Notes under the pieces: model-generated
The model's database searches: none
Seen by the model: the letters and a program-made list of their open reading frames with translations, nothing else
Told to the model about the DNA's origin: nothing
Program-made: the position numbers and the translations under genes
Part shown: in pieces, positions 1-47,904 of the stretch
Layout: each line of letters starts with the position of its first letter
How positions within the stretch are numbered: the first letter of the stretch is position 1
IMG/VR virus record: IMGVR_UViG_3300025276_000051
Location: 1 to 47,904 of that record
Source of the DNA: a virus
DNA length: 47,904 nt
Strand: one strand, 5' to 3'

Positions 1-66
1 TTTCGTGGGTAATAGTGGAAATAACTTGTGAACTTTTGAAAAATAAAAAATAATAAATTTATAACT

Positions 67-456
67 ATGGAAAAACTATTTAAACAAAGGGGTGAGTTTA
101 ATGAAGCTTTTAGTATTAACAGTAGAGCCCATTTAGGGAACTTAAGCGAGGCTTCTTTTGGATTAGAGTATAGAATGTTAGCTGAAGAGTTAGAGGAGTA
201 TCTAACAGCTTGTATGGAGAATGACACAATTGAGATTGTTGACGCTATAGGAGATATGTTGTACCTAATTATCGGTGTAGCAAAAAAACATGGTATGACA
301 CCTAATATGTTGGAGTCAGTTATGAATGAGATACACCAAAGCAATATGTCTAAACTGCACAACGGTAAAGTTGTTAAAGATGAAAACGGAAAAGTATCTA
401 AACCCGATACATTTAATCCTCCTAATTTAGTTAATGTTTTAAAATCACACATTTAG
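67..456 (+). CDS. MazG-like nucleotide pyrophosphohydrolase
   Basis: A 129-residue all-alpha NTP pyrophosphohydrolase of the MazG / PRA-PH type. Such enzymes hydrolyse (d)NTPs to monophosphates, and in phages are thought to alter nucleotide pools or stress signalling. The metal-binding pattern is visible: acidic cluster E40/E41 with E43/E44, then E56, D59 and D63 in a segment reading DAIGDMLYLIIG. The C-terminal run NEIHQSNMSKL and the Gly/Lys-rich tail ending in FNPPNL are typical of small phage members. It is the first complete rightward gene. Its ATG follows an A/T-only leader with no Shine-Dalgarno, and the primase-helicase starts 9 bases after its stop. Substrate specificity cannot be read from sequence. 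Confidence 0.88.
   Translation: MEKLFKQRGEFNEAFSINSRAHLGNLSEASFGLEYRMLAEELEEYLTACMENDTIEIVDAIGDMLYLIIGVAKKHGMTPNMLESVMNEIHQSNMSKLHNGKVVKDENGKVSKPDTFNPPNLVNVLKSHI
445..451 (+). promoter_or_regulatory. TCACACA leader motif before the primase-helicase
   Basis: TCACACA lies exactly 14 bases before the ATG at 466. The following 14 bases (452-465) match, with one difference, the leader of the virion gene that starts at 24544 on the other strand. The motif overlaps the 3' end of the upstream coding sequence, so its conservation is not explained by that protein. Function unknown. Confidence 0.55.
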
Positions 457-465
457 GATAAGAAA

Positions 466-2511
466 ATGATAGAAAGAAGTACACTAGAAGCATTCCTAAA
501 AGCAGGAATAAGTATAATACCCCTAAAGAAAGACAAATCACCTAATATTAAATCTTGGCAGAAGTACAATAAAACACTATACCAACTAGGAAAAAACGTA
601 AAAGAGTTTGAGTCTGTTGGTATGGTTATGGGAGATATAAACGGAGCTGAAACATTAGATGTAGATCAGAAATACGATATACCTAAAAAAGGAGAAGCAA
701 CATTAATAAAAAGGCTAGAAGAAAAAGTAGATTTATTTATCCCTGGTCTTTGGGATAAACTAACCATAGCTACAACAGTTAATGGTGGGTATCACCTAAT
801 ATATAAAGTAGCTCAAATGGGTGGTAGTATTAAACTAGCCATGAGACCTGCTACAAAAACAGAAGCCAAGAAAGGAACAAAGCAAGTAGTTCTCCTCGAA
901 ACAAGAGGTCAGAAATCCTACATAGCTTGTAAACCTGCCGAAGGATACGAAATAAAACAAGGGAAATTGTTTGGTCTAAAAGAAATTACTGTAGAAGAAA
1001 GAGATATGCTCTTTGCTTGTGCTAGAATGTTTGACCAAGTACTTCCTCCTGTATTTATGAAAGATCCAAGTATTGAATGGAACTCTGAAGGATTAACACC
1101 TTGGGCAGATTATTCAGATAGAGGAGATTGGAGAGGAGTTTTAACCAAGCATGGATGGACAATAGTTAAAGAAGTAGGCTCTAAGACTTTTGTTAAGAGA
1201 CCAGGAGCTACAAGCCCAATGTCAGGTAACTTTGACTCTAAATATGGTCTACTAAGAGTGTTTAGCTCTTCATCTGTTTTTGATCACAATCAATCCTACA
1301 ACCCTTTTGCTATTTACTCTATGTTAGAATGTGGTGGAGACATCAAGCAAGCAGCTAGAGAATTAAGAGAAGCAGGATACGGAAGAACACCAGAGTTAAA
1401 GTATAAAAAGAAAGATGAACCCGTAGAGTTTGACAATACCAATGAGTTCCTATCAAGTGAAGATTCAGACTCTAAGCTAGAAGCATACGCTACAGGTAAG
1501 ATTAAACAAGGACTATCTACAGGTTCAGTAGAGTTTGATAAGTTCTATAGATTTAAACCTAAATCCTTTGATATTATAGGTGGTACAGCAGGTTTAGGTA
1601 AAACAACTATTGCCCTATGGTTAGCTGCTTTATCTAACGCTTTACATGGCTGGAGATGGATTATATACTCCACAGAAAACGAAGTGTTTGAACTTAAAAT
1701 GTATATCCTTGAGTTTCTGTACTGCGAGAACGTACAACAAATGTCTGCTCAACACAGGAAACTAGGTATAGATTATATCAATAAGAATTTCTTTTTTATA
1801 GAATCTGATGATATGCTCTCTCACTTGGATCTGTTTGATATGGCTGAAAAGATTATAGAAAAGCATGGTAAGTTTAACGCTATGCTTATTGATCCTATTA
1901 ACTCTTTAAAGATAGATTTTACTGAGACAGATAGAAAGTTAAACACACACCAATACACAGTAGAGATGTCTACCAAGATGAAGCATTGGGCTAAGAAGCA
2001 AGATATGTCTTTATATGTAGGTATGCATGGTAATACAGAAAGTGCTAGACGTATCCACATGAGTGGAGATTTAAAAGGTAATCCTGCACCACTTAATGCA
2101 GCAGACCTAAGTGATGGTGTTGTTTGGGAGAATAAATGTGACCACATGATTCTTATACACAGATATAAATTTGTACCTGAATTAAAGACACAAACACAAT
2201 TTGCAGTAAAGAAAGTAAAGTCAACTTACTCAGGTGGAGATGTAACTCCCTTAGACAGTCCTGTAGTATTTCAAATGGGAAGAGGATCAACTAGAGATTG
2301 TTTTGGTTTTTATGATGTAAATAAATTAAATCCATTGAAGAATTGGTTTAAAAAGACTATCTTAGGGGAAGTAAAAACCAAGGAAGAATTAGTCGCTAAC
2401 TTTGAATCCACTAGAACCCAAATTGAACAAGAATCACCAAAAATATTAGCAGAAGATAACTTCTCTAGAGGTACTGTATTTAAAAAACATATAGAAGAAC
2501 CTCCATTTTAA
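466..2511 (+). CDS. Prim-pol primase / RecA-fold replicative helicase
   Basis: A 681-residue bifunctional replication protein. Residues about 1-200 look like an archaeo-eukaryotic-type prim-pol domain (PF09250-like): an IIPLKKDKSPNIKSW start, the metal-binding LDVD (D65, D67), and GGYHLIYK with H110. The C-terminal half is a RecA/DnaB-like helicase. Walker A is GTAGLGKT (residues 373-380), Walker B is MLID ending at D476, and a distal basic segment (VKKVKSTYSGG) fits motif H4. The architecture parallels T7 gp4 but with a prim-pol in place of a TOPRIM primase. It presumably unwinds and primes phage DNA at the fork, and prim-pols may also extend primers. The next gene, a single-strand binding protein, supports a replisome role. 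Confidence 0.88.
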   Translation: MIERSTLEAFLKAGISIIPLKKDKSPNIKSWQKYNKTLYQLGKNVKEFESVGMVMGDINGAETLDVDQKYDIPKKGEATLIKRLEEKVDLFIPGLWDKLTIATTVNGGYHLIYKVAQMGGSIKLAMRPATKTEAKKGTKQVVLLETRGQKSYIACKPAEGYEIKQGKLFGLKEITVEERDMLFACARMFDQVLPPVFMKDPSIEWNSEGLTPWADYSDRGDWRGVLTKHGWTIVKEVGSKTFVKRPGATSPMSGNFDSKYGLLRVFSSSSVFDHNQSYNPFAIYSMLECGGDIKQAARELREAGYGRTPELKYKKKDEPVEFDNTNEFLSSEDSDSKLEAYATGKIKQGLSTGSVEFDKFYRFKPKSFDIIGGTAGLGKTTIALWLAALSNALHGWRWIIYSTENEVFELKMYILEFLYCENVQQMSAQHRKLGIDYINKNFFFIESDDMLSHLDLFDMAEKIIEKHGKFNAMLIDPINSLKIDFTETDRKLNTHQYTVEMSTKMKHWAKKQDMSLYVGMHGNTESARRIHMSGDLKGNPAPLNAADLSDGVVWENKCDHMILIHRYKFVPELKTQTQFAVKKVKSTYSGGDVTPLDSPVVFQMGRGSTRDCFGFYDVNKLNPLKNWFKKTILGEVKTKEELVANFESTRTQIEQESPKILAEDNFSRGTVFKKHIEEPPF

Positions 2512-2538
2512 CCAAGTAATCAATTAAATTTTTATATA

Positions 2539-3207
2539 ATGAGTGCATTGAGCAACAACAACAGTGGTAACAAACATTTTGTTAAAGTTATCGGAACAAA
2601 GCCAGGATCTGACGAGATCTACTTTACAGAAAACAAAAAAGTAGATGGTAGATGGATCAATGAAGGAAAGTTTTCATCTTTAGAAGGGAATTTCAAAGGT
2701 ATTACTTTTAACGACAAGACTATTACGGTAGCAGGATCAGAAAAAGACATTAAAGAAGTTAACATCTTAATCTCTAACGGAGGTGAAGAGTTTCAGTTAA
2801 CAGGTATAATGCAGTCTGGTTTCTACAGAAGTATTGTAAATACAATAGCTTCAGTACCTAAATTAGGACTTTTAAAAATGACAGTAGCTTACAATAAAAC
2901 AGGATATGCTAGTTGTTATTTAGTTCTAAATGGTCAAGACCGTCCAGAGTGGGCATTAACATGGGCTGAACAGTCTAAGATGATTGATGTTACAAAGGAC
3001 AAGAAAGGTCAAACAGTAGCTACAGATGCTGAAGAACTAATTACTAAACTTGTAGAGTTAGTTTCTAAAGTTGAGGTTGATACTTCAGTAGCAGAAATAG
3101 AAGCTACAGCTTCAGATCACCTTGATTTAATGCAAGAAAAAGATACCTTTGAAGGTGTTGATGAGCCTGCTAAAGAATTAGAGATTGATGATGATTTACC
3201 TTTTTAA
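2539..3207 (+). CDS. Single-stranded DNA-binding protein
   Basis: A 222-residue protein that probably coats single-stranded DNA during replication and recombination. The first 140 residues are beta-rich, with alternating hydrophobic segments such as KTITVAGS and YASCYLVLNGQ, consistent with an OB-fold. The C-terminus is an acidic tail ending DDDLPF, nearly the DDDIPF tip that cellular SSB uses to recruit partner enzymes. The gene sits between the primase-helicase and the exonuclease and is followed directly by a strong intrinsic terminator. The leader is A/T-rich without Shine-Dalgarno. The call rests on tail, length and context, because OB-folds are hard to recognise by eye. Confidence 0.78.
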   Translation: MSALSNNNSGNKHFVKVIGTKPGSDEIYFTENKKVDGRWINEGKFSSLEGNFKGITFNDKTITVAGSEKDIKEVNILISNGGEEFQLTGIMQSGFYRSIVNTIASVPKLGLLKMTVAYNKTGYASCYLVLNGQDRPEWALTWAEQSKMIDVTKDKKGQTVATDAEELITKLVELVSKVEVDTSVAEIEATASDHLDLMQEKDTFEGVDEPAKELEIDDDLPF

Positions 3208-3217
3208 GGTATAAACT

Positions 3218-3252
3218 AACCCATACCTCTTCGTGCAGTGGAGGTGTGGGTT
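3218..3252 (+). terminator. Intrinsic terminator after the SSB gene
   Basis: A 12-bp stem pairs 3218-3229 (AACCCATACCTC) with 3241-3252 (GAGGTGTGGGTT), with one T-G wobble and an 11-base loop. A short T-rich tail (TTTAAATT) follows. It lies 10 bases after the SSB stop codon. A TCACACA motif follows at 3258, the same terminator-then-motif order seen at 6748-6790. It could be a full terminator or an attenuator for the downstream genes. Confidence 0.8.
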
Positions 3253-3257
3253 TAAAT

Positions 3258-3264
3258 TCACACA
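3258..3264 (+). promoter_or_regulatory. TCACACA leader motif after the SSB terminator
   Basis: This is a fifth copy of the leader motif, 6 bases after the terminator stem. At the 14-base spacing seen in the other four cases there is a TCT codon rather than ATG. The nearest in-frame non-AUG start is the TTG at 3267. Confidence 0.45.
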
Positions 3265-3266
3265 TT

Positions 3267-3560
3267 TTGGAAAAGGAATCTAAACTAACCCAAGGGGCTA
3301 AGTACCTAATTAAAACAAACGAGAAGCATTTAAAATCACTAGAACTACTTAAACCCTTTAAGGTAGAACACCAGGATATTGAAAAGTCTAGAGCTTACAA
3401 AAAGTTGCTTCAGTTTTATGTTACCCTTGGAAAAGAAATACTTACCTTAGAGGAAAATAATAAAAAATTAAAAGATGCAGTTACTGCTTTTATTCACATC
3501 GTTGATAATAATAATGACTTGGATTATAAAGAAGTTGAAAAACTAAAATCCTTCCTCTAG
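3267..3560 (+). CDS. Small helical protein, unknown function
   Basis: About 97 residues, highly charged and helical, with a probable coiled coil over the last 60 residues (LGKEILTLEENNKKLKDAV). No family is recognised. The start is uncertain. The upstream in-frame GTG at 3246 falls inside the terminator stem, and there is no in-frame ATG near the N-terminus. I therefore prefer the TTG at 3267 (MEKESKLTQ), which follows the TCACACA motif; two other genes of this arm also begin MEK. It lies between the SSB and the YqaJ-type exonuclease, so a role in replication or recombination is possible but unproven. Confidence 0.6.
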   Translation: MEKESKLTQGAKYLIKTNEKHLKSLELLKPFKVEHQDIEKSRAYKKLLQFYVTLGKEILTLEENNKKLKDAVTAFIHIVDNNNDLDYKEVEKLKSFL

Positions 3561-3597
3561 AGTATAAGGTAATTTTTAAATTAAAATCAAAATTAAA

Positions 3598-4758
3598 ATG
3601 AAGAAATTAAAACCGATCACTCTTGATCTGGATACTAAAGACTTAGGTATTGTCTTACCTAAAGAATTACAACACTTAAATGAATATTCTAAATATGCGA
3701 AATGGCTATGCGAAGATGTAGTTGGTTTCAAAATAGATCAGTTTGATAAGAATGGTGCTCCAAATTTAGATTGGTATTCATTTAGACAATATCAAATTGG
3801 TAGTTCAGAAGTAGCTACAGTAATGGGTCTTGATGAATACGGAGACAAGGTAAAACTATTTTACTCTAAATTAGGAGAGAAATTCCCATTCTTTAATTCT
3901 AGATTTACAATACTTGGTCTTCACTTAGAATCTAAAATATCTGAAATTGCTTGCTACCACGATGGTACAGATGAAGGATGGATTGAAAACCTATTTAAAG
4001 GTGAAGTAGTTAGGCAGAAAGCTGAGATTCCTTTCTACGCTATTAACGTAAACTACCCACACTTAGCAGTAAGTTTAGATTATGTAATGCTAGGTGGTCA
4101 AAAAAGCCCCTTTACAGGAGAAGTAATTCCTTACGACTACCCATTAGAGATAAAGAACATCTCAGAGATGGCTTACAACAAATACAATAAGACACTTCCA
4201 GTAAGATATTTGGCTCAATTACAAATTCAAATGCTAGTTCTTGGTTGTTTAACCTCAGAAGTTGCATACATGGTTGCAGGTAATGATTTTAAAATGATGC
4301 CTGTAGATTTAGATGTTGAGTTTTGTCAAAACCTATTAGAACAGTCTCACGCATTTTGGAAATTAGTTGAAGAAGGTAGAGAAGTGTATGAAGGGTATCA
4401 CTTACTTGATGAAGAAGGTAAAGTAGAAAAAGACATTGCTATGTCACAGGTAGAGCCTGATCCAAGTGGTACAGACGCTTTTAAAGAGTTCTTTGCTGCT
4501 AAGTACAAAGTAAGTAGGCTTGAATCTTTAAGAATGGGTACAAGCGAAGAATGGGATTTAGCAGTAGAATCTAAACAGCTTAATGATGTTATAAAAGACA
4601 CTAAGAAAGCTAAAGAGATAATAGATCAAAAGCTTAAACTTGCTAGCAGGAATGAAGAGGTAATTGACTTTGGAGATAACGGGCGTATTATTCACAGAAG
4701 ACCTGAAGGTGGTAGAGCTTCCTTTAGAGTAAACATTAAGAATTGGAAAGATGATTAA
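3598..4758 (+). CDS. YqaJ-family recombination exonuclease
   Basis: A 386-residue nuclease of the YqaJ / lambda-exonuclease type (PF09588-like), which resects double-stranded ends to expose single strands for annealing. Motifs appear in the family order: GSSEVATVMGLDEY near residues 77-90, the conserved glutamate E111 in LGLHLESKI, D161 in SLDYVM, then E184 and K186 in LEIKNI. A Gln-rich helix (YLAQLQIQML) follows, as is usual for YqaJ. The C-terminal 80 residues are helical and may mediate oligomerisation. Its natural partner is the annealing protein at 6029-6682. It overlaps the next nuclease gene by 8 bases, indicating translational coupling. Confidence 0.88.
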   Translation: MKKLKPITLDLDTKDLGIVLPKELQHLNEYSKYAKWLCEDVVGFKIDQFDKNGAPNLDWYSFRQYQIGSSEVATVMGLDEYGDKVKLFYSKLGEKFPFFNSRFTILGLHLESKISEIACYHDGTDEGWIENLFKGEVVRQKAEIPFYAINVNYPHLAVSLDYVMLGGQKSPFTGEVIPYDYPLEIKNISEMAYNKYNKTLPVRYLAQLQIQMLVLGCLTSEVAYMVAGNDFKMMPVDLDVEFCQNLLEQSHAFWKLVEEGREVYEGYHLLDEEGKVEKDIAMSQVEPDPSGTDAFKEFFAAKYKVSRLESLRMGTSEEWDLAVESKQLNDVIKDTKKAKEIIDQKLKLASRNEEVIDFGDNGRIIHRRPEGGRASFRVNIKNWKDD

Positions 4759-5338
4759 TAGTAAACTCCCTTATCTTAATAAGGAAGAATTAGATTCTAA
4801 TGAAGAGTTGTATTACTCTTGGTATTTATCTGAATTGTGTGACCATGGATATATTAATTCTGTTATATCTCAACCTGCTAGTTTTCAACTATCATCTGGT
4901 TTAAATCACACATTTATAAAAAGTATGAAAACCAAAGACAAAATACTAGAGGAGACAATAGTAAAGCCTAGTGTATATACAACAGACTTCTATATAAAGT
5001 GGACAGATAAAGCATTAGGTGTATTTGTTAATACTTTAGATACAGATAACAAAATAATGAAAGGTGCTTCACCTAGATTAGATATTTGTGATGATGACCT
5101 AAACTCTTATACTGAAGTTAAACCTAAGTTTGATCAAAACAATATGACACGATTAGCTAGAACTAACATAAAATGGGTTTGGTCTAATCATGGTGTATAT
5201 ATCAACCTAAGTGTAATACCTAATCTATTTAAAAAAACATTTACCCCACAAAGGTATTTAACTACCAATCTTTCTGGAAAGCCTAGAAAGTTAGACTATA
5301 ACCCAAGAAGCTTACAAGAATACTTAAAAACATTATAA
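4751..5338 (+). CDS. PD-(D/E)XK-like nuclease, possible Holliday junction resolvase
   Basis: 195 residues with a plausible PD-(D/E)XK core: D79 in VYTTDFYIKW, then E122 and K124 in YTEVKPKFD, followed by a helix and the strand HGVYINLSVIP. This spacing and the small size fit phage structure-specific nucleases such as endonuclease I-like or DUF1064-like resolvases. It is translationally coupled to the exonuclease by an 8-base overlap and to the next gene by a TAATG junction. It probably resolves branched recombination or replication intermediates. The fold is inferred from three residues and context only, so the exact substrate is open. Confidence 0.6.
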   Translation: MINSKLPYLNKEELDSNEELYYSWYLSELCDHGYINSVISQPASFQLSSGLNHTFIKSMKTKDKILEETIVKPSVYTTDFYIKWTDKALGVFVNTLDTDNKIMKGASPRLDICDDDLNSYTEVKPKFDQNNMTRLARTNIKWVWSNHGVYINLSVIPNLFKKTFTPQRYLTTNLSGKPRKLDYNPRSLQEYLKTL

Positions 5339-5697
5339 TGGAAAAAGTAAAGAAAAACACACTTCTAATTAACACAATGGCTTCAGCTATTTTACTATTA
5401 GATAACTACTACGAATTAGAAGATACTAAACTGTACTCTAATTCTTTAAAAATGACAGGTAATAAATTTTACGCAGAACTTAAAAAGAAGATGACACCTT
5501 TTGAAGATATGCTACATAGAACAGGAGAAATAACAGAAGCTGGTAAATATTTAGAGGTTATAGAATCTATCGTTGGTAATGTAGCTCTGTTGAATATAAA
5601 TGAACTTCGTATGTTGCAGTCATTTATAGAGCAATTAAAAGCAGGAGATGTTGTTGATGTTGACGCTGAAACTTATGCTAAACTAAAAAAAGGATGA
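5338..5697 (+). CDS. Small helical protein, unknown function
   Basis: 119 residues, predicted almost entirely helical, with Lys/Glu-rich amphipathic segments and no cysteine pairs or nucleotide-binding motif. It starts with an ATG that overlaps the previous stop (TAATG) and ends with a 4-base ATGA overlap into the next gene, so it is part of one tightly coupled operon of recombination genes. No family is recognised; a DNA-processing accessory role is a guess from location. Confidence 0.7.
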   Translation: MEKVKKNTLLINTMASAILLLDNYYELEDTKLYSNSLKMTGNKFYAELKKKMTPFEDMLHRTGEITEAGKYLEVIESIVGNVALLNINELRMLQSFIEQLKAGDVVDVDAETYAKLKKG

Positions 5698-6032
5698 AAA
5701 GAGCCTTAATATTAGACAACGTAGGAAAGGAAGTAATTACTGTTAATGAGGATTATGACACAATTAATATAATAATCCCTGAGAGACCTTCTAAATACGG
5801 TAATAAGCCTGCTATGGAATACCAGATCAAAGGAAAAGAACTACTAAAAGAGCTACATAGGTTTATTGGTGGGGTAATACAGAACAATACAGCAGTTACT
5901 AAACTAAAAGCAGATATAAAAGAACTACAAGATCAGTCCTTAAAATCTATTAGTGGAACCAAAGAATCAAAAGAGATTAGTAGTAAAATAGAATTAATCA
6001 GAAACAAGTACCTAGAAATAATAAAAAGATGA
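5694..6032 (+). CDS. Small protein with C-terminal coiled coil, unknown
   Basis: 112 residues. The N-terminal 45 residues contain short hydrophobic strands (INIIIPERP). Residues about 60-112 form a Lys/Glu/Leu-rich amphipathic helix that could be a coiled coil (LKADIKELQDQSLKS). It overlaps both neighbours by ATGA. It directly precedes the annealing protein gene, so it may act in the same complex. No family is recognised. Confidence 0.68.
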   Translation: MKRALILDNVGKEVITVNEDYDTINIIIPERPSKYGNKPAMEYQIKGKELLKELHRFIGGVIQNNTAVTKLKADIKELQDQSLKSISGTKESKEISSKIELIRNKYLEIIKR

Positions 6033-6682
6033 ACTATAAAAACAAAGACAACCAGGAATATGTAGATGTAGCAGATAGAATACAATTGTTCCATGAACAA
6101 TACAAAGACCATTCAATCCTTACAAATGTAATACAGCTAAATAAGTACAACGATTCTAAGAATATGTTTGCTCTTGTTCAATGCCAAATACAAAGTCCTG
6201 ATAGAATTATAATTGCTACAGGTCACGCATTAGAAATTGAAGGAAGTAATGATATTAATAAATTCTCTTACTTAGAAAATGCCGAAACCTCAGCAGTAGG
6301 TAGAGCACTTGGATTCTTAGGTATTGGGTCAAGCAAGTCTATAGCGTCTAAAGAAGAAGTTAAACAAGCTGTATCTAAACAGCAAGTAGTAGAGAAAAAA
6401 GAAACCGTAGCTAAAGGTAAAAAACTATCATCTGACGCTAAGAAGGATCTTAAAGAAATAGACCTTAGTTTTATCCCTGCTCTTAAGGAAGGTAAACGTA
6501 CAGAAGCATCACTTAAGAAATTAGGTAAAGGTCTTGTAGGTTTAGGAATAACAAAGCAAGTAGCTATGCTAATATTTAACAGATACGATCAAAAAGGTGA
6601 TTGGAAAACAATAGCTAATTTCTACACTACAGCAGGCGTTAAAGATATAGAAGACTTTATTACTAAAGTAAGAGAAAATTAA
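6029..6682 (+). CDS. Rad52/ERF-like single-strand annealing protein
   Basis: 217 residues. Residues about 10-115 carry the signature seen in phage annealing proteins related to ERF/Rad52: an N-terminal VADRIQLFHEQY, a beta-rich middle (MFALVQCQI, IIIATGHALEIEG) and the hallmark helix LENAETSAVGRALGFLGIG followed by SIASKEEV. The C-terminal part is Lys-rich and helical. It would anneal complementary strands generated by the YqaJ-type exonuclease encoded 1.3 kb upstream, forming a two-component recombination system. The gene closes the coupled block. An intergenic region with a terminator hairpin follows. The exact subfamily (ERF, Sak or a separate clan) cannot be fixed by eye. Confidence 0.75.
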   Translation: MNYKNKDNQEYVDVADRIQLFHEQYKDHSILTNVIQLNKYNDSKNMFALVQCQIQSPDRIIIATGHALEIEGSNDINKFSYLENAETSAVGRALGFLGIGSSKSIASKEEVKQAVSKQQVVEKKETVAKGKKLSSDAKKDLKEIDLSFIPALKEGKRTEASLKKLGKGLVGLGITKQVAMLIFNRYDQKGDWKTIANFYTTAGVKDIEDFITKVREN

Positions 6683-6722
6683 GAACTTGACTATAATTAC
6701 ACCAAGAATTACGTTCTTTAAA

Positions 6723-6780
6723 ACTGGTTTATGTTATGATTTTGCTAGGGTAAGTTTGAAGCCAGTCTTACCCGTTTTTA
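6723..6780 (+). terminator. Terminator hairpin with overlapping alternative pairing
   Basis: A perfect 7-bp stem, GGGTAAG (6748-6754) with CTTACCC (6767-6773), is followed by GTTTTTAT, a classic intrinsic terminator after the annealing gene. The loop contains AAGCCAGT (6759-6766), which can pair with ACTGGTTT at 6723-6730 (8 bp, one wobble). The two pairings together would make an H-type pseudoknot, or they could compete as an attenuator. A TCACACA motif follows at 6784. Confidence 0.7.
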
Positions 6781-6783
6781 TAA

Positions 6784-6790
6784 TCACACA
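6784..6790 (+). promoter_or_regulatory. TCACACA leader motif
   Basis: The motif lies between a terminator and the ATG at 6805, with exactly 14 bases between motif and start codon, as in the three other ATG-linked copies. The 14-base spacer here is A/T only. Confidence 0.55.
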
Positions 6791-6804
6791 ATTAATAAAA
6801 TTAA

Positions 6805-7053
6805 ATGCTAGATAAAATAATAGAATGGTTTCCTGAAGAAGAATTTTTAAAAGCAGACGGTTTTGATAATGCTATAATAGGAGTGTCAGAAGGCTTTAAC
6901 GAACCTATAAGACTAATATACTCTGTTAATAAATGTGTCAATATATTAATGGCTGACATGACAGAAGAAGATGCTTTAGAACATTTTTACTTTAATATAA
7001 AAGGTGCTTACGTTGGTGAAAAAACTCCTATTTGGTGTATTGATGATTTATAA
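6805..7053 (+). CDS. Small acidic protein, unknown
   Basis: 82 residues, acidic, with a mixed alpha/beta look and a C-terminal GEKTPIWCIDDL. No motif or family is recognised. It begins a new segment after a terminator and a TCACACA leader, and its stop overlaps the ATG of the HNH gene (TAATG), so the two are co-translated. A role connected to the nuclease is possible but not shown. Confidence 0.68.
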   Translation: MLDKIIEWFPEEEFLKADGFDNAIIGVSEGFNEPIRLIYSVNKCVNILMADMTEEDALEHFYFNIKGAYVGEKTPIWCIDDL

Positions 7054-7382
7054 TGAAATATAAAAAAAGAAAAAAAACAGGTGAATGGGATATGTTCTTA
7101 GAAATATGGTCCAAAACAAAACATCATAACTGTGAAAAATGTAATAGAGATTTAGGCAGCGTGCCTGCTCCTATTTATTTTTCACATATTGTACCTAAAA
7201 GCAAAAGTAATGCTCTTAGATTAGATCCTAACAACATTGAGCTGCTTTGTGGTGATTGCCATAGTAAGTATGAGTTTGGTACAATAGATCAAATAAAATC
7301 AATGAACAATTCCGAAAGGATGAAAGAATACCTAAAGGAACACAATTACCTAAGATGGTTTAAAATATGGGGAGAAGAATAA
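7053..7382 (+). CDS. HNH endonuclease
   Basis: 109 residues with a zinc-stabilised HNH fold. C27 and C30 form the first knuckle, H45 in the SHIVPKS motif is the likely catalytic histidine, N60/N61 lies in LDPNNIELLC, and C66, C69 and H70 form the second knuckle. Small HNH proteins in tailed phages nick or cut double-stranded DNA; some assist terminase during packaging and others act as homing or host-DNA-degrading enzymes. This one sits at the far end of the DNA-metabolism arm, not beside terminase. It is coupled to the preceding small gene and its stop codon directly abuts the convergent minus-strand gene. Confidence 0.85.
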   Translation: MKYKKRKKTGEWDMFLEIWSKTKHHNCEKCNRDLGSVPAPIYFSHIVPKSKSNALRLDPNNIELLCGDCHSKYEFGTIDQIKSMNNSERMKEYLKEHNYLRWFKIWGEE

Positions 7383-7877
7383 TTACTTCTTTACCTCTGA
7401 ATTAGCTCCGTAAAAAAAGTTAAGAACTGATACCAAGCCAGAACCAACAATAACACCTAATACCATATCTACAATTCTTTGATTCTCTTCTGGTATTTCA
7501 ACAAAAAACAACATTATTACAATTAACGCACTAAAAGCAAAAACACCCGTTGCTAAATAATAAATAAATCTCTTACTAAATAAGTCATCCTGGCTTAAAG
7601 CAGCAGCTTGCATATCTCTAGCTGAATCTCTATCTGCAATAATTAATTTCCTCTCCTCTAATTCAAACTCTTTACGCTTTAATTCTAATTCTGCTAAAAG
7701 AGCCTTAGCCTCCGAAGTATCCTCACCTGTAAGTAAAGAAAAAGTTTCAGAAATAGCTGTAGAGAAATTACCTGTAGCTGCACTACCTGCAATAGTCATT
7801 AACTTACCTGAGTTATCCTTAACTACACTTCCTACTTTATCTAAAAAAGACTTAAACTTTGTTTCTTTCCACTTCAT
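7383..7877 (-). CDS. 3-TM-type holin-like membrane protein
   Basis: 164 residues. After an amphipathic N-terminal region (about 1-55) and a charged coiled coil (about 56-82), the motif DRDSARDMQ (residues 82-90) precedes two clear membrane helices, about 105-126 and 136-156. The sequence ends FFYGANSEVKK. This order matches the '3-TM holin' proteins of gene-transfer agents and phages (PF11351-like), which permeabilise the inner membrane at lysis. It is the last gene of the leftward arm and lies in the same cassette as the amidase. Other membrane proteins nearby could be the true holin instead, so the division of labour is open. Confidence 0.72.
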   Translation of the reverse strand: MKWKETKFKSFLDKVGSVVKDNSGKLMTIAGSAATGNFSTAISETFSLLTGEDTSEAKALLAELELKRKEFELEERKLIIADRDSARDMQAAALSQDDLFSKRFIYYLATGVFAFSALIVIMLFFVEIPEENQRIVDMVLGVIVGSGLVSVLNFFYGANSEVKK

Positions 7878-7911
7878 AATTTATCTATTTTAAATCGCGT
7901 CATTTTAAGAA

Positions 7912-8037
7912 TTATTTCTTCTTTGGTGGAGTATGCTTATACCCCTTCTTTTTTAAAGAAAGATGTTCCTTAATTGTCTTAGCAACTTTTTTAATTCCTG
8001 TCTTGCTATACATATTGTGTGCCTTAACTTTTTTCAT
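7912..8037 (-). CDS. Very basic 41-residue protein
   Basis: A short reading frame of 41 codons from ATG at 8037 to TAA at 7914-7912 fills the space between the amidase gene and the 3-TM holin-like gene. The product is rich in Lys (about one in three residues), begins MKKVKAHNMYSKTGIKKVAK and ends KHTPPKKK. Its spacing of 6 bases from the amidase stop fits an operon gene. Function unknown; nucleic acid or envelope binding is only a guess from charge. Confidence 0.6.
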   Translation of the reverse strand: MKKVKAHNMYSKTGIKKVAKTIKEHLSLKKKGYKHTPPKKK

Positions 8038-8043
8038 AATTTA

Positions 8044-8469
8044 TTATTTATAACCTAGATTATCTAGCCATTCCTGAACATCAAAGCTAGGACAAGCTTT
8101 ACTAGATAGTTCATTATGACCTTTTATTTCCATATCTAAAAAAGTCCAATCCAACTCTACAATTAAATTCACAAGAGTTTTCTCCTGTTCCTTATTCATT
8201 GTATTCTCTGGCTTCATATTCTTGTCAACCCCTCCTACAATACAAACTCCTACACTATTCTTATTATAACCTCTTGCGTGAGCACCTGATTTATACAAAG
8301 GTCTACCCTTCTCTAGTTTACCATCTAATCTAATTACATAATGGTATCCAATATCACTCCAGTTTCTTGGAGATGAAGTGTGCCACTCTCTGATCTCTTT
8401 AGCACCTATATCCATTGTAACAGGAGTAGCTGAACAATGAACAACTAATAAATTTACATCTCTACTCAT
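8044..8469 (-). CDS. N-acetylmuramoyl-L-alanine amidase (T7-lysozyme-like endolysin)
   Basis: 141 residues of Amidase_2 fold, the phage endolysin that cleaves the amide bond between N-acetylmuramic acid and L-alanine in peptidoglycan. Zinc ligands H11 (LLVVHCSAT), H118 (KGHNELS) and C126 (KACPSFDV) are present, with catalytic Y42 (GYHYVI) and K124. This matches the T7 lysozyme arrangement H17/H122/C130 with Y46 and K128. There is no signal peptide, so it needs a holin. It is a single domain without a wall-binding module, the usual size for phages of Gram-negative hosts. T7 lysozyme also regulates its own RNA polymerase, but no such polymerase is visible here. Confidence 0.93.
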   Translation of the reverse strand: MSRDVNLLVVHCSATPVTMDIGAKEIREWHTSSPRNWSDIGYHYVIRLDGKLEKGRPLYKSGAHARGYNKNSVGVCIVGGVDKNMKPENTMNKEQEKTLVNLIVELDWTFLDMEIKGHNELSSKACPSFDVQEWLDNLGYK

Positions 8470-8478
8470 AATTTTAAT

Positions 8479-8616
8479 TTATATAATCTTGAGAAACTTA
8501 CACAAGAGTTTTAACAATACTCCTAATATACCAAAAAAAATAGTGATCTTGCTCAAGATTTTTTTACTAATCCTAGAAGTAAAAAATAGTATTATTTTAT
8601 TTATTTTTTTTCCCAT
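8479..8616 (-). CDS. Small single-TM protein of the lysis cassette
   Basis: A 45-codon reading frame with ATG at 8616 and TAA at 8481-8479, lying between the amidase gene (9 bases away) and the two-TM membrane protein gene. The product has a Lys-rich N-terminus and one hydrophobic helix near residues 24-44 (ITIFFGILGVLLKLLCKFL). Size and position suggest a small holin, antiholin or spanin-like protein. The palindromic ATCTTG/CAAGAT segment at 8546-8559 lies inside this frame, so I do not call it a terminator. Confidence 0.5.
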   Translation of the reverse strand: MGKKINKIILFFTSRISKKILSKITIFFGILGVLLKLLCKFLKII

Positions 8617-8648
8617 CAGGGAGCAAGTACGAAAGAAAGAAATTAAAG

Positions 8649-8903
8649 TTACTTAAAGAAAGACTTACAAGCCTTGTATATTGTTATACCTCCTGATAAT
8701 GAGGCAATAAAAGTAGAAAACAAAAGCATTAATTTATTAGTAATATCTAAACCCGTCTCTGCTGCTGGGGATAAAACCACCTTAATTAAGGTCTGATCTC
8801 CTGGAAGACTATCTAATCCTAATAACACAAAAGATCCTGATACAACAGTTAATATAAAGTCAGTTAAAATATCTGTTAAGTTTTCCATTTTTATTTCTTT
8901 CAT
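8649..8903 (-). CDS. Two-TM small membrane protein, probable holin
   Basis: 84 residues with two predicted membrane helices (about 14-30 and 57-76) and a Lys-rich C-terminus (KACKSFFK). This is the size and topology of class II phage holins, which form the membrane lesion that releases the endolysin. It is the first gene after the terminator at 8996-9019, heading a lysis cassette that continues to 7383. A candidate -7 box TATATTTG lies at 8913-8906; if used, translation could start at the second in-frame ATG (8888). Identification as holin is by size, topology and place only. Confidence 0.6.
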   Translation of the reverse strand: MKEIKMENLTDILTDFILTVVSGSFVLLGLDSLPGDQTLIKVVLSPAAETGLDITNKLMLLFSTFIASLSGGITIYKACKSFFK

Positions 8904-8905
8904 AT

Positions 8906-8913
8906 CAAATATA
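8906..8913 (-). promoter_or_regulatory. Candidate Bacteroidota-type -7 box
   Basis: TATATTTG on the minus strand matches the TAnnTTTG consensus of Bacteroidota primary-sigma promoters. It lies between a terminator and the lysis cassette, where a promoter would be expected. No matching TTG element at -33 is seen, so support is weak. Confidence 0.35.
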
Positions 8914-8995
8914 GTATTTAGACTTTAATAAATATAAAATTTAATCACTTATGTTTACTTTTTTTATACTAAATAGTTGTTTAAATAAACAAAAA

Positions 8996-9019
8996 AAAAG
9001 GATATAAAAATACCCTTTT
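8996..9019 (-). terminator. Intrinsic terminator between tail and lysis genes
   Basis: On the minus strand a 10-bp stem (AAAAGGGTAT with ATATCCTTTT, one G-T wobble) and a 4-base loop are followed by further T residues (plus-strand A run 8991-8995). It lies downstream of 9141-9353 and upstream of the lysis cassette. The plus-strand reading is also followed by a T-rich stretch, so it may work in both directions. Confidence 0.75.
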
Positions 9020-9140
9020 CGTTTTATTTTTGCTTTTTAACTGTTTTAAAATTAAAAAACTATTAAATAAACTATAGCTTATACTCATCTCGATGAATGA
9101 TTTATAACGCTAAATATTGTATCCTTTGTTAACTTTTTTA

Positions 9141-9353
9141 TTAACCTTTTTCTTCTTCTTTTTCTTCAAGGTTTTCTTCTTTACTACTTTCTTGTTCATC
9201 ATTTTCATAATCTTCTTCTTTTTTAGGTTCTTGGAATTGTATCTGAGAACAAACTAAAATAGCCTCATCTACTATCATTTTTTCTAATTCACTGTACTCT
9301 CCTAAAGAAGCTGCTTTTATTAACACTTCAATAGCTTTCTTGATGTTATTCAT
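9141..9353 (-). CDS. Small acidic protein, unknown
   Basis: 70 residues. The first 40 form a helical segment (MNNIKKAIEVLIKAASLGEY) of a kind often seen in small genes near phage tail and lysis modules. The last 30 are almost entirely Glu, Asp, Lys and Ser and are probably disordered. It has an A/T-only leader without Shine-Dalgarno and is the last gene before a strong terminator. No function is known. Confidence 0.62.
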   Translation of the reverse strand: MNNIKKAIEVLIKAASLGEYSELEKMIVDEAILVCSQIQFQEPKKEEDYENDEQESSKEENLEEKEEEKG

Positions 9354-9394
9354 AATTTTAATTTTAAATTTAATTTAATTTAAAGATAATAAAT

Positions 9395-9739
9395 CTAATC
9401 TAAATCAATAGATTTTTCTACATGATCTTTCTCTATCTTATTTAATATATTAGAAATAAAAGAACCTAACCACGTTAATGTGTTATCTCTTTTATTTATT
9501 CCTAAAACCATACTTATAGTCTCATCTGGATCTCCAAATCTATGACCACCTACTTTTCTAAGTATATCATTAAATAAGACGCTCATGATCACGTTCCCTT
9601 TCTGATCTATAGATATAGCCACACTCTTGAAATAATTGCTTAAACCTACTCTAAAGGTTAAAATAGAGTATATAAAACCAATAGGTAGCAAGAAAAAAGC
9701 TAAAACCTTTGCTATTACAAAAAGAATAAACCCTTTCAT
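9395..9739 (-). CDS. Membrane-anchored protein, unknown
   Basis: 114 residues with one long N-terminal hydrophobic stretch (about 4-27, containing FFLLPIGFIYSIL) and a soluble C-terminal part with conserved-looking blocks FNDILRKVGGHRFGDPDETISMVLG and NTLTWLGSFI. The pattern resembles short membrane-anchored proteins encoded after tail fibre genes in other Bacteroidota phages, from memory of such genomes. It is probably inserted in the host inner membrane. Lysis or superinfection control are possible roles, with no direct evidence. Confidence 0.65.
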   Translation of the reverse strand: MKGFILFVIAKVLAFFLLPIGFIYSILTFRVGLSNYFKSVAISIDQKGNVIMSVLFNDILRKVGGHRFGDPDETISMVLGINKRDNTLTWLGSFISNILNKIEKDHVEKSIDLD

Positions 9740-9741
9740 AA

Positions 9742-10137
9742 TTATTTATAATTAGTTACCTCTACAGCTCCTACCCCTGGGAAGAACTCTTCAATAATTT
9801 GTTTTCCATAATTACTCATAATGTAAATTACAGATTTCAAACCTACCTCACCTCCATCATAAGTAACGTACTTATCCGTACCATCTTCATTAACCATCAT
9901 AAAGTCTTGCCCCATAATATTCTGTTCTGAATCTGATACACTTAACTGAATAGCGTTTTCTGATTTCCACTCAGTAGCTTCTCCATAACACCAGTTAAAA
10001 GGAACATTCCATGTTGGGGAAACTTCTCTCCCTGAGTTTAAATTTGCAGGACAAGTGATCTTTCTTACCCCTGCTGCGTAAATATCAAGACCTCCTGCTT
10101 TAATTCCACAATCTTCTGTTAAAGTTATCGTTATCAT
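9742..10137 (-). CDS. Tail-region protein, unknown
   Basis: 131 residues, beta-rich, with cysteines at positions 10, 29 and 50 and Trp-containing strands (SPTWNVPFNWCYG). It begins MITITL, like the gene two positions upstream (10828-11109, MITIIS), so the two may share an N-terminal strand used for attachment to the same structure. It lies between fibre-type genes, suggesting a virion or fibre-assembly protein. No family is recognised. Confidence 0.62.
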   Translation of the reverse strand: MITITLTEDCGIKAGGLDIYAAGVRKITCPANLNSGREVSPTWNVPFNWCYGEATEWKSENAIQLSVSDSEQNIMGQDFMMVNEDGTDKYVTYDGGEVGLKSVIYIMSNYGKQIIEEFFPGVGAVEVTNYK

Positions 10138-10149
10138 TTTACTTATTAT

Positions 10150-10827
10150 TTACATTATTAAAAAAAAATTATCTGCTCCTGTATCTGAACTATTTATTCC
10201 TTTTATCTCAACTCTATCCATAGTCAGGTTAGAACCTGCTGTAGCACGAGTTGAAATGGAACCTGCATTATGACCTGCATTTGATGAAATTGCTGAACAC
10301 CCAACTCTTCTATTAATATTGTGTGATACGAATGATTGGTTTGTTCCCGTTGGTATTTGTTGCGTTTGTATATTAGTAGTTGAAGAACTTGTCATCATTA
10401 TTAAACTATCCTGTTCAACTGTTATGTTTCCTGTTCTTGGAGATGAACCTCCATTTGTATTAACATGATTACCAATACCACCACTGTCAGTAAACGCTCG
10501 GAAACAAATTGAAATAGGATTATACATAGAACCACCTAAATTTATTATTGCATTTGCAGTTCCAACATTTGGATTTTCTAAGTACCAAAAACTCATCTTC
10601 ATATCCAAACCTCCTCTGTGAATCTTAAATAAGCTTGTCATTGATTGAGCAGCGGCTCCCGTACCGTATGTTACTGAATTATGATTTCGTAAGTCATTTG
10701 TAGTTAATTGTAAAACAAGTAATCTATTGTTACCACTGTTTACAGTTACGTTTGAAAACGTGTATGGGTTTGATCCACCTGGAGTTGGACTTCCTGTTTT
10801 TACACTACCTTTTGTTGGGACTGCCAT
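10150..10827 (-). CDS. Beta-sandwich adhesin-like tail protein
   Basis: 225 residues with the feel of a carbohydrate-binding beta-sandwich. It has NNRLLVLQLTTND, then VTYGTGAAAQSMTSL, then FWYLENPNVGTANAIINL, a series found in surface-exposed domains of Flavobacteriia and their phages. It is rich in Gly, Ser, Thr and Asn with few charges, as in fibre tips. It sits directly downstream of the large tail fibre gene, so it may be a receptor-binding tip or a separate short fibre. The receptor cannot be inferred. Confidence 0.62.
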   Translation of the reverse strand: MAVPTKGSVKTGSPTPGGSNPYTFSNVTVNSGNNRLLVLQLTTNDLRNHNSVTYGTGAAAQSMTSLFKIHRGGLDMKMSFWYLENPNVGTANAIINLGGSMYNPISICFRAFTDSGGIGNHVNTNGGSSPRTGNITVEQDSLIMMTSSSTTNIQTQQIPTGTNQSFVSHNINRRVGCSAISSNAGHNAGSISTRATAGSNLTMDRVEIKGINSSDTGADNFFLIM

Positions 10828-11109
10828 TTATAAATCGTTTAGCGTTTTTATTTCTTTTAAATCTAACTTATCTATCTCATTCACCATTGTCCTCGCTTCG
10901 TAAACAAAAGAAACCTCAACAAAAAAATCACTTATCGTAATAGTTTTATTTTGTAATTTCGTTCTATTTTTAGCTAAAAATTGTCCTAATGTTTCATCAT
11001 ATTGAATATTGAGGCTATCAGTTACATTTTGATCTTCAGTATATCCAACTTCAGTGTATAAAAGATTATTATTTTCTTCTAATTCTATTTTACTAATTAT
11101 CGTTATCAT
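10828..11109 (-). CDS. Small tail-region protein, unknown
   Basis: 93 residues, acidic, with hydrophobic strands at the N-terminus (MITIISKIELEENN) and a helical C-terminus (MVNEIDKLDLKEIKTL). It directly abuts the adhesin-like gene and follows the 881-residue fibre by 10 bases. It may be a fibre chaperone or connector; no family is recognised. Confidence 0.6.
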   Translation of the reverse strand: MITIISKIELEENNNLLYTEVGYTEDQNVTDSLNIQYDETLGQFLAKNRTKLQNKTITISDFFVEVSFVYEARTMVNEIDKLDLKEIKTLNDL

Positions 11110-11119
11110 TTTTATTTTT

Positions 11120-13765
11120 TTATGGTTGAACTTGCACTGCTACAACGTCCCATTTAGTATCTACTACATTATATTTACAACCTATGTAAACTGTTTTACC
11201 TGCTACAGTTGTAGTTGGTAAAGCTCCTGTATAATCTACAAATATAGCGTTCCATGTTAATCCGTAAGCATTTCCATTATCTTTTATTCTAAAAGTCAAT
11301 TCCTGTGCCTCTGTTGGCGTTCCTGTTGGTGCTGCTATTGTTAAGGCACTTGCTAAAGCTGATACAATTTCCATTTTTGTTGTATCTACATTTGGAGTTA
11401 CAGTTGTAGCACTTGCTACAGTTTGAATGTTTGCCGTTGGACTACCTATTCTAAGTGTTCCGTTTTGACTCCAAACATCTCCTGCTCCAAATCCTGCTGA
11501 TAAACTTGGCAAGTATTGAAGTTTTAAAGCTCCGTTATTTCTTACCTCTAATAAACTAAGGTTATTAACGTCGGTAACCTTAAAGCCACTTGTTGCTTCT
11601 GAATTGTTAGAGCCTTTAATTAAAGTATCACCTTGTAAACTTATATCTTCGCTCCCTATAACCGACGTAGCCCCGTTACCTATTATTACATCACCTGTTT
11701 TAGTTATTAAAAAATTACTTTTATTGGTAGTGCCGTTGTATATGAAAAAATCTCCCTCATTATACGTACCACTAACTTTAGCATTTCCAAATTGATACTT
11801 TGTGATTCCATTATCAAAAAAGAAAGAAGGATAAGTGTTTGTTGCTGTTTCTATTGTTTGACCTGCGCCCGTTTGAATATCTAATTTACTACCTTGATTT
11901 ATTCTTAAATCACCTTGTAAAAGGTTTAAGCCGTCTTTTACGTTTACGGAATAATTAGTATCTAAATCAGCTTTATTAATATCACCTAGTGCAATTTTAT
12001 CACCATCGAATATTCTAAAAGGGACAATTCCGCTTCCAGCTTTTGTTATTCCAAACTCGTCTTGATTAAAAGCTGTAGAACTATTAGCACTTATCAAATC
12101 CCACCTTGTAGTGGCTCCGTTATCTAAACCCCAAGTTGTATGAACAGACCAATTAGGTACACCTACATTTCTAGATCCGTTTGAAATTAATAAAGTGTTA
12201 CCACCTGAGTCTATATCTCTGTCTGATAACAATGTTTCGTCAGCTGTATAAATTGTATTAACTGCACCACCTGAAGAACTTATTTGTAATTCACTAGCAC
12301 TAGACGTTAAAGTAATTCCTGTTCCTGCTGTAATACTTTTAAATGGTAAATCAGAACCTACTTTAGTTAGTGCTAATCCTGCACCTGTACCACTATTAGA
12401 AGATGTGTTAACCTCACCACCACCTGCTGCTGCCTCCCAGGTTAAACCACCTGCGTTTCCAGACTGTGCAGTAAGAACATATCCATTTGTAGGTGTATTA
12501 CTTACTTTTAAGTTTGCTTCATCTACTATGTCATCTGCAATAGTTAAAGCTCCAGATCCTGTTACTTCACCTGTATGGGTGGCGTTAGTTACCTTAGCTG
12601 TATTTAAACCTATAGCAGTTACGTTAGTAGCAATGTTAGTTGTGTTAGTTGCTATTCCAGAAATATTTTGATCTCCTGTGTTAGTACCACTAGTATTTCC
12701 TAAAATAGTTATTTGTCCTGAAGTTAAACCAACTTTAGCGTTGTTAACACCTACTTCATCAAACTTAGCCTTTGTCATAACACCTGCCCTGGTTGTAGAA
12801 GCAGCAAGTAAATCTGCATCTGTACCGTCACTAGACACTACAGTTACTTTTGCTTCTGTAGAGGTTTCTGAAAGGTTAGTAGTTACATTACTTACCTTGG
12901 CTGTATTTAAACCTATAGCAGTTACATTAGTAGCAATGTTAGTTGTGTTAGTTGCTATTCCAGAAATATCTTGATCTCCTGTATTAGTACCACTTGTATT
13001 TCCTAAAATAGTTATTTGTCCTGAAGTTAAACCAACTTTAGCGTTGTTAACACCTACTTCATCAAACTTAGCCTTTGTCATTACACCTGCTCTTGTAGTA
13101 GAGGCAGGAAGTAAATCTGCATCTGTACCGTCACTAGATACTACAGTTACTTTTGTTTCTGTAGAGGTTTCTGAAAGGTTAGTAGTTACATTACTTATCT
13201 TAGCTGTATTGGCTGTAATGTCTGTCTCCATTTGATCTAGATCTACAGCCTGAGTAACAGATATGTTTGATAACTTAGCAGCTTGAGCTGTAGAAACATG
13301 AATAGCAGAATCTGATATATGTGAGTCTATCTGAGCATGAGTGTTAGTACCTATATCAGTTAAACCTGTATGGCTTATACTGTTAGCAACATAAACAAAA
13401 GCTCCTCCTGAAGTTACAGTAACTACACCACTAGCAGTCTTAGCTGCACCTACTGCATTGTCTTGACCAAATAATAATTGACCTGTACTTAAATCCTGAA
13501 GAGATAACTCCTCTGGAGTTAAACCCTGCAAAGTATCTGAATCTAAACCTGAACCTTTCCCGTCTACAGTCTTAAGATCAGATAACAATTGACTAGGATT
13601 TCTACTTATTAAAACCCAATTACTTCCATCGTAAATATGCAAGTCCTCATAAGGTTGTAAATCAGAAGGTGATTTTAACCACAAAACCTCTGTGTTAGAA
13701 GGGTTAGAAGATCCCCTAGCAACAGCTATAGCGTTTATATTTTTTATACTTTGTTGACCTGCCAT
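11120..13765 (-). CDS. Large tail fibre protein with internal repeats
   Basis: 881 residues, rich in Ala, Gly, Ser, Thr and Asn, typical of a trimeric phage fibre. The N-terminal 55 residues (AGQQSIKNINAIAVARG, then IYDGSNWVLI) look like a virion-attachment segment. Two 101-residue repeats follow (roughly residues 188-390) with the phrase TTRAGVMTKAKFDEVG and TNTGDQ(D/N)ISGIATNTTNI, a pattern common in shaft domains. The C-terminal 100 residues (MEIVSALASALTIAAPTGTP, then LTFRIKDNGNAYGLTWN, WDVVAVQVQ) match the terminal beta-domain seen at the end of many fibres. It likely contacts the host surface. Confidence 0.82.
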   Translation of the reverse strand: MAGQQSIKNINAIAVARGSSNPSNTEVLWLKSPSDLQPYEDLHIYDGSNWVLISRNPSQLLSDLKTVDGKGSGLDSDTLQGLTPEELSLQDLSTGQLLFGQDNAVGAAKTASGVVTVTSGGAFVYVANSISHTGLTDIGTNTHAQIDSHISDSAIHVSTAQAAKLSNISVTQAVDLDQMETDITANTAKISNVTTNLSETSTETKVTVVSSDGTDADLLPASTTRAGVMTKAKFDEVGVNNAKVGLTSGQITILGNTSGTNTGDQDISGIATNTTNIATNVTAIGLNTAKVSNVTTNLSETSTEAKVTVVSSDGTDADLLAASTTRAGVMTKAKFDEVGVNNAKVGLTSGQITILGNTSGTNTGDQNISGIATNTTNIATNVTAIGLNTAKVTNATHTGEVTGSGALTIADDIVDEANLKVSNTPTNGYVLTAQSGNAGGLTWEAAAGGGEVNTSSNSGTGAGLALTKVGSDLPFKSITAGTGITLTSSASELQISSSGGAVNTIYTADETLLSDRDIDSGGNTLLISNGSRNVGVPNWSVHTTWGLDNGATTRWDLISANSSTAFNQDEFGITKAGSGIVPFRIFDGDKIALGDINKADLDTNYSVNVKDGLNLLQGDLRINQGSKLDIQTGAGQTIETATNTYPSFFFDNGITKYQFGNAKVSGTYNEGDFFIYNGTTNKSNFLITKTGDVIIGNGATSVIGSEDISLQGDTLIKGSNNSEATSGFKVTDVNNLSLLEVRNNGALKLQYLPSLSAGFGAGDVWSQNGTLRIGSPTANIQTVASATTVTPNVDTTKMEIVSALASALTIAAPTGTPTEAQELTFRIKDNGNAYGLTWNAIFVDYTGALPTTTVAGKTVYIGCKYNVVDTKWDVVAVQVQP
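12598..13203 (-). repeat. Two tandem 303-bp repeats in the tail fibre gene
   Basis: The segment 12598-12900 recurs at 12901-13203 with about 15 differences by eye, an in-frame 303-bp (101-codon) duplication. High identity suggests recent duplication or ongoing conversion, a known way to lengthen or shuffle fibre shafts. Confidence 0.85.
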
Positions 13766-13816
13766 AATATTTTTTTTTACTACCCTACAAACGGTTCATT
13801 AACGAATACAATATAA

Positions 13817-13833
13817 AACCCCCTTTAGGTGTT
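13817..13833 (-). terminator. Weak hairpin with T-tail between fibre genes
   Basis: On the minus strand AACACCT and GGGGGTT pair with one A-G mismatch around an AAA loop, followed by TTTAT. It lies between 13840-14505 and the large fibre gene. The stem is short, so this may only be a partial terminator. Confidence 0.3.
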
Positions 13834-13839
13834 AATTAT

Positions 13840-14505
13840 TTATGAATAAGATAATGATGCCCTGTTTGTCCAGACATTATCCATTTTCTCATTACCATCT
13901 GCCCAAAGAACTACAGTTGTTGTTGCTGTGTCTGTTGTTTTAGATATTCTCCAAACTGGATTTCCTTCTACTGCTCCTGCTAAACCATAACCTGTATAAG
14001 TAACTGTGTTGGGAGCTGTACCTGTAATGTCTATTCTAGAAGGTGCTAACGCATCTTGGTTGATTACATTTAAAGATACTAAAAGCCTTAACTCTTGTGT
14101 CTCTTCAACATTCAACTGATTAGTAGTACTGTTAGTAACTCCTGGGTTTATAACAGCAATCTCAACATTATCTACTACAGTTATAATAATCTTCTGATCA
14201 TTTATAGCTTTAGCTGAAACAACTAATGCGTTTGCCTTTATGTTTGTAGCTAAAACATTAATTGTGTTTTGAGTGTCTGTAGAAAAAGTAGAAGTATATG
14301 TCGTTCCATTTACACTTACAGTTAAAACATCTGCTGCCTTAAGTACTGCTGTGCTTACTCCGTTTACAGAATTGATAGACCTTAACTCTAAGGTGAATTG
14401 CTGTGTACCGTATCTAATACCTGAATCTACTAAAGCTTCAGATAATACCCTCATACTAGTTGCGTTCGTAGTTAAAGGTGTTTGTAATTTATCGCTTTTT
14501 ATCAT
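13840..14505 (-). CDS. Beta-rich virion protein, unknown
   Basis: 221 residues, Thr/Asn/Val-rich. It contains the segment ADVLTVSVNGTTYTSTFSTD followed by TQNTINVLATNIKAN, a small alpha/beta domain seen in other phage structural proteins. A similar pattern (TSDTATNLANAINAY) occurs in the 622-residue fibre-like protein encoded at 32118-33986. It lies between the giant internal protein and the fibre, so a baseplate, spike or fibre-attachment role is likely. No enzymatic motif is seen. Confidence 0.65.
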   Translation of the reverse strand: MIKSDKLQTPLTTNATSMRVLSEALVDSGIRYGTQQFTLELRSINSVNGVSTAVLKAADVLTVSVNGTTYTSTFSTDTQNTINVLATNIKANALVVSAKAINDQKIIITVVDNVEIAVINPGVTNSTTNQLNVEETQELRLLVSLNVINQDALAPSRIDITGTAPNTVTYTGYGLAGAVEGNPVWRISKTTDTATTTVVLWADGNEKMDNVWTNRASLSYS

Positions 14506-14576
14506 TTGGGAAATAGTTTGTTATAAATATATGAAAATAATTTTTATTTAGTTGTTTTTTTTATTTATAGTTAATA

Positions 14577-17500
14577 TCATCTTCTATTAAACTTTTTTTC
14601 TCTTTTTTTAATTTCTTTTTTGTATTTATTAACTGCCTTACTAGTTGGTCTTCTAAGGTTTTCGTCTTGTAAAAACATCATTATTAAATTAAGAGTAGCT
14701 ACACGATCCATCTCTTCATTAGAGTATTTACTGAATAAAACATCAAGAGATTTATAACCTGCTGTAATATAACTTTCAGCTAATCCAACTATACCTGATG
14801 GGCTATCGCTAATAAAGAAAGGATCTTTATCTCTTTTTTTAATTAACTCTTTTCCTCTTTTTTTTCTGTTTTCATTCTCATCTTCATAAAAAAGCATCCA
14901 GTTTGCATAGTTTACACCTACTTTAACATAATAAGTAAGGTCAGAAGGAGCACCACCTGCTACAACATCAAGCAAAGCGTTATACAATGATTTTACTAAA
15001 ATAGAACCAATCTCCTCGCTAACTTCCTTCTTTTCTTCATCTTCCATATCGTCTAAAAATGAACTTAATATTTCTTCAGATGATTTTTTTATAACTTGCC
15101 TCATTCCTTCAAAGGCAAGAGCACCTACTAAAGTACCTGCTAAAGCTCTAGAAGCTTCTACCTTTCCTGTTCTTTGAGAAGAAAGTATATTTCTAGCATC
15201 TAGAATAGTATTTATAGACTGATTTACAGCAAAAGACTTAAACAAGAAAAGCAAATTTTTTATAGTAGTATTTCCCTTTAAAAAAGTACCAGACTCATCT
15301 ACGTCTGAATTATTATTTACCCAGTCAGCTTCTACGTCAGCTTTACCTACAGCTTTCATATCAGGATTAGCGATCTCTTTATCTAAATCAAAAACATAAT
15401 TTGGATCTTTCTTCAACCTTTCATTTATATAGAAAGAAAGAAAAGAACCTTTAGCTGCTACATCATCAGACAAAGATAAAGCATCAGAAATGTATTTTTT
15501 AGTAAACGCTGTAGGTTTACCTGCTAGTTTTTTAGGAAGCTTATTTAATAATTTTATATACAAAGGATCAGAACTAGCTATATCAGCATCCCCTTCTACA
15601 GTCCTAATAGAAACTGTAGAGTTTTCTAAAAATTTATCTAATCTTTGACGGTATTCTTTAGATACTATACTCTTAGAAATAATATTATAAGATCTACCTG
15701 TAGCTTTTAAGTTGACCCTAGTTAACGTAGCTCCCATAATAGATATTGGCTGTTTAGCGTATTGCCAAACAGTCTTTAAAGGCATAACCACAAACGCTTT
15801 AAAGTAATCAATGATTTCTCTTGTAATATTATCCTGTTCTGTTCTGTCAATTGCAAAATAATTAGGACTGTAAGTGTTAGCTAATTTTTCTTTTAAATCT
15901 TTTAATATCTTTGAATTGTCTATTGCTTCTTTAAAGTCCTTAGAAGATAAAGTGTTTGCTAAAACTTGACTGTCATAAAGAACATTAATATCAAATAAAG
16001 ATTGTTTCATACCAAACTTAGCAACCTCTACAATATCATAATTGTACTGAGTCTTTCCTGTTGGATCTGTTTTAGATCTCTTTATTGTTCTTCCTGATGT
16101 TTCCCTATCTAAAGATTCTCTAGATACGTTATCTTTCAGATCTCCTGTTTGTGTAGAGCCATCTCTTTTGTTAGAAACAACAGTAGGTATGTAATTAGAA
16201 ACACCCTCCATGTCCTTACCTTGATTCTCTAAGTAAGTGTTTTCTAAATCTGGTCTTATTTCTGCAAAGGACTCTTCTAAAAAAGCAAGCATTTTAGATT
16301 CATTTTCCGAAAGATTAGACTCTATTTCTGAGTAGCTTTTAGCATCTTTTATCTTTGAATAAACCTCTTCTAAAACTTTTGATTTTCTTTTATTGCTTTT
16401 AACTTCTGAAGTTTTCTTATTTTGCTTTTTTAACTCTATTATTTCATTCTTAATACTTTCTAGTTTTAAAGCAAAATCTTCATCTATCTCTTCCTGTGTT
16501 AATCCTTCTGTATGCTGTTTTAACCTAGAAAAAACACCTATCTTAACAGATTGTTCTTGTTTTATTTTTAGCTTATCAGCTAATTTATCAACTTTTATAT
16601 TAAAACTGTCTGATATTTTTTTAGCTTTTACTTTTGCTTTTTTAATATTAACAAGTAAAACAGCAGAAAGTTCTTTAGCAGTGTCTAAACTGTTTGATAT
16701 AGCCTTTAAATATGTAGATTGATTCATCGTTTTAAAATCAATACCTATAGAACCCCAATCCTTAAATTTACCTAGAAAGTATTTTTTTATTTTTTTCCCT
16801 AGTTGAATCCCTTCTAATTTAGCAGTTATTCTAGTTATACCTGCTGTAGAATCAAAAGACAATATCTCTTCTAAAGCGTTAAAAGTATCAACAACATCAG
16901 TCATGTTAGTTGAATCATCATTAATTAACTCTTTATTATTAATAATATCATTAATTTTTCTTTTCTGACCTTGGGTTAATGTTTTTTCATTATCCTTTAA
17001 CCAACCTTTTAGATTATCTATTCTTTCTGAAACAGCTTTTCTTAACGCTAATTCTTTTTTACCTTTTTCAGGTATAGCTTTAACTGCCTCCTCTGGACTG
17101 GATTCTCTAAACTGCTGATACTCTTCTAAAGTCATAACATCTGACAACCCTGATTCTGCATACTCTTCTGATGTTTCTATATCTGATTTTTCAGAATCTT
17201 CTAATCTTTTTATCTCTCTTCGCTCTCCTAGTAATTCTTCATACTTAGCTTGCTCTTCTTTTAGAGTTTTTATTGTTTCTTCCAATTGTGTCACTATGCC
17301 TGGGTCAGTCTCAGTAATAGTGATTTCATTGTCTTTTTTTATTGCACCTTTAAAAGATCCAAGTAAAGATTTAGCTGTCTCTAAAAAAGCATCTATAGAT
17401 TCTACTTTATTTAAGTCTATATCGTTTAATTCAGCAGCATACTTACCTCTAACTCCTTTTCTTTTTTTACCTATTTTTTGTAACTTCTCTTGAAGTTTTA

Positions 17501-20500
17501 TAGCCTCTTGCTTTTTTACTTCAAACTCTGAATCTTTTACTAACTGATCTATCTTATGCTCTAACGCTAAAACATCATTATCATTAGAAGGATCTAACTT
17601 ATTTAATTCTTGTAAAATTTTCTTAACATTACTAAAAGAAACCTTACCCTTTAGAGTTGACTTTTCTTTTCCTTTTCTAATTCCTGCTAATTCAGATAAC
17701 TTTTTAAATAAATTTGAAATTAATTTCTTTTGAGAAACTTTTAGATTCTTAAGAGCTTTCTCTTCTGCTTTGTATAACTCCTTAGCTAATTTTTTTTGTG
17801 TAATAGTTATTTTATCAGAAGTATCCGTTTGACCCGTTTGATCTCTTATATCTTTTTTAATTGATTTCTTAGAAGTCTTATAGTTTTTTATTAAGCTCTT
17901 AGCTTGAGCTGACGTTAAACCTTTTTTCTTTATAGAGTCTAGTATTATTTTATCCTGGAAGGTTCTATCTGAAGCAGGCTTACTTTCTAATTCTGATTTT
18001 ATATCTTCTAGTTCTTGTTTTACTTTATCTAGTTCTTGCTTTTCTTTTTGTGAAATTATCTCTGTATCTACTTCTGAGAGCTGTTTAGTTAATCTAGCTA
18101 TCTCTGCATCAATATCTTTTGCATCTTGTTTATCTAATTTTTTACCTTTTCTCTTTCTTCTTCTTAAAGCTCTTAACAATAAAGATACACCTGCTACTAA
18201 ACCAGAGATAGGATCTCCACCTAATTCGTTTGGTTTGCTTGGAAGTGAAGGTGTTTCAGGATTTCCCTCCATTGGAATTAAAAGAGCTGACCCTACCATA
18301 GATTCGTCATTAAAACCTGACCATTGTTTCTGCTTAATCGTACCTCCTGCTGCTTTAGGTTTAGCTGAAAAAGAACCCATGTCGTGATAACCCATAACAA
18401 GTTCACCTTCTTTTAAATCATATTGTTTAGTTATAGACTCACCATCTTCCCGAATCTGATTTAAAGAACCAGCAACATCTCTAATTATAGTGTTGCCATA
18501 TTTATCATTAAAAATAAAAACAACACTTGCTCCTGAAAACCTTCCGTAAGCATCCCTTGCTTTTTTACCTAAATGTGGTTTATAAGGGAAAGAAGTTTGT
18601 TTTCCGTTTTTAAATAATAATACAGAAATACCTGCACCTCCATATCCACTTTTTGCTTTAACTGCCTGTTCTCCACGATCAAAGTCTACATCAGAGAAGC
18701 TGACCTGTCTTAAAGGTCCATATATATTGTTTCTATCTTCTGAAGTTAACTCTTTAGTTTTTTTATATTTTAATTGTACGCTTCCGTCTGCGTTGTTAGT
18801 ATAAACAGGAACCCATAAGTTCTGGGCTACACCTGCTGAATCTTGAGTTTGTTGCCTTAATGTTATTTTACTATTTTTATGCTGATACGGCTTAGACTGA
18901 GAAGCTGATGCGTCTATAACAAAGTGACCTACCCCATGTACTTTGTCGTATTCAAAGTCTAAATCTGCTTGACCTTGGACTGGAGTAGGTATATATCTAA
19001 ATCCTTCTGAATTAGACCATTGAGACCTGTAGGAAATTAAACTATCCTTACTATAACCTTCATCTAATGATGTTTTTATTATTTTAAATATAGGATCTGG
19101 AGTGGGTGTTTCTACAATTACTGGAGCTTTTTCAACCTCCAGTATATTTTCGTCTATTAAAGAATATCCTTTCTTATCTAAATAATATTTTGCATATTCA
19201 GCATATTCAGTAGAAAAAACAGCATCTATTACATTTTCTAGACGGTAAGTAGGTACTCCACCTTGGGTTATAGATACACCAGAAAAAGCTATATAAGTAA
19301 GACCTCCCAAGAATATAAGTTTTCTTATGTTATCTCTAATAGCTTTAACAACTTTAGCCAAGGCTGATTTACCTTTGGCTAAGTAACTTCTATCTGCTAC
19401 CTTTTCTATTACCTTAGCTTCTACATCTTTAGCGTCTATACCCTCCTCTGATGCTATTTTCTTTTTGTCTTCTGTAGATATGTTTTCTTTTATTATTTTT
19501 TTTACTTTTTCTTTTTCTTTTTCTTGGTTTGTTTCAACTTCTTCTTTGTCAGCTTTCTTTTTAATCTCTTTTAAACCCTCTGACAATGCCTCTTCTGCTT
19601 CAACCTTTGCTGTAGATTCTGATTCCTCCAAAGACTTTCCTTCTTCTATTTCAGATTCAACTTTCTCTAATCTGTTTTTTTCTACTTTAGCTTCTAGTTC
19701 TTTTACTTGAGTTTCTCTTTCTTCTAGTTTTTGTTTCTCTTGAACTTCTTCTGCTATTCTTTCTTGCTCAATCTTTTCAAGACCTTCTGATAGTTCCTTT
19801 TCAGCTTGCACCTTAGCTATAGCTTCTGACTTCTCTAAAGACTTACCTATTGCCTGTTCAGATTCAACTTTATCTAATCTATTCTTTGATACTTTAGATT
19901 CTAGTTCCCTTACTTTAGAATCTCTTTTTTCTTGAAGTATTTCTTGATCTAAGGATTCTTTTCTTTCTTTAGATATGTTACCCTCTTCAATCTTTTCAAG
20001 ACCTTCTGCTAATTCTTTTTCAGCTTCTATTTTAGCTGTAGCTTCTGATTCTTCTAAGGACTTACCTATTTCCTGTTCAGATTCAACTTTCTCTAATCTG
20101 TTTTTTTCTACTTTAGCTTCTAGTTCTTTTACTTGAGTTTCTCTTTCTTCTACTATTTGTTTTTCTTTAACTTCCTCTGATAATCTTTTCCCTTCAATTT
20201 CTTCAAGACCTTCTGCTAGTTCTTTTTCAGATTCTATTTTAGCTGTAGCTTCTGATTCTTCTAAGGACTTACCTATTTCCTGTTCAGATTCAACTTTATC
20301 TAATCTATTCTTTGCTACTTTAGCTTCTAAATCTTTTACTTTAGTTGCTCTTTCTTCTGCTATTTGTTTTTCTTTAACTTCCTCTGATAATCTTTTCCCT
20401 TCAATTTCTTCAAGACCTTCACTTAAAACTTTCTCTGAAGACTCTTTAGTTTCTAATTCTTTTTTTAACTCTTGAAGTTCATTTAGCTCTGAAGATATAC

Positions 20501-22877
20501 TTTCTTTTTTAACTTCTAACTCTGTTTTTGGTTCTTGAGTTGGCTCTGTTATTTCCTCTTCTATAGATTCTTCTGTTTTAGTTTCTCCTTCTGTAGTTTC
20601 ACCTTCTGTAGTTAAGAAAGTCTTACCGTCTTTATCTACTTCTTCAGTAAAAGGAACTAACTCTTCTTCTCCTATAGCTTCTTCCTTATTTACTTTTAAT
20701 TCTAAATTTTTACCCTCTCCTGTTGATTCAGAAGGCTCTTTATTAGCCTCTATAAGCTTTTCTAACTCTGTTAACCTTTTTGTGTCTCCTAGGTTTTTAT
20801 AATAACTCTTAGCATCAGATAAAACATTACCTACTTCTGCTGCACCACCCATAGCTGTAGCCATAACTGCTGTAATAAGAAATTTATCTAAAGCTTCGTC
20901 ATAAGTCCTACCAAAAGTAGTTTCAAATTGTTCCTTAGTAAAAAAACCTTGTTTAAATCCTTCATCTATAAACTCCCCTGCATATTCTTCTACCGTACCT
21001 GCTGTTCCTGCTCCTACAACTTTACCAAAAAGAGCCAAGAACTTACCTCCTTTTCCTTTTGTTATAGCTGAAACAATTTTCTCTCCTAATCTACCTCCGT
21101 AATATTCACCTGCTCCCATAGCAAGAGAACCACCTTCGGCAAATTCAAAAGCTATAGCTTGAGTAGTAGCTTCCATTGCTTTACCTACAAAAGAAGCTAT
21201 TTTAGGACTGTCTTTAAGCTTTTTTAATTTAGATAAATATGATGGTATTTTAAGTGCTGCTCCTATGTTCTTAGTAACAAGAACATTAAAAGCTATCTCT
21301 GCCATCATAGGTACAGAAGTACCTACAGCACCACCTAGTTTTTCTTCAAAATCTTCCTTACCTCTATCGTATTGTTCCTCCGTAAGCTTAACTCCCGTTT
21401 CATTAGCAAGCTGAACAATAGTGTTAGCATAATCCTTGTCAGTTACAATATCTTCTCCTGTAACAGTTTCTGCTAAAGACTCACCTGCCGATGTTAATAT
21501 TTCACCTGCTCCTTGTAAAAGAGGGATTCCTTCTAACATTTTAAAACCTCTAGAAACAGCAGCAGGATCTTCATTTAATAACAAAGCCCTATTAAGAGCC
21601 ATAAAGTTTTTTTCTGATTTGGCTAAACCATCGTAAAGAAAAAGAAGCTTATTTTTTAATTTCTCAACTGCTACACTTTTGTCTCCAATTTTAGGCTGAA
21701 AACCTGGTCTATCTTCTGACACTGCTTCTCTAAGGTTAGCATAAGCATAGTTCTCAATAATATACCTGCTAGGAGGAGTTTCAGACTTTGTTAAGATCTT
21801 CATCTCTTCCTCTATACCTTTTATATTGTGATACTCTTCCTTGTATTTATCTAAGAACTTTCGGTAATCTGTTTTTAAATCTTTAGAATATAATTTAGCT
21901 TTTTCTGTAACTTCTTTTTTAACAGCACCATCTATTTGCCCTGTTTCTGGATTAATAAACTGCTTGTCTTGATTTTCTCTTAATTTTGCTACTTTCTTAC
22001 TAAGGCTAAATTGTAATAGCTTTTCTTCTGGTGTCTTGTTTTTATTTTCTTTTAAGGCTGACAATTCTAATATATCTTCCTTATATTCCTTTTCTTGATC
22101 CTCGTCTAGTCGTAATCTATTTACTCCAAATCTCTTAACGTCTGACAACTCCGTAGAGTCAACCATTTCTGTTATGTCTTCTGTAGTAAAGCTATTATCT
22201 GAATCTTGGATTTCAGTAGCGTAATTTTTTCTAGTTTTATCACCTTGGTCTAATCCTATTTTTTTTAAAGCGTCTTTCTGTTTGTTTTTTATAAGATCTT
22301 CTACAACTTTAGAATCGGCAAAAATATAATCTTCTAAGTTTAGATTATTTTCAACATATTCTTCTGGATCTGTTATGCTTAAATAATCAACATATTTTAA
22401 ATCTTCTGATTCTATCTTATTAATATCTTCACCTAGTCCTGTTTTGTATTCTGGGGTTGTATAATATTCATCAGCTTTTTCTAAGTCTTTTTGTTTTTGT
22501 TTTAATGGAATATCTATATTAGACATTCTCTCCTCTGATATAGGAGGACCATTAAGATCTTCCATTTGAGTAAATGTGTTAAATAAACCAGATGTTTCTT
22601 TTACTTTTAGTCTATCTTCTTCACTAAGTTCACTCCTTTCAGCAGTAGGCTCAACCTCTTTCGATAGTGATTCGCCATCCGAAGAAGTTGAAGCAGTAGG
22701 TTCTTCTTGACTTTTTTTTTTAACTTCTTCTTCATTATCTAAAACAGACAAGTCTAAATCAGACAAGTCTAATCCTGATAAATCTAATGAGGGTTTTTCT
22801 TTCTTGTCATTTAAAACAGACAAGTCTAAATCTGACAAGTCTAATCCTGATAAATCTAATGAGTTTTTTTTAGCCAT
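14577..22877 (-). CDS. Giant 2766-residue internal virion (ejection) protein
   Basis: The largest gene, one-sixth of the window. Regions in order: two acidic LDLSGLDLSDLDLSVL repeats (1-45); a charged helical region; a Gly/Ala-rich, membrane-active-looking segment (about 440-680, for example VVGAGTAGTVEEYAGEF); an acidic linker; several 69-73-residue coiled-coil repeats (about 810-1105); a membrane helix near 1185-1200 (LIFLGGLTYIAFSG); a beta-rich domain (about 1275-1500); a second hydrophobic stretch ending in RRRKRK (about 1555-1577); long coiled coils; and a helical C-terminal region (about 2180-2766) resembling the end of phage large polyvalent proteins. Such proteins are packaged in the capsid and injected with DNA to form a conduit or act early. 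No intact catalytic motif was recognised. Confidence 0.72.
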   Translation of the reverse strand: MAKKNSLDLSGLDLSDLDLSVLNDKKEKPSLDLSGLDLSDLDLSVLDNEEEVKKKSQEEPTASTSSDGESLSKEVEPTAERSELSEEDRLKVKETSGLFNTFTQMEDLNGPPISEERMSNIDIPLKQKQKDLEKADEYYTTPEYKTGLGEDINKIESEDLKYVDYLSITDPEEYVENNLNLEDYIFADSKVVEDLIKNKQKDALKKIGLDQGDKTRKNYATEIQDSDNSFTTEDITEMVDSTELSDVKRFGVNRLRLDEDQEKEYKEDILELSALKENKNKTPEEKLLQFSLSKKVAKLRENQDKQFINPETGQIDGAVKKEVTEKAKLYSKDLKTDYRKFLDKYKEEYHNIKGIEEEMKILTKSETPPSRYIIENYAYANLREAVSEDRPGFQPKIGDKSVAVEKLKNKLLFLYDGLAKSEKNFMALNRALLLNEDPAAVSRGFKMLEGIPLLQGAGEILTSAGESLAETVTGEDIVTDKDYANTIVQLANETGVKLTEEQYDRGKEDFEEKLGGAVGTSVPMMAEIAFNVLVTKNIGAALKIPSYLSKLKKLKDSPKIASFVGKAMEATTQAIAFEFAEGGSLAMGAGEYYGGRLGEKIVSAITKGKGGKFLALFGKVVGAGTAGTVEEYAGEFIDEGFKQGFFTKEQFETTFGRTYDEALDKFLITAVMATAMGGAAEVGNVLSDAKSYYKNLGDTKRLTELEKLIEANKEPSESTGEGKNLELKVNKEEAIGEEELVPFTEEVDKDGKTFLTTEGETTEGETKTEESIEEEITEPTQEPKTELEVKKESISSELNELQELKKELETKESSEKVLSEGLEEIEGKRLSEEVKEKQIAEERATKVKDLEAKVAKNRLDKVESEQEIGKSLEESEATAKIESEKELAEGLEEIEGKRLSEEVKEKQIVEERETQVKELEAKVEKNRLEKVESEQEIGKSLEESEATAKIEAEKELAEGLEKIEEGNISKERKESLDQEILQEKRDSKVRELESKVSKNRLDKVESEQAIGKSLEKSEAIAKVQAEKELSEGLEKIEQERIAEEVQEKQKLEERETQVKELEAKVEKNRLEKVESEIEEGKSLEESESTAKVEAEEALSEGLKEIKKKADKEEVETNQEKEKEKVKKIIKENISTEDKKKIASEEGIDAKDVEAKVIEKVADRSYLAKGKSALAKVVKAIRDNIRKLIFLGGLTYIAFSGVSITQGGVPTYRLENVIDAVFSTEYAEYAKYYLDKKGYSLIDENILEVEKAPVIVETPTPDPIFKIIKTSLDEGYSKDSLISYRSQWSNSEGFRYIPTPVQGQADLDFEYDKVHGVGHFVIDASASQSKPYQHKNSKITLRQQTQDSAGVAQNLWVPVYTNNADGSVQLKYKKTKELTSEDRNNIYGPLRQVSFSDVDFDRGEQAVKAKSGYGGAGISVLLFKNGKQTSFPYKPHLGKKARDAYGRFSGASVVFIFNDKYGNTIIRDVAGSLNQIREDGESITKQYDLKEGELVMGYHDMGSFSAKPKAAGGTIKQKQWSGFNDESMVGSALLIPMEGNPETPSLPSKPNELGGDPISGLVAGVSLLLRALRRRKRKGKKLDKQDAKDIDAEIARLTKQLSEVDTEIISQKEKQELDKVKQELEDIKSELESKPASDRTFQDKIILDSIKKKGLTSAQAKSLIKNYKTSKKSIKKDIRDQTGQTDTSDKITITQKKLAKELYKAEEKALKNLKVSQKKLISNLFKKLSELAGIRKGKEKSTLKGKVSFSNVKKILQELNKLDPSNDNDVLALEHKIDQLVKDSEFEVKKQEAIKLQEKLQKIGKKRKGVRGKYAAELNDIDLNKVESIDAFLETAKSLLGSFKGAIKKDNEITITETDPGIVTQLEETIKTLKEEQAKYEELLGERREIKRLEDSEKSDIETSEEYAESGLSDVMTLEEYQQFRESSPEEAVKAIPEKGKKELALRKAVSERIDNLKGWLKDNEKTLTQGQKRKINDIINNKELINDDSTNMTDVVDTFNALEEILSFDSTAGITRITAKLEGIQLGKKIKKYFLGKFKDWGSIGIDFKTMNQSTYLKAISNSLDTAKELSAVLLVNIKKAKVKAKKISDSFNIKVDKLADKLKIKQEQSVKIGVFSRLKQHTEGLTQEEIDEDFALKLESIKNEIIELKKQNKKTSEVKSNKRKSKVLEEVYSKIKDAKSYSEIESNLSENESKMLAFLEESFAEIRPDLENTYLENQGKDMEGVSNYIPTVVSNKRDGSTQTGDLKDNVSRESLDRETSGRTIKRSKTDPTGKTQYNYDIVEVAKFGMKQSLFDINVLYDSQVLANTLSSKDFKEAIDNSKILKDLKEKLANTYSPNYFAIDRTEQDNITREIIDYFKAFVVMPLKTVWQYAKQPISIMGATLTRVNLKATGRSYNIISKSIVSKEYRQRLDKFLENSTVSIRTVEGDADIASSDPLYIKLLNKLPKKLAGKPTAFTKKYISDALSLSDDVAAKGSFLSFYINERLKKDPNYVFDLDKEIANPDMKAVGKADVEADWVNNNSDVDESGTFLKGNTTIKNLLFLFKSFAVNQSINTILDARNILSSQRTGKVEASRALAGTLVGALAFEGMRQVIKKSSEEILSSFLDDMEDEEKKEVSEEIGSILVKSLYNALLDVVAGGAPSDLTYYVKVGVNYANWMLFYEDENENRKKRGKELIKKRDKDPFFISDSPSGIVGLAESYITAGYKSLDVLFSKYSNEEMDRVATLNLIMMFLQDENLRRPTSKAVNKYKKEIKKREKKFNRR
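19560..20450 (-). repeat. Coiled-coil repeats of 69-73 codons in the giant gene
   Basis: Each unit contains EIGKSLEESEATAKIE-like and ELAEGLEEIE-like phrases, then VKELEAKVEKNRLEKVESE. Anchor positions on the plus strand at 19621, 19828, 20047 and 20253 give periods near 207, 219 and 207 bases. Nucleotide similarity between units is high, pointing to expansion by unequal recombination. Confidence 0.85.
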
Positions 22878-22885
22878 TATAATTG

Positions 22886-24544
22886 TTATTTTTTAAGTGC
22901 TTGTATAATTTCTTCATCTGTGAAGCCATTTGATTTTTCTGGGTATTTATCTCTAAAAGCAGATACAAGATCTAACTGTTTTTGCTTTGTTGTTTTTGAA
23001 TTGTTACCAGAACCTGGCATTTTTTTTCCTAGTTTTTTTTCTACTTCTTTTACAAAATCTGACTCATAAGACCCACCCGTAGGCATTCCCATTAAAAATC
23101 TTAATCCTGTTTTATCATTTTTCTTAACAAAAAATTCTTCTCCGTTTATTGTTACGTCCCATCCTGAATCGCCAACATAAAGATAACTACTTTCTTTTAT
23201 AGATGTTATTTTACCTAATCCAAAATCCTTACCTAGTACTTGTTTTTTAACAAACTGACTAATTTTTTTAGAAGATAATATTGACTTTTTAACTTTTGGG
23301 TCTGCTACTTCTTTTAAAAGGTTTTCATGTTGATCCGAATAAATATTAAATATTTTTGAATTTTCTTCTAAACTAAGTATTTTAAATAAATCATTTTGCT
23401 CTGGGGATACTTTTGATTTTTTTGATTTTCTTATCGGAACTTTTGGATCGTAACTAGGAGCAAGACTTAAATCATTATCATCTAATACGTCCATACCTCC
23501 TAATCCACTAATTAGAGAGTTAATTTCTCCATAAGCTGATTCTTCTTGAGTATTTACTGTCTTAACAAACTTTCCTGTTTTTGGATGGTTATAAGTAAAC
23601 ACTACTGTACCTGCTGGGTAGTCTTTCGTATTATGTTCTACTGATTCTAAAACACCGTATTTAGTATTTGACTTATTAAGTAAATTACCTACTTCTGTAT
23701 CAAATTGGCTTGTGTTATTCATCATGTGGTACAGCATCTCTTTTCTTCTTACACCTGCTTGTTTTATTTTTTGTGATCCTGAACTTCCTGAATAACCAGG
23801 GGCTACCATTTTATTAACCATAGCTGTTTTAGCATTTGCTTTTCCTTGTGCAAATAAATCGATACCTGTAGTTTTTAAGAAATTGTCAACTTGATCTTTT
23901 CCGAATAATTTAGAGTACGATGCTGTTTTAGAATCTATAAGGGCTTTAATGTCATCATCTGCGACACTAGATTTATTTACAAGCACATCTGTTCCTGAAA
24001 TATTTTGCTTGTTAAATCCTTTAAATTTTGGATCTAATTTAGTTATTGAGTTATTAAGGTCTGTTAAAAATTCTACAGAATTAAAGTTTTGTCTTAATAT
24101 AGGAACATTGAAATTACCAGGGTCTAAAGAAAAAGCAAGTTCTTCATCTTTACTACCTTGGTATATTTTAGTATCGTCTTTACTTATTATTGCCTTATTT
24201 GCTATATCACCTTTTTGGGCAGCATTAGAACTAGCTGCAAATTGAGCCAACCCTGCCATCATACTATTAAACTTTGCTTTTTTATCGTAATCACCTTCTA
24301 TTAAAGATCTATGGTTGTTTGTAGAAAAATCAATAAGTTCTTGACGTTTTTTATTAAACAAACCCAGGTCTCTACTCCAAACAGGCATACTACCTATACT
24401 TGCCATCTCCTTCTCTTGCTTATCCTTTTCCTTAAGGGCAAGATTAGCTTTGTTCTTGTAGTAGTCGCTTTTTACAGGAGCAAACACTTGTGCTTCTCCT
24501 GTACCTATTCCTGTTGATACTCCTAATCCTGATGGTGTTGCCAT
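22886..24544 (-). CDS. Internal virion protein candidate, unknown
   Basis: 552 residues. The N-terminus is Gly/Thr-rich (ATPSGLGVSTGIGTGEA), followed by a Lys/Glu-rich helix and many Asn/Lys-rich segments with few cysteines. No domain is recognised. It lies between the 219-residue internal-protein candidate and the giant gene, in the place where T7-like and crAss-like phages encode ejected core or cargo proteins. It has a TCACACA leader spaced 14 bases before the ATG, the same as the primase-helicase gene, so it may head its own transcript for the large internal proteins. Confidence 0.65.
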   Translation of the reverse strand: MATPSGLGVSTGIGTGEAQVFAPVKSDYYKNKANLALKEKDKQEKEMASIGSMPVWSRDLGLFNKKRQELIDFSTNNHRSLIEGDYDKKAKFNSMMAGLAQFAASSNAAQKGDIANKAIISKDDTKIYQGSKDEELAFSLDPGNFNVPILRQNFNSVEFLTDLNNSITKLDPKFKGFNKQNISGTDVLVNKSSVADDDIKALIDSKTASYSKLFGKDQVDNFLKTTGIDLFAQGKANAKTAMVNKMVAPGYSGSSGSQKIKQAGVRRKEMLYHMMNNTSQFDTEVGNLLNKSNTKYGVLESVEHNTKDYPAGTVVFTYNHPKTGKFVKTVNTQEESAYGEINSLISGLGGMDVLDDNDLSLAPSYDPKVPIRKSKKSKVSPEQNDLFKILSLEENSKIFNIYSDQHENLLKEVADPKVKKSILSSKKISQFVKKQVLGKDFGLGKITSIKESSYLYVGDSGWDVTINGEEFFVKKNDKTGLRFLMGMPTGGSYESDFVKEVEKKLGKKMPGSGNNSKTTKQKQLDLVSAFRDKYPEKSNGFTDEEIIQALKK

Positions 24545-24558
24545 TTTCTTATTCTAAA

Positions 24559-24565
24559 TGTGTGA
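24559..24565 (-). promoter_or_regulatory. TCACACA leader motif (minus strand)
   Basis: The minus strand reads TCACACA, 14 bases, ATG (24544). The 14-base spacer equals that before the gene at 466 except for one base. The two genes are unrelated in function and on opposite strands. Confidence 0.55.
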
Positions 24566-24573
24566 CTATGTTG

Positions 24574-25233
24574 TTATTTAAAAAGACCAGATGTTGTTGC
24601 TAAAAAATTCGGAGTACCTGAATTAGTGTAAGAGCTATAAATACCCTGTGGGTCTCCTGTCGCAGAAGGTTTATTCTGACCTAATATATCCTGATAAATC
24701 TGCCTTTGTGAAGCCATTTGAGCAGCAGAATTAGCAGTATTGAAAGCATTCTGCATACCTGCTCCTTTCATATCCTTTCCTGCTCCTAGTTTTGCCATGT
24801 AAGGTTGTAAAACATTTATATCATACTCTTTATCCTTATAACCTGCATAGTTCTGCTGAACACCCTGTAAGTTAGCTTCAGCTCCTAACTTCATACTTGC
24901 ATCCTGAGAAGCTAAATTCATATAAGAGCCTTGTTCGTTCCTAAGAAGACCTTCTACACCTGAAATACCTGCCTTTCTATCACTTAAAGCGTTAATACCT
25001 GATTGAGTTGAGTTTTGCAGGTTTTGAATATACTCAGCTTTCTGCTCTGCTGGCATCCCTTCTAAAGCCCTAATTTGAGCATTAGTTAAAGAATCTTCTA
25101 TTACTTGAGGAGTTTTATAATCCTGCTGCATAGCTTCAGCTTCTTTAGCTAACTTATTACCCTTATACATTTGGTACAATCCTGTTCCTGCTTGAATACC
25201 TAAAGCTGCTATTGTAAATGGATCTACTGGCAT
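24574..25233 (-). CDS. Internal virion protein, T7 gp14-like in character
   Basis: 219 residues: a hydrophobic, Gly-rich N-terminal helix (FTIAALGIQAGTGLYQMY) followed by long Ala/Gln-rich helices (AQIRALEGMPAEQKAEYIQN, SAAQMASQRQIY). This composition is common in small ejected core proteins of podoviruses that line the DNA conduit or insert in the outer membrane. Its place just before two larger internal-protein genes supports this. Sequence similarity to a named protein was not recognised; the call rests on composition and order. Confidence 0.62.
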   Translation of the reverse strand: MPVDPFTIAALGIQAGTGLYQMYKGNKLAKEAEAMQQDYKTPQVIEDSLTNAQIRALEGMPAEQKAEYIQNLQNSTQSGINALSDRKAGISGVEGLLRNEQGSYMNLASQDASMKLGAEANLQGVQQNYAGYKDKEYDINVLQPYMAKLGAGKDMKGAGMQNAFNTANSAAQMASQRQIYQDILGQNKPSATGDPQGIYSSYTNSGTPNFLATTSGLFK

Positions 25234-25235
25234 AT

Positions 25236-25490
25236 CTATATTTTTTTATTTAAAATAAAACAGACCAAAGAAACAATCAGTCCGTACACTAAAATATCTA
25301 AATTAAATCGAACTAGCAAATAACTTATTAAACCACCGTAAAGTCCGAAACATTGTGGGCAGCTAATTAACTCACCAAATACTTGGTTCTTATACGTTAC
25401 CCATTCTCTAATAGTTTTAAATACATTGCTTTGGGTAACTATAAAAGTAAGCCCTGCTCCACTAAAAACTATTAATATTAAATCTATCAT
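25236..25490 (-). CDS. Small membrane protein with CPxC motif
   Basis: 84 residues with hydrophobic segments at about 2-20, 48-61 and 65-81, and the motif ISCPQCFGLYGG (C44, C47) between the first and second. Short phage membrane proteins with a C-P-x-C-x-G motif of this type resemble DUF1360-like proteins. The ATG overlaps the stop of the 1514-residue gene by 4 bases (ATGA). It may sit in the host membrane or the virion tail interior; function unknown. Confidence 0.68.
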   Translation of the reverse strand: MIDLILIVFSGAGLTFIVTQSNVFKTIREWVTYKNQVFGELISCPQCFGLYGGLISYLLVRFNLDILVYGLIVSLVCFILNKKI

Positions 25491-28400
25491 TTATTACTTC
25501 TTTGACTTAATGCAAAATTAATATTAGCTGCAAATATACGCTCTAAATTATCTGTGTCTTTTGTTAATTTAAACAATATACTTACATCTCTCATGTCATC
25601 TCCATTTATTAATGGATATTCAACATTAGGAGTGTTCTCGTCCTGAAGTAAAGCTGCATAATGTATGTTCTCCTTAGCATCAAAAACTAAACCTTGACCC
25701 TGATCATCTTGGAAATCTGACTCTATTAACTGAGACTTCTGACCACTATCTGTTAATATCTCCCTAGCTTCCCAAACAGTAGTAGATTCAACACCTAAAG
25801 CATTAAACACTTTATTGTTACTAGGAGCCTGATTAAACACTACCCACAATTCACTTGGGAATCTAACACCGTAAAAGTTATTTCTCAACTTATTGTTGTT
25901 ATGTAAAAAAGCTTTACCATTTTTAAAAGATAAAAAATCAATACCTACTCGGCACATACACTCTGGTAAATAAGAATAAAAACTATCCCAATAACCTGTT
26001 CTCTCACTAAAAGCAACAGTCTCTGAAGGTATAGTTAAAATATTTTGACGATCCATATTTATACTACCTGCTGAAGAATTAATCACGTAAGTACCATTAG
26101 ATACATCTCTAACTATCTCAAACTCGGTAGGAACTCCGTCTTCGTTTTCTGAATAAAACACAATAAAATCATATTCTAAACCGTTTATAGTTTCCGTAAC
26201 TACCTCTGCTTGAGAAGAAACTAAAGCCAAGTCCTCTGGAGAAAAACCTTCTTCCCTAGAAAGTTCACCAAAGTTTAAAACATACTCATCGTGGTTCTCA
26301 TCAAAAACACCCCATATCTCTGGAACTTGATCAAAAGAAGAATAAAAATTACTCTTAGATTCAAAATAAGCGTGCATCTGTTTATCTGAAATAACAGTCA
26401 AACCATCATTAGACAACCTCAATACAGCACCATTTCTTACATCAAAGAAATATCTCCTACCTCCCTCTTCTGCAAAACTCTCTGGGTTCATCGTTCCATA
26501 CTCTCCTTGATAAGGAACCGAAGGATTAGATAATACGCTTTCAGATACTCCAACCGTTCCCTTGTCAAACTGATCATAAACAACATTCTCCTGTACTAAA
26601 ATTTTACTAACTTTTAATTCTTGATAACAATCTAACCTGTTGTTGATTGAAAATAACTTTCTAATTGCCCCGTTCTTTCTGTCGTAAGTCTCAAAAGAAG
26701 GAGAGTAAAAAGTGTTAAGACCATTTATGTTTGTCTCTGGAACAAACCTTTGACTATAGTATATTGTCGTTGGTCTATGAACTAAAGATGCATCTTGATC
26801 CTCTAAGTTAGGTCTACCTATATCCGATACTGATGATTCATAAAAGTCAGAGAATCTTGAAGAATCTATTCTGTTTGTTTTATTCTCTTTGGGTGAGTCG
26901 GAAATAGGTATAGTTCTATTTCTATAAAATGTGTCACCTGATCTAAAAGTACCCTTAGCAGGAGCATCACTTAAAAGGTCTTGATCTTGTGTTAGACCCT
27001 CGTGAAAATATTTAGTTAATCCTAATAAACTTACAGATTTAACTTTAAAACATTCCCCTATTTCATAATAAATATCTGATCCTGATTGTAATTTAGGTGT
27101 GTATATCTCAAATAAACAACCTTTTTGAAAATCTGGAAAAGTATTAAGCTTTTCCATTGTTAAAATACCAGCAGCAAATGAAGTAATCTTCACATCTAAG
27201 TAATCATCTAATAATTTATAATTAGAGTCCTTAATAAATCTAATCCTATCTCCAGGAGTGTAGTCATAAGATAAAACAGAATCAGGGTGATTAGAAATAT
27301 ACTCTGTAGATAAATTAGTTATATCCATAGACACTTGAGTCCCCTCTGTAAAACTTGACGGTTTACCTGAACTACTTAGGTATCTTACCTTTTTTGGAGA
27401 CCATTGAAAATATCTATTCGTAGCATTGTTTTTTGTTCTTACCCATTGGTAGTGAGTTGCCCAAGATGGTGGAAGGTGCTTGATTTCCCAACTAACATCT
27501 GGTGGGGAATCAAAAGGTATATCCCCATTAACCTCTTGCGTGTAGAAAGGAATTAACAACTCGCTTTTTTCTGAAACATTAACTAAACCTGACCTGTTAC
27601 CTCTGTCGTAATAAACGATACCCATAGTGTAAGAACCTCCTCTTTTTAAATAAGAAGACTCAAAGTTATCAACAGGAGTAGAAACAACATCATCAAGCAA
27701 AATAGTTTCTACATAGTTCTTGTTGTCTTTTCCTAAAAATTCCGTAAAAGATAGTTTAGTAGGATCAAACTTAGACTGGCATCTAATGTTTCCAGTATAA
27801 AAATAAATATCTGAAGAAACGCTAGCAGTACCTAAAGAAGTGTTCTGGGTAGGATAAACTATAATGTCTACATCACCATTAACGTCTGATGGCTCCTGAG
27901 TTTGACTATTCGTGATTACTGCATAAATACCCTTAACATTAAAACCATCAACATCTATTATTTTAAACTGAACTCTACTTCTAGAGTAATTAGTTATATC
28001 TGAGTTTTGATTAGATATAACCTGAATTGAATTGAATCCTCGTGCATAAGTTCCAGTATCACCAAGGTTAAAACGAGTAGGAGGGATCGAAGTGTTAAAT
28101 AAACCATACACATACGATTTTGTGTCTACGTACTGCCCTGATTGTATTTGAGAAACCCAGTAGAAATTATTACTAGCTATTAAACCATCAGAGGCTCCGT
28201 GATAAAAGAACCCATTATGGTCTGTTACTACAATATTAGTACCTTTTAAATTTGAAATAGTAACAATTGCATTAGTAATTCTAGAATTTGACAATATGTT
28301 ACTTATACTATAGTCGGGAGGCACATCTCCTTTATCTATTGGATCTACAACATATCCACACACTTGGGTGGATACCTTACGAATTCTTGGATCTGTAAGA

Positions 28401-30031
28401 TCTGCTACAACAATACGTGTAGCTGATTTCTCCTCACCTCCTGAAACTGTTATTACTTGTTCAAATTGTTCCAAAAGAGGAATTGATGTTTTTTGATAGT
28501 CTCTAGTTCCTGAATCTAATTCTGCTTGGGTAGTTAAATTAGATGCTACCCTAAGTATATAAGTACCGTCTGGTACATTATCTATTTTAAACCTAGAGAA
28601 AACCCTTGAACCTCCTGCTTCAGATCCTTCTATATCGTCCCTTAATGCTTCTCTAGCATCCTTATGGTCAGTGTCATAAACACCATTGTTTTGCCATTTT
28701 TCATTACCGTTTGTTTGTGTTAATTGCTTTGATACTGAATATAAATCAGTACCTGCTAAATAAACCACAAAACCTCCCAAAGGAAGCTCTTGTCTTGCTG
28801 CTATGTATTCATCTTCACTTAGCTCTCTGGATTTATCAAAACCTCCGTAAACATCTTTTGTTTTTGGTCTTATGATTGGTTGAAAATCGGCATATTTATC
28901 TTCAACACTAAGATCACCATATAAATTTTTAATTCTAATACTTCCTGATATAGTGTTATCGGTACTTGCTTCTTCTTCTATTTTTTTAAAATCAGTATTT
29001 AACTTAACGTCTATTGGAACATTGTCGTAATTTTCCGTAATGTCTCCATAAGCTATTCTATTTCCTGCTATAAACTCTTGAGCTCCTGCTATCTGAGGAA
29101 CACGATCAAAAAGGTTGTCAGATTCTGCTTTGTTTACAATGTTGTAATTAGCATCGTTTTTAAAAAGATACTCATAATTACCCGTTTCAACATTATCAAT
29201 ATACTTATCTATAGGTTGATCTACTATTTTAAAGAAATCTGATATGTTACTAAATCTTCCTGCTATTTCTATTCTCTCTACTAACTCTCCTCCTTTAGGT
29301 ACTGATATACGAATTACATTAGCCTCGCTTTCACCTGAGCAGCCAACGGGTGGAAATATATTTATAGATATAGGGGAAAAAGCTGACTTCTCTTTGTCAT
29401 CATAAATATACCTAGCTTTTACCTGTAAAATCTTATTTTCTAAATAATTTGTTTTTTCCGAATCAGAAATTTCATAAGCTCCAGATATTGGACATAATGG
29501 TGGGTATTTTATAGCATCTATTATTTCTTTTTTTATAGGAAGTGTGTAACCTAATTCAGGAGTATCAGAAAATGATAGTTTTGCCTTTTTAATATTTATC
29601 TTACTTGGGTTAATAGAAAGAGCAGTCCAATAAAGTAAATCATTATCATCATCAAACTCTACTACGTTTATTCCCGTTATCAAACCAAGCTCGGTAAAAC
29701 CTAAAACCTTAGCTATCATTACAGTTGATATATGAGAAGAAACATGATCGTACTCGTAAATACCATGATCCTCATTCTCATTCCAAACAAAGAAATAACT
29801 TAAATCTTTCTTCTTATACCAGAAAGATCCCACAACCCTATTGTCACCTTCAGGCAATCCTAAGTTGGGTATTAAAACATTTCCAGAAATATTCTCACCT
29901 GTTCCATTTCCATCTGAAACTGAAGAACCAACTCTTACGTTTAAGTTCTTTCTAGTAAAACCTGGTTGAATAAATCTATCATCAGAATCTTGATCCATTC
30001 CGAATAAAAACTGTCTTTTCTCTATAGCCAT
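25487..30031 (-). CDS. Large tail nozzle / 'muzzle'-type protein
   Basis: 1514 residues, beta-rich with many Tyr/Asp/Asn-rich strands. It starts AIEKRQFLFGMDQDSDDRFI, a beginning typical of podoviral tail nozzle proteins. Around 555-640 lies a carboxypeptidase-regulatory-like beta-sandwich (RITNAIVTISN, VVTDHNGFFYHG), and similar inserted domains may be present near 480-540 (VPDGTYILRVAS). Position after three ring-type genes and before the internal proteins matches the nozzle of T7 (gp12, about half this size) and the much longer muzzle of crAss-like phages. It likely forms the distal tube that contacts the cell surface and gates DNA release. Confidence 0.72.
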   Translation of the reverse strand: MAIEKRQFLFGMDQDSDDRFIQPGFTRKNLNVRVGSSVSDGNGTGENISGNVLIPNLGLPEGDNRVVGSFWYKKKDLSYFFVWNENEDHGIYEYDHVSSHISTVMIAKVLGFTELGLITGINVVEFDDDNDLLYWTALSINPSKINIKKAKLSFSDTPELGYTLPIKKEIIDAIKYPPLCPISGAYEISDSEKTNYLENKILQVKARYIYDDKEKSAFSPISINIFPPVGCSGESEANVIRISVPKGGELVERIEIAGRFSNISDFFKIVDQPIDKYIDNVETGNYEYLFKNDANYNIVNKAESDNLFDRVPQIAGAQEFIAGNRIAYGDITENYDNVPIDVKLNTDFKKIEEEASTDNTISGSIRIKNLYGDLSVEDKYADFQPIIRPKTKDVYGGFDKSRELSEDEYIAARQELPLGGFVVYLAGTDLYSVSKQLTQTNGNEKWQNNGVYDTDHKDAREALRDDIEGSEAGGSRVFSRFKIDNVPDGTYILRVASNLTTQAELDSGTRDYQKTSIPLLEQFEQVITVSGGEEKSATRIVVADLTDPRIRKVSTQVCGYVVDPIDKGDVPPDYSISNILSNSRITNAIVTISNLKGTNIVVTDHNGFFYHGASDGLIASNNFYWVSQIQSGQYVDTKSYVYGLFNTSIPPTRFNLGDTGTYARGFNSIQVISNQNSDITNYSRSRVQFKIIDVDGFNVKGIYAVITNSQTQEPSDVNGDVDIIVYPTQNTSLGTASVSSDIYFYTGNIRCQSKFDPTKLSFTEFLGKDNKNYVETILLDDVVSTPVDNFESSYLKRGGSYTMGIVYYDRGNRSGLVNVSEKSELLIPFYTQEVNGDIPFDSPPDVSWEIKHLPPSWATHYQWVRTKNNATNRYFQWSPKKVRYLSSSGKPSSFTEGTQVSMDITNLSTEYISNHPDSVLSYDYTPGDRIRFIKDSNYKLLDDYLDVKITSFAAGILTMEKLNTFPDFQKGCLFEIYTPKLQSGSDIYYEIGECFKVKSVSLLGLTKYFHEGLTQDQDLLSDAPAKGTFRSGDTFYRNRTIPISDSPKENKTNRIDSSRFSDFYESSVSDIGRPNLEDQDASLVHRPTTIYYSQRFVPETNINGLNTFYSPSFETYDRKNGAIRKLFSINNRLDCYQELKVSKILVQENVVYDQFDKGTVGVSESVLSNPSVPYQGEYGTMNPESFAEEGGRRYFFDVRNGAVLRLSNDGLTVISDKQMHAYFESKSNFYSSFDQVPEIWGVFDENHDEYVLNFGELSREEGFSPEDLALVSSQAEVVTETINGLEYDFIVFYSENEDGVPTEFEIVRDVSNGTYVINSSAGSINMDRQNILTIPSETVAFSERTGYWDSFYSYLPECMCRVGIDFLSFKNGKAFLHNNNKLRNNFYGVRFPSELWVVFNQAPSNNKVFNALGVESTTVWEAREILTDSGQKSQLIESDFQDDQGQGLVFDAKENIHYAALLQDENTPNVEYPLINGDDMRDVSILFKLTKDTDNLERIFAANINFALSQRSNK

Positions 30032-30033
30032 GA

Positions 30034-30798
30034 TTAAAATTTAGGAGATTGCTTGTTCCCTTTTCTAAATGATTGAAGTATGTCTTGAATACTTAAAGAT
30101 TTTATCCTTGATCTTAAAACCTTTTTATTTCTCTGGTAGTGAAAATAATTACTCTGAACCAAAGACTGAGGAAGACTAGGGTTTTTAGAAGACATTTTCC
30201 AATCTATCCAAGATTTTACCGTTTCTAAAGCAAAAGGCTGAACAATAAAATTGCCATTAGCTTTTGCTGGATCCCCTAAGTATTCTAACCTTAGTTTATC
30301 ACCTCCTGTATATCCTGATAATTGTATCTGATTGTATGTTGAATCTATTTTAAAGTTACCCCATCTGTTCTGACCCCCACCTGCTCCGTAGAATCTTCCT
30401 ATGTTTTCCCCATTTCTATAATGAGTTGAATAGTACTCCTCTGATGCTGATGCTCCTGAGATGCCCGTAGAGCTATCTTTATTTGTATTCTTACTAATCT
30501 GACCACAATCGTCTAATGATCTGTTAAGACAGATATTATTGTTCCTGCCTAACTCATGAAACATACCTGCTGGATCACAAAATCCTATTCTTACATAATT
30601 AATGTAATCACTAGGTAAATCAACCGTATCTGAAGCACTAACTGAAAGATCAACAGAAACAGGAACCCCCGTTACATCTAAGTTTAATTCCCTTAAACAA
30701 GAAATACCGAATTGTAAAGCTTGAATATACCTATGCTCTGGGTATTGATTCTCAATAAGATACTCTCTAACTGTCTGATCTAGTGTCATGTTTGCCAT
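30034..30798 (-). CDS. Tail adaptor / neck ring protein (P22 gp4-like)
   Basis: 254 residues. The N-terminal helical part (MTLDQTVREYLIENQY, YIQALQFGISCLRELNLDV) and the DLPSDYINYVRIG motif followed by a beta-rich part and a C-terminal helix (ALETVKSWIDWKM) are the usual signs of head-to-tail adaptor proteins of P22 gp4 / T7 gp11 type. They form a ring under the portal to which the nozzle attaches. Its stop is 2 bases before the nozzle gene, and it abuts the preceding ring gene. Stoichiometry and exact ring position are not deducible. Confidence 0.7.
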   Translation of the reverse strand: MANMTLDQTVREYLIENQYPEHRYIQALQFGISCLRELNLDVTGVPVSVDLSVSASDTVDLPSDYINYVRIGFCDPAGMFHELGRNNNICLNRSLDDCGQISKNTNKDSSTGISGASASEEYYSTHYRNGENIGRFYGAGGGQNRWGNFKIDSTYNQIQLSGYTGGDKLRLEYLGDPAKANGNFIVQPFALETVKSWIDWKMSSKNPSLPQSLVQSNYFHYQRNKKVLRSRIKSLSIQDILQSFRKGNKQSPKF

Positions 30799-31424
30799 TA
30801 TTTTTTGTTGTTATTGTTAACTTCATCCGTAGGAGTCTGACCCTGCTGAGTATATAGCCTAACTACCATTTCTACCATATCAGCTTGAGCATCTACAGGT
30901 ATATCAATGTTTTCGGCATCAACCCCTCCTTGGATACCCCCTACTAATTTAATTAAAACAGACTTCATTTTATAATCTACAGGAATATTTACAAAAATCA
31001 TTGTAGTGTTCTCTACAAAATAACCTTTTTTACCCTCTAAAATTCCAACTGCTAGACCATTAGTCATAGATAGAAAATTAGGGTTTACAGGAATCATAGA
31101 ATTGTATTCGTCCTGGATTGGAGAAACCTGATACAAACCTATACCTAAAGGTAAATTCACATAAGCAGAAGGTATGTCTGCAAAGTGCCTATTACGAACT
31201 TTATCGTATTGAACATCTTCCGTAAAAGAATAAATAAAAGAACCATTAATGTATCTAGATCCTTCCTGCCTATTCTCATAGAAACTCTGCTTAATATATC
31301 GCGCGAAAACCTGATCTACAAAAACTACAAGCTCCTCTTTTCTTACTTCAACATCTGGAGTTGCAGTACCACCATTTATAATTCTTTGTGCCTGCTCTGC
31401 AATTAAATTTCTTGTGTTTCTCAT
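30798..31424 (-). CDS. Neck ring protein candidate
   Basis: 208 residues, alpha at the N-terminus (NTRNLIAEQAQRIINGG; EELVVFVDQVFARYI) then beta-rich with DIPSAYVNLPLGIGLYQV. The final residues (TQQGQTPTDEVNNNNKK) look disordered. A one-base overlap of stop and start (TAATG) couples it to the adaptor gene. It lies in a run of three similar-sized neck genes, so it likely forms one of the stacked rings between portal and nozzle. No family name is assigned. Confidence 0.62.
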   Translation of the reverse strand: MRNTRNLIAEQAQRIINGGTATPDVEVRKEELVVFVDQVFARYIKQSFYENRQEGSRYINGSFIYSFTEDVQYDKVRNRHFADIPSAYVNLPLGIGLYQVSPIQDEYNSMIPVNPNFLSMTNGLAVGILEGKKGYFVENTTMIFVNIPVDYKMKSVLIKLVGGIQGGVDAENIDIPVDAQADMVEMVVRLYTQQGQTPTDEVNNNNKK

Positions 31425-31428
31425 TTAC

Positions 31429-32118
31429 CTATAAGTTTTGAGCTTTTTGAGCTTCACTAAAACTAATTAATTCTTGATCCCTTAGATTAATACCTAATAA
31501 AGATAATGCAATCATAGCAATCTCATCTACTGCCTCATCTGGAGCTTCTAAATCTATTGAGCTAGCTTCGTCATAAACAGGTCTATTGTTTTCTACCTTA
31601 AAAGCCCACACAGGATCTTTCGGTTTTCTTAGATAAGTAAATTCTACTCTACCTATATCTGATGGATAAAACTGAAGGTATGTGTCAAAAAATGAAGCAA
31701 TAACATATTTCTTAGAATCCAACAAGGGAGCATAAATTTCACTGTTAGTAAAAGCTGATCTTTCATTATCCCTAACTATATCTACTGGTTTTAATTTTGT
31801 AATTGTTTTACCTTTATACAGCCTACTGTAATTGTAGTTTATACTTGATAAATGAAGATAGTCTTCAGGAACATTTAAAGAACCATCTGAAGAAACTTGC
31901 ATAATTTTGTTTCTTACCAAAAGAAAACGTAAATCATCAGTTACAGTTTGGTGACTTTGCCATCCTCTGCCATCTGTCATATCATCATAAGTCTTATAAG
32001 TCCACTGAGAAAATGCCCTTGGAATAAGAGAATTAAAGTCAGCAGGGGTTAAATTCCCTGTCTGAGCTTTATTTGCAATTGTCTTTCCTATGTAAACGTA
32101 TAATTTATTTATATCCAT
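31429..32118 (-). CDS. Neck ring / head-completion protein candidate
   Basis: 229 residues: N-terminal helices (LYVYIGKTIANKAQTG), the phrase VPEDYLHLSSINYN that resembles the PxDY(L/I)xxxS motif of the adaptor gene, a strand block VEFTYLRKPKDPVWAF, and a C-terminal acidic helix (APDEAVDEIAMIALSLLGI). This layout recurs in neck proteins of Bacteroidota podoviruses. It precedes the other two ring genes and follows fibre-like genes by a 1-base overlap. It is probably the first adaptor ring on the portal. Confidence 0.65.
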   Translation of the reverse strand: MDINKLYVYIGKTIANKAQTGNLTPADFNSLIPRAFSQWTYKTYDDMTDGRGWQSHQTVTDDLRFLLVRNKIMQVSSDGSLNVPEDYLHLSSINYNYSRLYKGKTITKLKPVDIVRDNERSAFTNSEIYAPLLDSKKYVIASFFDTYLQFYPSDIGRVEFTYLRKPKDPVWAFKVENNRPVYDEASSIDLEAPDEAVDEIAMIALSLLGINLRDQELISFSEAQKAQNL

Positions 32119-33986
32119 TACGCTATAACTTTAGTTGCTACTACATCATGTAAATTAACATCACCTACTGCTGTCCCTATTGCTTTTATTAAAATATCGT
32201 AAGAATTATTAGTAAAATCAAGAGAACCAATTTGTTGTTGAGCTATCTCGTTAACTGCTCCTGATATAGATGTAGATGACGAGCACTTAGAAACAGTATT
32301 TGAAGATCTTTGTATTTTTATGTTTAAAATAAAACCAACACCATTAGGTGTTAAAGTATATAGGTTTTCAGATAATAATATTCCTGCAAAATAAATTTTT
32401 ATTTTTTTAGCATTAGTATTAGCATTGAAATTACCAGTAGAATTAACAAAAATAGTTGAATTATTTGAAGTCAAAGTATTAGCAACAATTGAAATAGTAG
32501 CTAGAGTTTCCTCTGTAGTTAATGTGTTTGCTACTGTAGAACTACTTCCTTGGAAAAATATATTTGATGAATCTAAAATCCAAGACCTTACACCTGCTGT
32601 TGTTGAAGAAAGTATTCGACCTGTTGAAGCAGGATTTCCTAATGAATTTTCTTTTAAAGCTAAATCTGTATTGTCTGTCAAATCTACTAACTGAGTATCC
32701 CTTGTGAAAGAAACAACCCAATTTGTATTTGAAGAATCCCAAACACCTTTTGCTATTATGTTTCCTTTTAATACTTGCTCTGTTGTTAAAGCTACACCCA
32801 TTAATGTTATTGAGAAACTACCCTTTGTTATTGTAGCATTGTAGTCTATAATAAATGTGTCACCATCAACAAGACCTGGAGCTAAAGCATAAGAAACTGA
32901 ACCCGTTAAAGTACCTGTGCCTGTTAATGATATATACCCCTTACTAGTTCCTGCTGTTAGTGTTGTAGTAGAACCACCTAAAGATATTGCTTCTGTATTA
33001 ACACCCTGTACTGGCTCTGAGATTCCTGAAGATCTTAAATTAGCTACTGATAAAACAATTCCTGGACTTCTGAAAGATTCAAACCAAGTTGGTGTTCCAT
33101 CATTAAAAAACTGAAGACAAATAACATTCTCCTTTGATCCTGACGCAAAAGCACCATTATTCGCTAACTGAATATTACCCCCTTCTTGAACTGTTACAAT
33201 CCTTGCAGCATTTACACCTCTTAAGATTAATAAATCACCTTTGGCGAAAATTCCAGGATCTATTGTTGATAAAACATCTGCTGCTATTGAACCTTCTGTC
33301 TCTACAGAAATTACAGTTACATTACCATCTCTAGATGGATAAATAGCTCCTGATGAAATAGTAAAGCTTTTTTGAGTGAAAGGAGTAGATGCTGACTTCC
33401 TAATAACACCAGAAGTAATATCTGTTGCCCCTACTAAACTTCCTTCTACTGCTGTTGGAGATGAGTTCAAGTAAATCCTATAACCAATCTGACTATCTAC
33501 TAAATCTGAAGTATCTACTCCACCATCTATAGTTGTAGTAGTTCCAGTTGTTGTTCCTGAGACTGCTATAACACCTGTAGAGCCATTTAACAAACTTCCT
33601 TGAGAAGGATCTAAGTAAACAGTTACAACATTTGCTGAAACTAAAGCTGTATATGAAGGAGAACTTGTGTAAGCGTTAATAGCATTGGCTAAGTTTGTAG
33701 CTGTATCCGAAGTTGTAGCTCCTGTTATTGGTGTAGACGTATCGAATACAGAAACCGAGTTATAAGCTAAGTTTGTAATAGTACCTCCTCCTGCTGTAAT
33801 AACTACTGTAGCTGATGCCGATATATTAGAGGTTACAGGAGATGAAACTATCATCAGTCTTTCAGCAAAATCCCTACCTTCTGGTGTGTTTTGAAACTGA
33901 TTACCTGTGAATACTCCATCAGAATCAGTAAGGTATATAATACCTGAACCTGAACCTAGTTTTGATAATTCTGTTTTTACTGACAT
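32118..33986 (-). CDS. Fibre-like virion protein
   Basis: 622 residues, Ser/Thr/Asn/Gly/Val-rich and low in charge. N-terminal 40 residues (SVKTELSKLGSGSGIIYLTD) look like an attachment segment. Residues about 55-110 hold a small domain with TSDTATNLANAINAY, similar to one in 13840-14505. Residues 330-450 resemble fibre beta domains (FIDYNATITKGSFSITLMG; DSSNTNWVVSF). The last 150 residues form a jelly-roll-like tip (VANTLTTEETLATISIVANT, KIKIYFAGILLSENLY). Its location between capsid and neck genes fits a collar, head or side-tail fibre. Confidence 0.7.
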   Translation of the reverse strand: MSVKTELSKLGSGSGIIYLTDSDGVFTGNQFQNTPEGRDFAERLMIVSSPVTSNISASATVVITAGGGTITNLAYNSVSVFDTSTPITGATTSDTATNLANAINAYTSSPSYTALVSANVVTVYLDPSQGSLLNGSTGVIAVSGTTTGTTTTIDGGVDTSDLVDSQIGYRIYLNSSPTAVEGSLVGATDITSGVIRKSASTPFTQKSFTISSGAIYPSRDGNVTVISVETEGSIAADVLSTIDPGIFAKGDLLILRGVNAARIVTVQEGGNIQLANNGAFASGSKENVICLQFFNDGTPTWFESFRSPGIVLSVANLRSSGISEPVQGVNTEAISLGGSTTTLTAGTSKGYISLTGTGTLTGSVSYALAPGLVDGDTFIIDYNATITKGSFSITLMGVALTTEQVLKGNIIAKGVWDSSNTNWVVSFTRDTQLVDLTDNTDLALKENSLGNPASTGRILSSTTAGVRSWILDSSNIFFQGSSSTVANTLTTEETLATISIVANTLTSNNSTIFVNSTGNFNANTNAKKIKIYFAGILLSENLYTLTPNGVGFILNIKIQRSSNTVSKCSSSTSISGAVNEIAQQQIGSLDFTNNSYDILIKAIGTAVGDVNLHDVVATKVIA

Positions 33987-35764
33987 TATTCGTATATATT
34001 AATGTTAATATTAATTCTGTAAAATTCCATTTCATCATTCTTTATAAGTCCAGTGGCTCTCCTACCTGAATAGTTGAAAAATCTAACTCTAACTGATCCT
34101 GTTGTTGTTTTTACAATTACAGGAGAAATCACTTTAGTAGTGTATAAATCTGAAGTAGAATCTATAGATGTGCCTGCCTCTGAGAATAATTGCTGATAAC
34201 AATCCTGAGTATGAATTTTAAAGGTGTTGTTTGCAGTATTCTGAAAGCCACTAATAGTTAATTCGTAAGCATTATAATTTTGTGGACCTGATGTATTTGT
34301 AACAGTAGGTGTTTTTAAATTTGAAACATTCTGTATAACTTGGTTGTCTACAGACAAAGCAACACTGTTTCCTCCTGTTTTACTCAATTTAAAACTCATA
34401 AACTCTACAGGAGCAGGTGTAACAGGTACACTTAAATTATAAGCTGTATTTCCTGAAACTATTGAGGAAGTTATAGTAACGCTACCGTTTGAAGAAACAA
34501 CAGAGCTTGTAGCAGTCGCAGCAGTTATGCTATCTAAAACTGCTTGAGATAAACTAAGACTATAAGTAGTTGTATTACCTGAAGTGTTTGAGCTAACAAC
34601 AACTTTACCATCTGATGAGTTTACTACCGTTATACTAGAAGTCCCTAAACCTGTAATTGGCTGAGGTGTCGTATCTGAACAAGAACAATCTGGAGTACAC
34701 TGAGTAACCGTAATTATTTCTTTAACAATAGAATTAACTTCCTTGTCATACCCACATTCAAAGGCTTGCCTTAATGCTGATAAATGAGAAGTAGCTAATA
34801 TGTATTTATTAAGTTCTTGGTTTGCTAAAACATCATTAACTCCTCTATAAGCTAAATAAGCTTTTAAAGTAGAATTTACACAGCAAAAAACCTCGCATAA
34901 TCTTACATCACAATCTACATCTAATTCCGAAGTAGCCGATACAGTATTTATAACCGATATACCATTTCCGAAATCATAAAAAGATTTAGTTGATACCTTA
35001 AAGGATTGTGTCTGACTATAAAAAGTATTTGTACTAACCACTGATTCGTATCCTACAACTGGTGTAAGTGCCAAAGTTGGTGGGTAGTAAATTGTATTTG
35101 TCTTAGTGGAAATAGAACCACCTGGTGTAGGATTTCCTACATTAGCAACACCTATTACAGTATTTATTCCTGTAGTTGATATTTTTACAGAAGTTACTGT
35201 GTAGTTACCATCATTATTAGGAGATCCAGGAGATCCTATTACATTAAATGTGTCACCTACTAAAAACAATCCAGACTTCTCTCCTGCAATAGTGAAAGTG
35301 TTTGCTGATGCATCAGCTACAGTTATAGTAAACTGATCTGAAGGAGTTGTAGATCCTGACAAATAGTTTGTAGCATCTGTTGACGTTAATCTTGGAGATA
35401 AACAATCTACTGTAGGAGTTAAGATACCTGTTGGTGATACATATTGAAAGTTGTATCCTACAGTATAAGTAACAGTATTTGTTCCATCAGTTGCTGTATA
35501 TTTAAAAGAATAATTCCCCACCTCTGGACTTCCGTTGGCTAGTAAAGGAATTAATATAGTAGTGCTGTTAATTCTAGAAGTGCTAACTGTAATGTCAGGA
35601 GATCCACCCGTATAAACTATTCCACTAGGAGCTGTAACTTGTATTACACCTGTAATACTTCCTGCACCCTGAGCTGAGTAATCTGTGACATCAGTGAAGA
35701 CAAACTTTGGTGAAGTTCCCCCCATTGAGTAAGCTACATTTAATTTTGTTGAAACTAAAGCCAT
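33986..35764 (-). CDS. Ig-like fibre protein with cysteine-rich helical core
   Basis: 592 residues. The first 250 are beta-sandwich-like (PKFVFTDVTDYSAQG; GNYSFKYTATDGTNTVTYTV), suggesting Ig-like repeats. Around residues 290-370 a helical segment contains clustered cysteines (DCDVRLCEVFCCVNSTLKAY, later CTPDCSCSD), a feature I associate with structural proteins of Bacteroidota phages. The C-terminal half returns to beta structure. It starts a new transcript after the terminator at 35811-35838 and overlaps the next fibre gene by one base. Probable fibre or collar protein; cysteines may bind metal or form disulfides. Confidence 0.65.
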   Translation of the reverse strand: MALVSTKLNVAYSMGGTSPKFVFTDVTDYSAQGAGSITGVIQVTAPSGIVYTGGSPDITVSTSRINSTTILIPLLANGSPEVGNYSFKYTATDGTNTVTYTVGYNFQYVSPTGILTPTVDCLSPRLTSTDATNYLSGSTTPSDQFTITVADASANTFTIAGEKSGLFLVGDTFNVIGSPGSPNNDGNYTVTSVKISTTGINTVIGVANVGNPTPGGSISTKTNTIYYPPTLALTPVVGYESVVSTNTFYSQTQSFKVSTKSFYDFGNGISVINTVSATSELDVDCDVRLCEVFCCVNSTLKAYLAYRGVNDVLANQELNKYILATSHLSALRQAFECGYDKEVNSIVKEIITVTQCTPDCSCSDTTPQPITGLGTSSITVVNSSDGKVVVSSNTSGNTTTYSLSLSQAVLDSITAATATSSVVSSNGSVTITSSIVSGNTAYNLSVPVTPAPVEFMSFKLSKTGGNSVALSVDNQVIQNVSNLKTPTVTNTSGPQNYNAYELTISGFQNTANNTFKIHTQDCYQQLFSEAGTSIDSTSDLYTTKVISPVIVKTTTGSVRVRFFNYSGRRATGLIKNDEMEFYRINININIYE

Positions 35765-35810
35765 CTTTTTTTTTTATAAATAAATGTTATACCGATAAAT
35801 ATAAGCAAAA

Positions 35811-35838
35811 AAAAAGACACATCGAAATGCGTCTTTTT
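35811..35838 (-). terminator. Intrinsic terminator after the head genes
   Basis: An 11-bp stem (35811-35821 with 35828-35838; one G-U wobble in the minus-strand RNA) and a 6-base loop are followed on the minus strand by a long T run. On the plus strand the same stem has one mismatch and a shorter T-tail. It lies between 35864-36946 and 33986-35764. Confidence 0.82.
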
Positions 35839-35863
35839 AATATTTACAAAAAAATTTGTTTTA

Positions 35864-36946
35864 TTAGTCTTTTTTTGCTAAATCCTTCTCTGCTGCTTCA
35901 ACCAATTCTTTTAATTGTTTGTTAACTTCTGGATTCTGTCTTAGATAAAGAACAGCATCTCTACGACCTTTTACTTTACCTAAATTACCATGCTTAACCA
36001 TTTTAAAGAAACCGAAAGAATTAGACACAACCTTAACTTTAATACCTCTATCAAATAAATCATTTTCTGGATATTCCTCCCATTCCTTTGACTTAGCTGT
36101 CTTAGTACCATTGTTGTCAAGTAATTTACTAACCTCTGCAAAAGCTGATTTATACTCCTCTCTTAATAAAGAAAGTTCTACAAAATATTCTAAAGCATCT
36201 TTGTAAATAGGAGCTTCTACAATTACAGTTCTGTTACCGATCTCATTGTAAATAGCATTTGTTTGAGGATCAACAGAAATAATTTTTTTCTCTATAGCTT
36301 TTATTAAAACTAATTTAAGTTTTCTTTCATCTGACTTTAATTCTTTCTCGAATTTATCTGCATCTGCATCTATCTCTCTTAAAAATAACTGCTTAATTTC
36401 TGCAATTGAATTAACAGACTTGTCATAAGGAATACCAAGAGATAAAGCTAAACCTTCTGACTCTTCATCGTTCATGCTATAAATAATCATCTTTAGCTTA
36501 GTGTTTTTCTCACTCTTCTTTATTTCTTTGTCTGCTTGGTAGTTAGAATCGTTCGCTCTGAATAAAATAGATTTACCAGGCATTGCTGTTTCTTGATTCT
36601 TTTCGTTAAAGTTACAAAGCTCTAAGTACTCTAACTTAGTAGCTTCTCTTTCATTAACCACTAACGTACCATCTATTAAGTGAATAGAACCTCTTTTTGT
36701 TTCTGCGAAATCTGATTGCTCATCTACAAAAATAGAAGTCTCACCTATTGAATATCTTATTTGTCTAATACCTGTTGTCTCGTCTCCATCTTCATCTTCC
36801 CAAGTCATGTAAACTTCATCAACTTCTGGAATCTCTACTGAAGGTGGAAACTTTTTTCCTGATGTATTTTCTCTTGTTAGTGTATAGATAACACTTTTGA
36901 AATCTGTTACTGTTAAACCTGCTGGGGCTTTTGCTAATTTTGCCAT
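35864..36946 (-). CDS. Head-region protein, unknown
   Basis: 360 residues, very rich in Lys and Glu. N-terminal 140 residues are beta-rich (AGLTVTDFKSVIYTLTREN; IRQIRYSIGETSIFVDE), the middle is helical, and the C-terminus ends with a long charged helix (QLKELVEAAEKDLAKKD). It lies downstream of the capsid gene and the basic head-region gene and just before a terminator. It could be a head-completion, decoration or internal head protein. No family is recognised. Confidence 0.62.
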   Translation of the reverse strand: MAKLAKAPAGLTVTDFKSVIYTLTRENTSGKKFPPSVEIPEVDEVYMTWEDEDGDETTGIRQIRYSIGETSIFVDEQSDFAETKRGSIHLIDGTLVVNEREATKLEYLELCNFNEKNQETAMPGKSILFRANDSNYQADKEIKKSEKNTKLKMIIYSMNDEESEGLALSLGIPYDKSVNSIAEIKQLFLREIDADADKFEKELKSDERKLKLVLIKAIEKKIISVDPQTNAIYNEIGNRTVIVEAPIYKDALEYFVELSLLREEYKSAFAEVSKLLDNNGTKTAKSKEWEEYPENDLFDRGIKVKVVSNSFGFFKMVKHGNLGKVKGRRDAVLYLRQNPEVNKQLKELVEAAEKDLAKKD

Positions 36947-36980
36947 TGTAATTTAATTTAATTTTAATTAATTCTGAATA

Positions 36981-37250
36981 TTACTTCATTGATTTTTTAC
37001 CTACGCACTTCCACTTTTTCCTGCTTAAAGAATTTGGAGAGTTCTTTTTTCGTGCTTTGGGGTGCTTTCTAGCAATACCTGCACTTCTAGCACAATAAGC
37101 ATTACCTTTTTTAGTCCCAGGACTTATTCTGTCCTTACCACTTTTAGATTTCCCTGCCTGACCATAAGAAACTTTCCTAGTTCTTCCTGTCTTGCTATTC
37201 TTAATAACCTTAACAAATCTTTTTCCTTTAGCAGGAGTTTTAGTAGCCAT
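36981..37250 (-). CDS. Small basic cysteine-containing head-region protein (DUF6321-like)
   Basis: 89 residues, strongly basic, with phrases KNSKTGRTRKVSYGQAGKSK, DRISPGTKKGNAYCARSA and LSRKKWKCVGKKSM. This ordered pattern recurs in small proteins near capsid genes of many environmental phages (I recall it as DUF6321-like). It may bind DNA or the capsid inner surface. I use the ATG at 37250 (MATKTPAKGK). An in-frame ATG at 37298 would place the start within the terminator hairpin that ends the capsid transcript and adds an unrelated hydrophobic N-terminus. Confidence 0.72.
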   Translation of the reverse strand: MATKTPAKGKRFVKVIKNSKTGRTRKVSYGQAGKSKSGKDRISPGTKKGNAYCARSAGIARKHPKARKKNSPNSLSRKKWKCVGKKSMK

Positions 37251-37279
37251 AGTACCTAAGTTTATTGTTAATATTAAAA

Positions 37280-37305
37280 AAGGGGAATGAATAAACACTC
37301 CCCTT
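37280..37305 (-). terminator. Intrinsic terminator after the major capsid gene
   Basis: On the minus strand AAGGGGAGTG pairs with CATTCCCCTT (10 bp, one G-T wobble) around a 6-base loop, followed by TTTTAAT. It starts 20 bases after the capsid stop codon. Strong termination here would let capsid message accumulate relative to downstream genes. Confidence 0.82.
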
Positions 37306-37325
37306 ATTCTTATTGATTCTTATTA

Positions 37326-38753
37326 TTAAGATTTCTTAATATAAGCGAATCTGTTTCCTGCGAAACCTTCAAAACCACAATCAGCTTTGTAATATACACT
37401 GAATTTATCAGTACCAGTAATTTTAAACTGATCAACTACTTCTGATCTTGCTGATGAAGCTCCTGTTTCTGGATCTGCTAAGTAACGAAGTCTTAAAGAC
37501 TGAACTTGAGAATTTGAACCTTTGTCAATTTTCTTATCCATTGGAATAACCATTCCTTCGTCTGGGTATCCAAAACCTTCTGCACCTAAAGTCTGAAGAT
37601 CATTGAATACATCAAAAGTCTTCTTGTCAAAAGTATAGTTACCATACTTGAAAGAAGAAAATTGGAAGTTTCTAGAAGCATCAGAACCAAAGTCATAAGA
37701 TCCGTACTGGATTTGACCATCGTTAGAGTAATCCCCTAAAGTATCATCAATACCCATAGATAAGTTAATACCACATGGCATTAAGTTCTTTTTAGAACCT
37801 TTTTGCTTGTCTAAAGTCTTAACTAAAGATTCAGCTTTTTGCTTATCCCATCCTGTTCCTACAGAGTAGTTACTTGTGTTACCTTGAGATAAAACGAAAG
37901 GAATTAAACCTTCTGTTAAAGCTAATGGAGTATTTTTATTTACTGTAAAATCATTTGCTACAGTTAGGTTAGTTAATTTATCACCAACTAAAAGAGTAAG
38001 CTCTTTTGCAGTCATAAATCTCTTGTAAGTATCAGACTCACCTTTTAACTTAGCAACTCTTCCTTTCTCACCATTCTTACCTTTGAAGTCAATCCAAGTT
38101 ACAATGTTCTTTTCAGTACCTGTAATCTCGTAAGTTTCCTTTACAGTTTGAAGATTGTTAGTGTACTTAACAGTTCTTGAAGTTCTAGCCTCTGGCTGTC
38201 CTGATCCTTCACCTGCTGCGTTACCGTATATTACGATTTCTGAACCTGCTGCTACTTGTGGGATAGCTTCACCTGAAATAATTGGAGTAGCTGAGAAAGT
38301 ACCTGCTGCTTTATTAACTGCTGATACTATTGCTTTAATATAAGTACCTGAAGAAGCTGTTCCTGTAAATGGCTTAATCATAATCAAGTCATTATCCCTA
38401 GGGGTAACGAATTGTTTTGTACTAGCTGCTGTAGCTATATAAGGAGAAGCGTTATTAGGAATAGCTATTGTAGAATTAGCTTGTAAAACTAAACCTTTTG
38501 CTGTGTTTGCTACACCTGCTGCTGCTGCTGCAACACTAATTTTAGGATAAATTCTTTCTTCCTCGAAGTGATTGTACTCTAAAGATGAAACACCTTTTTC
38601 TGCACCAATCATTGTTAAGAATCCAGATAAGTTCTGGTCTCCATAACGCTCCGTTAATTCTGTATCGTACTCTGGTTTATGTAAATCCAAAGACGTAATA
38701 AAGTTATAGTCTGTAGTGCTACCGAATGCACCACCTTGAAAAGCTAAAGCCAT
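37326..38753 (-). CDS. Major capsid protein
   Basis: 475 residues, beginning ALAFQGGAFGSTTDYNFITSLDL. It has long beta-rich stretches, an Ala-rich segment (SVAAAAAGVANTAKGL) and a well-balanced composition typical of abundant capsid proteins. HK97-fold proteins share little sequence, but size, its place two genes after the portal, a scaffold-like gene directly upstream and its own strong terminator all point to the major capsid protein. The run KTYEITGTEKN/FKGKNGEKGRVAKLKGE could be the extended loop or an inserted domain. No protease gene was recognised nearby. Confidence 0.8.
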   Translation of the reverse strand: MALAFQGGAFGSTTDYNFITSLDLHKPEYDTELTERYGDQNLSGFLTMIGAEKGVSSLEYNHFEEERIYPKISVAAAAAGVANTAKGLVLQANSTIAIPNNASPYIATAASTKQFVTPRDNDLIMIKPFTGTASSGTYIKAIVSAVNKAAGTFSATPIISGEAIPQVAAGSEIVIYGNAAGEGSGQPEARTSRTVKYTNNLQTVKETYEITGTEKNIVTWIDFKGKNGEKGRVAKLKGESDTYKRFMTAKELTLLVGDKLTNLTVANDFTVNKNTPLALTEGLIPFVLSQGNTSNYSVGTGWDKQKAESLVKTLDKQKGSKKNLMPCGINLSMGIDDTLGDYSNDGQIQYGSYDFGSDASRNFQFSSFKYGNYTFDKKTFDVFNDLQTLGAEGFGYPDEGMVIPMDKKIDKGSNSQVQSLRLRYLADPETGASSARSEVVDQFKITGTDKFSVYYKADCGFEGFAGNRFAYIKKS

Positions 38754-38771
38754 TTTTTTTGTTTTTTATAA

Positions 38772-39878
38772 TTAATCATCTCTATATTTTGCAGCAATTT
38801 GCTGCATTTCCGACATACCTGAAGTGTCTGGAGCAGTTGATTTAGCATCGAAATTAGTGTTGTTGATCTTCTTCACTGCTGCCTCTTCACCTGCGTTTGA
38901 CTGACTCTCTAGAGCTGCCTTGATAGCTTTATCAAATACTAAACCTTTTGCCAAAGTTTCTGACATAGATTTCATATCTAACTTACCATCATTCATGAAA
39001 TTGGTGTAATAATTATTAACCCCTTTCATTTGACTTTCGACTTCCTGCTTGTCTTCTTTAGTTAATTCATATTTAAAGACATCGCTCTCTCCGATTTTAA
39101 TGTCTAAATTGTTTAATGAACTAACCTGACTACTAACATCAGTTTCGTAAGCCTGTATTGCATCTTCTCTTACCTTCTCTTGAGCTTTTAAAGTCTCTTC
39201 TGAAACTTCCTCTTTTTTAGTTAACTCAGGAAGGGAAAACCTTTTGTCCTGTTTTAACTCTGAGAGGTAAGATTTTGATTCTCTTTCTAAACGTGCGAAC
39301 TTGCTTAAATCTGAATTGTGTTTAATAAGCTCTCTATCATCTAAGTCATCTATGTCTACATTTTTTAACTGATCGTAGTCATAAAGCTCATTCTCGATTT
39401 CTGCTCTTGTTAAACCCTGGTCCAGTTCTAAAGCTTTCGCCATAGCCTGTCTACCATCTAATTTTTCAACATCTAAAGTTTGAACACTCGCTATCTCTTT
39501 TATTCTATCCCAAGAAGTTTCTGATTCTAGCAACTTATCTAATCTATCTCTAGATTCTTCAGAATACTTATCCTCGTATCTTTCTTGTTCTGATTTTGTT
39601 TTCAAAGAACTGTAATGGTCATCGAAGTCTTCAAACTTTCCATACTTGTCACCCATTCGCTCTGCCCACATTTCCTCAAAAGAAGAAGTAGATTCTACTT
39701 TCTCAGTATCTTCTGTCTTTTTCTCTTCTGAACTATCAACAGCTTCTTCCGAAGCAGGTTCTTCTGTTGCTGAAGCTTCCGTTTCTGCAACCTCTGGTGT
39801 ATCTACATTTTCTTCTTTTGAATCTGATAATACAACCTCTTCACCTGTTTGTGACGATAAAAAATCTTCTAATCCCAT
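38772..39878 (-). CDS. Scaffold-like head assembly protein
   Basis: 368 residues, extremely acidic (Glu/Asp/Ser-rich N-terminal 70 residues) followed by charged helices and predicted coiled coils (QEKVREDAIQAYE, KEDKQEVESQMKGV). This composition, and a location between the portal and the major capsid gene, are the usual signs of a scaffolding protein that nucleates procapsid assembly and is later removed. The C-terminal helix with SGMSEMQQIAAKYRDD could contact the capsid protein. No motif proves the role. Confidence 0.7.
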   Translation of the reverse strand: MGLEDFLSSQTGEEVVLSDSKEENVDTPEVAETEASATEEPASEEAVDSSEEKKTEDTEKVESTSSFEEMWAERMGDKYGKFEDFDDHYSSLKTKSEQERYEDKYSEESRDRLDKLLESETSWDRIKEIASVQTLDVEKLDGRQAMAKALELDQGLTRAEIENELYDYDQLKNVDIDDLDDRELIKHNSDLSKFARLERESKSYLSELKQDKRFSLPELTKKEEVSEETLKAQEKVREDAIQAYETDVSSQVSSLNNLDIKIGESDVFKYELTKEDKQEVESQMKGVNNYYTNFMNDGKLDMKSMSETLAKGLVFDKAIKAALESQSNAGEEAAVKKINNTNFDAKSTAPDTSGMSEMQQIAAKYRDD

Positions 39879-39923
39879 TATAATTTAATTTTAATTAATT
39901 CTAAATTTAATAAATTTTCTCTA

Positions 39924-42308
39924 TTAATCAAGTTTTTCAGTGTTTTTTATACCTGAGAAGATTCGTGGCTGAGGAATACCCTTACCTTCAGAGTCATCTA
40001 AATTAGCATCTAATGCTGCACTTATCTGCTCCAACTTCTCATCTCCCTTGATCATTTCTATTTCTCCTTTCATCATTCCATTAACCTTAGCCAACTCAAT
40101 CTCCCTAGCATACTTGTCTGCCTGTAACTGCATCTCTTGCTCATGTTGCATCTGCTTTAGTTGCATATCCATTTGCTTAAGTTGCATAGCCTGTTGACCC
40201 TGTGCCTGTGCTTGAGCCTGTGTGTTAGCTTCAGCAGCCTTTTGTGCTTGCTCTTGTTTATCCTTACGTGTTTTCTTTAATAAATGTGTCGCTTTCTTTA
40301 TATTAACTTTAGAAACGTCCCTTATTTCCATCGCATCTTCCAATTCTATAGAGCCTACACTTATAGCCCTTTCTATTAAACCTTCTAAGTAAGCTCTCTC
40401 CTCAGAATCTGGAAGAGGAACAATATTAATCCCTAACTCTGCAAAAGATAAATCCTTTACTATGTTAATAACATCAACTACCTCCTTACCTAAAGCTAAC
40501 TCAAAACCTTTCAAGCCATCACCCATAGCTTTTAACTGAATCATAGTTGCAATACCTTCTGAATTACGCTTGAAAATATTAAGATATGACTCATTTAAAA
40601 ATCTAGTAGCATTACGACTCATGTTAACAGCCATCTTCTGTGCTCCTGGTAAAGCCTTTGAAGATGGTGTAGTACCATCCCTAGCCTCATTAATACCAGT
40701 AATATGCCTTATCATCTCTAAATTATGATTGTATATACCTACAAAATTTAAAGCATTAGCCGATAATCCATTAGCCAACTCCCTAATAGGCTGAGTATTG
40801 TAAGAACCACCAAACTCAGGAGACTCATTCCTGTAATAAATGTTACCCGTTTGGTCAAAGATCTCTACAATCTCCATTGGATCTAAAAAATCTTCACCCC
40901 TACCATGCAAAACGTCCTCCAAAGCTGAAGCATCAACAGCAACCCCTGAAGGTCTAGCCTTAATCATAGCCTGCTGTAACTTTAAATATGATAATTCAAT
41001 CTGATCATCATGAGGAATCATGCTCTCCACTATAGACTTATTAGTCATGTCATAGATGTTTGGAGCTACAATAGAATACCTACTGTAAACCTCATTTGAA
41101 TAAGCACCATTCTTCTTTGGTCTAGTCATATTCTCTGCTAAACCATAATTAGCAATATAGTCAGTACCAACGACCCAAAGACCCTCATACATAACCTGCA
41201 TATTCTTGCTGAAAACCTCTCGCTTGCTTTTTGAAAACTTACTAGGCTTATAACCTGTGCTCTTCTGATTTAAAAAATACTTGTTATCACTCTTGTACTT
41301 CTTCTCGTAAGTAAGGTCAAAGTTATTAGACCTAAACTCGAAATCAACAACAGTAATATAAAAATCATCAGAACCGTAAGTACCGTTCCAAGAACTATCG
41401 TAATACCTACCGTTTTCTTCACGTAAATTTAAACTGCTTATAGAATTTTGCTTTCCTACTTTTTTAGAAATATCAGCTATCTCTTCATCTGTAAACTGAC
41501 CCTTTGTCAATTGAACAAACTCATTAAAACCCATCTTAACAACCTCACCACCATAAGGAAGATCCCTCATATAAGGGTCTTTAGTGTAAGGTAAAATTAA
41601 ATTAGCTGGATCAACATAACGCATTCGTATGTTCTTTGCCTCATCAAAATATCTACGAGTAGCACAAATCTTTATAACTACTAAATCCCTTATCAACCTC
41701 TCCTTAATCTCTGTGTCGTAATTATTGCTATTGTTAACAAACTTAATAGCAATCTCCATAGCCAACTCAACACTCTGCTTTAACGTAGTCTCTATAAGAA
41801 TATTAGCCTCCTCTATGTCTTTCGGAACAGGCTTACTCTTATCAACTAAACCAAATCCAGTCATCTCCTCCATCTGATCCGAGAAATCCTTCATCAACAT
41901 ATTAGCATATATAGCAGCCTTCTCCTCCTCGTACTTCTTCATAGAACCCTCATCCATAGCCTCTGCCTGAATCTCGAACTCCTGATTAATCATCTCACCA
42001 ACAAGTAAATTTACAAATTTAGGGATCACTGAGACTGACTGAAAATCTAAATTCAAATAAGATGAATCTCCATTCAGGTCTAACTGATCCTTAAACTTTT
42101 CTATACTTGGCATCCCCTCAGCATACTTACGATTCTCTACAAATCTTGATATTCTGTTGTAAACCGAATAATCCTCGTTTAAATACTTACCATACATCGC
42201 CTTTGCAAATGCCAAACCATACCCTTTTTCCTTCTTGACTTCTGGAGTAGCCATTAAATTAGGAAAAGGATAATTTTTACTTGTGTTTATAGAATTTTCG
42301 TTATTCAT
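39924..42308 (-). CDS. Portal protein
   Basis: 794 residues. Helical and beta segments in the order of podoviral/crAss-like portals, including FVNLLVGEMINQEFEIQ, a wing region with many Tyr/Arg-rich strands, and the conserved-looking NHNLEMIRHITGINEARDGTTPSSKAL, followed by the stem helices. The C-terminal 110 residues are a Gln/Ala/Met-rich coiled coil (AEANTQAQAQAQGQQAMQL), suited to a barrel. The portal dodecamer is the DNA channel at one capsid vertex and the dock for terminase. It directly follows the terminase gene. Confidence 0.85.
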   Translation of the reverse strand: MNNENSINTSKNYPFPNLMATPEVKKEKGYGLAFAKAMYGKYLNEDYSVYNRISRFVENRKYAEGMPSIEKFKDQLDLNGDSSYLNLDFQSVSVIPKFVNLLVGEMINQEFEIQAEAMDEGSMKKYEEEKAAIYANMLMKDFSDQMEEMTGFGLVDKSKPVPKDIEEANILIETTLKQSVELAMEIAIKFVNNSNNYDTEIKERLIRDLVVIKICATRRYFDEAKNIRMRYVDPANLILPYTKDPYMRDLPYGGEVVKMGFNEFVQLTKGQFTDEEIADISKKVGKQNSISSLNLREENGRYYDSSWNGTYGSDDFYITVVDFEFRSNNFDLTYEKKYKSDNKYFLNQKSTGYKPSKFSKSKREVFSKNMQVMYEGLWVVGTDYIANYGLAENMTRPKKNGAYSNEVYSRYSIVAPNIYDMTNKSIVESMIPHDDQIELSYLKLQQAMIKARPSGVAVDASALEDVLHGRGEDFLDPMEIVEIFDQTGNIYYRNESPEFGGSYNTQPIRELANGLSANALNFVGIYNHNLEMIRHITGINEARDGTTPSSKALPGAQKMAVNMSRNATRFLNESYLNIFKRNSEGIATMIQLKAMGDGLKGFELALGKEVVDVINIVKDLSFAELGINIVPLPDSEERAYLEGLIERAISVGSIELEDAMEIRDVSKVNIKKATHLLKKTRKDKQEQAQKAAEANTQAQAQAQGQQAMQLKQMDMQLKQMQHEQEMQLQADKYAREIELAKVNGMMKGEIEMIKGDEKLEQISAALDANLDDSEGKGIPQPRIFSGIKNTEKLD

Positions 42309-42337
42309 GCTCGCTTAAAGAATTAATACTATATAAA

Positions 42338-42345
42338 CAAATATA
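42338..42345 (-). promoter_or_regulatory. Candidate -7 box upstream of the portal gene
   Basis: TATATTTG on the minus strand, 30 bases before the portal ATG, matches TAnnTTTG. It lies in the only A/T-rich spacer of the packaging cluster. No convincing -33 TTG is seen. Confidence 0.35.
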
Positions 42346-42358
42346 TATAAAAAAAAAA

Positions 42359-44440
42359 TTACTTCCTCTTTTTTCTGTAAGTCTTAACGAATTTCTTAGA
42401 TACTAAACTCTTTTTCTGAGGTCTATAACTCCTCGCTGCAAACAAACAAAGTGCTGCCCCAACAAACTCATCATAGTCAGTCCACTTCTGAGGATTGAAC
42501 TTCAACCAACACTTACACAAATCCTGAAAGTAAACCCTACCCATAACATTTGTATCATAATCCCTTCCCGTATTCTCATAAATATATGACTCCGTAACAG
42601 ATACAGCAGCCTCCCTAACTGCCTCACCACTCATAGGAATACCCTTCTCAGATTGTCGCTTACGAGAATATTCAGTATGAGTCTCCATAGGTCTCTCCAT
42701 TAAATAAGAACCAAAACCATTGTTCTCAAACCACCTTATCAACCCTATCTTGTTATTCTCGCACAAAAGCTCACAACCATAAAAAACAGACTGCTTTGCC
42801 AAATCATCATAAAACATCTCTGGAGTAGCAGGTCTATTAACATACTCGCAAACAAACATATTACTCCTGTCTGAATCTAAAGGATCTAACTTGCGAAAAA
42901 CATAACTAGCACCATTTGACTTCTTACCATCTGTAGTTATCTTATGGTCAAATGGATCACAACCCGAAACTATCGTTGTATAATTACCTGGCTTCCTACT
43001 CCTTCCCGATAAAACCTTCCTATTCCTATCCTGCTGATTAGGTAACCAACACTGCTTCCAACGACCAGTCTCCGTAGGCTGCCAAGCAACATTAGTCTTC
43101 TCCTGATCTAACCAAACAAAATTTCCCCTAACAACTATACCGTTGGTCTCAGAATTATAACTTATCTGATCATTCAACTTTATAACATCAAAAGGACTTA
43201 ACTTACCCTCCTCAATAAAAGCCTCATGTATATCCAAAGGATACTTCCTCTTCTCACCTGCCAACGCAGAACCTGTTAACCCTAGTCTCCTATTATCAAT
43301 ATAACTCCTTGAACCAAACTCTATAACCTTTCCATGAATACCCATAACAGGCTTCTCAGGGTCTTCAACGACACTATACCCGTACTCATCTACAAAACCC
43401 TCTAAACCATAAAGAGCTGGCTTGAACCAACGAAGTAATCCTGTTGGAGTTGTATTCCTACCCTGTGAAATAGCCAAAGGTAAATTACTCTCATCCCACA
43501 ACTTCTTAGCATTATCTCCACCCTTCTCTTCCATCTCCTCAGCAGTAGTAGTATGAATAGACTTCCCTATAACAGTACTACCCTGAACCAAACACTCCTT
43601 CACAATCAACCACCTCTCATAAACATTCTCCTCTACAGTCTTACCAAATTCATCATCATAGTAATACTTCATCTTATCACCATCATAATGAGTATCAGTA
43701 GCTGGACCATGATCTATCATGGAATTAAGAACAGTACGGTACTCCTTCTTAGCACCCTTGGAACTCCTCTTTGCTGGCTCTGCAAAAACTAAAGAAGCCT
43801 TTGGAGCTGACTCACCAACATCTACAGGCTTTAAATACGCTGGCAACTTCTGCCAAGATAACATCAACTTCCTGAAAATCTTCTTAGCATCTGCACCCGT
43901 CTTACTCTGAATACCACCATTGGCATCATACTGTAAAGTAATGTTATTATACATAAGAGAACAAGCCCTACCCGTCTTACCATCCCTACGATTAGTAACA
44001 AGCATCCAGCCTAAACTGTTCTCCAAAAACTTACAATGATTCTCTATGTAAAAAAAAGTGGAATCCGAATCCTTCCAATAAGGTACAATACCATCTATCC
44101 TCCAATGAGCTAAATAAAAATAATGATCACCAGTCAAATACTCTATGTTCCCATGATTGTAAAACCAATAACCCTCAGTCCTACGCTTAGTAATCTTCTT
44201 TAAATAAATAACCTGATCATCAAAGTCTAAACCGTCAAACTCCCTCTGACTCAATATATCACTTGGAATCTTCCACCTCTGATTATTAATGTTCTGATTC
44301 CAACCAACTATCTTCTTATAAGAAGGTGGCTCTGGTAAAGTAATAGTATATTCCAAAACCCCACTTAACCTAATCTCTCGCTCCCTCTCAAATTCTGATG
44401 GTAACATTGCCGAAGGAGATAGCGTCTTGCGTTTTCTCAT
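42359..44440 (-). CDS. terL: Terminase large subunit
   Basis: About 693 residues with both packaging activities. ATPase: Walker A-like TNRRDGKT near residues 149-156, Walker B KYYYDDEFGK near 258-267 with its acidic pair, and a motif III-like HTTTAEEMEEKGG near 295. Nuclease (RNase H-like): D near 494 in VSGCDPFDHK, E near 560 in LLCENN, and D near 655 in TDYDEFVGAALCL. It powers DNA translocation into the procapsid and cuts concatemers. The R-R-D-G-K-T form of the P-loop is like that of other large terminases of Bacteroidota phages. It is coupled to the upstream small gene by an ATGA overlap. Confidence 0.93.
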   Translation of the reverse strand: MRKRKTLSPSAMLPSEFEREREIRLSGVLEYTITLPEPPSYKKIVGWNQNINNQRWKIPSDILSQREFDGLDFDDQVIYLKKITKRRTEGYWFYNHGNIEYLTGDHYFYLAHWRIDGIVPYWKDSDSTFFYIENHCKFLENSLGWMLVTNRRDGKTGRACSLMYNNITLQYDANGGIQSKTGADAKKIFRKLMLSWQKLPAYLKPVDVGESAPKASLVFAEPAKRSSKGAKKEYRTVLNSMIDHGPATDTHYDGDKMKYYYDDEFGKTVEENVYERWLIVKECLVQGSTVIGKSIHTTTAEEMEEKGGDNAKKLWDESNLPLAISQGRNTTPTGLLRWFKPALYGLEGFVDEYGYSVVEDPEKPVMGIHGKVIEFGSRSYIDNRRLGLTGSALAGEKRKYPLDIHEAFIEEGKLSPFDVIKLNDQISYNSETNGIVVRGNFVWLDQEKTNVAWQPTETGRWKQCWLPNQQDRNRKVLSGRSRKPGNYTTIVSGCDPFDHKITTDGKKSNGASYVFRKLDPLDSDRSNMFVCEYVNRPATPEMFYDDLAKQSVFYGCELLCENNKIGLIRWFENNGFGSYLMERPMETHTEYSRKRQSEKGIPMSGEAVREAAVSVTESYIYENTGRDYDTNVMGRVYFQDLCKCWLKFNPQKWTDYDEFVGAALCLFAARSYRPQKKSLVSKKFVKTYRKKRK

Positions 44441-44799
44441 TTCCTATCTGGCATCGCTGCCTCATAACTCGAAGCTACCTTCTTCTCATAAGTCCTGCTC
44501 TCCAACTCCTTAATCTTCTCCCCTCCTACCTTCTCAAATAAATCACGAAGAGCAGAATTGTGATCCAACATCTTATCTGCAAACTTTAACCCCCTCTCTA
44601 TCTGCTTGTCATCCTTATCGCCCAACTCACTACCGTCAAACTTAATCTTAGCCAACAAAGCATTGCCCTGGGAAATGAAATTCTTTAAAGATAAATAAGA
44701 CTCAGCCTCTATCGAACCGATCTCAAAACCCTTTAACTTATCCTCTAAGTAATCTACATACTTAGAAACCTTACCGTCTGTAATCTTTGGTCTTTTCAT
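44437..44799 (-). CDS. Probable terminase small subunit
   Basis: 120 residues, helical and charged, with a possible N-terminal DNA-binding helix (KITDGKVSKYVDYLEDKL) and a long central helix (QIERGLKFADKMLDHNSAL). It overlaps the large-subunit gene by 4 bases and is the first gene of the packaging transcript, the usual place and size for the DNA-recognition subunit. There is no clear HTH motif, so the call is mainly from position. Its leader contains the TCACACA motif 14 bases before the ATG. Confidence 0.55.
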   Translation of the reverse strand: MKRPKITDGKVSKYVDYLEDKLKGFEIGSIEAESYLSLKNFISQGNALLAKIKFDGSELGDKDDKQIERGLKFADKMLDHNSALRDLFEKVGGEKIKELESRTYEKKVASSYEAAMPDRK

Positions 44800-44813
44800 T
44801 CTTATATTTTAAA

Positions 44814-44829
44814 TGTGTGAATAATCACA
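44814..44829 (-). promoter_or_regulatory. TCACACA leader motif within an inverted repeat
   Basis: The minus strand reads TCACACA, 14 bases, ATG (44799). The motif also forms one half of TGTGA-N4-TCACA (44816-44829), an operator-like inverted repeat absent from the other copies. It lies between a strong terminator and the first packaging gene. Confidence 0.55.
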
Positions 44830-44863
44830 ACTAATTCTAATTAATACTAATATAAACAAAAAA

Positions 44864-44890
44864 AAGTCTAGGTTCACTAAACCTAGACTT
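44864..44890 (-). terminator. Intrinsic terminator before the packaging operon
   Basis: A perfect 11-bp stem (AAGTCTAGGTT, 44864-44874, with 44880-44890) around a 5-base loop is followed on the minus strand by at least eight T residues. It isolates the packaging operon from 44936-45328, so packaging genes need their own promoter in 44800-44863. Confidence 0.9.
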
Positions 44891-44935
44891 AAACTAAAAA
44901 ACACACACCTATGGAAAAAATGTATAAAACAAATA

Positions 44936-45328
44936 TTATAATGTGTTTATTAAAGCCCTAATAGCTGCTACATTTGCAGTACTTAAAGTAGAAACTACAG
45001 AATTACTTATAGAATCATTCCATAAAACAATACCTGCTGAACCTGCTGCCCCTGAAGGAACTACCATTGAAATATCTGATGCTGGAATATAAACATTCCC
45101 ACCTGCTATTGGTATAGTAACAAAAGTACCCAACAAAGCCAAAAGACCTGTGACTGCTGTAGAAATATTATCATCTGAATTAATATACCTTAAGCCTTGA
45201 CCATTTACATCAATTCCTAATACCACTGCTCCATCAATTCCTGTAAGAGACTTTACACTCGTGCTTAACACCTCAAAAACTTCACCCGAAGTTAAATTGA
45301 CCGTTGTAGACTTACTAACATTTGCCAT
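44936..45328 (-). CDS. Small Ser/Thr/Val-rich protein, unknown
   Basis: 130 residues with almost no charged residues after position 50, rich in Ala, Ile, Ser and Val (GLLALLGTFVTIPIAGGNVY, GAAGSAGIVLWND). It looks like a small beta-structured virion or decoration protein rather than an enzyme. The central hydrophobic stretch is weaker than a true membrane helix. It is followed by the terminator at 44864-44890 and preceded by a 16-bp A/T palindrome, so it may be transcribed alone. No family is recognised. Confidence 0.65.
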   Translation of the reverse strand: MANVSKSTTVNLTSGEVFEVLSTSVKSLTGIDGAVVLGIDVNGQGLRYINSDDNISTAVTGLLALLGTFVTIPIAGGNVYIPASDISMVVPSGAAGSAGIVLWNDSISNSVVSTLSTANVAAIRALINTL

Positions 45329-45330
45329 TG

Positions 45331-45346
45331 TATAAAATATTTTATA
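45331..45346. repeat. 16-bp perfect A/T palindrome in a leader
   Basis: TATAAAATATTTTATA is a perfect palindrome ending 3 bases before the ATG of 44936-45328. It could be a protein-binding site or a start-occluding hairpin, but A/T palindromes arise easily here. Confidence 0.4.
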
Positions 45347-45379
45347 ATAAAAAAAAAGTTAATTAACTATGCTAATATA

Positions 45380-45679
45380 TTAAATAATTTTCGGAATGTC
45401 ACACTTTATGTGAAGTTCAGCATTCTCATAATGAACATAAGCACACTCCTCACCATTCTCTAACTCAACATATACAGTCCACCTTGATTGACCATTGAAG
45501 AAATACGAATTGGCATCATGACGAATAGAACTGCACTTAACCCTTCTTCCCCTACCTATTCCATACTCCCTGCCTACCTGCCAAACAAAATCAGAATTTA
45601 CACCCTTACCTGCTCCTGCAACAGTAAGCTCTATAACATTCAAAATAGGTTGACGATCTATTGACTCACTCTTATCCAT
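45380..45679 (-). CDS. Small protein of the accessory block, unknown
   Basis: 99 residues from the ATG at 45679 (MDKSESIDRQ). The open frame extends upstream to 45793, but that extension is hydrophobic, spans a hairpin and overlaps an A/T-rich leader, so the shorter start is preferred. The protein has strands such as ILNVIELTVAG, RWTVYVELENGEECAYV and four cysteines. No family is recognised. It lies in the leftward block of small genes near the divergent control region, which in phages often encode host-takeover proteins. Confidence 0.58.
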   Translation of the reverse strand: MDKSESIDRQPILNVIELTVAGAGKGVNSDFVWQVGREYGIGRGRRVKCSSIRHDANSYFFNGQSRWTVYVELENGEECAYVHYENAELHIKCDIPKII

Positions 45680-45718
45680 AAAGACGAATATAATAAAAAA
45701 ATAAATACCACTAACAGT

Positions 45719-45742
45719 AACGTATTCTATATACGTTTTTTT
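45719..45742 (+). terminator. Plus-strand terminator-like hairpin
   Basis: AACGTAT (45719-45725) pairs with ATACGTT (45731-45737), followed by further T residues on the plus strand. No plus-strand gene lies upstream, so it may end an antisense transcript, or simply be an operator-like palindrome in the leader of the gene starting at 45679. Confidence 0.4.
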
Positions 45743-45815
45743 ATATTTATGAAATGGACTTTCTAGAAGATTACACCGAAATTGAAATCGCAACAGGACA
45801 CATACCAGGAATTAA

Positions 45816-46040
45816 CTAAGGATGATTAATAGATAAACAATTTGGACACTTTAAATCACTGTCCTGCAAAATTATCCAGCAATTCTCACAAAGCCTAACT
45901 CGCTTTAAAAAAGAATAAACCCTCAACCTATCCTTAAAAGGTGATACCTGCCTTTCACAACCCCCTCCCATTATTCGAACACGATGACTCTCCAAAAATA
46001 AAACCTCATCCAAAATAAACTCACAATCCGATAACATCAT
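45816..46040 (-). CDS. Small zinc-ribbon protein
   Basis: 74 residues with a C-terminal zinc ribbon: C51-x2-C54 and C65-x2-C68 (LCENCWIIL, KCPNCLSI). The N-terminus has hydrophobic and Arg-rich strands. Such small zinc proteins can bind nucleic acid or host proteins. Two ATG codons are adjacent (46040 and 46037); the first overlaps the stop of the 35-codon frame upstream (ATGA), so they are likely translated together. No family beyond the ribbon is recognised. Confidence 0.62.
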   Translation of the reverse strand: MMLSDCEFILDEVLFLESHRVRIMGGGCERQVSPFKDRLRVYSFLKRVRLCENCWIILQDSDLKCPNCLSINHP

Positions 46041-46144
46041 AACCTCTTCCTTTTCCTGCGTAAATAAGAAAACATACCTAAATAAACCCTAACACAACCA
46101 AAATCACGACAAGTACTAACCTGAGGAATACCCGAATAACTCAT
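46037..46144 (-). CDS. Short basic protein, 35 codons
   Basis: A short frame from ATG at 46144 to a TGA that overlaps the start of the zinc-ribbon gene by 4 bases. It begins 12 bases after the stop of 46157-46360, filling what would otherwise be a gap in a tightly packed block. The product contains two cysteines (TCRDFGC) and ends in a cluster RRKRKRL. Overlap and packing argue for a real gene; composition alone would not. Confidence 0.42.
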   Translation of the reverse strand: MSYSGIPQVSTCRDFGCVRVYLGMFSYLRRKRKRL

Positions 46145-46156
46145 AAAATATAAAAA

Positions 46157-46360
46157 TTAAGCCTGCTCAAATAAAACATCAAACGCCATAGAAGTAAATA
46201 TCTCAAAACTCCCATCATCCAACATAACAACATACTCTCCAACACTAGGAAATAAAACACTATCCTCCGTAATATCCAAAAAAGACATGACCTCTGAACC
46301 ATTCAAACCATCATAACGCAAAGCCTGGAACACAACAGGCTTCCTCCTGTAAAAATTCAT
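46157..46360 (-). CDS. Small phage protein of the RKKPVxxEA family
   Basis: 67 residues. The start NFYRRKPVVFQALRYDG and the later VGEYVVMLDDGSFEIFTSMAFDVLFE match the form of a widespread small phage protein that typically reads YRKKPVVIEA... and then PGDWIV...GEFYPCKPDIFE. The family is common in temperate and lytic phages and has no established function. It lies between the second regulator gene and the 35-codon frame in a single direction, with short spacers. Confidence 0.72.
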   Translation of the reverse strand: MNFYRRKPVVFQALRYDGLNGSEVMSFLDITEDSVLFPSVGEYVVMLDDGSFEIFTSMAFDVLFEQA

Positions 46361-46375
46361 AACAATAATTTTAAA

Positions 46376-46564
46376 CTATAACTCTAATACTAAACATAAC
46401 TTAAATCCCATGAAACTAGCATAAATACCCAACTCCTCAACACTAAACCTACAACCACCACTCTCCTTCTTCGAAAATGAACTCCGAGATATTCCCAAAA
46501 TAATCGCCATCTCAGTCTGAGTAACCTTCCTCAATCTCCTAATATCTCTTAATTTCTCCGTCAT
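46376..46564 (-). CDS. Small XRE-type HTH regulator
   Basis: 62 residues from the ATG at 46564 (MTEKLRDIRR). It contains an HTH of Cro/C1 (XRE) type: TQTEMAIILGISRSSFSKKE at about residues 15-34. The C-terminal SVEELGIYASFMGFKLCLVL closely parallels the neighbour regulator. The longer open frame up to 46636 runs through a tRNA-like sequence and is unlikely to be coding. It may control the divergent promoters or the switch between gene sets. No integrase accompanies it. Confidence 0.75.
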   Translation of the reverse strand: MTEKLRDIRRLRKVTQTEMAIILGISRSSFSKKESGGCRFSVEELGIYASFMGFKLCLVLEL

Positions 46565-46582
46565 AATGCTAAAATGTGATAC

Positions 46583-46612
46583 TGACTCGGCAGGAATCGA
46601 CCCTACGGTTCG
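46583..46612 (-). pseudogene. Degenerate tRNA 3'-end (possible attachment-site remnant)
   Basis: On the minus strand a T-arm-like hairpin, GTAGG-GTCGATT-CCTGC (46606-46590), is followed by CGAGTCA (46589-46583) as an acceptor 3' strand. The T-loop has G where TTC would begin with T, so it is imperfect. No 5' half (acceptor TGACTCG strand, D-arm) is found upstream. Phages that integrate in tRNA genes carry such 3' ends, but there is no integrase here. It may be a chance resemblance. Confidence 0.4.
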
Positions 46613-46622
46613 TTTTTGGAAA

Positions 46623-46630
46623 CAAATATA
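46623..46630 (-). promoter_or_regulatory. Candidate -7 box before the 46564 regulator
   Basis: TATATTTG on the minus strand, about 59 bases before the ATG at 46564, matches TAnnTTTG and equals the boxes at 8913-8906 and 42345-42338. A transcript starting here would carry the tRNA-like hairpin in its leader. Confidence 0.4.
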
Positions 46631-46676
46631 TACCAAAAAAGATCATATAACATAAAATCTAAACAGAAAATCCAAA

Positions 46677-46880
46677 TTATCGCTTAATACACAAAGTTAA
46701 TTCATATCCCAGAAACTGAGCATACATCTCAATGTGTCGTAAATTCATAGATTCCCTGCCCATCTCCTTGGCACAGAGCTTGTTAGAATTGATTCCTAGG
46801 TGATTCGCAACAGTCCTTTGAGTCAAACCCTGGGACAATCTAACCTGTCTTAATATCATCGGTAAAGCCATATACTCCAT
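46677..46880 (-). CDS. Second small XRE-type HTH regulator
   Basis: 67 residues from the ATG at 46880 (MEYMALPMIL); another in-frame ATG lies at 46871, and a further upstream TTG at 46928 adds a hydrophobic extension that I discount. The HTH is LTQRTVANHLGINSNKLCAK at about residues 19-38. The C-terminal RHIEMYAQFLGYELTLCI parallels the neighbouring regulator (ELGIYASFMGFKLCLVL), indicating a diverged tandem duplication. It is the first leftward gene beside the 950-bp control region, so it probably regulates promoters there. Confidence 0.72.
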   Translation of the reverse strand: MEYMALPMILRQVRLSQGLTQRTVANHLGINSNKLCAKEMGRESMNLRHIEMYAQFLGYELTLCIKR

Positions 46881-46990
46881 AACGACTAAGGTAAGACTAG
46901 TAATCCCAATTAGCCAAAAAAATTTCAAAAATTTTACGTAAAAGTGAGGGTGTGGGGTTATGTGGTATTTTTGAAATTATTTTTTAGGCA

Positions 46991-47043
46991 GGGGTTTTCG
47001 CTAAACTTTAGCACCCCCACGCGCGCGCATACGGGTGCGCGTG
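46991..47043. repeat. Two adjacent hairpins in a GC-rich island
   Basis: First hairpin: GGGGT (46991-46995) with ACCCC (47013-47017), enclosing GCTAAA/TTTAGC (47000-47005, 47007-47012). Second: CACGCGC (47018-47024) with GCGCGTG (47037-47043). An alternative pairing GCACCC (47011-47016) with GGGTGC (47033-47038) competes with both. The stretch is far richer in G and C than the rest of the window. Confidence 0.7.
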
Positions 47044-47172
47044 TTCTTATCTATGGTTTTGATCGCGTCACGTTAACGTACTGTTGTTCAATTGGTTAGC
47101 TTTGTTATCGTATCGTTACCAATGTAGTGGTACGCCTTGTTCATTGCTTCAATAGTTTTTATAGTTCCTATT

Positions 47173-47230
47173 GTTTAGGGTTGAAATGTTTTTTTATTTG
47201 TGTGACTGTTTTAATTGTATAACCCTAAAC
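47173..47230. repeat. 10-bp inverted repeat around a TGTGTGA
   Basis: GTTTAGGGTT (47173-47182) and AACCCTAAAC (47221-47230) are perfect inverted copies, 38 bases apart. TGTGTGA (47199-47205) lies near the centre of the spacer. Confidence 0.6.
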
Positions 47231-47336
47231 CACTAAAAAAGACTAAATCAATTCTAAAGCTATTTTAAGGCTATTTAATAAACGTTAACCTTTTTTAAGT
47301 ATGTTAGCATTGCTTTTAATAGATCGTTAAAAACCT

Positions 47337-47367
47337 TTGTAAGTTTCTGTTAATCAACAGCTTACAA
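47337..47367. repeat. Composite stem-loop
   Basis: TTGTAAG (47337-47343) pairs with CTTACAA (47361-47367), and CTGTT (47347-47351) pairs with AACAG (47356-47360) around AATC, with a 3-base bulge on one side. An inverted copy of its TTAATCAAC (47350-47358) occurs at 47418-47426. Confidence 0.65.
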
Positions 47368-47474
47368 GTAACCCCTATATTGTATCTTGTTTTAATAGAA
47401 TAATTCTATAAACTTTTGTTGATTAATTAATTTTTTTTAGTTATTCATCCGATCAATTAAAAGAAACGTTAAAT

Positions 47475-47670
47475 TTTCTTTATGTTATTACTTTATGTTT
47501 TGTTTCTCTCCTATATATAATGTAGTACTATTTAAAATGTGTCAACCTTTTTTATCCTTTGTTATTACCTTGTATTAATACCCTTGTTTTATTGTTTGTT
47601 TCTCTCTCTCTCTTTCTTGTTACTTATATATAGTATTGTTTTATCTTAATTGTGTGAATATTTTTAACCT
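47475..47670. repeat. Diverged tandem duplication of a regulatory unit
   Basis: Two units share ordered blocks: GTTATTAC(C/T)TT, then TTTGTTTCTCTC, then TATATATA, then a TAGTA-containing block, then TGTGT(C/G)A. The second unit has an expanded TC run (from 47601) and ends with TGTGTGA at 47651-47657. Order and spacing are preserved, so they look like duplicated promoter/operator units. Confidence 0.55.
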
Positions 47671-47881
47671 TTCAACCCTTTTTTTAAGGTTATTAATAAA
47701 AAAGATAATTTAATATTGAAATTTATTTATTTGATATTCAGACAGTTACAATATAAATTAAAAAAAACGGTAACTTTATAATGTTATTTCAAGTTTATTA
47801 ATATAGATTTGTAGTTCAATAACAAATTTGAAAGCCTCAAAACTTGAGCAAATTAATAAACACAAATTAAAATTAATAACT

Positions 47882-47904
47882 ATGAAAACTATAATTTTTT
47901 ACCA
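47882..47904 (+). CDS. Partial frame at the window end
   Basis: An ATG at 47882 (MKTIIFY...) with an A/T-rich leader ending ATAACT, like that of the gene at 67, runs off the window. If the two ends are contiguous, as in a circular or circularly permuted assembly, the frame continues at position 1 and stops at 29-31, giving a 17-residue peptide. Otherwise it is the start of a longer gene. The join is unproven. Confidence 0.35.

Follow-up and report, generated by a model that had tools for sequence, protein, structure and literature searches.

Short asymmetric repeats that stand before genes are known from mycobacteriophages. The stoperators of Cluster A phages such as L5 and TipsytheTRex occupy promoter regions and the short gaps between genes; they all point the same way with respect to transcription and lose their function if reversed (PMC9283540). 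The Start-Associated Sequences (SAS and ESAS) of Cluster K phages precede the starts of many genes, some of them with inverted repeats (PMC3203893); nearly all of them share one orientation, they lie 3-7 bp before the start, and their consensus, GGGATAGGAGCCC, has a Shine-Dalgarno-like part with partial pairing to 16S rRNA. In Flavobacteriia, the primary sigma factor uses a -7 box, TAHHTTTG, the median leader in Flavobacterium psychrophilum is 24 nt (PMC9723704), and Flavobacterium translation initiation is tuned by adenines at -3, -6 and -12/-13 (PMC6847099).

Here we describe an element, TCACACAWTTA, in a marine phage sequence of 47,904 nt (IMGVR_UViG_3300025276_000051, positions 1 to 47,904), which we call the window, and in its relatives. 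From its sequence and placement, the element looks like a repeated phage gene-control site, at early genes, the primase and a packaging gene, and not like a ribosome signal. Like stoperators it is a short asymmetric repeat of promoter regions and short intergenic spaces, and for both a small helix-turn-helix protein has been proposed as the reader. It has no sequence relation to stoperators, however, it stands before gene starts in both orientations, and the candidate regulators are ORFs of 83-86 aa, whereas the stoperator repressor is a two-domain immunity protein of ~183 residues that halts elongation. With SAS it has in common that it is found within a few bases of start codons. It differs from SAS in occurring in both orientations and in its exact distance from the start: in the window 10 bases separate the end of its core from the ATG, at primase orthologs 6-12 bases do, and in the early-type copies of relatives the core begins 29 bases before the ATG. 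Its sequence differs from that of SAS and has no Shine-Dalgarno-like part, and the lineage makes no use of Shine-Dalgarno sequences. The first-pass annotation had noted that the motif is not a Shine-Dalgarno and had set it apart from the TAnnTTTG box; it reads TAnnTGTG and so differs at one nearly invariant base: TAAATGTG and TAATTGTG match the -7 box in the TA, T, T and G positions, but the nearly invariant T is G in every element-defining copy, and conservation runs past the box (TRACCTT). We therefore see the likeness to stoperators and SAS as one of apparent function, and claim membership in neither.

The phage and its relatives

Among named phages, the terL relatives are mainly Flavobacterium and Cellulophaga phages, with a few from Tenacibaculum and Maribacter. 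The primase of the window resembles those of Cellulophaga phi38:1 and Calle_1, and one virion protein matches Crassvirus muzzle families. Thirteen IMG/VR contigs have a terL that is 63-95% identical to that of the window. Near-complete relatives (62-68 kb) have a single control region, from which early genes run along one strand and structural genes along the other; we inferred "early" and "late" from the genes present and their arrangement. The window takes in the end of the early operon (67-7382), the structural operon in full and the greater part of the control region (about 46929-47904), and most early genes of this phage fall outside it. The first 25 kb of the window had no DNA match in the phage collection, and no relatives were found by single-protein searches of IMG/VR (primase, ORF 24544, exonuclease) or by a genome-collection search with the portal protein; the relatives' primases were retrieved by an alignment-based search, the single-protein query having given none.

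The functions first given to the genes behind the motif stand in part. The primase-helicase (466-2511) matches PHROG 19930 (3e-59), and ORF 44437-44799 is likely the small terminase (terS), based on its position beside terL and its conserved neighbourhood, but ORFs 6805 and 24544 have no assigned function; the latter, which had been called a virion protein, lies in the virion region. The same region encodes a 2766-aa protein (14577-22877, minus strand) with long charged repeats, which is poorly conserved even among close relatives and has no Pfam or PHROG match. Two structural genes (35864-36946 and 38772-39878) have the leader GAATTAATTAAAATTAAATTAYA-ATG in common, and A/T-rich leaders related to it precede terS in relatives. 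The ortholog of ORF 4751-5338 opens the late operon in relatives (e.g. G009 29163-29765), so this gene has moved between operons.

Copies of the element in the window

The first-pass annotation had reported TCACACA exactly 14 bases before the ATG of four genes. We recovered these four exact matches on the coding strand, at 445 (+), 6784 (+), 24565 (-) and 44820 (-), and no further one; dinucleotide shuffles gave 0.04 expected, and all four ATGs are real ORF starts. Because TCACACA had been picked after being seen, we scored each 7-mer at each spacing in the 40 bases upstream of 44 predicted starts against 300 dinucleotide shuffles. TCACACA at spacing 14 was the top positional word, and an equally extreme word appeared in 0/300 shuffles. 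The conserved unit is longer than the 7-mer: TCACACAWTTA, which reads TAAWTGTGTGA on the opposite strand and is the reverse complement of TAAATGTGTGA, has six copies in the window against 0.10 expected, and the two copies beyond the original four lie in a coding region and in the divergent early/late control region.

At 445..455 (+), TCACACATTTA places TCACACA 14 bases before the ATG of the primase-helicase, and the motif doubles as the last three codons and stop (445-456, TCA CAC ATT TAG) of a MazG-like ORF (67-456). At 6784..6794 (+), TCACACAATTA comes right after a terminator-like hairpin (GGGTAAG/CTTACCC) and before the ATG of ORF 6805-7053. On the minus strand, TCACACATTTA precedes the ATG of ORF 22886-24544 (24555..24565) and that of the probable small terminase (44810..44820), where it is part of a dyad, TAGTTGTG-ATTATTCA-CACATTTA (44810..44833, minus strand), in a lengthened leader. 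A second terminator-like hairpin is found at 44890-44864, and the remark that two copies follow terminators is thus borne out. A fifth copy, again TCACACATTTA (4906..4916, +), lies within ORF 4751-5338 with 12 bases between TCACACA and an internal in-frame ATG; its context is coding and its function uncertain. The remaining copy is TCACACAATTA at 47647..47657 (-), or TAATTGTGTGA on the plus strand, in the non-coding divergent control region ahead of the early genes. The control region also has two tandem elements on the minus strand, TTGACACATTTTAAATAGTACTACATTATATATAGG and TTCACACAATTAAGATAAAACAATACTATATATAAG (47517-47545 and 47630-47658), which have the same layout, with a TATATATA stretch following after about 16 nt; one of them looks like a TTGACA/TATAAT pair of the sigma-70 type, but matches of this kind are no commoner here than expected by chance.

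Between motif and ATG, the leaders of 466 and 24544 differ at one position, and the 6805 leader has the core and the spacing alone in common with the others. In a wide exact-pattern scan of IMG/VR, the window-type leader was limited to the window's clade and to unrelated contigs, most of the latter matches being followed by no ORF or a very short ORF.

Conservation at orthologous starts

The first-pass annotation had proposed absence at orthologous starts as grounds for refutation, and on this point the picture is mixed, as the motif is found at terS and 24544 in close relatives and at the primase in three diverged phages, but not at the terS of distant relatives or at the primase of the G006/G009 group. 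At terS, TCACACATTTA with its 14-base spacing is kept in three close relatives (G001-G003, terL 94-95% identical), and TCACACA is absent from all more distant relatives. In all 12 phages with a readable terS leader, a T-run is directly followed by a TATATTRG box or something close to it, usually with a terminator-like hairpin visible in the same region. This box is separated from the ATG by 47 nt in the window clade, against 17-24 nt in the eight relatives without TCACACA. The window clade alone has its terS leader lengthened, by 23-30 nt after the promoter-like box, and this stretch holds TAGTTGTG-N8-CACATTTA, a dyad that with this spacing was found within the window at terS alone. The motif therefore lies downstream of the likely promoter, in the transcribed leader, which is the position of an operator. 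The box being conserved well upstream of the motif, a transcript 5' end, which the first-pass annotation had offered as one reading, is disfavoured at least at terS, and we rejected it as a common cause on this ground.

At ORF 24544, the motif and its spacing are kept without indels in G002 and G003, the two contigs that cover this start. The 24 bases before the ATG are identical at 24/24 positions in G002 and 23/24 in G003, and further upstream the leaders diverge and contain indels.

Before the primase ATG, the 17-mer TTAAGGTCACACATTTA is found in L094, L095 and L098 (the G008 contig), whose primases are 45-46% identical to that of the window. The distance from TCACACA to the ATG is 10, 16 and 15 bases, respectively, versus 14 in the window, so the site is conserved and the exact distance to the ATG is not. 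The element is absent from the primase leader of the G006/G009 group (57-58% identical to the window primase), and in G011 the primase leader reads GCACAATTAGAAAAT-ATG.

The element in reverse orientation

The primase copies of L094, L095 and L098 are the early-gene element of relatives in reversed orientation. In the early operons of G006-G010, TAAATGTGTRACCTTAAAAACAAACAATC-ATG is repeated between genes, before many early genes, and 11 copies oriented as TAAATGTG, which has CACATTTA as its reverse complement, have a spacing of exactly 21 nt to the ATG of an early gene. The sequence TAAATGTGYRACC has 3-6 copies in each of the six early-gene-bearing relatives (G006-G011), against 0-0.03 expected, and 0 copies in phi38:1; TAAATGTGTRACCTT is a drifted form of the element in related phages. 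Copies in the TAAATGTG orientation were seen mainly in relatives that are ~65% identical at terL. The divergent control region has copies in the window, G006, G009, G010 and G011.

Some early copies in G008, G009 and G011 belong to the palindrome TAAATGTGCAACGTTGCACA or close variants, and in G006 and G009 two copies face each other within one intergenic inverted repeat. Directly before early genes we also noted perfect or near-perfect 16-base palindromes, TGTGCAACGTTGCACA, overlapping TAAATGTG, at ~62626 and ~61826 in G011 (IMGVR_UViG_3300024346_000047), ~16456 in G008 and ~26288 in G009. At ~35795 in G010 and ~14970 in G006, a hairpin carries TAAATGTG in its loop, and the conserved ACCTT is part of its stem (AAGGTG/CACCTT). 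A general dyad, TGTG-N8-CACA, was considered and rejected, as it holds at terS and in the G008 and G011 palindromes but fails at the other three window sites.

A probable DNA site rather than a ribosome signal

The independence of orientation, the variable spacing and the absence of a common RNA structure all point to a DNA site, presumably recognised by a DNA-binding protein. The best explanation, to which we give about an even chance, is that TCACACAWTTA is an asymmetric operator of ~11-15 bp for a phage-encoded transcription regulator and overlaps early-promoter-like boxes. Of the three readings offered by the first-pass annotation, a regulator site near start codons fits best and can be retained as putative. 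At early genes, where it has the TAAATGTG orientation and is one base off the host -7 box, a bound protein would cover the promoter and the transcript start. At the primase, terS and the two other genes the element is reversed, between the promoter and the start codon or just upstream of the ATG, and a protein bound there could block or time expression. A DNA site accounts for both orientations, the control-region copies and the coding copy, although having one copy inside a coding region also counts against an operator. An operator does not call for four identical 14-base spacings; these are only partly explained by common ancestry and the shared 466/24544 leader, and may reflect copied leader cassettes or a real constraint.

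Small XRE-like proteins are encoded next to the control region, and one of these would be the likeliest regulator. The candidates are an XRE-like helix-turn-helix ORF at 46376..46636 (-), with a Pfam HTH_31 score just below the curated cut-off (1.7e-05), and a second helix-turn-helix-like ORF at 46677..46928 (-), below the cut-off for HTH_25 (3e-04). By sequence and position, candidates in relatives are G006 16771-17064, G009 28044-28337, G008 18264-18548 and G010 33819-34142.

Several other readings deserve weighing against an operator. If the bases from -21 to -15 were a signal for translation or in the mRNA that is specific to the phage, and were read by the ribosome, bS1 or an RNA-binding phage protein, this would agree with the exact 14-base spacing at four genes and its retention without indels at terS (G001-G003) and 24544 (G002 and G003). 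A ribosome signal should keep its strand and spacing, however, and the element keeps neither across the phage group, since orthologous primases have spacings of 10, 15 and 16 with the block intact and the element is reversed in early leaders of relatives. Nor do the leaders match the adenine determinants of Flavobacterium initiation (PMC6847099), three of the four in the window having T at -12/-13, and no fold common to the four was found: a small hairpin over the motif forms in the terS leader only, fold z-scores are near zero for three leaders and reflect the terminator in the fourth, and Rfam gave no match. We consequently rejected an RNA hairpin as the common cause, and regard a translation signal, which the first-pass annotation had offered as a possibility, as distinctly improbable. 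Pairing between RNAs, in which early leaders (UAAAUGUGUGACCUUAA) would bind the complementary primase leader (UUAAGGUCACACAUUUA) and keep the primase in check for as long as early mRNAs are plentiful, is the least probable of the readings and deserves very little credence. The G008-type primase leader has 17 bases that are a perfect complement of the early-type copies in G006, G009 and G010, but such complementarity is automatic when one DNA element serves in two orientations, and the window shares the 11-base core alone.

A somewhat unlikely but serious possibility is that the element is itself a phage early promoter box, a TAnnTGTG variant of the -7 box used by host RNA polymerase, possibly altered by a phage factor. 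The four reversed copies would then be antisense promoters, close upstream of the ATG, that interfere with the primase, terS and the other two genes early in infection. TAAATGTG fits TAHHTTTG at 5/6 fixed positions, the relatives' leader of ~21 nt to the ATG compares with the F. psychrophilum median, there are copies in the divergent region, and TAATTGTG in the control region has a run rich in pyrimidines ahead of it, as do the window copies when read as their reverse complement. But host promoters hardly vary at the base that differs (PMC6847099), any antisense transcript at 6805 or terS would meet a terminator hairpin at once, the fixed distance to the ATG of the opposite-strand gene is left without a reason, and, further downstream, ordinary -7-like boxes seem to serve the first early gene. 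As judged from sequence, a variant promoter box and an operator are compatible, since the element is one base from the host -7 box. A promoter for a T7-like or crAss-type RNA polymerase seems improbable and was set aside, no polymerase candidate being seen: in G006, G009 and G011 there is no polymerase-like protein with a DxDGD catalytic motif and no large unassigned early ORF, and the 2766-aa virion-region protein matches no Pfam or PHROG family. It is also highly improbable that a short A-rich start leader was simply duplicated before several genes without any dedicated binding function. The one-base difference between the 466 and 24544 leaders would suit such copying, but 6805 matches in core and spacing only, conservation falls outside the core, and the core is common to diverged phages in both orientations and to a non-coding control region.

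Implications for phage gene control

Gene timing is largely unknown in marine flavobacterial phages akin to phi38:1 with crAss-like virion proteins, and the near-complete relatives that we examined have no recognisable RNA polymerase of their own. We can offer, as a tentative and rather unlikely idea, that one asymmetric site would act as an early-promoter box when it faces one way and, when it faces the other, would silence replication and packaging genes from a position linked to their start codons. If this were true, a single phage factor, or early transcription, would switch the whole programme without a phage RNA polymerase. A DNA site specific to this phage group would also provide a handle for pulling down its regulator and for mapping the regulon by sequence alone.
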